A stretch of 47,142 bases of DNA from Opitutaceae bacterium (GTDB lineage: Bacteria > Verrucomicrobiota > Verrucomicrobiia > Opitutales > Opitutaceae), in the NCBI GenBank assembly GCA_030693515.1, contig JAUYAK010000024.1:1-47142 (forward strand), written 5' to 3'. This document shows positions 1-47,142 of this stretch, piece by piece. The position numbers were made by a program, and so were the translations under genes. Numbering within the stretch: position 1 is the first letter of the stretch; every line of letters begins with the position of its first letter. A model generated the notes under the pieces. That model did no database searches, was not told where the DNA came from, and worked only from the letters and a program-made list of their open reading frames with translations.

Positions 1-110
1 TCGATTACATCGAGACGTTCTACAACCCGACGAGGCGCCACAGCTCGCTCGGTTATGTTTCCCCTGTGGTCTTCGAAAAACAACAAACACTAAACATCAA
101 AGCCGCCTGA
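1..110 (+). CDS. IS3-family transposase OrfB, C-terminal end (partial)
   Basis: Only the last 35 codons are inside the window; they are read from position 3 to the TGA at 108-110. The residues DYIETFYNPTRRHSSLGY followed by SPVVFEKQ are the typical end of the integrase core (DDE, rve) domain of IS3-family OrfB transposases, just after the catalytic glutamate region. The enzyme would catalyse excision and insertion of its own element. Whether the copy is intact cannot be judged because the rest lies upstream of base 1. The gene sits against the element's right end, which has landed inside a secreted-protein gene read on the opposite strand. Confidence 0.85.
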   Translation, partial: DYIETFYNPTRRHSSLGYVSPVVFEKQQTLNIKAA

Positions 111-113
111 ATT

Positions 114-140
114 AGTGTCCATTTTTTCGAGGCAAGCCCA
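114..140. repeat. Probable right terminal inverted repeat of the IS3-family element
   Basis: Directly after the transposase stop lies AGTGTCCATTTTTTCGAGG followed by CAAGCCCA. On the other strand this reads TGGGCTTGCCTCG then AAAAAATGGACACT, which resembles IS3-family ends. The boundary near 140/141 is inferred from where the interrupted secreted protein stops looking like coding sequence. The left end and target duplication are outside the window. Confidence 0.6.
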
Positions 141-490
141 ATCTTATAGGCTTCGCGCCCTCCCAAAGTAGTGCATTCGGTTTGGGTGATCTCTTTGGAG
201 CTCGTGCGAACCCCTCGTTCCCACTCAAGGGCGTTTTCACGAAAGGTCGGTTTTCTGTCCGGCAGTGGTGCGTCGATGATGCTGAGATAAATCATCTGCT
301 TCTTCGCTTGGCTCTTGGCGGACCACGTGAGCACGTGCGGATGAGGTTCGCTCTTCTTGTGCTCAACTGGAGTCCAGTCCGAGTGGGTCGGAAATGTGGC
401 TGCCAATCCGTAGGCTGGCGCGGTGACCACCTCAGCACTAGCGGACAAGAGTGCTGATACTGATAAGGCGATAAGGAGTGCGCGCTTCAT
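141..490 (-). pseudogene. Secreted hypothetical protein, 3' part removed by IS insertion
   Basis: The reading frame opens with a Sec-type signal peptide (MKRALLIALSVSALLSASAE, cleavage probably around residues 18-28) and continues for about 117 residues of plausible secreted protein (ATFPTHSDWTPVE, LGGREAYKIGL). It then runs into the inverted repeat of the IS3-family element; the next residues, ASKKWTLIQ, are encoded by the insertion. I do not recognise the family, though small proteins of this kind with a GREAY-like segment are common as exported hypotheticals. The gene lies outside the integrative element and was probably downstream of tRNA-Leu before integration. The 491-624 flank holds nothing I can assign. 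Confidence 0.6.
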
Positions 491-624
491 TCTTTCTGCC
501 CAACTGTGCTATTCCGCTGCACTGCGTCTTATCGCAGAGGCACGCGCGCGGCGATTGAACATCGAATTGCCGATCATGAGGGGTAATTTTTGGTGCCGGC
601 GCGGCGGTGGAGGGAGTTTGCGCC

Positions 625-650
625 CTGGTGCCCGGGGTGGGGGTCGAACC
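625..650. repeat. att core repeat, distal copy
   Basis: The 26 bp from CTGGTGCCCGGGG to GGGTCGAACC are identical to 9627-9652. Identity stops at both edges (C versus G before, T versus C after). This is the displaced copy of the tRNA-Leu 3' end expected at the far junction of an integrated element. Confidence 0.92.
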
Positions 651-699
651 TTCCCCGCCGAAATGTTAGCGAAGCGATCCGATTCCGTTTTCCCGCTGC

Positions 700-812
700 T
701 TACCTCTGTCAGAGCCGTGACTTGGCTCTGAGCGTGTTTCATGTGTCGCGGCAAGTAGAGGCACAGAGCGGCACCGAAAACAAGCATTCTGGCATGAGTT
801 GGCATGAGTGAC
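700..812. promoter_or_regulatory. Arm-type recombination sites, distal end of element
   Basis: TTACCTCTGTCAGAG (700-714) matches 9611-9625 at 14 of 15 positions. TGGCATGAGTGAC (800-812) is identical to 9581-9593, and a further TGGCATGAGT sits at 790-799. An inverted repeat CAGAGCC-7-GGCTCTG lies at 710-730. In the circular form these pairs would flank the 26-bp core on both sides, the arrangement expected of integrase or excisionase binding arms. I see no gene between the att core and 1130. Confidence 0.65.
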
Positions 813-1078
813 CGGAGAATGTGTTTGGGTTAGACCTGTGCAGTCGCAACCATGAATGGTGGCGCCGGATATCTACTCTTCCGAAAAGCCGGCCGGCGCT
901 GGCCGGTTGCGCCAACGGAGGAGGCCTTCCGCGGGTCGTGCCGGGCACGAGCAGCCCCCGCGGCCGATTTCGGCCATGCAGGGCACGGCACCGGGTTTTG
1001 TGGGCGGAGAGCGGGCTACGGCCTCACGCCCGCGCGGGCTTGGCGGAACTGGCGGTCGAACCCCGGGCGGTTTGGGCA

Positions 1079-1108
1079 CAAAAAAGCCCCCGCCGGTGAG
1101 CAGGGGCG
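1079..1108 (-). terminator. Rho-independent terminator
   Basis: On the minus strand GCCCC, a 12-nt loop and GGGGC are followed by a run of six T. It lies about 20 bp beyond the stop of the small gene ending at 1130 and probably ends the element's minus-strand transcription. Confidence 0.7.
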
Positions 1109-1129
1109 CAATTGCACGGGACGAATGCC

Positions 1130-1495
1130 CTATTCCGAACCGGCTTTTTTTTCCGCGGTCGCCGAGGCCTTGGCCAACTCTCGTTCTATCGCCTCGGCGC
1201 ATTTAAGATGCTCGGCCCAATGGGTGTTTCCGGCGCCCGTAACATCAAGCCGCATGGGCCAATAAAGATGGCCCTTCTTCTCGCCTAATGCCGCGATCGC
1301 CAAAATCGCTTCGCCCAGAACGAAGCCCATCCAGCGATCTCTTTTTCCCTCGAAAAGGTGCGTCGGGCTATGCGGTAGCCGATCTAGCTCGGCCAAGACC
1401 GCTTCAACCTCCGGCCGGAGGGCGATCGAGTATCTCTTCCTGCGGTTAGGCCCGTTCTTCTCGGCCTCTTTTGAGGGCACATTTTTTTCATTCAT
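1130..1495 (-). CDS. Hypothetical element protein, 121 aa
   Basis: I do not recognise this protein. It has a basic, polar N terminus (NRRKRYSIALRPEV) that resembles the start of small DNA-binding or plasmid-type proteins. The middle is GKRDRWMGFVLGEAILAIAALGEKKG, apart from a short gap-free hydrophobic stretch too short to be a confident membrane segment, and the tail is rich in Ala, Lys and Glu. The ATG at 1495 is preferred over one 30 nt upstream because GGAGAG lies 7 nt before it. It is the last minus-strand gene of the element and a terminator follows. No function is proposed. Confidence 0.6.
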   Translation of the reverse strand: MNEKNVPSKEAEKNGPNRRKRYSIALRPEVEAVLAELDRLPHSPTHLFEGKRDRWMGFVLGEAILAIAALGEKKGHLYWPMRLDVTGAGNTHWAEHLKCAEAIERELAKASATAEKKAGSE

Positions 1496-1778
1496 AACTG
1501 AACTCTCCAAACAGAGGAGCCGCACCTACTGGCGAGGCTGATAGTAGGCCACGCAGTGGCCAATCCTCGCTTTCGATGCGACTCCAATTGTTAGGCTGCG
1601 ATGTCCCGGCTATCAGACCGGATGAACCCACAGGGATCACGCCGGATTAATTGCCCGGCCGGCACCTGAAAAGCGAGTGAGAAGTGCGAAGCGCGGTCCT
1701 ACCACGCCCATGGCTCGCCTTGGGGCCGCATCGGGCGGGTCTGCGGCGCGGCGCTCGGCGTGGCCGGCTCGCGGCTAC

Positions 1779-1864
1779 CTCGAACGCACGAACGCCTCCG
1801 TCGAGACCGTGAACCGCGCTGCGGAGATCCGCACGCTGGCAGAGCGGCAGATGGGCGCCTTCCT
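1779..1864 (+). repeat. 86-bp direct repeat, copy 1
   Basis: Identical over 86 bp to 2128-2213, 349 bp apart. It encodes residues LERTNASVETV through GAFL of the duplicated gene fragment. Sequence diverges sharply on both sides. Confidence 0.9.
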
Positions 1865-2127
1865 GAAACAGATGCCGAAAAACGAAGGTGGCGACCCGGT
1901 GCCGCATCGGAACCGGGTAGACGAGCCCGCGACGCTCGCGGAAATCGGCATCACAAAAAAGCAGAGTGCGACCGCGCAAAAACTGGCCGACATCCCCGAG
2001 CCGCAGTTCCGCGAGCGCATCGCCGTAGCGAAGGCCGGGGCGGGGGCGGCTGCCCGCGCTCGCGGAGTGCAAGACGGTGATGGCGGCGAAGCAGATTGCC
2101 GACGTAGCGGCGGCGGCGCGTGTCTAT

Positions 2128-2213
2128 CTCGAACGCACGAACGCCTCCGTCGAGACCGTGAACCGCGCTGCGGAGATCCGCACGCTGGCAGAGCGGCAGA
2201 TGGGCGCCTTCCT
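2128..2213 (+). repeat. 86-bp direct repeat, copy 2
   Basis: Second copy of the 1779-1864 repeat, in the same orientation and also read as part of a protein-like frame. Lack of any substitution between the copies suggests a recent duplication or gene conversion. Confidence 0.9.
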
Positions 2214-2356
2214 TAAAGTGATACCGAAGGCAACTGGCGGTTGGCGGGCAGCGCCGGCGGGCGGCGAGAACAAAGTGATCCCCGCCACGATCGGGGGCCG
2301 CGTAATCACGGGGAGCGCAATCTCCGTGACTCTGGACTCTGATGTGGCGGAGAGTG

Positions 2357-2569
2357 TCAGTCGATTGAATCGAGCGGATAAACGTGCTTCTCGGTTCGCG
2401 CCCATGCGACAGCTTGCTCGCGGGTATCGAAGACCGGAATAAAGCGTTGCGGGCCCTCCTTGGGCGCTTGCATTGCAATTCCTCCCTTGGAAACGAAATT
2501 CCACTCGAGCGCGTTCATCACGCACCAGAATCGGGTTGAAGGCTTGGGGGTCGCGGTAGGTTTAATCAT
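2357..2569 (-). CDS. Small hypothetical protein, 70 aa
   Basis: The product begins MIKPTATPKPSTRFWCVMNA and ends in TREQAVAWARTEKHVYPLDS plus two residues. The pattern 'VFDTREQAVAWARTE' resembles small soluble proteins in which a conserved helix follows a beta strand, but I recognise no family. Its start overlaps the stop of the 52-aa gene upstream in the string ATGATTAA, so translation is probably coupled. It is the last of a run of closely packed minus-strand genes before the rearranged 1677-2442 region. Confidence 0.5.
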   Translation of the reverse strand: MIKPTATPKPSTRFWCVMNALEWNFVSKGGIAMQAPKEGPQRFIPVFDTREQAVAWARTEKHVYPLDSID

Positions 2570-2720
2570 CGGCGGAGGTGGCGCGGGGCGCCTGTTCCGC
2601 CGGCAGGAGCTGCTCTAAAAGCCAGCGAGAGAGGCGGTGGAGCGTGATCACGAGGAGTGTGGGATTTGGAAGATTGATCCCCGCGGCGGCCGGTCGCCGC
2701 GTAGTCACGGCTGAACGCAT
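2562..2720 (-). CDS. Very small hypothetical protein, 52 aa
   Basis: ATG at 2720 opens a 52-codon frame ending TAA at 2562. The product starts MRSAVTTRRPAAAG and contains HRLSRWLLEQLLPAEQAPRA. The segment LEQLLPA also occurs near the end of the 160-aa gene at 3391-3873, and the underlying 19 bp (CCGCCGGCAGGAGCTGCTC) are identical, so this gene may be a decayed or duplicated tail of that one. The frame ends in ATGATTAA, overlapping the next gene by 8 nt, exactly as the 160-aa gene ends in GTGAATAA. That parallel is the main reason to consider it translated. Function unknown. Confidence 0.4.
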   Translation of the reverse strand: MRSAVTTRRPAAAGINLPNPTLLVITLHRLSRWLLEQLLPAEQAPRATSADD

Positions 2721-2774
2721 GGAACCGATAACTCTGGAAAACGGTGCCGCGAGGAAAGTATTAGCGAAATGCGG

Positions 2775-3398
2775 TCAGGCAGCCGCCGGCCGGGGTTTCA
2801 CGGCGGGGCTATCACCTGCGCATTCGGTGTGCGCCCCGAAGGTCGCGAGACGTTCGCCGGCCACTGCGACGCGACGCTCCAACTCGGGGATCACTGCGCT
2901 GTTGAGAAACTGCAACAGATCACGTTCGGCGCTCAATTGGGTGGAAAAATTGATCGCGCCCATGAGATGGGCATCGGATAGCGCAATGCGATCGATGTAG
3001 TATTCCACCGCCGGGGCATCGTCTGCGCTGAGGCCCGCAGCGCGGTCCTTTTCGGCCTTCAGCACTCGCTCAAGCCGGACCAACTCTGCGGCCAGCGAGT
3101 CGAACGCCTCTTGTCGGGCCTGCGCTTCGTCGCGCTCCCGCCGCACGCGGAGTCGAGCATTGACCAGATCGCGGGTAGAATCGACGATCGAGCGCAGCGC
3201 GGGGACAAGGGCCTCGCCTTCGGCTTCACGCACGAGGATGTTCAAGAACCGCATCGCGTCGTGTTCGGAATCGAAGCAGCCAGTGGCGACCAACTCGCGC
3301 ACGCGCTCTTGGCGGTTGTCGTAGTCGTCAAGACCGCTCGTGTCGAAAAGCGGATCGGATGCAGAAGGCGCGCGCGGCGCGGGGGCAGGATTATTCAC
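2775..3398 (-). CDS. Hypothetical coiled-coil protein, about 207 aa
   Basis: After a Pro/Ala-rich N terminus the protein becomes strongly helical: VRELVATGCFDSEHDAMRFL, then a long charged heptad-like segment (RRERDEAQARQEAFDSLAAE and onward, about residues 85-130) suggesting a coiled coil. I recognise no family. I place the start at GTG 3398, because it overlaps the upstream stop in GTGAATAA; a TTG at 3452 in the same frame is possible but would give a 62-nt overlap. It lies in a run with the 160-aa and 211-aa genes. A structural or scaffolding role would fit the shape but is only a guess. Confidence 0.55.
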   Translation of the reverse strand: MNNPAPAPRAPSASDPLFDTSGLDDYDNRQERVRELVATGCFDSEHDAMRFLNILVREAEGEALVPALRSIVDSTRDLVNARLRVRRERDEAQARQEAFDSLAAELVRLERVLKAEKDRAAGLSADDAPAVEYYIDRIALSDAHLMGAINFSTQLSAERDLLQFLNSAVIPELERRVAVAGERLATFGAHTECAGDSPAVKPRPAAA

Positions 3399-3873
3399 GG
3401 GGCGAGGAAGAGGTGGTTTGCGTGGCGAGGTCCGCCGGCAGGAGCTGCTCAAGGCGAAGCTCCGCGGCGAGGTTCAGGATCTGCGACTCAAGGTCGCTCA
3501 GCTCGGTCTCGCGCGCGGAGAGCCAGCGGTCGAGTTCGGCGATGATCCGCGGCGCGTGAAAGCCCGTGAGGTCCTGAGCAATCAGGTTGTGGAATCCGGC
3601 GATGGCGCTTTCGCTCTCGTGAGCGAAACATTCGTCGGCCCGTGAGGCAAATATCTCTGCGCGCACTTGTTGAAGCTGGCGGCCGCGACGACCCCGGTCG
3701 ATCCGCTCCAGAAGAAGGCGGCGGCGCTCAATGAGGTTGTTGAGTGGGGCGCGGCGATGCTGTTCGGCATCACGCCGGGCGGTCAGGGCCGCAATCTCGG
3801 CGGCGGCCTTGGCGCGGATGGCGTGCTCTTGCTCGCTCAGTTCGTGGGGATCGGGTGCGTGGGTGGGTTTCAT
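3391..3873 (-). CDS. Hypothetical coiled-coil protein, 160 aa
   Basis: The protein is almost entirely predicted helix, with Glu/Arg/Ala-rich stretches (LSEQEHAIRAKAAAEIAALT at about residues 12-31, and SARETELSDLESQILNLAAE near 128-147) suited to a coiled coil. It has no signal peptide or membrane segment, so it is probably cytoplasmic. It starts 6 nt after the stop of the 211-aa gene upstream and overlaps the next gene by 8 nt, so these genes are very likely one transcript. The tail LEQLLPA is shared with the 52-aa gene. I recognise no family. Confidence 0.6.
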   Translation of the reverse strand: MKPTHAPDPHELSEQEHAIRAKAAAEIAALTARRDAEQHRRAPLNNLIERRRLLLERIDRGRRGRQLQQVRAEIFASRADECFAHESESAIAGFHNLIAQDLTGFHAPRIIAELDRWLSARETELSDLESQILNLAAELRLEQLLPADLATQTTSSSPRE

Positions 3874-3879
3874 GGGAAA

Positions 3880-4515
3880 TTAGGCCGACTTCGCGGCTTG
3901 GGTTTTGAAGGAGGCAACCGTGCGGGCAAGGCCGTGTAGGGCAGGCACGGATGCGGCGCCGAGGATGCTCGCCCGCCCGCAGCGAATCGAATTGAGCGCG
4001 GCGGCGGCCGCGGCGAAAGAGGGGGCGGCACCGGCTTGGCGCAGAACCTGACCGACGTAGCAATGAAGCCCGAGGACCTGGCTCGAGCACGTCGCGATAT
4101 TGCAGGCGGCGTGGGCCTTGGTGATGGCGGAGAGCGCGGCGAGCGGCTGCGCCCGCGCCGAGAGTTCACTCGCGCGATCAATCGCGGCCACGAACTGGTC
4201 CGCTTGGACAGCATGGCTGGGCGATGTAGCGGCCGGCTTGTGACGGCGGGCCTTGAAGGCGGCGAGCACGCGGGCCCGCTCGGTGGGCGGGGCGGCGGGC
4301 TTGTGGTCCGTGGCGGCGGTCTTTCCGAGTAGGGCGTCGGCCTGTTGGAGAATCGCGGCGTTGTTCTCGCGACACTCTACGAGGTTCTTAGGGCTGAGTT
4401 GCGCCGTAGCGCTAATTTTGTCGAGGCGCCAGCGCTCAACGAGAACGCAGTCGCCGGCAGAGGGAATCGCCGGGGTTGTGGCCGATGCGGCCGGGAATGG
4501 GAATGGAGCAGTCAT
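3880..4515 (-). CDS. Hypothetical protein, 211 aa, Ala-rich
   Basis: The start chosen is ATG 4515, which lies 2 nt after the TGA of the upstream HTH gene (TGATCATG). Longer readings give a basic N terminus with no coding character. The product starts MTAPFPFPAASATTP, has a charged segment around residues 75-95 (PTERARVLAAFKARRHK), then Ala-rich helices (FVAAIDRASELSARAQPLAA) and several cysteines in HAACNIATCSSQVLGLHC. The Cys/His pattern is not a zinc motif I recognise. It is followed by two coiled-coil genes in the same direction. Function unknown. Confidence 0.55.
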   Translation of the reverse strand: MTAPFPFPAASATTPAIPSAGDCVLVERWRLDKISATAQLSPKNLVECRENNAAILQQADALLGKTAATDHKPAAPPTERARVLAAFKARRHKPAATSPSHAVQADQFVAAIDRASELSARAQPLAALSAITKAHAACNIATCSSQVLGLHCYVGQVLRQAGAAPSFAAAAAALNSIRCGRASILGAASVPALHGLARTVASFKTQAAKSA

Positions 4516-4517
4516 GA

Positions 4518-4781
4518 TCAGGTAATGGGTGAGGTGGTGGTGGGGGAAAGGGGCAGGAGGCCGCGCGCGGCGAGGAGCTGCGTCATGATCACGGTCTGGG
4601 CCGGGGACCAAATAGGCTTCAGTTCTCCGCCGGCATCCATCCAGCCGGCTGGAGCGATTTCGCCGCGCGCGAGCGATCGTAACACGGTATGGCGATGTAT
4701 CCCGCATAGCACGGCGAACCGGTGGTTCGACAAGAAGACGCGGGCCGACTGGATTGGTGCGTGAGATTTGGGGAGTGGCAT
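4518..4781 (-). CDS. Small HTH (excisionase/MerR-like) DNA-binding protein, 87 aa
   Basis: The segment VFLSNHRFAVLCGIHRHTVL followed by RSLARGEIAP resembles the winged helix of small excisionase-like or MerR-type proteins: a helix, the turn around CGIH, and the recognition helix RHTVLRSLARG. Start ATG 4781 is preceded by GGTAGG with no spacing, so initiation is unusual; a longer frame reaches 4961 but its N terminus looks non-coding and overlaps the repeat-rich region. It is the first gene after the GGACACGG repeat cluster and probably heads the operon running down to 2357. It may regulate that operon or bind the adjacent repeats (inference). Confidence 0.55.
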   Translation of the reverse strand: MPLPKSHAPIQSARVFLSNHRFAVLCGIHRHTVLRSLARGEIAPAGWMDAGGELKPIWSPAQTVIMTQLLAARGLLPLSPTTTSPIT

Positions 4782-4963
4782 CCTACCAGTAGCTTCGTTG
4801 TCAACCTTGTCGCCACTACCCGCACACCTACCGCGCCGTTTCGCCGTAACGAAAGGGCCATTTTTTCTGGTCCCCCATAAAAAAACGACGCGAGTCGCGC
4901 TACCTCCACGGCGGGCCGGCCAAAATAGATTCCTTACCCTCTTTCCGGGGGTGGTCCCCATCG

Positions 4964-5111
4964 TTGGACACGGCCCCCTTCTTTAAGAAGGGGGGCCGTG
5001 TCCAATACACCTTCGGGACAATGTCAGACACGGCTCGGACACGGCTTTTTCCCGTGTCCTTCCTTGTCCTCCCGTGTCCGGGAAGCAATCGGGCCAAAAC
5101 GCGCCGTGTCC
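4964..5111. repeat. GGACACGG iteron-like cluster with large hairpin (candidate origin)
   Basis: The octamer GGACACGG or its complement occurs at 4966, 4996, 5037, 5052, 5072 and 5104, with a one-mismatch copy at 5026 (and GGACACCC at 5167). Two form inverted pairs: a 20-bp near-perfect hairpin at 4964-5005, interrupted by one extra G, and GGACACGG-7-CCGTGTCC at 5037-5059. The cluster fills the gap between the helicase gene stop and the HTH gene. A terminator for the helicase gene could account for the first hairpin, but not for the repeats after it. In SaPI-type islands iterons bound by the Rep helicase lie immediately after rep, which is the arrangement seen here. The remaining 4782-4963 shows nothing else. 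Confidence 0.6.
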
Positions 5112-5115
5112 AAGC

Positions 5116-6633
5116 TCATCGGAACGGGGATTCGATCTTCGCTTTATACCGGCCGACGGTCTTTTCGGACACCCCCTGATCCTCGGCGATTGCGCTGTGG
5201 TTTTCCTTCCAACTGCGCCGCGGGTCATAGGTGCTCCGCGCACGTTCCAAATCGAACTTCATTTGGAATTGCCCGTCAGGGCTCGATTCGGGCCGGTAGT
5301 CCGATGGCAGCCAGAACATCCCACCGCCCGGGGGGGAATGTTTGATGTAGACCGCCTTCGTCAGTTGGCCGCAGGCGTCGACAATCCCGGCCCGGCCTCC
5401 CCGTTTCACGAACGTCATTTTGTAAGTTCCGTCCGGTGCCCCGCGCACCATTTGCAACGTGACATAAGCCCGCGCCCAATTGGTCAACTCAGCGGAACCG
5501 GACCCGATGTAGCGAAGCTCTTCCTCCAAATCTTCCTTTGGCGACTTTCCTTCCTTCTTCGGGGGCTTGTTCGTGTGATGCACCAACACCGCCGCACTCC
5601 GGGTTTCGTTGAGCACCTGATTCAGTCCGTTCCGCAGGAACGGCGATAGCTCCTTCTGTTCGCTGACGTTGCACCCGCAAAAACTGAACAGCGGATTGAT
5701 TACCAACAGATCATAGGGAAAGCGCCGGTGTTCCTGGCGCAGCCTATTCAGGAAAACCTCACCCGCCGCATCGTTCCATCGGACGATTCGCAAGCGTCTT
5801 TTCAGTTCATCGACCTGCGTTGGATCGAGCTTCCGCCCATTGACGAACCCCTGCACCGTCTCCGCGACATCGCCGTGATCGTCCTCCGCCTGGACATAGA
5901 GCACGCGCATCGGTGCCGCCATCTTCAGTCCGAAGAACGGCTGGCAAAGCGCCGCGCCCGCGGAAAGTTGAAGGGCCAAGACCGACTTTCCGACGCCCGA
6001 AGGCGCGACGATTATCAGTCCACTTGTGCGCCCCAAATAGCGCTTTCCCATCATGCAATCGGGATCTGAGTCTGGATTAAATGTCAGGAGGTCATCCCAC
6101 TTCATTTCGTGGGATTCGCCGGACATCGCCCGGCCCCGCGTCACGCCAAGGATGTTGCTCTCCACGCGCGCCATTAGGTCGTCAATCCCGCCCGAGAACC
6201 GGTAGCAATCCTCGGCCGCAACCGTCGCCGAACGAATAACCGCCCTTAGCATCGCCAGCTCGCGCACCTTAGCGATGAAGTAGCTCGCCTGCGCCGTGGT
6301 CGGGATAAGGCTGCTGAGCCGCGCGAGCGCGGCATAGCCGCCCACCTCTTCGAGCTGCTTGGTGCGCTTGAGTTCCTCCGCCACCACCGCCACGTCGATG
6401 GGCAGCGCGCGCACAGAGAGATCCGCCATGCAGTTTAGGAGGATGGAGTGCTTGTGCTCGTAGAAGTCCGACGCCGTCAGCCCGGCGACATTGCAAAGCG
6501 CGAGCACGCTGGCTCCGTCAAGCAGGCAGCTCGAGATCACATATTCCTCGGCATCGATGCTGTGCGGCAGCGGCCGCCCCGCTCCGTTGTCATTTCCTGC
6601 CACTCGGCGGTGGCCGCTAGGAGGATGGTTCAC
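5116..6633 (-). CDS. DnaB-N/AAA_25 replicative helicase-like protein, 505 aa
   Basis: Residues 23-130 (PHSIDAEEYVISSCLLDG, IPTTAQASYFIAKVRE) match the N-terminal domain of DnaB helicases. Residues 200-400 form a RecA/RepA-like ATPase: Walker A APSGVGKS at 210-217 and a Walker B-like strand YDLLVIN at 307-313, with Asn where Asp is usual, then LVHHTNK. The C terminus (WKENHSAIAEDQGVSEKTVG) looks like a helix-turn-helix. This fits the replication initiator/helicase of an episome or phage satellite: it would unwind the element's origin in the cytoplasm. The start is GTG 6633, overlapping the upstream stop in GTGA. The iteron-like cluster begins 5 bp after its stop. Confidence 0.8.
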   Translation of the reverse strand: MNHPPSGHRRVAGNDNGAGRPLPHSIDAEEYVISSCLLDGASVLALCNVAGLTASDFYEHKHSILLNCMADLSVRALPIDVAVVAEELKRTKQLEEVGGYAALARLSSLIPTTAQASYFIAKVRELAMLRAVIRSATVAAEDCYRFSGGIDDLMARVESNILGVTRGRAMSGESHEMKWDDLLTFNPDSDPDCMMGKRYLGRTSGLIIVAPSGVGKSVLALQLSAGAALCQPFFGLKMAAPMRVLYVQAEDDHGDVAETVQGFVNGRKLDPTQVDELKRRLRIVRWNDAAGEVFLNRLRQEHRRFPYDLLVINPLFSFCGCNVSEQKELSPFLRNGLNQVLNETRSAAVLVHHTNKPPKKEGKSPKEDLEEELRYIGSGSAELTNWARAYVTLQMVRGAPDGTYKMTFVKRGGRAGIVDACGQLTKAVYIKHSPPGGGMFWLPSDYRPESSPDGQFQMKFDLERARSTYDPRRSWKENHSAIAEDQGVSEKTVGRYKAKIESPFR

Positions 6634-7145
6634 TTGGTCACCTTACCCTTCTTGGCTTGGCGCTTCGCGACTCGTGCTCTCGCCGCCACTCGCCTTGCCA
6701 CTCGGTCGAAAAGCCGGGCGGTCCCGGTATTGGCGAGCAATAGACGCGCCCGACGATCCACGGCCTCGTGCGAGACGACGTGTCGCCTGGCAATCTCGCG
6801 CAAACTGCCTTCACCACCACTGAGGAACCACGCAAGGACGTCACGATCGATGGCGATGCCACGCACCTCGTCTGCGGTCATCTCCCGCGCTAATGCTTCG
6901 GGCTCGTCGTAGGCCGTCGCAACAATTGCGTCAGCGACCGGACCATTCTTTTTTTTCTCCCACTTGAATTCAGTCGTCGTGCGACCGTCGACGACCCGCA
7001 CGAGCTGCTTGTTCTCCAAAAACAAGCCGAACGGGTTGACAGTGGTCTTAGATGTGGGGTTTTTTGTGAAAGGTGAGGCCTCGCGAATCGGAAACGCGGG
7101 GCCTCTTTCATTTTCAGGGGGTTCGGGCTCGAGTGTCGTAGTCAT
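6630..7145 (-). CDS. Putative HTH protein of the replication operon, 171 aa
   Basis: Start ATG 7145 overlaps the upstream gene's stop (ATGA). The N-terminal third is polar and Pro-rich, the middle has FKWEKKKNGPVADAIVATAY, and residues about 118-140 (SGGEGSLREIARRHVVSHEA) read as a helix-turn-helix with two helices around 'REIARRHVVS'. The C terminus is strongly basic (RVARRVAARARVAKRQAKKG), consistent with DNA binding. It sits between a small unknown gene and the helicase with 4-nt overlaps on both sides, so it is probably a replication accessory or regulator. No family recognised. Confidence 0.6.
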   Translation of the reverse strand: MTTTLEPEPPENERGPAFPIREASPFTKNPTSKTTVNPFGLFLENKQLVRVVDGRTTTEFKWEKKKNGPVADAIVATAYDEPEALAREMTADEVRGIAIDRDVLAWFLSGGEGSLREIARRHVVSHEAVDRRARLLLANTGTARLFDRVARRVAARARVAKRQAKKGKVTK

Positions 7146-7405
7146 CGGCCGGCCCTCCCGATCCACACCTGCGATGCCGGGTGATATTCGATGGCGCCAT
7201 TCAGCTTCATGAAATGCAGCAACCAAACCCGAATCTCCGGGTTGCTCGTCAGGTAGGCCAGCACCTCTGACTTGGCCCCGTGAAACGGGGCGCCGTCCTC
7301 AAGTCCCACTGCGTGGCGACAAGCCGGCATTTGCCGGGCCGCGGCCAACGCCGCCTCTGCGCGCGGCAGGGCCCCAAGCTTGATCACGGGTTTCGGGCGG
7401 CTCAT
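7142..7405 (-). CDS. Small hypothetical protein, 87 aa
   Basis: A basic N terminus (MSRPKPVIKLGALPRAEAAL) precedes a segment with SEVLAYLTSNPEIRVWLLHF and a short C-terminal tail ending WIGRAGR. It has no signal peptide or membrane span and no family I recognise. It overlaps the AlpA-like gene before it and the HTH gene after it by 4 nt each (ATGA), so it is translated as part of the same operon. Confidence 0.6.
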   Translation of the reverse strand: MSRPKPVIKLGALPRAEAALAAARQMPACRHAVGLEDGAPFHGAKSEVLAYLTSNPEIRVWLLHFMKLNGAIEYHPASQVWIGRAGR

Positions 7406-7608
7406 GTGCGGGCCTCCACGCGGTGGTTTTGATCGAGAGCACTTCGGACCGCGGCCAAATCAAAACGCACTAGGCGGCCAATTCGGTAGTGCGGAATCGC
7501 TCTGCGCTTTTGTTGGTTTCTCAGCCATCGCTCGCTAGGTCGAGAGTCCTCGGGGAAGAGCGCAGCCAAAAGTTCAGAAGAAGAAAGAAGTTGATCGGTG
7601 GAGGTCAT
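7402..7608 (-). CDS. AlpA/excisionase-like HTH regulator, 68 aa
   Basis: The product has the length and pattern of AlpA/Xis-type winged-helix proteins: LLAALFPEDSRPSERWLRNQ, then KRRAIPHYRIGRLVRFDLAA, where 'IPHYRIGRLVRFDLxxV' is the wing found in many excisionases and AlpA regulators. Such proteins activate or direct excision of integrated elements. ATG 7608 is chosen over one 30 nt upstream because a promoter-like sequence (7620-7648) would lie inside the longer form. It heads the operon that includes the helicase and is divergent from the XRE gene, the usual layout of an element's excision switch. Confidence 0.75.
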   Translation of the reverse strand: MTSTDQLLSSSELLAALFPEDSRPSERWLRNQQKRRAIPHYRIGRLVRFDLAAVRSALDQNHRVEART

Positions 7609-7619
7609 AGTGCGAAACC

Positions 7620-7648
7620 TATGCACACTTCGTTGCACATTATTTCAA
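7620..7648 (-). promoter_or_regulatory. Putative promoter/operator between AlpA-like and XRE genes
   Basis: On the minus strand TTGAAA and TGCATA are separated by 17 bp, a plausible -35/-10 pair for the AlpA operon. The expected start of transcription is only about 5 nt before the ATG, so the mRNA would be almost leaderless. Two TGCACA direct repeats (7622-7627 and 7634-7639, 12 bp apart) lie inside it and could bind the XRE regulator. This is inferred from sequence pattern only. Confidence 0.35.
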
Positions 7649-7692
7649 GTCTCGACCCTTTCCTGCCTGTAGTTTGATACCCACCGTGTGCT

Positions 7693-8400
7693 ATGCCTCG
7701 GCCACCTAAATTCATTCATCCAATTCGCGCACTCCGAAAGGCGATGGGGCCGGAGTTCACCCAAGCCAGATTTGCGGAGCTGGTTGGTTTCAGCACCTCG
7801 GCAATTCAAAGGATCGAGCTAGGAGACCTTGAAGTGAGCGAAAAGCTGGCGCTCCGAATTACGGCCGCCACGGGTGTCCGCGAAGATTCAATAACAGGGA
7901 AAAGCGGCCACCCCACCGATCTACTCGGAAATCCCTATTCCGCAGAGTTTTACCGGCTCTACTCGATGGAAGATTCAGCGGAATCCCAACACGACTTTCG
8001 CACTATCGTGCCGCTCGTAACCGCATATCTTCATAACACACTAGCCGCCGCGCAAGAAAAGCACCGCCTCCATGCCCTGCTACTATCCCTCGGCAAATGG
8101 CTTCGGGACTCCCTGGATGAATTCAAACTGCGGGCCACAGCGGATCGCATGTTCCGCGAATGGAAGGAAGAACTTGAGTCCGCTGCACCACCCGAGATGC
8201 GCGCAGACATTCGCGCTTTTCCGTCACGAATAATGGAAGGCACCCTAGCCAGCCCGTTCCTTGAGAAGACAAAAAGAGTCGCCTACAAGGAGCTCAATAA
8301 ACGCTTCAATTTCGACAAAATGGCCAGCGATCCAGATTGGCAGGACTTCATTAAAGAACAGGAGAAATCCGCCAAAAAAGATCCGCCTCCGAATCGGTAA
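7693..8400 (+). CDS. XRE-family transcriptional regulator, 235 aa
   Basis: Residues 10-65 are a Cro/CI-type helix-turn-helix (TQARFAELVGFSTSAIQRIE, then LGDLEVSEKLALRITAATGV). The remaining 170 residues are helical and contain no domain I can name; this could be a dimerisation or ligand-binding part. It is the element's only clear plus-strand gene besides the remnants and reads away from the AlpA-like gene, so it is a good candidate for the repressor that keeps the element integrated. Its last 50 bp overlap the 3' end of the convergent integrase gene, so both stop codons are inside the other's coding sequence. Confidence 0.8.
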   Translation: MPRPPKFIHPIRALRKAMGPEFTQARFAELVGFSTSAIQRIELGDLEVSEKLALRITAATGVREDSITGKSGHPTDLLGNPYSAEFYRLYSMEDSAESQHDFRTIVPLVTAYLHNTLAAAQEKHRLHALLLSLGKWLRDSLDEFKLRATADRMFREWKEELESAAPPEMRADIRAFPSRIMEGTLASPFLEKTKRVAYKELNKRFNFDKMASDPDWQDFIKEQEKSAKKDPPPNR

Positions 8401-9529
8401 CGAGATTCAGATAGTGCTTCTTGATGATCCCTTCGGAATTCCCCGCTTGAAGCGCCGTGTCGCCGAGACTTCTCCACTTCGCGACGTGCATCGAGACAAA
8501 CGTATGCCGGAGCACGTCGTTGCTGAGATGGAAACGGCGACGGACTCGCGCCACGTGATCGGGCATGTTCTCAACCATGATCGGGAACTCGCCGATCGAA
8601 TAGCGGCGCAGCCAAGCGGCGAGGTTGGGCTGAATCGTGATTTGCCGCAGGCTGTTTGTCTTCGCTAGCTCGGGGGTGATGCGGATCACACCGATCTGCT
8701 CGTCGATCACGCGGCTCTTGTCCGCGAGCTCATGCAGCTTCCGCAGCTCGCCACTATCCACCGAAGGCCGTATGCCCGCAAACGTCGCGAGCGCGAAGTA
8801 AGGCACAAGGTAGCCCGGATGGTGTTTGCACCGCTCCGGCCCGGCGCAGCTCTCGAGAAACCCAAACAACTCGGCGACCTGCGCCGCGGTAAGGATCTGC
8901 GGAAGCCCGCGGGCGATTTCGTGCTGATGGATCGCCTTCACCGGATTCCGCGTGACCCAGCGCCGGCGGTCGTGCGCGCAGAATTCAAAGATGGCGTGCA
9001 GGTAGGTCCGCAGGTTGTTCCAGCTCTTCTTAGCCTGCCCGCGCGTGGCCATCATCGCCTCTATCTCTGCCGTCTCAATCGTGTGCATGGCCCGGCCGGC
9101 AAACGTCCGGCACAGCAGGGCCAGCACCTTGCCGTAGTCCACGGCCACCGCGGCGCTGATATTGCCGGACCGATTCGCAAGGAATGCCTCCGCCGCGGCC
9201 TCGACCCCCATCTCAACCGCGGGCGGGCGATAGTTAGCCAGGAACCATTCGACGGCCGTCGAGAGCGAGCGACCCCCTAGCCTAGCAAACACCGCCTCGG
9301 CTTCCGCCACCTGCGCCGTGTTAAGCCGCGTCGAAACCGGTTTGAGCGCGCCATCGGCATTCGCCGCCGCAACCTCAAGCCGGTTCTTCTCGCCGAGCGC
9401 CTCATCACGGGATTTGAACCGCCGCCGCACCCGCTCGCCATGCAGGTAGCCGACAATCTGAAACGTCCGGTATTTGCATCCGTGTTCCTTGGCATGGATG
9501 GCGCGAATCCTGAAACCCGCGGCTTTCAT
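8351..9529 (-). CDS. int: Tyrosine recombinase/integrase, 392 aa
   Basis: This enzyme would carry out site-specific recombination between the tRNA-Leu site and the circular element. Counting from ATG 9529, the C-terminal catalytic domain has Arg254 (TFAGIRPSVD), a probable Lys290 (ELAKTN), Arg341-His342 (SNDVLRHTF) and Tyr373 as nucleophile (IKKHYLNLV). The usual histidines of the HxxR and GH boxes are Asn here (Asn338, Asn364), a variation I have also seen in verrucomicrobial integrases. Residues about 60-205 form an arm/core-binding SAM-like region. ATG 9529 is preferred over ATG 9541 because GGAGGT lies 5 nt before it. The gene points away from the tRNA-side att site 100 bp upstream. Confidence 0.92.
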   Translation of the reverse strand: MKAAGFRIRAIHAKEHGCKYRTFQIVGYLHGERVRRRFKSRDEALGEKNRLEVAAANADGALKPVSTRLNTAQVAEAEAVFARLGGRSLSTAVEWFLANYRPPAVEMGVEAAAEAFLANRSGNISAAVAVDYGKVLALLCRTFAGRAMHTIETAEIEAMMATRGQAKKSWNNLRTYLHAIFEFCAHDRRRWVTRNPVKAIHQHEIARGLPQILTAAQVAELFGFLESCAGPERCKHHPGYLVPYFALATFAGIRPSVDSGELRKLHELADKSRVIDEQIGVIRITPELAKTNSLRQITIQPNLAAWLRRYSIGEFPIMVENMPDHVARVRRRFHLSNDVLRHTFVSMHVAKWRSLGDTALQAGNSEGIIKKHYLNLVTDSEADLFWRISPVL

Positions 9530-9564
9530 CGTGACCTCCATTCTACTACCCGGAGTGTCAACCG

Positions 9565-9625
9565 CTCATGCCAGCAAATCTGGCATGAGTGACGGGGCGA
9601 ACTTAGCGATTTACCTCTGACAGAG
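9565..9625. promoter_or_regulatory. Arm-type recombination sites, integrase end of element
   Basis: CTCATGCCAG-5-CTGGCATGAG forms a perfect 10-bp inverted repeat (9565-9589). TGGCATGAGTGAC (9581-9593) and TTACCTCTGACAGAG (9611-9625) recur near the other element end at 800-812 and 700-714. The sites lie between the integrase start and the att core, so they could also govern integrase transcription. Confidence 0.65.
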
Positions 9626-9626
9626 G

Positions 9627-9652
9627 CTGGTGCCCGGGGTGGGGGTCGAACC
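9627..9652. repeat. att core repeat, tRNA-side copy
   Basis: This copy overlaps the last 25 nt of tRNA-Leu (T-arm 3' side, acceptor stem and CCA). It is identical to 625-650, and integration therefore preserves a complete tRNA gene. Confidence 0.92.
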
Positions 9653-9712
9653 CACAAGACTTTCGTCGGAAGATTTTGAGTCTACTGCGTCTGCCAATTC
9701 CGCCACCCGGGC
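9628..9712 (-). tRNA. tRNA-Leu(CAA)
   Basis: The gene folds as an 85-nt leucine tRNA with encoded CCA: acceptor stem GCCCGGG paired with CCCGGGC, the class II D-arm TGGCGGAATTGGCAGACGC, anticodon loop CTCAAAA (anticodon CAA), a long variable arm and T-arm GTGGGTTCGACCCCCAC. The anticodon stem GTAGA/TCTTC has one U-U mismatch at the second pair. It reads UUG codons. The 3' end serves as the integration site of the adjacent element. Confidence 0.95.
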
Positions 9713-9785
9713 AGTGGGAGCGTGGGCGGAAACTGAAAAACACCCCCCGCGCTGTCCACGCCAAATTCCTGCAAGCTAGGGTTTC

Positions 9786-9878
9786 GTTTGTCATGGCGAG
9801 CCCGGCTCGGCGGGCGCGGCCATCCAGCTGAAATTCCAGAGGGATGGCCACGTCGCTGCGCTCCTCGCCATGACAAAC
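9786..9878. repeat. Palindromic interspersed repeat with 15-bp perfect inverted ends
   Basis: GTTTGTCATGGCGAG (9786-9800) and CTCGCCATGACAAAC (9864-9878) are exact inverted ends. A related copy lies at 15888-15980 and a truncated one at 10996-11049. This GTCATnGCGAG...nATGAC type of repeat is widespread in bacterial genomes and non-coding; it accounts for protein-like frames across it. The rest of 9713-10036 shows no gene. Confidence 0.8.
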
Positions 9879-10036
9879 AGGGTTCATGGCCCCGATCACT
9901 CAAGGCACCCCGCCGGGGTCGGGCTCTCACCAGGACGAGACCGCCCCAGCCCCATTCCCGCCCAGCGATGCGCCCTTCCGCCGAGGCCGCCTTTCGCCTT
10001 CCAACTTCCTCCCTTCGGCTCTCCACTTTTCCCGCC

Positions 10037-10795
10037 ATGCCCGACTTCCGCGCCTACTGCACCCCGGCCAGTGCCGAACCCGCGGAGATCACGCTCGCGG
10101 CCGACGAGTCGCACCACCTCGTGACCGTGAACCGCGCCCGCGAGGGCGATCCGGTGGTGGCGTTTGACGGGCGCGGGACCGAGTGGGACTGCGATCTCGT
10201 GGCCGCGCGCCGGGCCGGAGCGGTGCTGCGCGTGCGCACGCGGCGCTCGCACCCTGCCCCGCCCTGCGAAATCACCCTCGGCCAGGCGCTGCCCAAGGGC
10301 GCGACGATGGACGCCATCGTGCGCAAGGCCACGGAGCTCGGCGCGCGCCGCCTCGCCCCGCTCGAGACCGAGCGCACGCAGGTCCACCTCGCCGCCGACC
10401 GCTCGGACCGGAAAGGGGAAAAGTGGCGCACCGCCGCCCTCGAGGCGGCGAAGCAGTGCGGCAACCCCTTCGTGCCCGACCTCCTGCCGGTGCAGGACCT
10501 GCGGGCCTTTCTCGCGGCCACGGCCGACGCCGAGCTGAAGCTGATCGCGAGCCTCGCGCCCGGCGCCCAACCGCTCAAGGCGGTGCTCGCGGCGTTTCGG
10601 GAGAACCACGCGCGCCCTCCCGCCACCGCCGCCTGGCTCATCGGCCCCGAGGGGGATTTCTCCCCGGCGGAGCTGGCCGCAGCGCAGGCCGCGGGCTTTG
10701 CGCCCGTGACGCTCGGCCCCCTCGTGCTCCGCTGCGAGACGGCGGCGATCTATGCGCTCAGCGTGCTGAGGCATGAGACGGCGGGCGGCGCCTGA
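10037..10795 (+). CDS. rsmE: 16S rRNA (uracil-1498-N3)-methyltransferase RsmE, 252 aa
   Basis: RsmE methylates U1498 of 16S rRNA in the 30S subunit using S-adenosylmethionine. The length fits the family. The N-terminal PUA-like domain has DESHHLVTVNRAREGDPVVA, the middle contains LGQALPKGATMDAIVRKATE, and the C-terminal SPOUT knot shows the signature IGPEGDFSPAELAAAQAAGF followed by LGPLVLRCETAAIYALSVL. ATG 10037 begins MPDFRAY at the normal family start; an upstream extension to 9788 would translate the palindromic repeat. There is no Shine-Dalgarno before it. It stands alone on the plus strand. Confidence 0.95.
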   Translation: MPDFRAYCTPASAEPAEITLAADESHHLVTVNRAREGDPVVAFDGRGTEWDCDLVAARRAGAVLRVRTRRSHPAPPCEITLGQALPKGATMDAIVRKATELGARRLAPLETERTQVHLAADRSDRKGEKWRTAALEAAKQCGNPFVPDLLPVQDLRAFLAATADAELKLIASLAPGAQPLKAVLAAFRENHARPPATAAWLIGPEGDFSPAELAAAQAAGFAPVTLGPLVLRCETAAIYALSVLRHETAGGA

Positions 10796-10828
10796 TAGGA
10801 GAGTCCCAGAGCGATCAGACCCATCCGA

Positions 10829-10915
10829 GGTGGGGCCGGCTCTCCGAGCCGGCCTGGGTTGCAGGGCGAATCTGCACCCGTGAACTCAGGCCGCTTGCGG
10901 AGAAGCGGCCCCACC
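10829..10915. repeat. Compound palindromic repeat downstream of rsmE
   Basis: The outer arms GGTGGGGCC and GGCCCCACC enclose a perfect hairpin GGCCGGCTC-TCC-GAGCCGGCC (10834-10854). It could end rsmE transcription as a stem, but no T-run follows. Its form is that of an interspersed non-coding repeat. Together with 10996-11049 it fills the rsmE-fabH gap. Confidence 0.6.
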
Positions 10916-10995
10916 ACCCATGCGTTCAGACGTCAACGCAGGTTGGCACAAGCTTCGCATCGAGGCCGAACCGGCGCAGACGGCCGCATGATACT

Positions 10996-11049
10996 GGTTG
11001 TCATTGCGCACCCAGCCCAGCCGGGCGTGGCAATCCAGCGGAAGGCTCG
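10996..11049. repeat. Truncated copy of the GTCATnGCG interspersed repeat
   Basis: GGTTGTCATTGCGCACCCAG and GGGCGTGGCAATCCAGC match the left part of the 15888-15980 repeat. The right inverted end is missing. Confidence 0.5.
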
Positions 11050-11071
11050 TAGCCCGCCGGGGGGACCGGGC

Positions 11072-12070
11072 TCACCACACCAGCAAACCGCCCGCAAACG
11101 TCAGCCCCGCGCCGACGCTGCAAAAGATGATCCGGTCACCGTCGGTGAAGATGCCCTCTTCCGCGGCCCAGCCGAGCGCCATGGAGACGCTGGCGGCGCT
11201 GGTGTTGCCGTATTTCGAAATGGTGACGACGAACTTGTCGTAGGGGATGCCCACGCGCTTGCTCACGGCCTTGAGGATGCGCTCGTTGGCCTGGTGAGGC
11301 ACGATCCACGAGATGTCCTCGGGCTTCAGGTTCTCGCGCGCGAGCGTCTGCTCGATCTGCTCGGCGAAACCGATGACGGCGTGCTTGAAGACCGCCGTGC
11401 CGTCCATCTGGAGATAAAAACTATCCAAGTCCGCCCCGGCAAACGCCGGCCACGGCATGCGCGCGCCGCCGCCGAGCCGCTGGATGGAGTCGAACTGCTC
11501 GGCGTCGCCCGAGAGGCCCATGCGGTGCAGGCGATGCCCGCCCTCGCCGCCGGTGAGGATGGCCGCGCCCGCGCCGTCGCCGAAGAGAAACGCCGTGTCC
11601 TGGCACTCGGGGTTGGTGATGCGGGAGAGGAGCTCGGCGGTGACGACGGCGATGTTCTTCGCCGTGCCGCAGCGGATGAAGGTCCGGCCCACCTCGAGGG
11701 CGTAGAGCCAGCCCGAGCAGGCGGCATTGAGGTCAAACGCCAGCGCGCGCGGGATGCCCAGCTCACGGGCCAGCGAACTCGCCGCCGAGGGCACCGGCTG
11801 ATCCGGGATGATCGTGGCCAAGATGATGCCGTCGATCTGGTCCACCGCCATGCCGGCCTGGGCGAGCGCGTGGCGCACCGCGGTCTTGGCGAGATCGGTG
11901 GCGGACTCGTCCTCGGCGGCGTAGCGGCGCTCGCGGATGCCGGTGAGGCGGACCATCTCCTCCTCGGTGCGATCCGGAAAGGCCTTCAGGATTTCGCTGT
12001 TGGCGCGGATGTTGGCGGGGACCGCAAAACCCACCCCGGCAATGCGAACGGTATCGGCTGTGGTGCTCAA
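11072..12070 (-). CDS. fabH: Beta-ketoacyl-ACP synthase III (FabH-like), 332 aa
   Basis: The protein condenses an acyl-CoA starter with malonyl-ACP to begin fatty-acid or related chain synthesis in the cytoplasm. The catalytic triad is visible: Cys118 in AFDLNAACSGWLYAL, His259 in VPHQANERIL and Asn289 in KYGNTSAASV. The glycine-rich ends (FLFGDGAGAAIL, FCSVGAGLTFAGGLL) are typical and the length is normal. It lies 38 nt after the lipoyl/E3-binding gene on the same strand, so the two are probably co-transcribed. That neighbour suggests a link to branched-chain 2-oxoacid dehydrogenase, which supplies branched acyl-CoA starters, but this is inference; a housekeeping or secondary-metabolite role is equally open. 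Confidence 0.93.
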   Translation of the reverse strand: MSTTADTVRIAGVGFAVPANIRANSEILKAFPDRTEEEMVRLTGIRERRYAAEDESATDLAKTAVRHALAQAGMAVDQIDGIILATIIPDQPVPSAASSLARELGIPRALAFDLNAACSGWLYALEVGRTFIRCGTAKNIAVVTAELLSRITNPECQDTAFLFGDGAGAAILTGGEGGHRLHRMGLSGDAEQFDSIQRLGGGARMPWPAFAGADLDSFYLQMDGTAVFKHAVIGFAEQIEQTLARENLKPEDISWIVPHQANERILKAVSKRVGIPYDKFVVTISKYGNTSAASVSMALGWAAEEGIFTDGDRIIFCSVGAGLTFAGGLLVW

Positions 12071-12108
12071 CGGGCGGGAGGATTAGGCGGCAATGCGGCC
12101 ACGTCCAC

Positions 12109-12576
12109 TCAAGATTTGCGGTTCGCCAGCCAGCGGGTGACGTCGTCGCCCGACACGCGGCCGCCGGGGCCGGTGGCCTCGAGGCCGGTCATTGTGGCCA
12201 GATCGACGCCCGCCTCCTGGGCGAGCTTGGTCGCGCGCGGCGTCCAGACGAGGGCCGCCGCCGGCTTGGCCGCCACGGGGGCCGCAGCGACCGCGCCGCC
12301 CTTGGATTCGAGATGGCGCAGGCTCACATCGGCGGTCTCGAGCCGGAGAAACAACGCGCCCGGCTGCAGGATCTCGCCGGGCTTCACCGGCAAGGCGAGC
12401 ACCGTGCCATCGGCCGGCGCCTCGTATTCGAAGATCGATTTGTCGCTCTCGAGTTCGGCGATTTTCTGCCCCTTGGTCACCCGGGCGCCGGGCTGGGTCT
12501 TGAGCGTGATGACGGTGAGCTCGCTCACAGTCGCGCCCATGGAAGGCACAGGGATGTCGATGATGAAGGTGGACAT
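12109..12576 (-). CDS. Short lipoyl/E3-binding-domain protein (E2-like without catalytic domain), 155 aa
   Basis: Residues 3-82 are a lipoyl domain with the modified lysine Lys46 in ELESDKSIFEYEAPADG. Residues 110-150 (WTPRATKLAQEAGVDLATMT, GPGGRVSGDDVTRW) match the peripheral subunit-binding domain that docks E3 or E1. A full E2 of a 2-oxoacid dehydrogenase would continue with a catalytic acyltransferase domain of over 200 residues; here the frame stops after ANRKS and fabH follows. It could be a swinging-arm carrier protein like the accessory subunits of some complexes. No E1 or E3 gene is present in the window. Confidence 0.85.
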   Translation of the reverse strand: MSTFIIDIPVPSMGATVSELTVITLKTQPGARVTKGQKIAELESDKSIFEYEAPADGTVLALPVKPGEILQPGALFLRLETADVSLRHLESKGGAVAAAPVAAKPAAALVWTPRATKLAQEAGVDLATMTGLEATGPGGRVSGDDVTRWLANRKS

Positions 12577-12772
12577 GCAGGAGAAACGAAAAGGACCGCG
12601 GGCGAACCGAGGAGGCGGAGCGCCGGACGGAGGTTAGGCCCGGCGTTGTGGGCGAGGATGCCCGCGAAGTCGAGCGGGCTTTGGCGGGCGGGGCGCCGGC
12701 CGATTCAGGCGCAGTCTGTATGCCGACCGTCGAGAGACTTGCCCTGCCAGGCACCGCCAATAACGTCCCGCC

Positions 12773-12985
12773 ATGCCCGCCACCTTGCCAGAACTTCTGC
12801 GACTCCCAAAGAAACGCCGCATGGAAATCGCCGAACGCCTCTGGGCCTCGGTTGAGAACGAATCAGACAAGCCCGTCCCCGCCGCGCATCGCGCAATTCT
12901 CGACAAGCGCCTCGCCTCCTACCGCGCAGGGAAATCCAAGGTCATCACGCACGCCGAGCTGATGCGCCGGCTGCGTGAGTCATGA
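12773..12985 (+). CDS. Addiction-module antitoxin component, 70 aa
   Basis: Small acidic/basic protein starting MPATLPELLRLPKKRRMEIA with ERLWASVENE and ending ITHAELMRRLRES. This is the pattern of the family often called 'putative addiction module component' (about 70-75 aa, LPxxERxxLAExLWxSL). It would neutralise the following toxin and probably repress the pair. Its TGA overlaps the next start in ATGA, so translation is coupled. No Shine-Dalgarno precedes ATG 12773 (CCCGCCATG). Confidence 0.8.
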   Translation: MPATLPELLRLPKKRRMEIAERLWASVENESDKPVPAAHRAILDKRLASYRAGKSKVITHAELMRRLRES

Positions 12986-13326
12986 CCGGCAAGCCGGTCG
13001 TCGCCCTGATTGAAGTTCAGGCCGATTTGGAGCACGCGAAGATACAATACGCGTCGTGGCGAACCGGCGGCGCAGCACACGTGCTCGAAAAATACGACGA
13101 AACCGTCGGTGGCATTGAGACGAATCCTGAACGCTTCCCCTGCAAATACGGACCCATCCAACGTGCGATTTTGGAACGCTCCTTCTACATCGCCTATTTC
13201 ATTCAGGAACCGGATCGCTCCGTTGTTCTCGCTGTGCTCGATGGCCGTCGCTCTCCCGTCACTATCCGCGGCATTCTCGGCGAGAGAGTTGCAGCGCAGA
13301 AGGCCGGCTACCGCCCAGCCATGTGA
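12982..13326 (+). CDS. ParE/RelE-superfamily toxin, 114 aa
   Basis: Encoded directly after the antitoxin component with a 4-nt overlap. Features of the ParE/RelE fold are present: an N-terminal helix pair (IEVQADLEHAKIQYASWRTG), a central strand (RFPCKYGPIQRAILERSFY) and the C-terminal strand pair ending SVVLAVLDGRRSP. ParE members poison gyrase and RelE members cleave mRNA on the ribosome; which applies cannot be told here. It is slightly longer than the usual 95-105 residues. The 13327-13478 spacer holds only a 43-codon frame I do not support. Confidence 0.75.
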   Translation: MTGKPVVALIEVQADLEHAKIQYASWRTGGAAHVLEKYDETVGGIETNPERFPCKYGPIQRAILERSFYIAYFIQEPDRSVVLAVLDGRRSPVTIRGILGERVAAQKAGYRPAM

Positions 13327-13478
13327 ATCAAAAGCTGACATGATGACAGCCACCGTCGCCACCGCCGCGATCCTGCGCTTCGCCTGCACCTTGTGCTCTC
13401 AAGGCTGCAACGGCACGCTGCTGCCTGACACGTTGAAGAACGTGAACCCGACACGGAATGTGGTGCGCTAGAATAAAT

Positions 13479-13889
13479 ATGGAAACAAGGCTCCATCGTT
13501 TGATTCGCGACTACCAGTATGCTGTAAGCGAAAAGTTCGAAATGCTCCGCTCCGAACTGGGTATCGAAGCCCCGAAATCGAACACCGACTGGGCATGCAA
13601 TGGTATCAAGCAAAGCGGCCAACTCGCGGACGGTTCAAAATACAACAAGCACGGCTTCGGTTGCGCCATACGGTATTCCACGGGGGCCATTGATTTTGAT
13701 TTCGGCGCAAATGGAGAACTTGACGGTTTTGACGCGTCACGACTCTGGAGGTTTTCCAAGGCGAGTAAGCGTGACTACGGTTTCGCCACCGAAAAAGAAA
13801 TTTTTGCAGAAATTTCGGAGGCCGTTTCACGAGGGAAACTGCGATTTTCGGGTTACATGCTTTACTACGTGAACGCGAAAAACAGTTAG
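13479..13889 (+). CDS. DUF6896-like hypothetical protein, 136 aa
   Basis: The central segment [20 protein letters not shown] and the tail [20 protein letters not shown] recall proteins annotated as DUF6896, small soluble bacterial proteins often found among toxin-immunity genes; this is from memory and moderately certain. Trp in [16 protein letters not shown] WACNGIKQ and the aromatic end [11 protein letters not shown] are typical. ATG 13479 gives a natural N terminus ([16 protein letters not shown]), whereas the longer frame from 13458 adds MWCARIN. The DNA is noticeably less GC-rich than neighbouring genes, consistent with recent acquisition alongside the toxin pair. Confidence 0.55.
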
Positions 13890-13929
13890 GTCTGCATCAG
13901 TCACGTTTGCAGCGATTCTTTCCACTCCG

Positions 13930-15840
13930 ATGTCTCCCTCCCTCTTCGACTCCCCCGACTCCATCTACACCCTGCGCACCACCGCCGCCGGGCCGTCGGG
14001 CAGCCTGCCGCTCGAGCCCAACCAGCTGCGCGCCATGGCCAGCGGCGATCTTTTCGGGATGACGCAAAACGCCGGCATGGGTTGGTCGCCCGCCGCGATG
14101 CTCGGGAAACAGTTTCTCATCCTCTCCACGCAGGGCGGCATCCGCGCGCCCGACGGTTCGCCCATCGCGCTCGGCTATCACACCGGCCATTGGGAAGTCG
14201 GCCTGCTCATGGAGGAGGCCGCGCGCACGTTCACGGCCCATCGAGCGATTCCCTTCGCCGCCTACGTCAGCGATCCGTGCGACGGGCGCACCAACGGCAC
14301 CGCGGGAATGCTCGACTCCCTCGCCTACCGCAACGACGCCGCCATCGTCCTCCGCCGCCTCATCCGCTCGCTCCCCACGCGCCGCGGAGTGCTCGGCGTC
14401 GCCACCTGCGACAAAGGCCTCCCCGCGATGCTCATGGCCCTAGCCGGCAGCCTTGATCTGCCGACGATCCTCGTGCCCGGCGGCGTCACCCTAATCGCCG
14501 AGGACGCCGAGGACACTGGCAAGGTCCAGACGCTCGCGACGCGTTTCGCCCGCGAGGAAATCACCCTCGAACACGCCGCCGAGATGGGCTGCAAGGCCTG
14601 CGGCTCGCCCGGCGGCGGCTGCCAGTTCATGGGCACGGCCGCGACCAGCCAGGTCGTCTCCGAAGCGCTGGGCCTCACGCTCCCGCACGGCGCGCTCGCG
14701 CCCTCCGGCGCCGAGATCTGGCGCGACCTCGCCCGCCGCTCCGCCCTCGCCCTCATCGAACTCGAAAAGGCCGGCACCACCACGCGCGACCTCCTCTCGC
14801 CTGATTCGTTTCACAACGCCCTCGTCACCCACGCGGCCTTCGGCGGCTCCACCAATCTCACGCTCCACATCCCCGCCATCGCGCACGCCGCCGGCCTCCC
14901 CCGCCCCACGGTGGACGACTGGGCGCGCATCAACCGCTCCGTCCCGCGCCTCGTCGACGTCCTCCCGAATGGCCCGAAGCACTACGCCACCGTGCAAGTC
15001 TTCCTCGCCGGCGGCGTGCCCGAGGTGATGCTCCACCTCCGCGACGCCGGCCTCCTCAAGCTCGACGCCCGCACCGTCACCGGCCGCACCCTCGGCGAGA
15101 ATCTCGCGTGGTGGGAAACCTCCGAGCGCCGCACCCGCCTCCGCGCGAAACTCACCACCCTCGACGGCATCGATCCCAACGACGTGATCATGTCCCCGAC
15201 GCGCGCCCGCGAACGCGGCCTCACGAGCACGATCACGTTTCTCCGCGGCAACCTCGCCCCCGAGGGCGCGCTCGTGAAGAGCACCGCCATCGCGCCCGAC
15301 GTGATCGACGTCGACGGCATTTACCTGCACGAAGGCCCCGCGCGCGTCTTCACCACCGAAGCCCGCGCCATCGCCGCGCTCAAATCCGGCAGCGTGAAAG
15401 CCGGCGACACGATGGTCCTCATCGGCCTCGGCCCCGGCATCGGCATGCCCGAGACCTACCAAGTCACTTCCGCGCTCAAATACGTGAAGGAAGGCAAACG
15501 CATCGCGCTCGTCACCGACGGCCGTTTCTCCGGCGTATCGACGGGAGCCTGCCTCGGCCACGTGAGCCCCGAAGCCTGGGCCGGCGGCCCGATCGGCAAA
15601 GTCCGCAACGGCGACCTCATCCGCGTCCGCATCGACACCCGCAGACTCGAAGGCTCGGTCGATGTCATCGGCCTCCCCTCCGCGGAGTTCAACGCGCGCC
15701 CCACCAATCCCGAGCTCACGATGGACCCGCGCGTCCCGGCCGACACCCGCCTCTGGGCCGCGCTGCAAAACGCCAGCGGCGGCCCCTGGGGCGGCTGCGT
15801 TTACGATGTGGACGAGATCGTGAAACGCCTCGGCCAGTAG
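13930..15840 (+). CDS. yjhG: YjhG/YagF-family sugar-acid (D-xylonate) dehydratase, 636 aa
   Basis: Member of the IlvD/Edd family: an Fe-S enzyme that removes water from an aldonic acid to give a 2-keto-3-deoxy acid. The protein follows E. coli YjhG closely along its length ([82 protein letters not shown]). Cluster cysteines are probably Cys117, Cys160 and one of Cys221-231. It is about 20 residues shorter than YjhG near its C terminus. YjhG uses D-xylonate, but substrate here is inferred. It is a single-gene unit on the plus strand and no xylose gene adjoins. Confidence 0.88.
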
Positions 15841-15887
15841 GGCGGCGCTCCGACCCGCCCTTCCGGCTTCGAGCCGTTCTGAAATCA

Positions 15888-15980
15888 GTTTGTCATCGCG
15901 AGGAGCGAAGCGCCGTGGCGATCCATCTGAAATTCAGGCTGGATTGCCACGCCCGCCGATCCGGGCTCGCAATGACAAAC
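15888..15980. repeat. Palindromic interspersed repeat
   Basis: GTTTGTCATCGCGAG and CTCGCAATGACAAAC are inverted ends with one mismatch. The interior (GGCGATCCATCTGAAATTCA) matches the 9786-9878 copy in part. It is non-coding and lies just after the dehydratase. Confidence 0.75.
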
Positions 15981-16052
15981 GCAATGGAGTCACCAGCCGG
16001 CCAAGTGCCGCCGCCTCATTCCGCCATCGCAGACCCAATTCCCAAAGGCCAT

Positions 16053-16127
16053 CCACGGATAGCACGAATCCTCACGGACAGGGCCCACGCAGTTTTCCTC
16101 CATCGTGTTCATCCGTGCCCTCCGTGG
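16053..16127. repeat. CCACGGA...TCCGTGG interspersed repeat
   Basis: CCACGGA at the left and TCCGTGG at the right enclose further half-sites (CACGGA, ATCCGTG). This resembles a repeat type common between genes in related genomes. With 15888-15980 it accounts for most of the 400-bp gap before the channel gene; nothing else is seen there. Confidence 0.55.
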
Positions 16128-16242
16128 TTAAAAATCCCCCCTGCTCTTCCAACCGCCGCCGCCTCTCAACCACCGCAGGGAATCACTGGTGGTTTGGCCG
16201 GAGTTGGACCAACCTCGCCTCTCTGCCCCGCTGCCGCACCCC

Positions 16243-17946
16243 ATGAAATCGCTCCTCGCCGTCGTCGCGTCGTTTTTGGAAACCCGCACGAGCCGCTCCA
16301 ACCTGCTCGCCCTGGTCAAGCTGCTCGCGTTCTTCTTCGTCCTGATCGTGGGGTTCAGCATCGGCTTCCACTACCTGATGGAGCACGAAGGCCAGCAGCA
16401 CACTTGGATCACCGGTATCTATTGGACGCTGACCGTCATGTCCACGCTGGGCTTCGGCGACATCACGTTTCACACGGATCTGGGCCGGCTCTTTTCGCTC
16501 GTCGTGTTAATCACCGGGGTGGTGTTCCTGCTCGTGCTGCTACCTTTCACTTTCATCGAATTCTTCTACGCCCCGTGGATGAAAGCGCAGGCCAAGGCGC
16601 AGGCTCCCCGCGAACTGCCCCCAGGAACCCGCGGCCACGTGCTGCTGACCCGTTACGGAGCCGTGACGAAGCACCTGATCAAGCTGCTAAAAAAACACCG
16701 GCACCCCTACTTCATTTTGGCCCCCACCCTGGCCGAGGCGATGGAACTACGGGACCAAAACCTGCCGGTCGTATTGGGTGAGCTCAACGACCCTGAAACC
16801 TACCGGCGGCTGCGCATTGATCAGGCGGCCATGGTTGTCACCACCCGGACCGACGTCATCAACACCAACGTCGCCTTCACCGTTCGTGAAACCGCCGCAA
16901 ACATCCCGATTGTCGCCACCGCGACCACCGAGTCCGCCCGCGACGCCATGGAATTGGCCGGCGCCACCCGGGTGCTGTGCCTGGATTTCATGATGGGGCA
17001 GGCTCTCGCCCGGCGGGTGATCGACCGCGACGCTTCCGCCCACCGCATCGGCAATCTCGAAGGGCTCCACATCGCGGAAGCCAGCGCCGGCGGCACGTCG
17101 CTGGTCGGCCGGAAGATCGTCGACACCGGCCTCAGGGGCGACATCGGGGTCAGCGTCGTGGGCGTATGGGACCACGGACACCTCAAGCCAGCCGGCCCCG
17201 AAAGTGAAATTGGCGCCAACACGATTCTCGTCCTCGCCGGCACGCGCGAGCAAATCGACCGCTACAACCAGCAGATGGCGCGCACCGAACAGGGCCGGAG
17301 CCGGGTCGTGATTGTCGGCAGCGGCCGGGTGGGCCGGGCCACCGCGGCGGCACTCGACGAGCGCAAGATCGAATGGAAGATGATCGAAAAACTCCCCGAG
17401 CGGGTGCGCGACCCCGCCCGGGCCATCATCGGCGACGCCGCCGAACTCGAAATCATCGTGCAGTCGGGCATGCGTGAATCCTCCAGCGTCATCATCACCA
17501 CCCACGACGACGATCTGAACATTTTCCTCACCATCCTCTATCGCCGTTTGCGGCCCAACCTCCAGATCATCTGCCGTTGCACGAATGAAATCAACGTCTC
17601 GACCCTGCACCGGGCCGGCGCCGACTTGGTAATGTCCTATGCCTCGATGGGAGCCAATTCGATCTTCAACGAACTGCGGGGCAGCCACACCCTCCTCCTC
17701 GCCGAGGGCGTGAGCATCTTTCCGGTGCCGGTTCCCGCCTCGCTCGCCGGCCAGACCATCGGCGATTCCGCGATCCGCGCGAAGACCGGCTGCACGGTGA
17801 TCGCCCTCGAAATCGACGGCCAGCGCACCATCAACCCCGCCCCCACGACGACCCTCACCGCGGGAGCGAAGATGCTCCTCGTGGGCACGCTCGACGCTGA
17901 GGAGAGCTTTTTGAAACGCTTCCTCCGGGCCGACGAGAAGTCGTAG
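16243..17946 (+). CDS. Potassium channel with two RCK/TrkA domains, 567 aa
   Basis: Two membrane spans (about residues 23-45 and 82-106) flank a pore loop with the selectivity filter TLGFGD at 68-73, as in two-TM K+ channels. Two cytoplasmic RCK domains follow, each with a Rossmann part and a TrkA-C part. The second has an intact nucleotide motif VVIVGSGRVG; the first reads HVLLTRYGAV, without the GxGxxG glycines, so only one ligand site looks canonical. The protein would gate K+ flux across the inner membrane. ATG 16243 gives a sensible N terminus. It is a stand-alone plus-strand gene. Confidence 0.88.
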   Translation: MKSLLAVVASFLETRTSRSNLLALVKLLAFFFVLIVGFSIGFHYLMEHEGQQHTWITGIYWTLTVMSTLGFGDITFHTDLGRLFSLVVLITGVVFLLVLLPFTFIEFFYAPWMKAQAKAQAPRELPPGTRGHVLLTRYGAVTKHLIKLLKKHRHPYFILAPTLAEAMELRDQNLPVVLGELNDPETYRRLRIDQAAMVVTTRTDVINTNVAFTVRETAANIPIVATATTESARDAMELAGATRVLCLDFMMGQALARRVIDRDASAHRIGNLEGLHIAEASAGGTSLVGRKIVDTGLRGDIGVSVVGVWDHGHLKPAGPESEIGANTILVLAGTREQIDRYNQQMARTEQGRSRVVIVGSGRVGRATAAALDERKIEWKMIEKLPERVRDPARAIIGDAAELEIIVQSGMRESSSVIITTHDDDLNIFLTILYRRLRPNLQIICRCTNEINVSTLHRAGADLVMSYASMGANSIFNELRGSHTLLLAEGVSIFPVPVPASLAGQTIGDSAIRAKTGCTVIALEIDGQRTINPAPTTTLTAGAKMLLVGTLDAEESFLKRFLRADEKS

Positions 17947-18143
17947 GCGCGGGCGGCCATGGGGACGGCGTGATTACGTGCTGCCCCGTGTCCAGCCGCC
18001 GGGTAGACGAGCGACCACGGATCGCTCGTGCGGCGCCGACGCCGCCGGTCGTCGGTCGCCCGCAGGGATGCGGGCACTCGATTGCGATCTTCGCGGACCG
18101 CGCCGACGAAGATCACGTCGTGCCGCACCGGTCCGCAAATTTC

Positions 18144-18173
18144 TGTCCAATTCCCTGCGCTTCGCGGCATAAC
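18144..18173 (+). promoter_or_regulatory. ECF-type promoter motif before the sigma factor gene
   Basis: TGTCCAATT (18144-18152), 13 bp, then GGCATAAC (18166-18173), followed by CTCC. The start codon is 30 nt further on. The same two boxes with the same spacer occur before three sulfatase genes (26224, 30546, 46953). The spacing suits the -35/-10 of an ECF promoter and implies autoregulation. Upstream 17947-18143 shows no gene. Confidence 0.75.
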
Positions 18174-18203
18174 CTCCCGCGCACTCCGTGCTTTTACCAC
18201 CCC

Positions 18204-18737
18204 ATGAGCACCCCTCTCCACGCTCTCGACGGTGAAGCCTTCACCCGGCTCCTGCTCCAAAATCAGCGCCGCATCGCCGGGCTGATTTTCGCGCTCGTGC
18301 CCAACGGACCCGACGCCGACGATGTGATGCAGGAAACCTGCGCCGTGCTCTGGCGGAAGTTTGGCGAGTTTCAGCCCGGCAGCGATTTTGGCGCGTGGGC
18401 CCTGCGCATCGCACGTTTTCAGGTGATGAGTCACTACAACCGTCGTCGCCGCGCGCAGGCGCGCCTGAGCGACGAGATCATCGAAACCATCGCCGACACG
18501 CTCGCCGAGCTGCGCTGGGAATCCTCCGACCGCGCCGAGGCCCTGCGCGCGTGCGTCGGCCAGCTCAAGGAACGCGAGGTCCAACTCGTCCAACGCCGCT
18601 ACGATGGCGGCGAATCCGTTGATGAAATCGCCCGGCACCTCGGGGCCACTGTGCATGCCGTCTACAAGGCCCTCGCCCGCCTGCACGTGCGGCTGCTCGG
18701 GTGCGTCAACGCCAAGCTTCAGGCCCCGCAGCCATGA
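18204..18737 (+). CDS. ECF sigma factor, Rhodopirellula/Verrucomicrobium type, 177 aa
   Basis: Extracytoplasmic-function sigma factor that directs RNA polymerase to a small regulon. Region 2 spans about residues 12-85 (DADDVMQETCAVLWRKF, FGAWALRIARFQVMSHYNRR); region 4 is about 115-165 with the HTH ESVDEIARHLGATVHAVYKA. Both match the TIGR02989-like family typical of verrucomicrobia and planctomycetes. It overlaps the FecR-LamG gene in ATGA, the classic sigma/anti-sigma arrangement. The conserved motif 30 nt upstream is shared with sulfatase genes, so this factor probably drives itself and them. ATG 18204 is preferred to a much longer frame from 17970 because that extension has no family similarity and covers the motif. 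Confidence 0.9.
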   Translation: MSTPLHALDGEAFTRLLLQNQRRIAGLIFALVPNGPDADDVMQETCAVLWRKFGEFQPGSDFGAWALRIARFQVMSHYNRRRRAQARLSDEIIETIADTLAELRWESSDRAEALRACVGQLKEREVQLVQRRYDGGESVDEIARHLGATVHAVYKALARLHVRLLGCVNAKLQAPQP

Positions 18738-20284
18738 GCGATCCTGCTTCCTCCTTGTCCGCCATGGAGCTCGACCGGCTCGCCGAACTTGCGGAGAAAC
18801 TGCGCGCCAACGCCCTGGCCGACGCCGAGGTCGCCGAGCTCGAATCGCTGCTCGCCGAATCCGCCGCGGCCCGCACCGCGTTTGCCGAACTGGCGATGCT
18901 CACGGCCGAACTGCGGCACACGCACGGTCGGCACACGTTTCCCGTGCCGACGGAAACCCGCCCCGGCAGGCTGGTGACATTTTTCTGCCAGCGCTGGCTC
19001 CCGCTGGCCGCCGCGGCCTGCCTCGCCTTGGCCGCGCTTGGGGTTTGGCGCTACGGTCCGGCGCGCTCCACCGCCCACGGCGGCCCCATCGCCACCATCA
19101 CCAACGCCAGCGGTGCCGTGCTCCTCGCCGACGACCGCGCGACCGACGCCTCCGTCGGCGCCACGCTGCGCGGCGGCGCGTTGCATCTGCGCAGCGGGCT
19201 GCTCGAGCTGACCTATCCGAGCGGCGTCGTGCTCGTGCTGGAATCGCCGGCCCGCTTTGATCTGCGCAGCGCCACCACGCTTTGGCTGGCCGCGGGGAAT
19301 GTGAGCGCGCGCGTGCCGGGTCCGGCGGTCGAGTTCACCATCGAGACCCCCAGCGCCAGCATCGTCGATTTGGGCACCGAGTTTGGCGTGAGTGTGGGTG
19401 CCACGGGCAGCGAAGTGCACGTGTTCAAGGGCGAGGTCCTCATCAAAAACAAAAACGAGCCTGACTCGCTTCGCCTCACGGAAAACCGTGCCTCCCGCAT
19501 CGACACACAGACCCGCACACCCACGGGCATCGACTACCAGCCCGAGCGTTTCTTACGCACCCTGGACGAACCCGGCAGCAGCTACCGCGACCTGATCCGG
19601 CAATACGATCCGATCGCCTACTATCGGATGCGCATCACGCCCGAGGCCACGCTCCTCCTCGACGTCACGCGCAGCCAGCTCAACGGCCGGATCGTCCTCG
19701 GATCGAGTCAGCACGCCTTCGCCACCGGCAGAATCGGCGCCGGCCTGCGACTGGGCGGGCCGGCGCCGCGCAGCTACGCCTACGTGCCCGACTTTCCGAA
19801 GGCCCCCGCCGCCGCCCTCACCGTCTGCGCCTGGGTGCGGGCGGAAAGTCGCCCGCGCTGGGCCAGCATCGCAAAAAACTGGGCCAAAGATGTCGGCTCG
19901 AATCGCGGCGGGCAGTTTCACTTCGGCCTGTTTCACGATGAAGGCAGTCTCGAGGTCCACGTGCACGACGAGGCCGGCCGCGAGGTCTGGGTGCAGGACC
20001 GCGAGCCGTTGCCGCTCGGCGAGTGGCAGTTTGTGGCCTTCACCCTCGATGGCTCGACGCTCCGCCTCTACCGCAACGGCCGCGAGATCGACTCGACGCC
20101 GTGCCGCGGTCTGACGCAGACCGCCCCCGCCGCTCTCGCGCTCGGCGTCAAACTCGACGCCTCCGGCACCGGGCCCGAGACCAACACCCCGGGCTTCTGG
20201 GATGGCACGCTCGACGAGGTCGCCATTTTCCACCGCACGCTCAGTCCCGCCCAGCTCCTCGCACTCTACGACACCGCCCGCTGA
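18734..20284 (+). CDS. FecR-type anti-sigma factor with periplasmic LamG domain, 516 aa
   Basis: Layout: a cytoplasmic helical part (1-85, probably sigma-binding), one membrane span at about 89-106 (LPLAAAACLALAALGVW), a FecR domain at about 118-245 (HLRSGLLELTYPSGVVLVLE, SIVDLGTEFGVSVG, VHVFKGEVLI), and a LamG/concanavalin-like domain at about 340-510 (ALTVCAWVRAESRP, WVQDREPLPLGEWQFVAFTL, DGTLDEVAIFHRTLSPAQLL). FecR proteins hold the paired sigma factor and respond to an external signal. LamG domains often bind glycans, so this protein may sense a polysaccharide fragment directly. It is co-translated with the sigma gene, and the TonB receptor follows after 73 nt. Confidence 0.88.
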   Translation: MSDPASSLSAMELDRLAELAEKLRANALADAEVAELESLLAESAAARTAFAELAMLTAELRHTHGRHTFPVPTETRPGRLVTFFCQRWLPLAAAACLALAALGVWRYGPARSTAHGGPIATITNASGAVLLADDRATDASVGATLRGGALHLRSGLLELTYPSGVVLVLESPARFDLRSATTLWLAAGNVSARVPGPAVEFTIETPSASIVDLGTEFGVSVGATGSEVHVFKGEVLIKNKNEPDSLRLTENRASRIDTQTRTPTGIDYQPERFLRTLDEPGSSYRDLIRQYDPIAYYRMRITPEATLLLDVTRSQLNGRIVLGSSQHAFATGRIGAGLRLGGPAPRSYAYVPDFPKAPAAALTVCAWVRAESRPRWASIAKNWAKDVGSNRGGQFHFGLFHDEGSLEVHVHDEAGREVWVQDREPLPLGEWQFVAFTLDGSTLRLYRNGREIDSTPCRGLTQTAPAALALGVKLDASGTGPETNTPGFWDGTLDEVAIFHRTLSPAQLLALYDTAR

Positions 20285-20357
20285 CCGCCCCCGCCGTGCC
20301 GGCCACGGCTCCCCGTTCGTTTCCCAGCCTTTCACCCCAGAAACGCCCCCCCACCCC

Positions 20358-23300
20358 ATGAAACTCCCTCCTTGGCCCTATCGTTTCGCCGTCTGTTTTT
20401 ACCTCGGCGCGGCCTCCAGCGTTCTCGGCCAGACCGTGACTCCGCCCGCCCTACCAGCCGCCGCCGAGGTGGTGGAGCTCAGCCCCTTCACCGTCAACGC
20501 CGCCGCCGACCAAGGCTATCGCGCCGAAAACACCCTCGCGGGCAGCCGGCTCAACACGAGTCTCCGCGACACGCCGTCTTCGGTGAGCGTTTTCACCGAA
20601 AAATTCCTGGAGGATCTCGGGATCAATCAGATCGAGGATCTGATCGGCTACACCGTCGGTGCGACCCTCGCGGTGCAGGACACCAACGCGGCCCCCAACG
20701 CCAACGCCGCCATCAACGGCCAGGGCCTCGTCCGCGGCATCGAAATTCGCGGCATCGGTTCCTCCCTCGGCCTCGACTACTTCAAGAGCATCACGCCGAA
20801 CGATTCCTACCGCATCGGCCGCTACGACGAGAGCCGCGGCCCCAACGGCATCCTCTTCGGCATCAGCTCCGCCGGCGGCCTCATCAACCAAAGCACCCTC
20901 TTGGCGACGACGAATCGCGACAGCGGCAAGATCAGCCATGAGTTCGGCCACGGCGCCGTCGCACCCAAGCGCTGGGAATTCCGCGCCAACCACGTCGTCG
21001 TTCCAGGAAAACTGGCCGTCGCGGTCTCGGCCGTTGACCAGCAAAACACCGGCTGGCGCAAGCCCGACTACCAGGACAAGCGCCGGCTCTTCGGCACGCT
21101 CACGTTTACGCCGACGAACCGCGTCACCCTCCGCGTCTCGGGTGAGCGGGGCAACGAATTCGGCTCGCGCGTCGCACCCTATCCGCTCTTCGACGGCTCG
21201 CTCGCGTGGTTGGACAACCGCAACGCCAAGGGCGTCGCCGCGGTCTCGTTTACACCCAACAATGCCGCGACCGCCACCGCTGCCCAACTCGCCGTCGGCG
21301 TCGTCGCGCGCAACCAGGGTTTCTCGGCCGCGGTCCCCGGCATCCGCCGCTTCGTCTACATCGAGAATGACGGCACCCTGTTTAATTCCACCGGCACACT
21401 CCTGACCGGTTCCTACGACAATCCCGCCGTGCGCTCGCCGACCGGCCAGCCCGGCGTGAGCGGCGTCACCCTGGCGATCAACGATCCGTCGTATGTGCCG
21501 CGCGAACTGAACTCCGGCGGACCGGGTATGTTCCGCAGCCAGAATCTCCACAACGCCACCGTGTCGCTCGATTGGCGTATCACGAATCGCCTGACCCTGA
21601 ATTTCTCCCACAACTACCAGCACACCGATCTGGAAAGTCCCGTCATCACCGGGGCGAGTCCGATGCTGTCCGGTGACGCCAATACCACGCAGGGCTTTGG
21701 CGGTCCCGCCAACCCCTACGTCGGCCGTCTCTACATCGACGCCACCTGGATCAACGGTCTGCACAGTGCGAGCTACCGCGAGTCGCGCGTGTCGCTGGCC
21801 TATGACTTGGAAACAAAATGGAAGTGGCTCGGCACTCATCGCCTCGCCGGCATGGCGTCGCGCAGCAAGGATGTGGACCGCTACAACAGCCGGCAGTGGG
21901 GCTTTCTCGGCGCACCGTTCAACGCGGCCGCCGACAACCAAAGCAACCGCATCTCCCAACGCATCTACCTCGACGAGACGAAGCCCTCCCTGTTTCAGGC
22001 GGCGGATTGGCGCACGTTGCCCAAGACGGCCCGAGTCGGGACGACCACCTATGACGCCGGCTGGATCAACGGTGCCGCGGGCACGAACAACTCCTACGCC
22101 ACGCAGGAATCCGACGCGCGCCTCGCCGTCGTGCAGAGCCATTTTTTCAACCGCCGCCTCGTGACCACGTTTGGCTACCGCGTGGATACGGCGGATATCA
22201 CGAGCTACGCGTTCACCACCGACCCGGTGTTGAAATCGTCGATCCCCGACTACGATGTCGCGAATGCCACGGTCAATTCCGTCAAAGGCATCACGCGCAC
22301 CCAGGGCGCCGTCCTCCACGTCACCTCGTGGGGATCGCTCATCGCCAATTGGTCCACCAACGTCGGCATCCCCACCTTCACCAACAAGGTGCTGCCGTAT
22401 GGCCTCATCCCCGACCCCTCGAAGGGCGAGGGATCGGACTACGGCGTCGCGCTCAATCTCCTCGAGGACCGGCTGTCGATGAAGGCCGTCTATTTCCAGA
22501 CCGACTCCAAGGGCAACACCGGCAGCGGCGGAATCGACGCCCGCTACAATCAACGCAATATCCGGATCGCCGATGCGTTGCAGGGCCCGCTGGTCGGCTC
22601 CGGCCTCGCTTATACAGCCGCGCAGTGGGCGCCGATCCGCTCGAGCATCACCGTGCCCGTCTCCGCGGCGATGTTTGACCAGACGAGCAGCGGCTACGAA
22701 TTCACCGCCCTCGCCAATCCCACCAAGAACTGGCGGGTGACCGCCACCTACTCCTACACGGACCGCATCCGCAAAAACTCCTCCGGGGCCGACGCGATTC
22801 CGTGGTATGGCTACACCTTTGCCAAAGGGCTCCTCGTCGAGGGCGTGAAACAAAACGCCGATGCCAGCTACACGATCACGCCGTCGGCCTTCACCAGCAC
22901 CGGCACGGTGGCCAAGTGGCTCGAACTCGCCGCGAAATCCCCCGCCGCCGATCTCACGAAGCTCGTGACCACCGGCACCACCACCGCCGCCCAGGAAATC
23001 CTCAATATGATCCGGGACATCAACAATGACATCGAGCAAAACGAACAACGCTGGGGCCTCCGTCCGCACAAAGTCAGCTTCTTCACCGCCTACGATTTCA
23101 CCACCGGACGACTCAAAGGCCTGACCGCCGGCGGCGGCTACCGCTGGCGCAATCCCAATGTCATCGGTCGCTACGCCAACGGCTCGGAAATCCAGGGCCG
23201 CGCCCTCACCGGCGTGGATGCCCTGGTGCGCTACAGCCACAAGGTCGCCGCGGGCCGCTTCCGCGGCACGCTGAGCTACCAACTCAATGTGACCAACCTT

Positions 23301-23441
23301 TTCGATCAGCGCGGCATCATCCCCCAACGCTTCTCCTCGACCCCCGACTTCATCATCCCCGGCGGCCGCAGTGTCGGCTACAGCCGGGTCGATTTCGTCG
23401 ACCCCCGCGCGATCCGCTTCACCACGACGTTCACCTACTGA
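20358..23441 (+). CDS. TonB-dependent outer-membrane receptor, 1027 aa
   Basis: Signal peptide (MKLPPWPYRFAVCFYLGAAS, cleavage near GQ) is followed by EVVELSPFTVNAAADQGYRA, a TonB-box-like start common in Opitutaceae receptors, then the plug (SLRDTPSSVSVFTEKFL, YDESRGPNGILFGISSAGGL) and a long beta-barrel that ends in an aromatic residue (TTTFTY). It would import a ligand, probably an oligosaccharide, through the outer membrane. There is no STN signalling domain between signal peptide and plug, so it cannot signal to FecR in the usual manner. It follows the sigma and FecR genes and is followed 3 nt later by a Tat-exported enzyme gene, all apparently one operon. Confidence 0.92.
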   Translation: MKLPPWPYRFAVCFYLGAASSVLGQTVTPPALPAAAEVVELSPFTVNAAADQGYRAENTLAGSRLNTSLRDTPSSVSVFTEKFLEDLGINQIEDLIGYTVGATLAVQDTNAAPNANAAINGQGLVRGIEIRGIGSSLGLDYFKSITPNDSYRIGRYDESRGPNGILFGISSAGGLINQSTLLATTNRDSGKISHEFGHGAVAPKRWEFRANHVVVPGKLAVAVSAVDQQNTGWRKPDYQDKRRLFGTLTFTPTNRVTLRVSGERGNEFGSRVAPYPLFDGSLAWLDNRNAKGVAAVSFTPNNAATATAAQLAVGVVARNQGFSAAVPGIRRFVYIENDGTLFNSTGTLLTGSYDNPAVRSPTGQPGVSGVTLAINDPSYVPRELNSGGPGMFRSQNLHNATVSLDWRITNRLTLNFSHNYQHTDLESPVITGASPMLSGDANTTQGFGGPANPYVGRLYIDATWINGLHSASYRESRVSLAYDLETKWKWLGTHRLAGMASRSKDVDRYNSRQWGFLGAPFNAAADNQSNRISQRIYLDETKPSLFQAADWRTLPKTARVGTTTYDAGWINGAAGTNNSYATQESDARLAVVQSHFFNRRLVTTFGYRVDTADITSYAFTTDPVLKSSIPDYDVANATVNSVKGITRTQGAVLHVTSWGSLIANWSTNVGIPTFTNKVLPYGLIPDPSKGEGSDYGVALNLLEDRLSMKAVYFQTDSKGNTGSGGIDARYNQRNIRIADALQGPLVGSGLAYTAAQWAPIRSSITVPVSAAMFDQTSSGYEFTALANPTKNWRVTATYSYTDRIRKNSSGADAIPWYGYTFAKGLLVEGVKQNADASYTITPSAFTSTGTVAKWLELAAKSPAADLTKLVTTGTTTAAQEILNMIRDINNDIEQNEQRWGLRPHKVSFFTAYDFTTGRLKGLTAGGGYRWRNPNVIGRYANGSEIQGRALTGVDALVRYSHKVAAGRFRGTLSYQLNVTNLFDQRGIIPQRFSSTPDFIIPGGRSVGYSRVDFVDPRAIRFTTTFTY

Positions 23442-23444
23442 CGC

Positions 23445-24554
23445 ATGCGCCCCACCCTGCTTCACCCCCATCCGCTCTCGCGGCGCGATTTCATCAACTT
23501 CATGGGTGTCGCTGCGACGGTTTCATCCGTGGATTCACTCTCGGCGCAAGCGACCGCTTCCGCCCCGAAAGTCCCGCTCGGCCTCGACGCCCACTCGGTG
23601 CGCGCGATGGGCTGGAAGGCACGTCAGCTGATCGACTACGCCGCGGAGCAGAAACTCGACGCCGTCCTTTTCAACACCCTCAAGCCGTTCGAAAGCCTCG
23701 ATTCCGCGCATTTGCGCAGCTTGCGCGAAACCGCTGCCGCGCGCGGCCTTCGGATCAACGTCGGCGTCGGCAGCGTGGCGGAAGGCTCAACGGTTTTTTC
23801 CAAAGAGAACGGCAACGCCGAAACGCTCCTCGCCCTCGGCGTGCGCGTGGCGACCGACTTGGGCTCGCCTGTCGTAAATTGTCGCATCGGCGCCTTGCCC
23901 GATCGCTCGACTCCGGGCGGCATCGAGGCCCGGACCGCCGAACTCCTCAAAGTCTTGAAAGCCGTCCGCAGCCGCGCGCTCGACGCCGGCGTGAAGTTCG
24001 CCGTCGAAAACCACGCGGGCGATCTCCGCTCCGAGGAATTGCTGCAACTCATCCAAGCCGCCGGCACCGACGTCGCCGGCGTCATGCTCGACCCCGGCAA
24101 CGCCGTCTGGGCCATGGAGGATCCCATGCGCCAGATCGATTTGCTCGGTCGTCACGTCCTCTGCACGAGCGTGCGCGACTGGATGGTCTGGGAATCGCCC
24201 GAGGGCGCCACGTTTCAGTGGACCGCCATCGGCGAAGGCTTGATGGACGTGCCTGCCTTCCTCGGGCACATGACCAAACTCTGCCCGGGCGTGCCGCTGC
24301 ACCTCGAAATCATCTCGAACTCGCCGCGCCCGATCCCGTTTCTCCGCGACGATCACTGGCAGGTTTATCCCAATCTCCGCGCGTCCGGCATCGTCGATTT
24401 CCTCGCCCTCTGTCGCCGCGGCCGTCCGTTGGAGTTAGTCAAACCACCCGCCGGCACTGCCGCGAAGACGTTCGAGCAACAACACCAGCGCGCTGAGTTC
24501 GAGCGCAGTGTGGCCACCCTCCGCCGGCTCGGCGCCGGCCTGCAGAAAATCTGA
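23445..24554 (+). CDS. Tat-exported TIM-barrel sugar isomerase/epimerase-like protein, 369 aa
   Basis: A twin-arginine signal (SRRDFINFMG, Arg13-Arg14) precedes a TIM barrel of the xylose-isomerase/AP-endonuclease-2 family. Likely metal-binding acids are Glu188 (FAVENHAG), Asp216 (MLDPGN) and Glu288 (LHLEII). Members epimerise or isomerise keto sugars or act in cyclitol pathways; substrate is unknown here. Its start is 3 nt after the TonB receptor stop, so it belongs to the sigma/FecR/receptor operon, and it converges with a Gfo/Idh/MocA oxidoreductase gene. The two families often occur together in glycan-degrading loci, where oxidation to a 3-keto sugar and isomerisation are coupled. Confidence 0.85.
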   Translation: MRPTLLHPHPLSRRDFINFMGVAATVSSVDSLSAQATASAPKVPLGLDAHSVRAMGWKARQLIDYAAEQKLDAVLFNTLKPFESLDSAHLRSLRETAAARGLRINVGVGSVAEGSTVFSKENGNAETLLALGVRVATDLGSPVVNCRIGALPDRSTPGGIEARTAELLKVLKAVRSRALDAGVKFAVENHAGDLRSEELLQLIQAAGTDVAGVMLDPGNAVWAMEDPMRQIDLLGRHVLCTSVRDWMVWESPEGATFQWTAIGEGLMDVPAFLGHMTKLCPGVPLHLEIISNSPRPIPFLRDDHWQVYPNLRASGIVDFLALCRRGRPLELVKPPAGTAAKTFEQQHQRAEFERSVATLRRLGAGLQKI

Positions 24555-24631
24555 AAAAAATCCCGCCGGCCGACGAGCGAGATTGCCCCCGCTTCGCCGT
24601 TGAACCCCCGCCACCGGTCACTCCCGCCGCC

Positions 24632-26041
24632 TCAATACTCGCGCTTCGTTTCAATCCCCGGTCGCGGCACCGGATATTTACCGTCCGGGCCCAGCTGCAA
24701 CGGAGACGGTCCATCCATCGTCAGCGTGTCCACGCCCGGCGCGAACTCGTGCTCGCAGTGGAGCATTTGGTCGAAGGTGATGATCTGGCCCGTATGCGCG
24801 GCCATGCGGCCCATGCACGCGACGAGACTGGCCTCCGCGCCGCGCTTCACTTCGTTGAAGGGCCGATCCTGGCGGATCGCGGCGATGAGATGGTCCCACT
24901 CGAGTTGTTGCGGATTCTTTTCCGGCTGCGGAAACGCCCAGCGCAGATTTTTGTCCGCGGGGTCGATCTGGTCCCTCGGCGTCAGAATGCGCGGAATCTT
25001 CTGGCCCTCGTAGATCCGGACCTGCCCGGGATGGTGGGCCCGCGTCGTGATAACCGCCGAACCCTTTGTGCCATGCGCGTAGCTGGCGAATTCGTTGTGC
25101 ACCCCGGGCATGTTGCGCCCTTCGTAGTGGAGCTTCGATCCGTCGGGATAGGTGTATTGGACCGAGTAGGTGTCGAAATTCTGATCGAGCGAATCGCCGC
25201 GGTAATGCCGGCCACCGACCGCCATGGCCTCCACCGGCCAGGCCTCCTTCATCCACGAGCACTCGTCGATTTGGTGGATGTAGTAGTCGGAAAAAACGCC
25301 GCCGCTCAGCCAGAGAAACGCGTGAAACTTGGAAATCTGATACATCAGCTCCGAGATACCTTCGGGCTTGGGCGGGGCCGTGCCACCGCCGGAACCCATC
25401 CGATACGCCCGCATCGTGACAATGTCGCCGATCTGGCCGTCGCGGATCCGTTGATAGAGCTCCTTGCGCCCCTCGCAGTGGCGCACCATCAGCCCGACGC
25501 CCACCTTGAGGTTTTGCTCCTGCGCTTTTTCACCCAGCGCAATCATCCGGCGCGTGGTGGGACCGTCCACCGACACGGGTTTCTCCATGAACACGTGCAG
25601 GCCCTTCGCGATCGCGTGCTGAAACATCACCCAGCGAAACGCCGGCGGCGTCGCGAGGATGACGACATCACCCGGCTTCAGGCAGTCCATCGCCGCCTTG
25701 TAGCCGTCGAAGCCGATGAATTGCCGCTCCGCCGGCACCCCAATCTGGGCCGCCTGCCGCGGATACTGTCGCGCGAGGCGCTCGAGCGAAGCTTTCAGTT
25801 TCTCCGGAAACACATCCGCCATCGCCACGAGCTTGATCGGACCGCTTGTCGTCGACAGCGCCTGCCCGGCCGCACCGGTGCCGCGACCGCCACAGCCCAC
25901 CAACGCGACCCGGATAAGATCGCTGCCCGCCGCATGCACGTGCGGCAGAGTGACGCCGGCCAAGGCCGACACCGCGGCGACCTGACTCGAATGCTTGAGA
26001 AAGTCTCGACGCGACAACACCGGGGAAGAGAGAGCGTTCAT
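24632..26041 (-). CDS. Tat-exported Gfo/Idh/MocA oxidoreductase, 469 aa
   Basis: A Tat signal (SRRDFLKHSSQVAAVSALAG) is followed by the NAD(P)-binding motif RVALVGCGGRGTG (Gly49-Gly54 region) and the family's catalytic-site lysine in FMEKPVSVDGPT (Lys154 by count). The C-terminal domain (SGGVFSDYYIHQIDECSWMK) is typical of this exported subgroup. It would oxidise or reduce a sugar or sugar acid in the periplasm. ATG 26041 places the RR motif at residues 11-12; an in-frame ATG at 26107 adds an unlikely 22 residues. It converges on the TIM-barrel gene and is divergent from the first sulfatase. Confidence 0.9.
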   Translation of the reverse strand: MNALSSPVLSRRDFLKHSSQVAAVSALAGVTLPHVHAAGSDLIRVALVGCGGRGTGAAGQALSTTSGPIKLVAMADVFPEKLKASLERLARQYPRQAAQIGVPAERQFIGFDGYKAAMDCLKPGDVVILATPPAFRWVMFQHAIAKGLHVFMEKPVSVDGPTTRRMIALGEKAQEQNLKVGVGLMVRHCEGRKELYQRIRDGQIGDIVTMRAYRMGSGGGTAPPKPEGISELMYQISKFHAFLWLSGGVFSDYYIHQIDECSWMKEAWPVEAMAVGGRHYRGDSLDQNFDTYSVQYTYPDGSKLHYEGRNMPGVHNEFASYAHGTKGSAVITTRAHHPGQVRIYEGQKIPRILTPRDQIDPADKNLRWAFPQPEKNPQQLEWDHLIAAIRQDRPFNEVKRGAEASLVACMGRMAAHTGQIITFDQMLHCEHEFAPGVDTLTMDGPSPLQLGPDGKYPVPRPGIETKREY

Positions 26042-26223
26042 GGAAACAATGGGATTGGAACTCAGCGCAACGAGGCCTGACGCTACGGGAGGGAAAATGA
26101 ATTCCAAGGACGGTTTGCAGGCGGCCTCGGGCCGCGACCACGTTGCTTTTTCAAATGTCGCGAGAAAGCACCTTTTCGGTGTCTATCGCGCCATCGGGTG
26201 GCGTGACTTGGAACGGCGAATAA

Positions 26224-26253
26224 TGTCCAATTTGGCGTCGTGCGTGGCATTAC
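26224..26253 (+). promoter_or_regulatory. ECF-type promoter motif before the first sulfatase
   Basis: TGTCCAATT (26224-26232), 13 bp, GGCATTAC (26246-26253), then CTCC. The start codon lies 34 nt downstream. Both boxes and the spacer equal those upstream of the sigma factor gene, apart from T for A in the second box. Confidence 0.75.
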
Positions 26254-26287
26254 CTCCGACCTGCCCCGCCCGCCTCGCCCCACGACC

Positions 26288-27859
26288 ATGCGCATCCTGA
26301 GCTTCATCACTCGCTTTTTCGGAATCCGCTCTGCCTTCCCTCTCGCCGCTCTGTGCATGTTCGCACTGTCCGCCCACGCCGCGGCCACCGCGAAAATCAC
26401 GCCGCCCAACGTCATCTTCTTCGCCACGGACGATCTCAACGACTGGGTCGGCCCGCTGAATTCCCCGATTCACGCCAAGACGCCGAACTTGGATCGCCTC
26501 GCCGCGCGCGGCGTGACCTTCCAAAACGCGCAGGCCAGCGGCACGTTTTGCGCGCCCGCGCGCTCGGCGCTGTTCACGGGACGGCACCCGTCCACCACCG
26601 GCGCCTACACCACGCAGGTCTATTTTCGCGACCACCCCGAACTACGCCCGATGCAGGTCGCCCTCCAGGAGGGCGGCTACGCGACGTTCGGCACGGGCAA
26701 ACTGTTTCACCATCCGGCGGGCTACGTCGATCTGCGCGGCTGGACCGAGTTTCACACGCGCACCGCCGCCCAGCGTGTGGCGGGCTGGCCGGTCGATAGC
26801 TGGCGGCAGGGCGCGCCGTTGCCCACGCCCATGCCTTACAGCCAGTTCACGCGGCAGATGCGGGCCGAAACCGACAAGACCTTCATGGAGTATGCGCCGC
26901 TGCCCAATGAGGTCGAAAAAGACATGGCCGATACCCAGCAAACCGCGTGGGTGATCGATGTCCTGAAACGCACGCACACCCAGCCGTTTTTCATCGGACT
27001 GGGCCTCTATGCGCCGCACTTCCCGAATTACGCGCCGCAAAAATACTTCGACCTCTACCCGCTCGACGAAATCAAACTGCCACCGATCAAGAACGACGAT
27101 ACGAACGACCTGCCGCCGGCCATCAAAAAATTCTACGACCACCGGAAGACCACGATTCACGACAAGCTGAACGAAATGGGCCTCATGAAGGAGGTGCTGC
27201 GCGCCTACCTCGCGTCCATCTCCTACGCCGACGCCATGCTCGGCCGCGTGCTCGATGCGCTCGACGCGAGTGCCGCCCGCGACAACACGATCGTCATTTT
27301 CTGGAGCGACCAAGGTTATCACCACGGCGAGAAGGGCCAATGGGGCAAACACACGCTGTGGCAGCGCACCGCGAACATCCCCTTCATCTGGGCCGGACCG
27401 GGCATCGCGCGTCAGGCCAAGGTTGGCGCGACCGTGAGCGCGATCGATCTCTTCCCGACCCTCGTGGAACTGTGCGGACTCGCCCCCGACGCCGGGCTAG
27501 AAGGTCAGTCGCTGGCGACGACACTGCGCCAGCCCGCGCTCGCCCAGGACCGCAACGTCCTGCTCTGCGAGGTCAAGCCCGGCGGCTACGCGATCGTAAA
27601 CCGCCAGTGGCGCTTTATCCACTACGCCGACGGCACCGAGGAACTCTACGACGTCGTCAAGGACCCGAATGAATGGGACAATCTCGCGCCACACCCAAAA
27701 TACCAGTCCGTGATGGCCGAGCTGCGCCAGAGCGCACCCAAGCACTTCGCCGCACCCGGCCCGGAGTCGAAAGACCTGCGCCTCGTGGCCGAAGGCGAGC
27801 GCTTCCACTGGGAAGCGAAACCTGCGGGAGCGAAGAAAAAGGCCAAAGCCGCCAAGTGA
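26288..27859 (+). CDS. Sulfatase, iduronate-2-sulfatase-like (S1 family), 523 aa
   Basis: Removes sulfate esters from a glycan after its catalytic cysteine is oxidised to formylglycine. Signal peptide ends near residue 33 (MFALSAHAAA). Metal-binding FATDDL gives Asp48-Asp49, and the active-site motif is Cys88-Ala-Pro-Ala-Arg followed by SALFTGR. GKLFHH in place of the usual GKWH, and GYHHGEKGQWGKHTLW, point to the iduronate-2-sulfatase-like subgroup. The C terminus is Lys/Ala-rich. It has its own copy of the shared promoter motif and is transcribed alone. Confidence 0.9.
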   Translation: MRILSFITRFFGIRSAFPLAALCMFALSAHAAATAKITPPNVIFFATDDLNDWVGPLNSPIHAKTPNLDRLAARGVTFQNAQASGTFCAPARSALFTGRHPSTTGAYTTQVYFRDHPELRPMQVALQEGGYATFGTGKLFHHPAGYVDLRGWTEFHTRTAAQRVAGWPVDSWRQGAPLPTPMPYSQFTRQMRAETDKTFMEYAPLPNEVEKDMADTQQTAWVIDVLKRTHTQPFFIGLGLYAPHFPNYAPQKYFDLYPLDEIKLPPIKNDDTNDLPPAIKKFYDHRKTTIHDKLNEMGLMKEVLRAYLASISYADAMLGRVLDALDASAARDNTIVIFWSDQGYHHGEKGQWGKHTLWQRTANIPFIWAGPGIARQAKVGATVSAIDLFPTLVELCGLAPDAGLEGQSLATTLRQPALAQDRNVLLCEVKPGGYAIVNRQWRFIHYADGTEELYDVVKDPNEWDNLAPHPKYQSVMAELRQSAPKHFAAPGPESKDLRLVAEGERFHWEAKPAGAKKKAKAAK

Positions 27860-27924
27860 GGCTCACCACCTCTGCCCCACCGCCAAGCCCACGTCATCAC
27901 ACTATTTACCCGGCGGTTTTGGAT

Positions 27925-27972
27925 TGTAGGCCCGGTCGCTGACCGGGCACCCGGCCGCCGGCCGGGTCTACA
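27925..27972. repeat. Double-hairpin interspersed repeat
   Basis: TGTAG/CTACA outer arms enclose two perfect hairpins, CCCGGTC-GCT-GACCGGG and CCCGGCC-GCC-GGCCGGG. Just after it, a short CTCAGCT/CTCTGAG microrepeat at about 28024-28052 separates two convergent genes. It may act as a bidirectional stop for both; otherwise it is one of several unrelated repeats in the window. Confidence 0.6.
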
Positions 27973-28065
27973 AAAATCAAAGTCCAAAAGCGCGAGACGA
28001 CTGGTATCACTCCGAAGTCCGGTCTCTCAGCTCTCAGCTCTGAGCTCTCAGCTAAAAATTTCCTC

Positions 28066-29334
28066 TCAGGGCTTTCCCCAAAAACACCAGAGCGCCTGAT
28101 GGGTGCGCAGGAAAATCTCGCCATCCGAAATGGCGGGAGACGCGTTGCACGTTTCCCCCAGAGTGTGGGTGGCCACGAGTTCAAATTGGGGACTGGCTCG
28201 AACCACAAAAATATCTCCAGCCTGATTTACGAAATAGAGCTTTCCGTCCGCCAACACCGGCGAGGTCCAGATCGCACTGTTGCCGCTTTTGCCGTGCAGA
28301 CGCTCGTCCCACACGATTTTGCCGGATTCCAGTTCGATGCAATCGGCAAAGCCGCCCGTGCGGGATCCGTAAAAAAAGCCATTCTGGATCACGCCGGTTC
28401 CGACCCGGCCCCGCGAAGGAGTTTTCCGCCACAACACGTGGGTGGTGGAAACATTGCCCGCTCCCCCGAGGCGCACCGCGACTTCGGATGTTTTTGGATC
28501 ATGATCGCCGGAAAGCACCACCACACCGTCCGCCGCCACCGGGGAGGCTTTGGCCTGGATACCCCAGTCGTTGATGCTCCAAAAAACCTTGCCCGTTTTC
28601 GGATCCAGCGCCGCCAGTTCCCCGCGCAAAGCTGAAATCAATTCCACCCGTCCCTGGTGTTCGACGATCAACGGTGTGCTCCACGTTCCGAAAATATCAT
28701 CGGCCCCGGGCACCGGCGACGTGTGACGCCAAACTTCTTTTCCCGATCGCTTATCCACCGCCACCAGAAACTCCCGCACCCCGGGTCCGAAATTGAGGAA
28801 ACAGAGCTCCCCCTGAATCACCGGCGAACCCCCATAGCCAAAGCGATGATCGTGGATGCCCAAATCGGTCCGCCAGAGTTCCTTTCCGGAAAAATCATAG
28901 GCGGCCAAGCCGCCTGAGCCGAACCAGACGATGACCCGTTCCCCATCGGACACGGGCGAGGCGGAGGCATAGGGGTTGGTCTTGTGCGTCCGTTCCTCCA
29001 GCTCCACGCCGACTCCCGTCTTCCAGAGAAGTTTTCCGTCCTTGCGATCGAAGCAGAGCAGATGGCGCCGAGTGCCTTCGGATTGAGTCAGGAAAATCCG
29101 ACCCCGCGACACGATGGGCGTGGAATTTCCGGGTTCGGGCAGCGAGGTGCGCCACCGGACATTTTGCGTCGAGCCCCAGTCAATCGGGAGGTCTTTCTCC
29201 GCGGAAACGCCCGTCCCCAACGGACCACGCCACGCCGGCCAATCCGCCGCGGAAACTTCAGTGCTTACCAAACCGAGGGGCACCATCACAGCGGCAAGAA
29301 CGATTCCGAGTGAGAATGCGAAAGGGGTTTTCAT
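28066..29334 (-). CDS. Secreted PQQ-type beta-propeller protein, 422 aa
   Basis: A signal peptide (MKTPFAFSLGIVLAAVMVPL, cleavage near SAADW) is followed by the common N-terminal signature DWPAWRGPLGTG and repeated propeller blades with 'W' and 'G' patterns (DRKDGKLLWKTG, DKRSGKEVWRHTS, DPKTGKVFWSIND, ELESGKIVWDERL). Such 'outer-membrane-assembly/PQQ-like' repeat proteins may bind ligands or scaffold complexes; no catalytic residues of a quinoprotein dehydrogenase are apparent. The function in this locus is unknown. It lies between the sulfatase genes on the opposite strand, 64 nt after a cation antiporter gene, probably in one transcript with it. Confidence 0.82.
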   Translation of the reverse strand: MKTPFAFSLGIVLAAVMVPLGLVSTEVSAADWPAWRGPLGTGVSAEKDLPIDWGSTQNVRWRTSLPEPGNSTPIVSRGRIFLTQSEGTRRHLLCFDRKDGKLLWKTGVGVELEERTHKTNPYASASPVSDGERVIVWFGSGGLAAYDFSGKELWRTDLGIHDHRFGYGGSPVIQGELCFLNFGPGVREFLVAVDKRSGKEVWRHTSPVPGADDIFGTWSTPLIVEHQGRVELISALRGELAALDPKTGKVFWSINDWGIQAKASPVAADGVVVLSGDHDPKTSEVAVRLGGAGNVSTTHVLWRKTPSRGRVGTGVIQNGFFYGSRTGGFADCIELESGKIVWDERLHGKSGNSAIWTSPVLADGKLYFVNQAGDIFVVRASPQFELVATHTLGETCNASPAISDGEIFLRTHQALWCFWGKP

Positions 29335-29398
29335 GGGGTGCAAAAAAACCAAGGCGCCGGAAACTGTAATGAGCAAGTCTGTCGGCCATCCCACCGGC

Positions 29399-30352
29399 CT
29401 ATTTTATCTGGGATATCAACCACACCGTGTAGCCCACATAGGAAGCCAAGAGAACGCCACCTTCGAGTCTCGAAATTACTCCGCCCGATCGCGCTGCGGG
29501 CAACATGGCTATTGCGACCACCAACATCATGGCCAGATCGACGCGGCTCAATCCGCTGGCGTCGATCGGACTGATCATCGCCGCGAGGCCGAGAATACCG
29601 AGCACATTAAAGATGTTTGATCCCACCACGTTGCCGATGGCCACGTCACCATGCCCGCGCACCGCCGCCACCAACGACGTGGCCAGTTCCGGCATACTGG
29701 TGCCCACCGCCACCACCGTCAGACCGATCACCGCCTCCGTCACGCCCCACGACTTCGCCAGCACGACCGCCCCACCGACGAACAGCTGCGACGCCACCAC
29801 CAGCACAGCGAGGCCCGCCACGACGAGCATCACGGATCGGCCCAGCCCCATCGATCCGGCCGGAAGATCCTCACCATATTCCGCCGCCGCCTCGCCCTTG
29901 GATTCAGCCCGAGCCTGACGCACCGTGAGCACCGTGTAGGCCACGATTCCCGCAAATAACAGCCCGCCTTCGAAACGGCTGAGCACGCCATCCCATAGCA
30001 TCACGGCCAACATGACGGAGACCCCGATCATGATCGGTATCTCCCTTCGGATGACCTGCGCCGACACAGAAAGCGGGGAAATCAAGGCGCAGACTCCCAG
30101 AATCAACGCGATGTTGCAGATATTGGAACCCACGACGTTGCCGATCGCGATCGCACTGTTGCCCTGCAACGCAGCGCTCACGCTCACGACCATTTCGGGA
30201 CTGCTCGTGCCGTAGGCCATCACGGTTAGTCCCACAACCAGAGCATTCAGACCGAGTCGCAACGCGAGTGCGGCGCCGCCCTTCACGAGAATTTGCGCGC
30301 CCACGTAGAGCAATCCGAGGCCGGCTATGAGATAGATCCACGAAGTCATCAT
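29399..30352 (-). CDS. Calcium/sodium antiporter (CaCA family), 317 aa
   Basis: Inner-membrane cation exchanger with about ten membrane spans arranged as two homologous halves. Each half has the alpha-repeat signature: GTSSPEMVVSVSAALQG with GNVVGSNICNIALILG, and GTSMPELATSLVAAVRG with GNVVGSNIFNVLGILG. The conserved glutamates in these repeats bind the transported ion. Length is normal for the YrbG-like subfamily. Two adjacent ATGs (30352 and 30349) are possible; I give the first. It is probably unrelated to sulfatases, though calcium supply matters for their activity, so a link is speculative. Confidence 0.9.
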   Translation of the reverse strand: MMTSWIYLIAGLGLLYVGAQILVKGGAALALRLGLNALVVGLTVMAYGTSSPEMVVSVSAALQGNSAIAIGNVVGSNICNIALILGVCALISPLSVSAQVIRREIPIMIGVSVMLAVMLWDGVLSRFEGGLLFAGIVAYTVLTVRQARAESKGEAAAEYGEDLPAGSMGLGRSVMLVVAGLAVLVVASQLFVGGAVVLAKSWGVTEAVIGLTVVAVGTSMPELATSLVAAVRGHGDVAIGNVVGSNIFNVLGILGLAAMISPIDASGLSRVDLAMMLVVAIAMLPAARSGGVISRLEGGVLLASYVGYTVWLISQIK

Positions 30353-30545
30353 TGAAAAATTGAATGGGAGCAGAGCAGCCCGGATAGCGCGGTCAAGCAG
30401 CCCCCGGCGTGTTACAAAGATCGCTACGATCTCCACTGCGCAACGCGCCAGGCCTCCGGTAAAATTTGCGCGGAGGCCACCCGTCCGGTCACACGGAGCA
30501 GGTCTGCGTTCGGCAAATGACCGGTTATCAGACCGCCAAGTTTCT

Positions 30546-30575
30546 TGTCCAATTCGGCGCGGTTCGCGACATTAC
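30546..30575 (+). promoter_or_regulatory. ECF-type promoter motif before the second sulfatase
   Basis: TGTCCAATT (30546-30554), 13 bp, GACATTAC (30568-30575), then CTCC. It lies 37 nt before the start codon. One position in the second box differs (GA for GG); the spacer length is again 13. Confidence 0.75.
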
Positions 30576-30612
30576 CTCCGCCCTGCCCCCAACGCTTGCG
30601 CCTCTCCATCCC

Positions 30613-32028
30613 ATGAGCGTCCTATTCCGCGTCCAACTTCCGGTCCTCGCCTGCCTCTCGTTCCTCGTCGTCGGCCCGGCCTCCGTCACCGCCCACGCCG
30701 CCACCGCCCCGCGCCCGCCCAACATCGTCCTCATCGTCGCCGACGATCTCGGTTACGCGGACGTGCTCTTCAATCCCCTGCACCCGAAAGAAGTCACCAC
30801 CCCGCATCTCGACCGCCTCGCCAAAGAGAGCGTAATTTGCCGTCAGGGCTACGTGACGGGCAACGTCTGCTCGCCCACGCGCACCGGCCTCATGACCGGC
30901 CGTTACCAACAACGCCTCGGGCTCTACACTGCGGGCGAAGCCGGCTCAGGTGTCCCGATGCAGGAGCAGATCTTTCCGCAATTCCTCAAACCCGCCGGCT
31001 ACACCTCCACCCAGATCGGCAAGTGGCACCTCGGCCCGACGCCCGAGTGGAGCCCCGCGCTGCGCGGCTTCGACGAGGTCTTCGGTTTCCTCGGACGCGG
31101 CGCCCACGACTACTACAAGCTCAACGACCCCGAAGACCCGATCTACCGCGGCACCACGCCCGTCAAACTCGACGGCTACCTGACCGATCATTGGGGCGAG
31201 GAAGCCGTCGCGTTTATCGACCGACGCAAGGCCGCGCCTTTCTTCCTCTACCTCGCCTTCAACGCCGTCCACGCCCCGCTCCAAGCCCCGGCCGACGAGA
31301 TTGCAAAATTCAATACCGGCAACGCCAACCGCAACACCCTCCTCGCGATGGCCAAGCGCATGGACGACGCGATCGGCGCCGTCGTCGCGAAGCTCAAAAG
31401 CGAGGGCGTCTGGGAAAACACGCTCCTGTTTTTCATCAGCGACAACAGTGGTCCGCTCCCGCAATCCGCCAACAATACCCCATTGCGCGCCGGCAAGCAC
31501 TCCGACTACGAGGGCGGCATCCGCGTGCCGTTCCTCGTGTGCTGGCCCGCGAAGCTCAAGGCCGGAGAGAGCCAGGCCGTGGTCAGCGCACTCGACATTT
31601 TGCCCACCGCCCTCGCCGCCGCCGGCCTCGTAGGTCCCACCGAAAAGTCCCTCGACGGCATGAACATTTTGCCCGTCCTCCGCGGCGAAGTCGCACCCCA
31701 ACCGCGCAACCTCTTCTGGAGTTCCGGCAGCGACGACGGCTGGTGGGCCGTGCGCTCCGGCGATTGGAAGCTCGTCTGCGAAAAGGGGAAGATCGGACTC
31801 TTTGATTTAAGCAAAGACATCTCCGAGAAAAACGACCTCGCGAAGGCCAAGCCCGAAAAACTCGCCGAGCTCACGAAGCTCCACGATGCGTGGCTCGCCG
31901 AGATGCCGAATCCAGTCAGATCGGGCGCCAAGCGCTACGGCCTGGAAGCACCCGGAGGCAGCGCGCCAAAAAAGGCGAAAGCCGACCGCAAGAAAAAAGC
32001 CGGTGCACCACCCACCAATCCGCTCTGA
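30613..32028 (+). CDS. Sulfatase, arylsulfatase A/GalNAc-sulfatase-like, 471 aa
   Basis: Signal peptide about residues 1-29 (VLACLSFLVVGPASVTAHAA), metal ligands Asp44-Asp45 in VADDLGYAD, active-site Cys86-Ser-Pro-Thr-Arg followed by TGLMTGR, and the catalytic-lysine motif IGKWHLGP. FFISDNSGP and YEGGIRVPFLVCWP fit the arylsulfatase A-type subgroup, exported to periplasm or surface. It is the first gene of the main sulfatase cluster, under its own copy of the regulon motif. The next sulfatase begins after 163 bp, so it may or may not be in the same transcript. Confidence 0.9.
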   Translation: MSVLFRVQLPVLACLSFLVVGPASVTAHAATAPRPPNIVLIVADDLGYADVLFNPLHPKEVTTPHLDRLAKESVICRQGYVTGNVCSPTRTGLMTGRYQQRLGLYTAGEAGSGVPMQEQIFPQFLKPAGYTSTQIGKWHLGPTPEWSPALRGFDEVFGFLGRGAHDYYKLNDPEDPIYRGTTPVKLDGYLTDHWGEEAVAFIDRRKAAPFFLYLAFNAVHAPLQAPADEIAKFNTGNANRNTLLAMAKRMDDAIGAVVAKLKSEGVWENTLLFFISDNSGPLPQSANNTPLRAGKHSDYEGGIRVPFLVCWPAKLKAGESQAVVSALDILPTALAAAGLVGPTEKSLDGMNILPVLRGEVAPQPRNLFWSSGSDDGWWAVRSGDWKLVCEKGKIGLFDLSKDISEKNDLAKAKPEKLAELTKLHDAWLAEMPNPVRSGAKRYGLEAPGGSAPKKAKADRKKKAGAPPTNPL

Positions 32029-32191
32029 GCTTGTCATGAAGTTTCCCTCCTTCTCTGGAGCGTGGCAGTGGCGTGCAGGGCCGTCGCTCGCCGACGTGCC
32101 GCTCCGCGTCCCAACGCCGCCACGTCCGCGTCGAAGCCCGACGCGCGGGAAAATTCTCCCAAATCAAAACAGAACGCGTCTAAGCTGTGAC

Positions 32192-33721
32192 ATGAAACCC
32201 GCCGCCCCAGCTCGGATCAGTCCACCCCCTGCCACTGATTTTTTTGGCACCGCGGGCACCGAGCCCAGCCACCGAGAGCACAGAGCACCCAAGGTATTTG
32301 GCTCCGTGGCCTCGGTGGCGGACCGCTGTGCGCTCGGTGTCCCATGCCTTGGACGGATCAAGCATGGAATATCTGCTCTCACCCTCGCCTTCGCCCTGCT
32401 CGCCTCGACGACCGCGCTGCCCGCTGCTGCGCCCGCCGCGAAGCCGAACATCATCTTCCTCCTCGCTGATGATCTCGGCGGCGGCGACCTGCATAGCTAC
32501 GGGCATCCGTATGCGCGCACGCCCAACCTTGATTCGCTCGCGCGCGATGGCACGCGTATCCTGCAGGCTTATTCCACGGGCAGCACCTGCTGCCCGGCGC
32601 GCACGGGTCTGATGACCTCGAAGTTTCCCGCGACGTATCCGACCTACCCGGCGAACGGCGGCTTCGCGGAACGCATCACCATCACCGAGCTACTGAAGCA
32701 GCAGGGTTACGCCACGGGGCACTTCGGCAAATGGCACATCGGGCCGGTCCAGCAGCCCGGCACTTACGGCCTTGATTCCATCGGCTCGGGCGAGGAGGAG
32801 AGCGGAAATAAAAAGCGCGGCGATGATCGTGGGCGCGACGCGCACATTTATGACGACGCCATCAAGTTCATCGAGCGGCACCGAGGCGGCCCGTTTTATG
32901 TGAACGTGTGGGGGCACATCTCGCACCATCCCGTGAATCCCACCGACGCGCTCGTGCAACGCTGGAGCGGTTTGAAGGTGAACGACGGCGATTTCCCCCC
33001 GCAGATGCACGGCAAGTTCAACGAAGTGCGGCAAGCCGGCGGCGACGTGGACGACGCGATGCGCCGCTATCTCGCCGATGTCGAATCGCTCGACGACGGC
33101 GTGGGCCGGCTGCTCAAGCGGCTCGACCAGCTCGGCCTGCGCGAGAACACCATCGTGGTCTTCAGCAGCGACCAGGGCGCCGACATGACCAAGGCAGGCA
33201 ACGGCGGGCTGCGCTTCAATCAAATGGGCTTCAATGGCCCGGTTCGCGGCGGCAAGCACACGCATTGGGAAGGCGGCGTGCGCGTGCCGTGGATCGTGCG
33301 CTGGCCCGGCCATGTGCCAGCGGGGCGCACCGACGCGCAATCCGTGATCAGCGGCGTGGACTGGCTGCCGACACTCTGCGCCATCACGGGCACCAATATC
33401 AACGCCGCCGACTTCGATGGCGAAGACACTTCCGCCGCATGGCTCGGCCATGGCCCGCATGTGCGCACCAAACCCCTCCTCTGGAAAACCAGTTCGCCTG
33501 GCAGCGATTCCCTCATCCGTGAAGGCCCGTGGAAACTCGTCCGCCCCACGCGCAAGAACGGAGCCGAACTCGCGCTCTACGACATCGTCAACGATCCCGC
33601 CGAGAAAAATAATCTCGTCTCCAAGCATCCCGACATTGTGAAGAAACTCTCCGCCAAAGTTGCCGCTTGGGTGGCCACGTTGCCGAAATCCTACGTCAAA
33701 ACCGACGACCCGGACAGGTAG
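32192..33721 (+). CDS. Sulfatase, S1 family, with uncertain start, 509 aa
   Basis: Metal ligands Asp93-Asp94 (LADDLGGGD), active-site Cys133-Cys-Pro-Ala-Arg before TGLMTSK, and FGKWHIGP identify an S1 sulfatase. The end of the core has FSSDQGADM and HWEGGVRVPWIVRWPG. The obvious signal peptide (ISALTLAFALLASTTALPAA) starts only near residue 60, and ATG 32192 would put an odd 59-residue, repeat-derived segment before it. GTG at 32315 is an alternative giving a shorter N region, but it lies in an inverted repeat. No in-frame ATG is close to the signal peptide, so the native start may have been displaced by repeat insertion. Confidence 0.75.
   Translation: MKPAAPARISPPPATDFFGTAGTEPSHREHRAPKVFGSVASVADRCALGVPCLGRIKHGISALTLAFALLASTTALPAAAPAAKPNIIFLLADDLGGGDLHSYGHPYARTPNLDSLARDGTRILQAYSTGSTCCPARTGLMTSKFPATYPTYPANGGFAERITITELLKQQGYATGHFGKWHIGPVQQPGTYGLDSIGSGEEESGNKKRGDDRGRDAHIYDDAIKFIERHRGGPFYVNVWGHISHHPVNPTDALVQRWSGLKVNDGDFPPQMHGKFNEVRQAGGDVDDAMRRYLADVESLDDGVGRLLKRLDQLGLRENTIVVFSSDQGADMTKAGNGGLRFNQMGFNGPVRGGKHTHWEGGVRVPWIVRWPGHVPAGRTDAQSVISGVDWLPTLCAITGTNINAADFDGEDTSAAWLGHGPHVRTKPLLWKTSSPGSDSLIREGPWKLVRPTRKNGAELALYDIVNDPAEKNNLVSKHPDIVKKLSAKVAAWVATLPKSYVKTDDPDR
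32268..32319. repeat. GCCACCGAG...CTCGGTGGC inverted repeat in sulfatase leader
   Basis: Nine-bp arms GCCACCGAG (32268-32276) and CTCGGTGGC (32311-32319) surround GAGCACAGAGCACCC-like sequence. It overlaps the disputed 5' end of the following sulfatase and has the look of an inserted intergenic repeat. Confidence 0.5.
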
Positions 33722-33748
33722 CCTGAGCGCCACCGCAATCCCAACTTT

Positions 33749-35209
33749 ATGCGCCCCACCCTACGCGATATCCTAAACGTTTCGTCAGCCGCCGTCCTGA
33801 CTCTCCTTGCCGCCGCGTCCGCGTTGGGTGCGGCCAACTCCGACCGGCCCAACGTCGTCATCATCCTCACCGACGATCTCGGCTACGGCGACCTCGGCGG
33901 CTACGGCCACCCGCAATTCAAAACTCCGAATATCGACCGTCTCGCCGCGGCCGGTGCACGCCTCACGCAGTTTAATACTCCCGCGCCGTTCTGCGCGCCG
34001 ACGCGCGCCTCGCTCCTCACTGGCCGCTATCCTTTCCGCTGCGGGATGTCGGAGAATCCAGCTCCCGACGGCCAGCGCGGCTCGGAAAACGATCTCCACT
34101 TGCCCAAGAGCGAAATCACCCTCGCGCAGCTTTTCAAAGGCGCAGGCTACGCGACCGGCATGGTGGGCAAGTGGCACCTCGGCCACGCCAAACCCGAGTG
34201 GCTTCCCACGCATCGCGGTTTCGATGAATACTTCGGCATTCCCTATTCGAACGATATGCGCCCCGTCCACCTGATCGAGAGCGACCGGCGCACCGAATAC
34301 CCCGTCGTGCAGGCCAACCTGACGAAGCGCTACACCGAGCGCGCGATCGATTTCATCAAGCGCAACCAGGCGCGCGGCTTCTTCCTCTACCTCGCGCACG
34401 CGATGCCCCACAAGCCGCTCGCCGCCTCCGAAGCGTTCTACAAAAAATCCGGCGCCGGCCTCTATGCCGATGTCATGGCCGAGCTCGATTGGAGCGTGGG
34501 CCAGGTCATGGCGACGCTCAGTGAACTCGGTCTCGATGAGAAGACCCTCGTCATTTTCACCAGTGACAACGGGGCCTACTTCGGCGGCAGCACTGGTGGC
34601 CTCCGCGGCATGAAGGGCAGTTCCTACGAAGGCGGCTACCGCGTGCCGTGCATCGCGCGCTGGCCCGGAAAAATCCCCGCCGGCCACGTCAACCACTCGC
34701 CCGCCGTGATGATGGACCTTTTCTCGACCACGCTGAAAGCCGCGCGCATCGCTCCGCCCGCCGACCGCGTGATCGACGGTCGTGACCTCATGCCGCTGTT
34801 CACCTCCGGCGCCCTCAGCCCGCACGCGGCCATTCTCGGCCAGCTCGGTCCCAACCTCGCCACGATCCGTGATGCACGTTGGAAACTGCACGTGCTCCCC
34901 GCCCAAGACCCCCGCGCCAAACTGCGCGAGCAGGGCGACAGCTGGGTCGACTTCCGTGCCCCCGACGGCGTCACGATTCTGGCCCCGTTCGAACAATACA
35001 AGCCCCGCGACCATCCCGGCCTCACGACCGGGGACGCGCCCGTCGCGATGCAGCTCTTCGATCTCTCGGCCGACCCGGGCGAGCAGCACGACGTGGCCGC
35101 CGCCAATCCCGAAACCGTGCAGCGCCTGCGCCGTCTCTACGACGAACTCTCCAAGGGCGCACCCGCGCGACCGACGACACCGACCAAAACCGGCAAGAAG
35201 AAATCATGA
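33749..35209 (+). CDS. Sulfatase, arylsulfatase A-like (GALNS type), 486 aa
   Basis: Signal peptide about 1-28 (VLTLLAAASALGAA). Metal ligands Asp42-Asp43 in LTDDLGYGDLGGYGHP, the active site Cys82-Ala-Pro-Thr-Arg before ASLLTGR, VGKWHLGH, FTSDNGAYF and YEGGYRVPCIARWPGKIPAG are textbook for the arylsulfatase A/GALNS group. The C terminus (TRPTTPTKTG-like, then KKKS) is basic. It starts 27 nt after the previous sulfatase and overlaps the GH99-like gene by 4 nt (ATGA), so these are co-transcribed. Substrate is not determinable. Confidence 0.92.
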   Translation: MRPTLRDILNVSSAAVLTLLAAASALGAANSDRPNVVIILTDDLGYGDLGGYGHPQFKTPNIDRLAAAGARLTQFNTPAPFCAPTRASLLTGRYPFRCGMSENPAPDGQRGSENDLHLPKSEITLAQLFKGAGYATGMVGKWHLGHAKPEWLPTHRGFDEYFGIPYSNDMRPVHLIESDRRTEYPVVQANLTKRYTERAIDFIKRNQARGFFLYLAHAMPHKPLAASEAFYKKSGAGLYADVMAELDWSVGQVMATLSELGLDEKTLVIFTSDNGAYFGGSTGGLRGMKGSSYEGGYRVPCIARWPGKIPAGHVNHSPAVMMDLFSTTLKAARIAPPADRVIDGRDLMPLFTSGALSPHAAILGQLGPNLATIRDARWKLHVLPAQDPRAKLREQGDSWVDFRAPDGVTILAPFEQYKPRDHPGLTTGDAPVAMQLFDLSADPGEQHDVAAANPETVQRLRRLYDELSKGAPARPTTPTKTGKKKS

Positions 35210-36525
35210 TCCCTCGCCCCGCTCCCACGGAGCACCCTTCCGCCATGCTCACCGCCCGTCTGTCCGTTTTACTCTTCGTCACGCTTCTGGCCCCGGCCTT
35301 CGCCGCAGCACCGCGCGTCGATGCCTCCACCCTCACCGGCAAAGTCATGGCCGGCTACCAAGGCTGGTTCAACGCCGAGGGCGACGGCGCCAAACGCGGC
35401 TACAACCACTGGACCAAGGGCGGCGCCAAGCCGGCCCCGGGCAATATCCGCATCGACATGTGGCCCGACCTCACTGAATTCCCCGCCGCCGAACGCTTCC
35501 CGACCGACCTCGTTCACGCCGACGGCACTTCGGCCGAGGTGTTCAGCTCCTATCTCCGCTCCACCGTCGGGCGCCACTTCGCGTGGATGCAGGAGCACGG
35601 CATCGACGGCGTTTTTCTCCAACGTTTCATCAACTCCCTCGCCCGCGGCACCTCCCTCGCGGCCAACAACGCCGTCCTCGAAAACGTCCGCGCCGGCGCG
35701 CGCCAACACGGCCGCGTTTATGCCCTCATGTATGATCTCAGCAGTCTCGCGCCCGGCCAGGCCGACGTGCTGATCAACGATTGGAAAAAACTCCTGCACG
35801 ACACCCGCCTCACGTCGGATCCCGCCTATCTGCGTCACCATGGCAAACCGCTCCTCGCCCTCTGGGGCTGCGGGTTCAAGAGCGACGACAAGCCCCGCCC
35901 CACTCTCGACGACTGGCGAAAAATTCTCGCGTTCTTGAAAGACGACAAGGAAAGCGGCGGCCTCGCGATCATGCTCGGGGTGCCGAGTGGCTGGCGCACT
36001 CAGACGCGTGACACGATCCCCGATCCGACCCTGCTCGAACTTGTTCAACTCGCCGACGTGATTTCTCCGTGGACGCCCGGCCGCTATCGCACACCCGAGG
36101 GCGCCACCGCCCAGGGCGCGACGGTCTGGCAGCCCGACCTCGCGTGGTGTCGCGAGCGCCAGATCGATTTCCTCCCCGTCGCCTTCCCCGGCTTCAGCTG
36201 GCACAACATGAAGGGCGCCCCGCTCAACGCGATTCCTCGGCTGCAAGGCCGCTTCTTCTGGTCGCAGGTCACCGCCGCGAAACGCGCCGGCGCCGACATG
36301 CTCTACGTCGCCATGTTCGACGAGGTCGATGAGGGCACCGCCATTTTCAAAGTGACCAACTCGCCCCCCGTCGGCCCCGGCGAAAACGTAAAATTCGCCA
36401 CCTACGAGGGTCTCCCGAGCGACCACTACCTCCGCCTGACTGGCCTGGCCGGAAAAGTCATCCGCGGCGAGCAGCCGGCGACCGACGAGTTACCGTTCCC
36501 TGTCCCCACCGCGACCATTCCGTGA
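35206..36525 (+). CDS. Secreted GH99-like (GH71/99-like) glycoside hydrolase, 439 aa
   Basis: A signal peptide starts at either ATG 35206 or, more typically, ATG 35245 (MLTARLSVLLFVTLLAPAFA). The mature part opens TGKVMAGYQGWFNAEGDG and contains HGIDGVFLQRF and LYVAMFDEVDEGTAIFKV. In family GH99 (endo-alpha-1,2-mannosidases) the two catalytic glutamates are spaced Glu-x-x-Glu; Glu373 and Glu376 here fit that spacing. The likely role is cleavage of an alpha-linked, probably mannose-containing, chain once sulfates are removed. It is translationally coupled to sulfatases on both sides (ATGA at 35206, GTGA at 36522), the only recognisable glycosidase in the window. Confidence 0.8.
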   Translation: MIPRPAPTEHPSAMLTARLSVLLFVTLLAPAFAAAPRVDASTLTGKVMAGYQGWFNAEGDGAKRGYNHWTKGGAKPAPGNIRIDMWPDLTEFPAAERFPTDLVHADGTSAEVFSSYLRSTVGRHFAWMQEHGIDGVFLQRFINSLARGTSLAANNAVLENVRAGARQHGRVYALMYDLSSLAPGQADVLINDWKKLLHDTRLTSDPAYLRHHGKPLLALWGCGFKSDDKPRPTLDDWRKILAFLKDDKESGGLAIMLGVPSGWRTQTRDTIPDPTLLELVQLADVISPWTPGRYRTPEGATAQGATVWQPDLAWCRERQIDFLPVAFPGFSWHNMKGAPLNAIPRLQGRFFWSQVTAAKRAGADMLYVAMFDEVDEGTAIFKVTNSPPVGPGENVKFATYEGLPSDHYLRLTGLAGKVIRGEQPATDELPFPVPTATIP

Positions 36526-37937
36526 AATTTCTCAAACCTTCTCTCCTGCTCGCTCTGATCGGCTACCTCGCGGCGCTGCCCGTCGGCGCCCACGCCGCCG
36601 CCCCGGCGAAAAAGCTCAACGTCCTGCTTATCGCCGTCGACGATTTGCGCGACACCCTCGGTTGCTATGGCCATGCCGCCGTAAAGACGCCGCACATCGA
36701 TCGTCTCGCCGCCCGCTCCGTCCGCTTCGACCGCGCCTACGTGCAATACCCGGTCTGCAACGCAAGCCGTTCCTCGTTCCTCACCGGCCTGCGCCCTGAC
36801 CAGACCGGCGTCACCGACAACAGCACACTCCTCCGGGATCGCCTGCCCGATGTGGTGACCTTGCCCCAGCTCTTGAAAGACGACGGCCGCCACGCCGCCG
36901 CTTTCGGCAAGATCTTCCATCTCGGCGGCGGCCGCGACGACGCGCTCCGCGCGAAGTGGGTGGACTTGCCGCGCTCGTGGCACGCGGCCGAGTCATTCCA
37001 AGCGACCCCGCTCGGCCGGCAGAAACTCTCCGGCCGCGATCTCACCCAGGGGAAGTTGGCTTGGTGCAATTGGGGTGCCATGGCCGGCGACGACGACGAC
37101 CAGCCCGACGGACAAATCGCCCGCGCCGTCAGTGCCGAGATCGAAAAACTTGGCGACCGTCCGTGGATCATCGGCGCCGGCTTCATGAAGCCGCACGATC
37201 CCTTCGTCGCGCCCAAGAAGTATTTCGATCTGTATCCCGAAGGGGCACTGACGCTGCATCGGCCGCCCGGCGACCAAACGCCCGCTCCGCCCCTCGCGGT
37301 CGGCTTCGGCGGGCTCGGCGCCGCGTTCGCCCAATTCACCGATCGCGAGCGCGACGAATTCCTCCGCGCCTACTACGCCTGCACGACCTTCATGGATGCT
37401 CAGGTCGGCCGCGTGCTCGCCACGCTGGATCGGCTCCACCTCTGGGAAACCACGATCGTCATCTTCCTCGGCGACCACGGCTACCACCTCGGCGAGCGCG
37501 CCTGGTGGAATAAGAACACCCTCTTCGACCGCAGCTGCCGCGCGCCGCTCCTCATCGCCGCTCCCGGCATAAAACCTGGCGTCGCCCGCGGGCTCGTTGA
37601 GTTCGTCGATCTTTATCCGACCATCGCCGAACTCTGCGGACTCACGCCGCCACCGAACCTCGCCGGCCAAAGCTTCCGCCCGCTTCTGCGGAATCCCTCC
37701 TCACCCGGCAAGCCCGCCGCCTTCACGCTCGTCAAGCGTGGCACCTCCCGTGGCGATTCGATCCGCACCGACCGCTGGCGCTTCACCCGGTGGAGCGACG
37801 GCGCCACCGAACTCTACGACCACACGACCGATCCGGAAGAAGACCGCAACGTCGCTTCCACCGAGCCCGCCGTCGTTCGCGATCTGGGCCGCCAGCTCTC
37901 AGCTGCTCTCGATTCTTCAGCGCGGTCCAAACTCTGA
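36522..37937 (+). CDS. Sulfatase, iduronate-2-sulfatase-like with CNASR motif, 471 aa
   Basis: Signal peptide 1-26 (LLALIGYLAALPVGAHAAA), metal ligands Asp40-Asp41 (AVDDLRDTLG), and the active site Cys79-Asn-Ala-Ser-Arg before SSFLTGL. The CxAxR form is a known variant of CxPxR. GKIFHLGG replaces GKWH and LGDHGYHLGERAWWNK is typical of the iduronate-2-sulfatase-like group, as in the gene at 26288. The start is GTG 36522, overlapping the GH99-like stop in GTGA. It has a normal length. Confidence 0.9.
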   Translation: MKFLKPSLLLALIGYLAALPVGAHAAAPAKKLNVLLIAVDDLRDTLGCYGHAAVKTPHIDRLAARSVRFDRAYVQYPVCNASRSSFLTGLRPDQTGVTDNSTLLRDRLPDVVTLPQLLKDDGRHAAAFGKIFHLGGGRDDALRAKWVDLPRSWHAAESFQATPLGRQKLSGRDLTQGKLAWCNWGAMAGDDDDQPDGQIARAVSAEIEKLGDRPWIIGAGFMKPHDPFVAPKKYFDLYPEGALTLHRPPGDQTPAPPLAVGFGGLGAAFAQFTDRERDEFLRAYYACTTFMDAQVGRVLATLDRLHLWETTIVIFLGDHGYHLGERAWWNKNTLFDRSCRAPLLIAAPGIKPGVARGLVEFVDLYPTIAELCGLTPPPNLAGQSFRPLLRNPSSPGKPAAFTLVKRGTSRGDSIRTDRWRFTRWSDGATELYDHTTDPEEDRNVASTEPAVVRDLGRQLSAALDSSARSKL

Positions 37938-37951
37938 GCTGCCCTCTCTCC

Positions 37952-39394
37952 ATGAAAACTCTCCGCGTCCGCTCGGTTCTCTTCCTCGCACTGCTCGTCA
38001 CCGTCGTCGCCAGCGCCAGCGCCGCCACTGCCCGCAAGCCCAACTTCCTCTTCATCTACACCGACGACCAGCGCTGGGATGCGATGAGCGTCGTGCAACG
38101 CGAACAGGGCGAGCGCGCGCGTTTCCCGTGGTTTCAATCGCCGCACATGGACCGCCTCGCCGCCGAGGGCGTGCGGTTTCGCAATGCCTTCGTCACGCTC
38201 TCGCTTTGCGCGCCCAGCCGCGCGGCCTATCTGACCGGCCGCTACAATCACGCCAACGGCGTTGCCAACAACCACACGCCTTTCCCCGTCACCAGTGTCA
38301 CGCATGCCAGTCTCCTGCGCGCCGCCGGCTACCAGACGGCCTACATCGGCAAATGGCACCACGGCAGCCAGAGCGGACAGCGCCCCGGCTTCGACTACTC
38401 CGCGAGCTTCGTCGGCCAAGGCCGATATTTCAACTGCCCCGTGGAAATCAACGGCGCCTCCACGCCGACGACCGGTTGGATTGACGATGTCAGCACGGAC
38501 TTCGCGATCGCATTCATGCAGCAAAACCGCGCGCGCCCCTTCTCCATGGTCGTGGGCTTCAAGTCCCCGCATGGTCCGCGCGGCGGCGCCAATCTTCCCG
38601 AACGCCTGCGCACCAAATTCGCCGACGAGACGAGCCGCCCGGTGCCGAATCTCGCGAGCCCGGCCATCTACCGCCCGGCTGCTCCCAGCGAGGGCAAGGC
38701 CACGACCGGCGCCCGCGTCAACGATGCCCATCTCGACTACCTGCGCCACATCGCCGGGGCCGACGAGAATCTCGGCCGCCTGCTCCAGACCCTCGACGAC
38801 CTCGGCCTGACCGACGACACCGTCGTCGTCTACGCCAGCGACAACGGCTACTACCTCGGCGAACACGGCCTCGGCGACAAACGCTCCCTCTACGAAGAGT
38901 CCCTCCGCATCCCGCTGCTCGTGCGCTATCCCCGGCTCGTCCCCAAGGGGATAACGATGGACGAGATGGTGCTGAACATCGATCTCGCGCCCACCCTCCT
39001 CGAACTCGGCGGCGTGCCCGTGCCGCATGAGATGCAAGGCCTGAGCTGGGTGCCGCTCCTCACCGGGAAGAAACCCGCGTGGCGTCAGTCGTTCCTCGCG
39101 GAGTATTTTTACGAAAACAATTTCGAGACCCCGACGATGCTCGGCGTCCGCACCGCCAACGCGAAAATTATCCAATACCCCGGCCACCCCGAATGGACCG
39201 AAGTTTTCGATCTCGCGATCGACTCCTACGAAATGAAAAATCTCGCCGCCGATCCCGCCCGACGCGTGCAACTGACGGCCGAGCTCGATGCGCAGATCAA
39301 AGCGACCGGCTACGTCGTCCCCGCTGGCATGGATCAACCCGGCCAGCGCACCGAGAAGGCCGCCAAGAAAAAAGCCAAAGCGAAGCAACCTTAG
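37952..39394 (+). CDS. Sulfatase, heparan N- or 6-sulfatase-like, 480 aa
   Basis: Signal peptide 1-25 (VLFLALLVTVVASASA), metal ligands Asp38-Asp39 (IYTDDQRWDAM), and the active site Cys86-Ala-Pro-Ser-Arg before AAYLTGR. IGKWHHG, YASDNGYYLGEHGLGDKRSL and YEESLRIPLLVRYP suggest the N-acetylglucosamine-6-sulfatase-type subgroup; exact specificity is not clear. The C-terminal tail is Lys/Ala-rich (EKAAKKKAKAKQP), as in several neighbours. It starts 14 nt after the previous stop. Longer in-frame sequence before ATG 37952 has no similarity. Confidence 0.9.
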   Translation: MKTLRVRSVLFLALLVTVVASASAATARKPNFLFIYTDDQRWDAMSVVQREQGERARFPWFQSPHMDRLAAEGVRFRNAFVTLSLCAPSRAAYLTGRYNHANGVANNHTPFPVTSVTHASLLRAAGYQTAYIGKWHHGSQSGQRPGFDYSASFVGQGRYFNCPVEINGASTPTTGWIDDVSTDFAIAFMQQNRARPFSMVVGFKSPHGPRGGANLPERLRTKFADETSRPVPNLASPAIYRPAAPSEGKATTGARVNDAHLDYLRHIAGADENLGRLLQTLDDLGLTDDTVVVYASDNGYYLGEHGLGDKRSLYEESLRIPLLVRYPRLVPKGITMDEMVLNIDLAPTLLELGGVPVPHEMQGLSWVPLLTGKKPAWRQSFLAEYFYENNFETPTMLGVRTANAKIIQYPGHPEWTEVFDLAIDSYEMKNLAADPARRVQLTAELDAQIKATGYVVPAGMDQPGQRTEKAAKKKAKAKQP

Positions 39395-39415
39395 TGTCCG
39401 GCATCCGGCCCTCCC

Positions 39416-40984
39416 ATGGCTCAATCTCTATCCCGTCTGCTCCTCGCCGCGCTGTTTGCAGCGACACTTGCGCCGGCCCTCTGCGCCCAACGCCCTGCGC
39501 CACCGCCCAACATCGTCTTCATTCTCATCGACGACATGCCGTGGTTCGGCACGCCCGTGCGCATGAGCGCGGATCTGCCGGAATCGGCTATGGGTTTCCG
39601 CCACATGCCCAACGTGGAAAAACTCGCCGCGCAAGGCATGACTTTCCGCAATGCCTACGCGGCCGCCGGCATGTGCGGACCTTCACGCTGTTCGATTCAA
39701 ACCGGCATGATGACGGCCCGCCACCTTTACAGCGGCAACGGCGGTTTCGGTGAAAAGACCAACGGCACCGTGGAATATCTCACCCGTGGGCAGGACGCCA
39801 CCCGCCCACTGCTCCAGCCGGAACCGCAGGGCAACATCCGGTTTCCGTCCATCGGCGACGCGCTGAAATCCGCAGGCTACGCCACCGCTCACTTCGGCAA
39901 GTGGCACCTCTACGGCGGCGGCCCGGCTCAGCACGGCTACGACGAGAGCGACGGCGACACGGACAACAAAACCTGCCAGCCCATCGACGCGGCGACCGGC
40001 CTCCGCTCCAGCACATCCGACGACCCCAAGCTGATGTTCAGCATCACGCGCCGCAGCGTCGATTTCATGGAGCGCCAGGCCAAAGCCGGCCGCCCCTTCT
40101 TTGTTCAAGTCTCCCACTACGCCACCCACGCCCAGTATCAGGCCACGAAAAAGACGTTCGAGAAATACGAAAACGACCCGGTGTTCGCCCGCATTGAGAA
40201 CCGCCGTGAACGACAGAATGCCGTGCTCGGCGCCGCCATGGTCGAGAATCTCGACACCTCGATTGGCCAACTGCTGCAAAAACTCGACGCCCTCGGGATC
40301 GCGCAGAACACCTACGTCGTCTTCACGACCGATAATGGCTACCGGCAATGGAACGAATCCTACGATCCGTTGCGCGGCGCGAAATGGTGGCTCTGGGAAA
40401 ATGGCATCCGCGTCCCGCTCATCGTGCGCGGCCCGGCCATCGCCGCCGCCTCGCGTTGCACCGTCAACGTCGTCGGCTACGATTTCCTCCCGACCTTCGC
40501 CGATCTCGCGGGCGCGACGGACAAACTCGGCCCCAACCTCGACGGCGTGAGCTTCAAGCCGTTCCTCCTCGGGCGCCAACCCACCGAGCCAGAGCGCAAC
40601 CGCCCGCTCTACTTCCACTCTCCACACTATCGCGTTTCCGTGCCGGCTTCCGCGCTCATCGTGGGCGAAACCAAATTGATGCACTGGTATGAATGGCCGG
40701 ACCAACGTTTCGTCTACGACCTCGGTCGCGACCTCGCCGAGAAGCATAACGTCGCTGCCGCCAATCCGGCGCGAACCAGCCAAATGGAGCAGCAACTGAT
40801 GGACGGTTTGAAAGCGGTCGGTGCCTATTTCCCCAAGCCCAATCCCAACGCCGACCCGAAAGCCAAACGCTACGATCCCGCCAACCTCGCCGACCAGGGC
40901 GAAATCGGCGACCCCGAAGTCACCGGTGGCGAGGCACCGCCAGCGGGAGCAAAAAAGAACGGGAAAGCCAAAAAGCAGAAATAA
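39416..40984 (+). CDS. Sulfatase, S1 family, 522 aa
   Basis: Signal peptide 1-24 (RLLLAALFAATLAPALCA), metal ligands Asp39-Asp40 (LIDDMPWFG), and the active site Cys87-Gly-Pro-Ser-Arg before CSIQTGMMTAR, a less common continuation than LxTGR. FGKWHLYGGG, FTTDNGYRQWNES and WENGIRVPLIVRGP complete the fold. An insertion of about 20 residues (VRMSADLPESAMGFRHMPNV) follows the metal motif. It is the last gene of the cluster; a 54-bp gap separates it from the convergent response-regulator gene. Subfamily not assigned. Confidence 0.88.
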   Translation: MAQSLSRLLLAALFAATLAPALCAQRPAPPPNIVFILIDDMPWFGTPVRMSADLPESAMGFRHMPNVEKLAAQGMTFRNAYAAAGMCGPSRCSIQTGMMTARHLYSGNGGFGEKTNGTVEYLTRGQDATRPLLQPEPQGNIRFPSIGDALKSAGYATAHFGKWHLYGGGPAQHGYDESDGDTDNKTCQPIDAATGLRSSTSDDPKLMFSITRRSVDFMERQAKAGRPFFVQVSHYATHAQYQATKKTFEKYENDPVFARIENRRERQNAVLGAAMVENLDTSIGQLLQKLDALGIAQNTYVVFTTDNGYRQWNESYDPLRGAKWWLWENGIRVPLIVRGPAIAAASRCTVNVVGYDFLPTFADLAGATDKLGPNLDGVSFKPFLLGRQPTEPERNRPLYFHSPHYRVSVPASALIVGETKLMHWYEWPDQRFVYDLGRDLAEKHNVAAANPARTSQMEQQLMDGLKAVGAYFPKPNPNADPKAKRYDPANLADQGEIGDPEVTGGEAPPAGAKKNGKAKKQK

Positions 40985-41038
40985 TTAGTCTCCAGACTCG
41001 CTTCGCGCTTCCGTCTTTCTCCCCGTGCCGGGTGCGCC

Positions 41039-41671
41039 CTACTGCCCTTGCCGGAGGTATTTCACGACTGCTTCCGTCCGACTGCGCACATGCAGCTTCT
41101 GGTAGATATGGTTCACGTGCGTCCGCACCGTTTCCAAGCCGATGCCGAGCTGTTCCGCCACTTCCTTCAAAACCAGTCCCTTTACGAGCTGATCGAGAAT
41201 TTCATTTTCGCGGGGTGAGAGTTGTTCCGAGGCGATCGCCGGCTTCTCACTCCGATGGAAAAACTGCACGACTTGCCGGGCGATGTGGGCCGACATCGGG
41301 GCCCCGCCGTGTTGGACGTCGTGGAGCGCATCCAAGAGTTTTTCGGCTGCGTCGCGCTTCACCAAATAGCCGTTGGCCCCCGCTTTCAGCGCCCGGAAGA
41401 TACTGTCGTCGTCCTCGTAAACCGTGAGCATGAGCACGAGCACGCGCGGCACCTGGGTCTTGAGTCGCACGACGCATTCGATGCCGCTCATTCGCGGCAG
41501 ATTGATGTCCATCACCACGAGATCCGGCTGGAGCCCGGGAATCTCTCGCAGCGCTTCCTCCGCCGAGCCGAAGGCCCCGAGCAACCGCAACCGCTCGTCC
41601 GTGCGGATCAACGCCGCCAGATTTTCGCGCACCGCGCGGTCGTCCTCTACAATCACGACGCCCGCGCTCAT
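41039..41671 (-). CDS. NarL/LuxR-family response regulator, 210 aa
   Basis: N-terminal receiver domain with acidic pair Glu9-Asp10-Asp11, phospho-acceptor Asp55 (LVVMDINLP) and Lys in GYLVKRDA. A C-terminal LuxR-type HTH covers about residues 148-205 (LSPRENEILDQLVKGLVLKE, VRTHVNHIYQKLHVRSRTEA). It should act as a transcription factor for the kinase encoded just upstream; the genes overlap in ATGA. It faces the sulfatase cluster and probably serves the receptor gene on the other side of the kinase. Confidence 0.93.
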   Translation of the reverse strand: MSAGVVIVEDDRAVRENLAALIRTDERLRLLGAFGSAEEALREIPGLQPDLVVMDINLPRMSGIECVVRLKTQVPRVLVLMLTVYEDDDSIFRALKAGANGYLVKRDAAEKLLDALHDVQHGGAPMSAHIARQVVQFFHRSEKPAIASEQLSPRENEILDQLVKGLVLKEVAEQLGIGLETVRTHVNHIYQKLHVRSRTEAVVKYLRQGQ

Positions 41672-43431
41672 GGCGGCTCCTCCGCTGCGGGCAACGGCAC
41701 ATCCAGCCGGACGCGCGTGCCACCACCGGGCCGGGATTCCACGGCACAGGTGCCGCCGACTTCCTCCATCCGCCGCCCGAGATGATCCAAGCCATTGCCG
41801 TGTTTCACCGTGGCCGGATCGAAGCCGCCACCGTCGTCGGCCACCGTCACGAACAAGCGCTGCCCGACCAACTCAAGTTGCACCCGCACCTCGGTGGCGC
41901 GCGCGTGCTTGAGGGCATTGTTCAGCGCCTCCTTCACGGCCATCATGAGGCGATGGCGCAATCCGCTGGGCAGTGTCCGGCTCGGCAGAATCGTCGGGAT
42001 ATCGAGCCGGCACCGCAGACCGGCGTCCCGCAACACGGTGCCGGTATATTGGCTGAGATAATTGCTGAACCCTTCGAGCGAGTCGTGCGACGGATTCGCC
42101 GCCCAAACGATTTCCTCCAGCGCCGACGCCAGTTCTTTCACCGCACCGTTGATATGGCGGATCGGTTCCCGCACCGACTCGTCCGGTGGCGCGGCTTTCA
42201 AGGCGCGTCCCGCCAACAACGAAATCTGGGTGAAACGCGCCCCCATCTCGTCGTGGAGATCCCGGGCCATCCGCGTGCGTTCGTCCTCCACGGCCCGACG
42301 CTGCTTCAACCGTTGCAATTCCCCCTGCATTTTTCGCCAGGTCAGATACCGCACGCCCGCGAGCAACCCCACGCCCACCAAGCCGACGCCCACCAAGCGA
42401 AACCAGAGCGTGGCGTAAAACGGCGGGCGCACCTCCACCGGCAACCGCAACGAGGGCCCGGTCGGGCGCCCCAACTCATCCGTCGCCCACACCCGGAACA
42501 AATAATTTCCCACCGGGAGTGCGTGGAAGGACACCACGGCGTCGCCGCCGCGCCCGATGCTGTGCATCTCCTCGCATTCCACCCGCAAACGCTGGCCGGG
42601 CACGACCGGCGTCGCCGTTTTGGCGACTTGCAGCCACCCTCCGGTATTGGCGGGGTCGACATCGACCAGCGCGAGCACGGGCTCAACGCCACCGTCATCT
42701 TCTTCGTGAGAAAATATGCGTGGCGTGCCGAGACCGGTGCCATCACGCACCCAGCCTTCGGGATTGCCCTGCGGCGACTCGAGGCCAGTGCCACGCAATG
42801 CGGCGAGTTGAAAGAGGGGCGGCGCCATCGTCGTGACGTCGCCCGGCGGTGGCGCCGTGAGCCGCAGGCGGCGCACGGCCCAGAACCCGGTCGTGCGCGG
42901 CGTGCCCCCGGACACCAGGAGAATCTGCACCTTGGTGCTTCGCTCCGGCACGACGGCTTCATCCCCCCGGCGGTGCCAACGGGAATTCTGCGGCAAGCCG
43001 CCCCAGCCCGGACTCTCACCCGTGCGGTTGAAGGCCGCACTGCTCACCGCGCGATTCTCCTCATCAAGAAAACGCAGCACGAGCCACATCTGGCTCTCGT
43101 GGTCCTGCCATTCGTCCTGCCAACCCTCGAGCCGGGAGCGGAGTCGCACCACCGGTGCCCGGCCGCCCGGCGCAGTCCGGAGATTGATTTCCAACGGGAG
43201 TTCGCTCGGCCGCAACGAGAGCCCATGATACGCCGCTTCCCCGCTCACTTCGCCCTGCGGATCAAGTTGCAGGCTTAATGAACGCCCCCCGAGCACGACT
43301 TCCCCGAGCGCCGGTCGCGCCGAATAGTTGACGGGTTCGTCGACCGCACCCGAACGCGTCACTCCAGCCACGCTCACGCAGCAGACGACCACCCCAACAC
43401 GGAAATGAAAAAACCGTGGCACAGTCCCCAT
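41668..43431 (-). CDS. Membrane sensor histidine kinase with Y_Y_Y-like periplasmic domain, 587 aa
   Basis: Signal/anchor at the N terminus (FHFRVGVVVCCVSVAGV), a periplasmic region of about 310 residues ending in a Y_Y_Y-like fold (SFHALPVGNYLFRVWATDEL through VEVRPPFYATLWF), a membrane span at about 343-361, then HisKA_3 with phospho-acceptor His393 (MARDLHDEMGARF), and an ATPase domain (VKEALNNALKHAR, VADDGGGFDP, GNGLDHLGRRM). Full hybrid systems carry 12-14 propeller repeats before Y_Y_Y; here they are absent and the remaining region (about 40-270) shows no propeller. ATG 43431 or 43437 starts it. It is divergent from the second TonB receptor, with 203 bp between them. Confidence 0.88.
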   Translation of the reverse strand: MGTVPRFFHFRVGVVVCCVSVAGVTRSGAVDEPVNYSARPALGEVVLGGRSLSLQLDPQGEVSGEAAYHGLSLRPSELPLEINLRTAPGGRAPVVRLRSRLEGWQDEWQDHESQMWLVLRFLDEENRAVSSAAFNRTGESPGWGGLPQNSRWHRRGDEAVVPERSTKVQILLVSGGTPRTTGFWAVRRLRLTAPPPGDVTTMAPPLFQLAALRGTGLESPQGNPEGWVRDGTGLGTPRIFSHEEDDGGVEPVLALVDVDPANTGGWLQVAKTATPVVPGQRLRVECEEMHSIGRGGDAVVSFHALPVGNYLFRVWATDELGRPTGPSLRLPVEVRPPFYATLWFRLVGVGLVGVGLLAGVRYLTWRKMQGELQRLKQRRAVEDERTRMARDLHDEMGARFTQISLLAGRALKAAPPDESVREPIRHINGAVKELASALEEIVWAANPSHDSLEGFSNYLSQYTGTVLRDAGLRCRLDIPTILPSRTLPSGLRHRLMMAVKEALNNALKHARATEVRVQLELVGQRLFVTVADDGGGFDPATVKHGNGLDHLGRRMEEVGGTCAVESRPGGGTRVRLDVPLPAAEEPP

Positions 43432-43639
43432 CGTCATTGTCCGCGCCGGCATTCCGAGTGCATTCTTGAGCGACGCGACGAACAACATCCGCAGGAGCTT
43501 AGCAACCTTCCGCCCGACTGCCCATCCCCCGAAAAGGGGATGGTCGCGGGGCACGAAAAGGAACATAGTCCTCGCGGTAACTGGCGACTCCGCCCCTCGG
43601 AGCCATCGTGCGCACCCAATCCCTGCTACCTACCCAACC

Positions 43640-46600
43640 ATGAAACACCCCCGCCTCGCCCTGACCCTGTCACTCCTCGTCGGCACTGCGCTTGCCCAAT
43701 CGGTCGCTCCGTCGGCTCCATCCGCGAGCACGGCGGCAGAGGACACTACGATCGTGTTGAATCCCTTCATCGTCAGCACTGAGGCCAACAAAGGGTATTA
43801 TGCCTCGGAGACACTGTCGGGGACCCAATTGAGGACCCAGGTCCGCGATCTGGCCAATCCCATCACCATTCTCACTGAGGAGTTCATGAGGGATATCGGC
43901 GCGGTGAACTATGAGGAAGCCCTGGAGTTTCTGCCCAGCACCCAGGCTTACAAAGGGGATTCGTCCGATCCGGAATCCGTCACGTCGCGCACCGGCACGC
44001 CCTTCACCGTGCGCGGCTTTCGCTCCACTTCGCTGACCAACAATTTTTTCACCAGCCGCATCAAGGTGGACAATTTCAACACCGAGACGGTGACCCAATC
44101 CCGGGGGCCCAATTCCCTGCTCTTTGGTTTGGGTTCGGTGGGTGGCGGCCTCGACGCGACGAACAAGATGGGACGATTCAATGCCAACAGCTACGGTCTC
44201 GAAGTTCGCTTCGACTCGGAAGGCTCGAAGCGCGCCAGTGTGGATATCAACCGGATTGTCATCCCCAACAAAGTGGCGCTGCGCTTCGCCGCCTTGACCA
44301 CCGATCAACGCACCCCGCGTGAGTTCCAGTATATGCGGCGCAACTCGGCCTACCTGAATCTGACGCTGCAGCCCTTCAAGGGCGCGACAATCAACCTCAA
44401 TGCGGAGACCGGCCGGATCGATGAGCTGAATCCCCGGCCCTACCTCGCCTATGACAGCGTGTCAGCGTGGTTGAACGATCCCCGGACTCCACTCCAGAAA
44501 GCGAATACGATCGACCGGGCCTTGGTCCAATCCGGCACCACGGCGGCCCGCAATGCCGCCCGGAATATCATCCCCGGTGTTTCCCAAGGATTCTCGACCA
44601 CCAATTATCTCGTTTACGTGATGAACGCTCCGCAGCTGGGCGTGCAGAACTGGAATTTCAAATCCAGGGGGTCGGAGGCTTTCGTCAACGGACTGACCCA
44701 AAACCAGACCAGCATCTCAAACGCCACCCGCGTGCCGGGGGTGAATTTCCCGTTGGACACCATCGTCTCCGGGCCGTCGGACTATTTCGACACGACTTAC
44801 GACAAGTTTTCGGCGTCGTGGCAGCAGCAGGTTCTCACAAAAACATTCTTCGAACTGGCCGGAGCCTACGAGAAATCGAAGAACGAGGATTGGCAGCCGA
44901 TCTCGCGAGGAGACTACGAGGTCTTTATCGACAATAATTACTATCTGCCCACCCAGTTGGCGTCGACCAACCCCGATCCCACCAAACCGCTCAACCCCAA
45001 TTTCGGGACTCCTTACCTCGAATCCAATAGCACGCTGCAGAATCGCAGCACGACCATGAAACAGTATCGTGCGACCCTGACCCGGCAATTCGACCTGAGT
45101 CGGATCGAGCCGATCAAGGGTCTTGATTTCGGCAAGTTCACGGCGGTGGCTTTTCATTACTACCGGCATGTGGACAGCTTCTTTCAGCAGCCGGAGGAGA
45201 TGACGACGACCTCGGTGCTGGCTTCGGGTGTTCTGGCGGACACGCAGAATCAAATTCGCCGGCGCTACTACCTCGCGCCAGGCCAACCGGTGACATTTCC
45301 CGCCTTCGTCCCGAGCCAGGCTCGGATCGAGCAGACGGGCAATCCGGCGGTTCCGGGAAGTGTCGTCCCCACCGTCTCGTCGGCCTTCTTGCACCGCCTG
45401 AATCCCGTCTACGCGCCCGAGACCACCAAGTCCTACGCGGCGATCGGCCAGTGGGAATTGTTCTCCCGGCGGTTGATTCTCACCGGTGGTATCCGCCGCG
45501 ACGATATCAGCTCCAAAAATTTTGTTTTCGCGCAGGATCCCATCACCCGGCTGTTCCTGGGCAAGGGCCAGGGGGCGTTTGCCCCGGCGAGAGAGTCATC
45601 GGTCACCAACACCAATTACGGAGCCGTGGTCAAAGTCACGAAGTGGCTCGATGTCTTTGCCAACACGGCCACGAACACCGTGGGCGCCGGCGGCACCAAC
45701 TACGACATCAACAACCAAACGCTGCCCAATCAAGAGGGCCTGGGCTACGATCTCGGGTTGCGCGGTTTCTTCTTCGGCGACCGCCTGATCCTGAAACTCA
45801 ATTATTTCAACAACGAGCTCGTGAACCGCGTTTCCAACCCGCTCCGCGATGGTGCCATCGGCATCGAGATGGCGCGGCAAAACGGTTATGTTGAAAGATT
45901 CCTCGAAGGCATGGTGCTCAACGGATTTGGCAGCAGGGTCGCCGGGGCACTTCGCTTCGCCGATTACCCGGGCAACGGTCTTTGGTCGGACGTCGAGTCG
46001 GATTTGACCGAAGGCTATGAATTCGAGGCGACGGTCAATCCCACCAAACAACTGCGCGTGATGCTCAACGTGTCCTACAACGACTCGAAATTGAACAGCA
46101 CCTACAAGTTCACCCGCCCGTGGTATGAGCAATACGTCAAACCCGTCCGCGACAACGCCGCGATCACATCGCTCATCGCCAACTCCACGTTTAACGCCAC
46201 GCGGACCATCGGCACCTATATCACGGGCATAGAGCGCCGGCTGAACTACCATGAGGCCCAAGTCGGCGGTGCCCGGCTCCGCGGCACCAATTGGCTGGTT
46301 AACTTGGTTGCGAGCTACGCCTTCGACCAGGGCCCGTTGAAAGGCACGCGCGTCGGCGGGAGTGCGCGCTGGCGGGAAGCTCCCGCCATCGGCTACCCGG
46401 AAACAGCCACCTCGTTCGATGTGGCAAACCCATTCACCGGGAAAGACTCCCTGGTCACCGATGCCTTCGCGAGCTACGCGTGGCGGCTGAAACTGTTGGA
46501 GCGAAATATGAATTGGACGGTTTCCTTCCGCGTGCGAAACCTCCTCAACGATGACGAGGCGTTCCCCGCCAGCGCCGTCGACAACGGCAGCGGCCAGGCG

Positions 46601-46666
46601 CACATCCTCCAGCGAATCTATCAGGCGCCCCGGAGCTATGAGCTTTCCGCGGGGCTGAGGTTTTAG
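43640..46666 (+). CDS. TonB-dependent outer-membrane receptor, 1008 aa
   Basis: Signal peptide (MKHPRLALTLSLLVGTALAQ) is followed by TTIVLNPFIVSTEANKGYYA, the plug (LRTQVRDLANPITILTEEFM, VTQSRGPNSLLFGLGSVGGG) and a beta-barrel ending in ELSAGLRF with terminal Phe. Like the receptor at 20358 it has no STN signalling domain. It is divergent from the sensor kinase gene and there is no copy of the ECF-type motif before it, so it is more likely controlled by the two-component pair. Probable importer of a different glycan fragment; no SusD-like partner is encoded nearby, as expected outside Bacteroidota. Confidence 0.92.
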   Translation: MKHPRLALTLSLLVGTALAQSVAPSAPSASTAAEDTTIVLNPFIVSTEANKGYYASETLSGTQLRTQVRDLANPITILTEEFMRDIGAVNYEEALEFLPSTQAYKGDSSDPESVTSRTGTPFTVRGFRSTSLTNNFFTSRIKVDNFNTETVTQSRGPNSLLFGLGSVGGGLDATNKMGRFNANSYGLEVRFDSEGSKRASVDINRIVIPNKVALRFAALTTDQRTPREFQYMRRNSAYLNLTLQPFKGATINLNAETGRIDELNPRPYLAYDSVSAWLNDPRTPLQKANTIDRALVQSGTTAARNAARNIIPGVSQGFSTTNYLVYVMNAPQLGVQNWNFKSRGSEAFVNGLTQNQTSISNATRVPGVNFPLDTIVSGPSDYFDTTYDKFSASWQQQVLTKTFFELAGAYEKSKNEDWQPISRGDYEVFIDNNYYLPTQLASTNPDPTKPLNPNFGTPYLESNSTLQNRSTTMKQYRATLTRQFDLSRIEPIKGLDFGKFTAVAFHYYRHVDSFFQQPEEMTTTSVLASGVLADTQNQIRRRYYLAPGQPVTFPAFVPSQARIEQTGNPAVPGSVVPTVSSAFLHRLNPVYAPETTKSYAAIGQWELFSRRLILTGGIRRDDISSKNFVFAQDPITRLFLGKGQGAFAPARESSVTNTNYGAVVKVTKWLDVFANTATNTVGAGGTNYDINNQTLPNQEGLGYDLGLRGFFFGDRLILKLNYFNNELVNRVSNPLRDGAIGIEMARQNGYVERFLEGMVLNGFGSRVAGALRFADYPGNGLWSDVESDLTEGYEFEATVNPTKQLRVMLNVSYNDSKLNSTYKFTRPWYEQYVKPVRDNAAITSLIANSTFNATRTIGTYITGIERRLNYHEAQVGGARLRGTNWLVNLVASYAFDQGPLKGTRVGGSARWREAPAIGYPETATSFDVANPFTGKDSLVTDAFASYAWRLKLLERNMNWTVSFRVRNLLNDDEAFPASAVDNGSGQAHILQRIYQAPRSYELSAGLRF

Positions 46667-46952
46667 GTCAACGGAGAGCCGGCTGCGCCACCTCCCTGTC
46701 GCGCGCACTGTTCATCGCGTCAGTTGTGCGGCCCCCTCGCCGCGCGACGGCGCGCGACGCGAGTGAGTGCGCGCAAGTGAGCGACGGATTTGCCTGTAAT
46801 TCGCCGGCGCCCCGCTTTTGCCGCTCACGTGGCCACTCGCCACAAATCGGGCATCGGCCTGTGGTTTTTTGCACGGTTGGCGTGCGCGTTTAAGTCGGCC
46901 TCCCTCGGGGATCAGGTCCCTCACGATTGTCGTTGGGCCGCACACCGATTCC

Positions 46953-46982
46953 TGTCCAATTCGCAACGGGTCGCGGCATTAC
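46953..46982 (+). promoter_or_regulatory. ECF-type promoter motif before the last (partial) sulfatase
   Basis: TGTCCAATT (46953-46961), 13 bp, GGCATTAC (46975-46982), 34 nt before the start. The following bases are GTCG rather than CTCC. Between the receptor stop (46666) and this motif the sequence contains only GC-rich palindromic runs (CGCGCGAC, GCGCGCGAC) and no gene. Confidence 0.75.
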
Positions 46983-47016
46983 GTCGGCGAACTCCAACGC
47001 TTTCCCTCCACCTACC

Positions 47017-47142
47017 ATGAGTCTGCCTTTCTATCCCCGGCGTCCGCTCCTCACTGTGTTGGCCATGTGGCTCGTTGGCATCGCCGCCGCCACAACCCAC
47101 GCCGCGACGACACCGGCCGCGCCCAACATCGTCGTCATTCTC
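47017..47142 (+). CDS. Sulfatase, N-terminal fragment (cut by window end)
   Basis: The 42 visible codons give a signal peptide (LLTVLAMWLVGIAAATTHAA) and AAPNIVVIL, which is the first strand of the sulfatase fold; in the other sulfatases here it leads straight to the metal-binding DD. The active-site cysteine lies beyond the window. The upstream motif supports membership in the same regulon. Start ATG 47017 is preceded by CCTACC, again without Shine-Dalgarno. Confidence 0.75.
   Translation, partial: MSLPFYPRRPLLTVLAMWLVGIAAATTHAATTPAAPNIVVIL

Follow-up and report, generated by a model that had tools for sequence, protein, structure and literature searches.

Genes and putative promoter sites of the window

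The window, the whole stretch of 47,142 nt that was analysed, comes from a bacterium related to Opitutaceae. It encodes an ECF sigma factor, its putative partners and a series of sulfatases, and carries four copies of a two-box motif. In the following list, each distance from motif to start is the number of nucleotides between box 2 and the ATG.

18144..18173, +, putative promoter site 1, TGTCCAATT-N13-GGCATAAC; ATG of the sigma gene (18204) 30 nt downstream
18204..18737, +, ECF sigma factor of the TIGR02989 family, 177 aa; Pfam Sigma70_r2 and r4_2
18734..20284, +, FecR-LamG protein, candidate anti-sigma factor and sensor; hydrophobic segment at about residues 83-107
20358..23441, +, TonB-dependent receptor of the sigma operon; only a Plug domain detected
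23445..24554, +, TIM-barrel protein resembling xylose isomerase, at the end of the sigma operon
26224..26253, +, putative promoter site 2; ATG of sulfatase 1 (26288) 34 nt downstream
26288..27859, +, sulfatase 1, with a Cys-type active-site motif; PF00884, Pfam run from 26297
30546..30575, +, putative promoter site 3, box 2 being GACATTAC; ATG of sulfatase 2 (30613) 37 nt downstream
30613..32028, +, sulfatase 2; PF00884, Pfam run from 30625
32036..33721, +, sulfatase 3; start uncertain, from 32036 to about 32315
33749..35209, +, sulfatase 4
35206..36525, +, weakly GH99-like protein (25.3 bits, under the Pfam cut-off of 33)
36522..37937, +, sulfatase 5
37934..39394, +, sulfatase 6
39416..40984, +, sulfatase 7
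46953..46982, +, putative promoter site 4; ATG (47017) 34 nt downstream
47017..47142, +, start of a sulfatase 2-like gene, 42 codons, then the contig end

The protein encoded at 18204 belongs to the TIGR02989 ECF sigma factors: it scores 151.8 bits against this model (curated cut-off 124.55), and its residues 11-168 align with the full model (1-158 of 158). TIGR02989 (Sig-70_gvs1) comprises ECF sigma factors of the Rhodopirellula/Verrucomicrobium family. The next gene overlaps the sigma stop by 4 nt and encodes the FecR-LamG protein, whose single hydrophobic segment fits a membrane-bound partner. From the FecR domain and the gene order, we infer that this protein may bind and inhibit the sigma factor. 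The operon resembles the FecA-FecR-FecI surface signalling system, in which a sigma factor, a FecR-domain protein and a TonB-dependent receptor are also encoded together. It differs from it in that the receptor has only the Plug domain, no N-terminal signalling domain being detected at E 0.001, and in that the FecR protein has an additional LamG part. In a comparison with solved structures, the only matches were to distant relatives among ECF factors and, weakly, to the LamG part in one case.

All seven complete sulfatases have a PF00884 domain and the C-x-P/A-x-R motif of type I formylglycine sulfatases. The 42 codons at 47017 resemble the N terminus of sulfatase 2 (48% over 42 aa, E 8.5e-6), and the assignment of this gene, incomplete at the contig end, as a predicted sulfatase is for this reason well founded. 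The original prediction had placed an ECF sigma factor and three sulfatases downstream of the sites. The sigma factor and two PF00884 sulfatases stand, and the third is visible only through these 42 codons. The run behind the site at 30546, which had been taken as one sulfatase, in fact holds six, and no terminator-like site on the plus strand was reported between sulfatases 2 and 3. A scan of 19 window proteins gave TonB receptors and no SusD-type match, so that the SusC/SusD pair of a Bacteroides-type polysaccharide utilisation locus was not found.

The two-box motif in the window and in the genome

The motif reads TGTCCAATT-N13-GRCATWAC and has four exact sites in the window, all on the plus strand and all with a spacer of 13, at the positions originally predicted (18144, 26224, 30546 and 46953) and at distances from the starts (30, 34, 37 and 34 nt) within the predicted 30-37 nt. 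The window was also expected to hold no other copy, and none was found even when allowing up to three mismatches. A set of 100 dinucleotide shuffles of the window gave no exact match and, at up to three mismatches, 0.1 matches on average. A reading as a sigma-70 promoter was dropped because the base preceding TGTCC varies (C, A, T and C in the window).

The genome-wide scan that had been proposed with the original prediction gave a clearly non-random picture. The exact motif occurs four times in the whole 6.65-Mb genome, always in the window (reversed-pattern control, 0). With up to three mismatches there are 16 sites, against 3 in the reversed-pattern control: four are exact, one has one mismatch, two have two and nine have three. 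The site with one mismatch lies on another contig, at C116:23032, where it heads a run of genes encoding a Gfo/Idh enzyme, a sulfatase, a TonB receptor and two further sulfatases. Hence, the sigma operon and the three sulfatase transcripts first proposed are retained, and a fifth predicted transcript is added to them. These five strong sites are all in sense orientation, 30-70 nt upstream of starts, and the genes behind them are the sigma operon and four sulfatase-bearing runs. One of these runs is led by the Gfo/Idh gene, and one is visible only as 42 codons. The remaining 11 of the 16 sites, with two or three mismatches, were left uncounted because their contexts are not sulfatase or sigma starts: none lies upstream of a sulfatase or sigma gene in the listed open frames, two (L006 and L009) fall inside sulfatase genes, and three (L008, L011 and L015) are part of one unrelated repeated element.

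How likely is such an arrangement by chance? By slot counting, a random site would fall within 120 nt upstream of any of the 148 sulfatase matches of this genome with p of about 0.0013, two such sites with about 2e-6, and three with 2e-9 if the truncated gene at 47017, additional to the 148, is included. Given this number of sulfatase matches, the candidate regulon of five transcripts would be selective.

Conservation in the family and alternative readings

Close orthologues of the sigma factor were found in four other genomes by protein search, independently of the motif. In G245 (79%) and G006 (76%), the motif, with spacer 13, ends respectively 34 and 33 nt before an ATG. The orthologues of G025 (76% over 49 aa) and G124 (62% over 85 aa) are broken, their sigma-FecR genes being internally deleted; the site, again with spacer 13, ends 29 nt before an ATG in the former. 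In G124 it ends 30 nt upstream of the base that corresponds to residue 1, and there is no ATG at that base. Counting our own locus, the motif is directly upstream of the sigma gene in five of six orthologous loci. In the sixth, G018 (73%), the site is 21 nt upstream of a sulfatase, followed 41 nt after the sulfatase stop by the sigma gene and then by FecR-LamG. A second site in G245 heads a run of sulfatase, TonB receptor, TIM-barrel, sulfatase 1-like and sulfatase 2-like genes, with a GH99-like gene about 1.2 kb beyond it on the same strand. The gene families near the motif are thus the same as in our genome and their order differs. In G006, which is 85% complete, only the sigma site was found.

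Pairwise identity among the six sigma-type sites is 0.89 in box 1 and 0.78 in box 2, against 0.46 in the spacer, 0.37 in the 30 nt upstream and 0.30 in the 45 nt downstream. Upstream of orthologous sigma genes, the boxes are conserved and the spacer and flanks are not, and the spacer length is 13 in all 15 aligned sites. Most of the sulfatase-type sites were located through the motif itself, so their box conservation partly results from selection of the sites. Shuffles, reversed-pattern controls and this conservation led us to reject a chance origin of the motif. The likeness of the sites could also be merely inherited, if upstream regions had been copied along with duplicated sulfatase genes in the absence of regulatory selection; the similar N termini of sulfatase 2 and the gene at 47017, and the partly alike flanks of the sulfatase 2 orthologues, would fit such copying. 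We regard it as extremely improbable, since sites also precede unrelated genes (those of the sigma factor and the Gfo/Idh enzyme), the contrast between boxes and surroundings holds before sigma genes that were mostly found without the motif, and the sites remain when operon order changes between genomes.

We then consider the distribution of the motif in 252 genomes of the family. Of the 20 exact matches of the extended motif, 14, spread over 8 genomes, are at the starts of sigma or sulfatase operons, and 6 were set aside because they are inside open frames; the reversed control gave 1 match. All four genomes whose close sigma orthologue is intact have such start sites, as do 4 of the 248 others (Fisher 4e-7), a test that is partly circular because the pattern derives in part from sites of sigma-bearing genomes. 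Counting the two broken orthologues, the figures become 6/6 and 2/246 (8e-11), on which we do not rely because the search for fragments covered only five genomes. The originally proposed pattern, with up to one mismatch, has 20 matches in the family (control, 0): 12 are start-proximal, and 7 lie elsewhere and were set aside on context. The remaining one, an exact match in G241 (contig C96), is an exception to the sense orientation: it is divergent to a sulfatase, on a contig that continues for only 183 nt.

A fixed motif upstream of genes of common function would give a similar scan if it were the operator of an ordinary DNA-binding regulator, sensing for example the same glycan, rather than a promoter. 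This seems very improbable to us. The motif is neither palindromic nor a direct repeat, the five strong sites of our genome share the sense orientation, the start-proximal sites end 21-95 nt upstream of starts, the box spacing is ECF-like, and the usual neighbour of the motif in the orthologous loci is the sigma gene itself.

The question of which sigma factor reads the motif is complicated by paralogues. TGTCCA is also found upstream of some paralogous sigma genes, accompanied by other -10 boxes: three of the eight other close sigma matches in our genome have it, and it is absent from the 150 nt upstream of the other five. FecR-LamG-like genes adjoin several paralogous sigma genes of this genome. 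Group B paralogues have RCGGTAAC as the -10 element, with four exact matches in 27 genomes of the genus, and we did not find that this motif defines a second sulfatase regulon in these genomes. Because box 1 is common to some paralogous ECF promoters, box 2 (TCGY-GRCATWAC) probably carries the specificity. One or more paralogous TIGR02989-like factors with overlapping specificity could nevertheless read the sulfatase promoters, the linked sigma factor being only one member of the set. The shared TGTCCA is consistent with this, as are G024 and G122, which keep sites upstream of sulfatases (one of three frames truncated) and in whose fragmented assemblies no close sigma or FecR-LamG orthologue was detected; there, another factor may read the sites. 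For the system as a whole we consider this unlikely, given that the paralogue promoters seen carry other -10 elements, that the group B matches are those paralogues' own promoters, and that GRCATWAC sites track the group A orthologue.

A predicted glycan regulon and its relation to known systems

We thus consider it very likely that the ECF factor encoded at 18204 uses the motif as its promoter and drives its own operon and four sulfatase-bearing transcripts. The proposal that this factor controls the sulfatase genes is supported by the genome scan, the conservation of the boxes and the co-occurrence across the 252 genomes. The sequences show the motif with its position and orientation, the gene set behind it, its co-occurrence with the sigma gene and its conservation upstream of sigma orthologues; recognition by this sigma factor and the extents of the transcripts are predicted from them. 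The -35 element would be TGTCCA and the -10 element GRCATWAC preceded by TCGY, 16 nt apart (TGTCCA-N16-GRCA). The FecR-LamG membrane protein, from the overlapping gene, would hold the sigma factor until a sulfated glycan is met by its lectin-like LamG part or by the co-encoded TonB receptor. The freed factor could then transcribe its own operon (sigma, FecR-LamG, TonB receptor and TIM-barrel protein), sulfatase 1, sulfatases 2-7 with the GH99-like gene, the gene at 47017, and the Gfo/Idh-led transcript elsewhere in the genome.

A reading of this system as an ECF/anti-sigma glycan regulon, of a kind already known, is well supported by the genes and sites described. We found no promoter or regulon described for the TIGR02989 subfamily in the literature searched, which covered few subscription papers. 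According to the available text, SigW-1, an ECF factor of B. thetaiotaomicron, is linked with sulfatases BT3486-BT3489 and SusC/D, its gene is distant from these sulfatases, and its motif was not significant (PMC12596196). In our system, too, one ECF factor would drive several sulfatases together with a TonB-dependent transporter; in contrast to SigW-1 as described there, the sigma operon adjoins sulfatases, the anti-sigma candidate is FecR-LamG, and there is no SusD-type match. In the clostridial sigma-I/RsgI systems, as far as the text consulted describes them, specificity lies in the -35 region, the -10 CGAA being general (PMC6056542). These also involve paralogous membrane-signalled sigma factors with their own promoter variants and glycan-degrading regulons, but they belong to another sigma family, and several paralogues here share the -35 TGTCCA and differ at -10. 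For Rhodopirellula baltica, with its 110 sulfatases and 37 ECF factors, the portion of the report available ties no sigma factor by promoter to a sulfatase set (PMC2754498).

The literature found assigns few sulfatases to a controlling ECF factor. Pairing a defined promoter with its sigma gene gives a testable regulon, which names 10 or 11 sulfatases that would act together and could help to guess their common substrate. The combination of a sigma gene, its own promoter and a genome scan also provides a route to reading the other paralogues. Finally, we tentatively suggest, as a possibility for which we would claim somewhat less than even chances, that paralogous TIGR02989-like sigma factors form a switchboard in the Opitutaceae, a FecR-LamG sensor accompanying many of them; several would share the -35 TGTCCA, and it would be mainly a private -10 per group that separates the glycan regulons. 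The regulon of the present group would comprise those 10 or 11 of about 148 sulfatases, kept together while operons reshuffle between species.

The motif in the genome and the genes behind it

The pattern TGTCCAATT-N13-GRCATWAC matches the window four times, at 18144, 26224, 30546 and 46953 (sites 1 to 4), always on the forward strand. The original prediction had noted no further copy in the window, and a scan allowing up to three mismatches revealed none; 100 shuffles of the window gave no exact match. The ATG follows after 30, 34, 37 and 34 nt, respectively, within the 30-37 nt proposed. The downstream genes had been described as an ECF sigma factor and three sulfatases. This holds for the sigma factor and two sulfatases, but the contig ends after 42 codons of the fourth gene, and these match the N-terminal part of the 30613 sulfatase. 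The proposed whole-genome scan (6.65 Mb in 130 contigs, the window being all of contig C128) recovered these four sites as the only exact matches, vs none for a reversed-pattern control. The best inexact match, C116:23032-23061 (minus strand, one mismatch), lies 70 nt upstream of the ATG of a Gfo/Idh/MocA oxidoreductase and heads a run continuing with a sulfatase, a TonB receptor and two more sulfatases. Separately, a repeated element, AGTCCAAATTYCAAGKGACSTTGGNATAAC, stands behind a common GC-rich stretch at C24:9399, C45:707 and C103:327 (loci L008, L011 and L015); it carries the motif with three mismatches and looks like a dispersed repeat family.

Site 1 precedes the sigma operon, which starts with two genes:

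18204-18737, forward strand: ECF sigma factor (Pfam Sigma70_r2 and r4_2; TIGR02989 above cut-off)
18734-20284, forward strand: FecR-LamG gene, overlapping the sigma gene by 4 nt

A TonB-dependent receptor and a TIM-barrel protein follow. Site 2 has a sulfatase directly downstream, and site 3 is followed by a run in which six sulfatases and one weakly GH99-like gene mostly overlap or are separated by short gaps. Sulfatases 2 and 3, the first two of this run, are 7 to about 280 nt apart by choice of start, with no terminator-like site reported between them on the forward strand, and we infer that the run is a single transcript. The genome has 148 PF00884 matches, some of them gene fragments, from 178 candidates of which 150 were scored. 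Seven lie in the window and three in the C116 run, so that the motif precedes 10 of the 148 as well as the truncated gene at 47017. Highly similar copies of a TonB receptor (94% over 280 aa) occur at 43583-46666 of the window and at the right end of C116 (L155), and could possibly have caused the assembly breaks beside the regulon.

Orthologous sigma loci and the family-wide distribution

Genome contigs were scanned with the sigma protein, without using the motif. The motif stands just before the sigma gene in G245, G006, G124 and G025, the four close relatives found in this way.

Sigma loci found with the sigma protein (match; first/second box; spacer 13 in each)
L017, G245, Opitutia bacterium Tous-C4FEB: 79%; TGTCCAGTT/GGTATTAC
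L018, G006, Opitutia bacterium Tous-C1TDCM: 76%; TGTCCGATT/CGAATTAC
L023, G124, MAG labelled Opitutus sp. GAS368: 62% over 85 aa; TGTCCAATT/GGCATTTC
L076, G025, Opitutae MAG: 76% over 49 aa; TGTCCAATT/GGCATTAC

The sigma-FecR genes are internally deleted, differently, in L076 (G025:C86:29463-29982) and L023 (G124:C531:850-1910), through either real loss or assembly error. Both broken loci keep the promoter, and G124 also keeps a sulfatase site elsewhere. G018, of the same genus as our genome, has a sigma relative at 73% with no site directly before it. Its site, TGTCCAATC/GGCATAAC, lies 21 nt upstream of a sulfatase that ends 41 nt ahead of the sigma start; the genes form one run in the order sulfatase-sigma-FecR-LamG-sulfatase-TonB receptor (the receptor split over two frames). 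A second site in G245 lies 95 nt upstream of a sulfatase, followed by a TonB receptor, a TIM barrel, sulfatase 1 and a sulfatase 2-like gene, with a GH99-like gene on the same strand about 1.2 kb beyond. In G025 the run behind the site begins with the broken sigma gene and continues with a TonB receptor, five sulfatase-like genes and a GH99-like gene (BLAST). These layouts indicate that the same gene families remain near the motif despite changes in operon order.

When up to one mismatch was allowed, the initial pattern had 20 sites among 252 family genomes, spread over 12 of them (control 0). Of these sites, twelve stand at the start of a sigma or sulfatase operon (five in our genome G000, two each in G122 and G124, one each in G018, G024 and G025), seven are elsewhere, and one was assigned to neither class: an exact copy (G241:C96:184-213, L160) with an adjoining divergent sulfatase and the contig end beyond. 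The extended consensus from 15 sites, GWTTYT-TGTCCAATY-N9-TCGY-GRCATWAC, gave 20 sites in 13 genomes without mismatches (control 1); 14, in eight genomes, are at such operon starts and six are within open frames. Sites occur in all four genomes whose close sigma orthologue is intact (G000, G006, G018, G245) vs 4 of 248 others (Fisher 4e-7), or in 6/6 vs 2/246 (8e-11) when the two broken orthologues are included, the search for such fragments having covered five genomes only. These tests are not fully independent, since the extended pattern derives partly from the same sites. G006 (85% complete) has the sigma site only. G024 and G122 carry TGTCCAATC-N13-GACATTAC before sulfatase 2 relatives (one of three frames truncated), and no close sigma or FecR-LamG orthologue was found in these assemblies, which are fragmented and have completeness ratings of 93-94%. 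The sigma gene may be missing from the assemblies or have been lost, or these sites may be read by another factor.

Conservation of the boxes and paralogous sigma factors

Across 15 motif-anchored sites, TGTCC, G at +20, AT at +25/+26 and C at +29 are invariant (first T = 0). Pairwise identity is concentrated in the boxes: 0.37 (30 nt upstream), 0.89 (box 1), 0.46 (spacer), 0.78 (box 2) and 0.30 (45 nt downstream) at six sigma-type sites, and 0.39, 0.90, 0.54, 0.88 and 0.41 at nine sulfatase-type sites, which were mostly found by motif. Since four of the sigma-type sites came via the sigma protein, their conservation was not made by the search. TGTCCA and GRCA are separated by N16, as is usual for the -35 and -10 elements of ECF promoters. 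When the ECF homologues in the fetched loci were scored with a matrix built from 11 of these sites (top of 300 random controls, 16.4), five orthologous (group A) sigma genes had upstream scores of 23.2-31.4, and none of the others exceeded 17.6.

Of eight other ECF matches in our genome, five have no TGTCCA within 150 nt upstream and three have it with a different -10:

C63:9253: TGTCCAATT-N12-ACGGTAAC
C30:66448: TGTCCAAAAATCCCCGCAGCGGACCTTATC, also present in G018
C59:40987: TGTCCAAATCCGCCGCCCACCGGCAGAG

The C63-like (group B) form, TGTCCAAWT-N12-RCGGTAAC, or its relatives, precedes more paralogues of the genus and family. In 27 genus genomes, with up to one mismatch, it gave four exact sites, each before its own sigma gene, and one inexact site (control 1). 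Several paralogous sigma genes adjoin FecR-LamG-like genes, some with TonB-receptor-like genes beside them. Box 1 is thus common to part of the family, which leaves box 2 as the likely discriminator between paralogues. The TGTCCA paralogues may form a set of separate sigma-promoter pairs. The ECF paralogues behind this observation, some with a TGTCCA -35 and varied -10, are those at L181, L182, L180, L187, L126, L128, L132, L164 and other loci. Distant sigma relatives of Planctomycetota and Verrucomicrobiota (L031, L044, L051, L070, L082 and L050, L052, L053, L059, L064) have other recurring strings just before their starts, GGAAACAATCG...GTCATTAC, CGTAAAAT...GGAGATAAC and variants, which are candidate promoters of other sigma subgroups.

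Known systems and the proposed regulon

The consulted parts of the literature describe ECF/anti-sigma control of glycan enzymes as established in Bacteroides (review PMC10766802), where SigW-1 is linked to four sulfatases and SusC/D (PMC12596196), and paralogue-specific promoters of clostridial sigma-I factors (PMC6056542). For R. baltica, with its 110 sulfatases and 37 ECF factors, no promoter link between the two appears in the sections consulted (PMC2754498), and those of an ECF review (PMC8103513) do not mention FecR, LamG or sulfatase. Our system differs from FecA-type signalling, since no FecA-type signalling domain was detected in the TonB receptor of the sigma operon, and from SusC/D, since the 19 window proteins scanned include no SusD-type protein. 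Our literature searches found no target promoter for this sigma subfamily.

We conclude, on comparative sequence grounds, that the motif is the predicted promoter read by the ECF sigma factor at 18204; the comparison strongly supports this putative promoter role and the gene set. The sigma factor would drive its own operon, in an autoregulatory manner, and a sulfatase regulon. FecR-LamG probably acts as its anti-sigma factor, and the sigma factor would presumably be set free by a glycan sensed via FecR-LamG or the TonB receptor.
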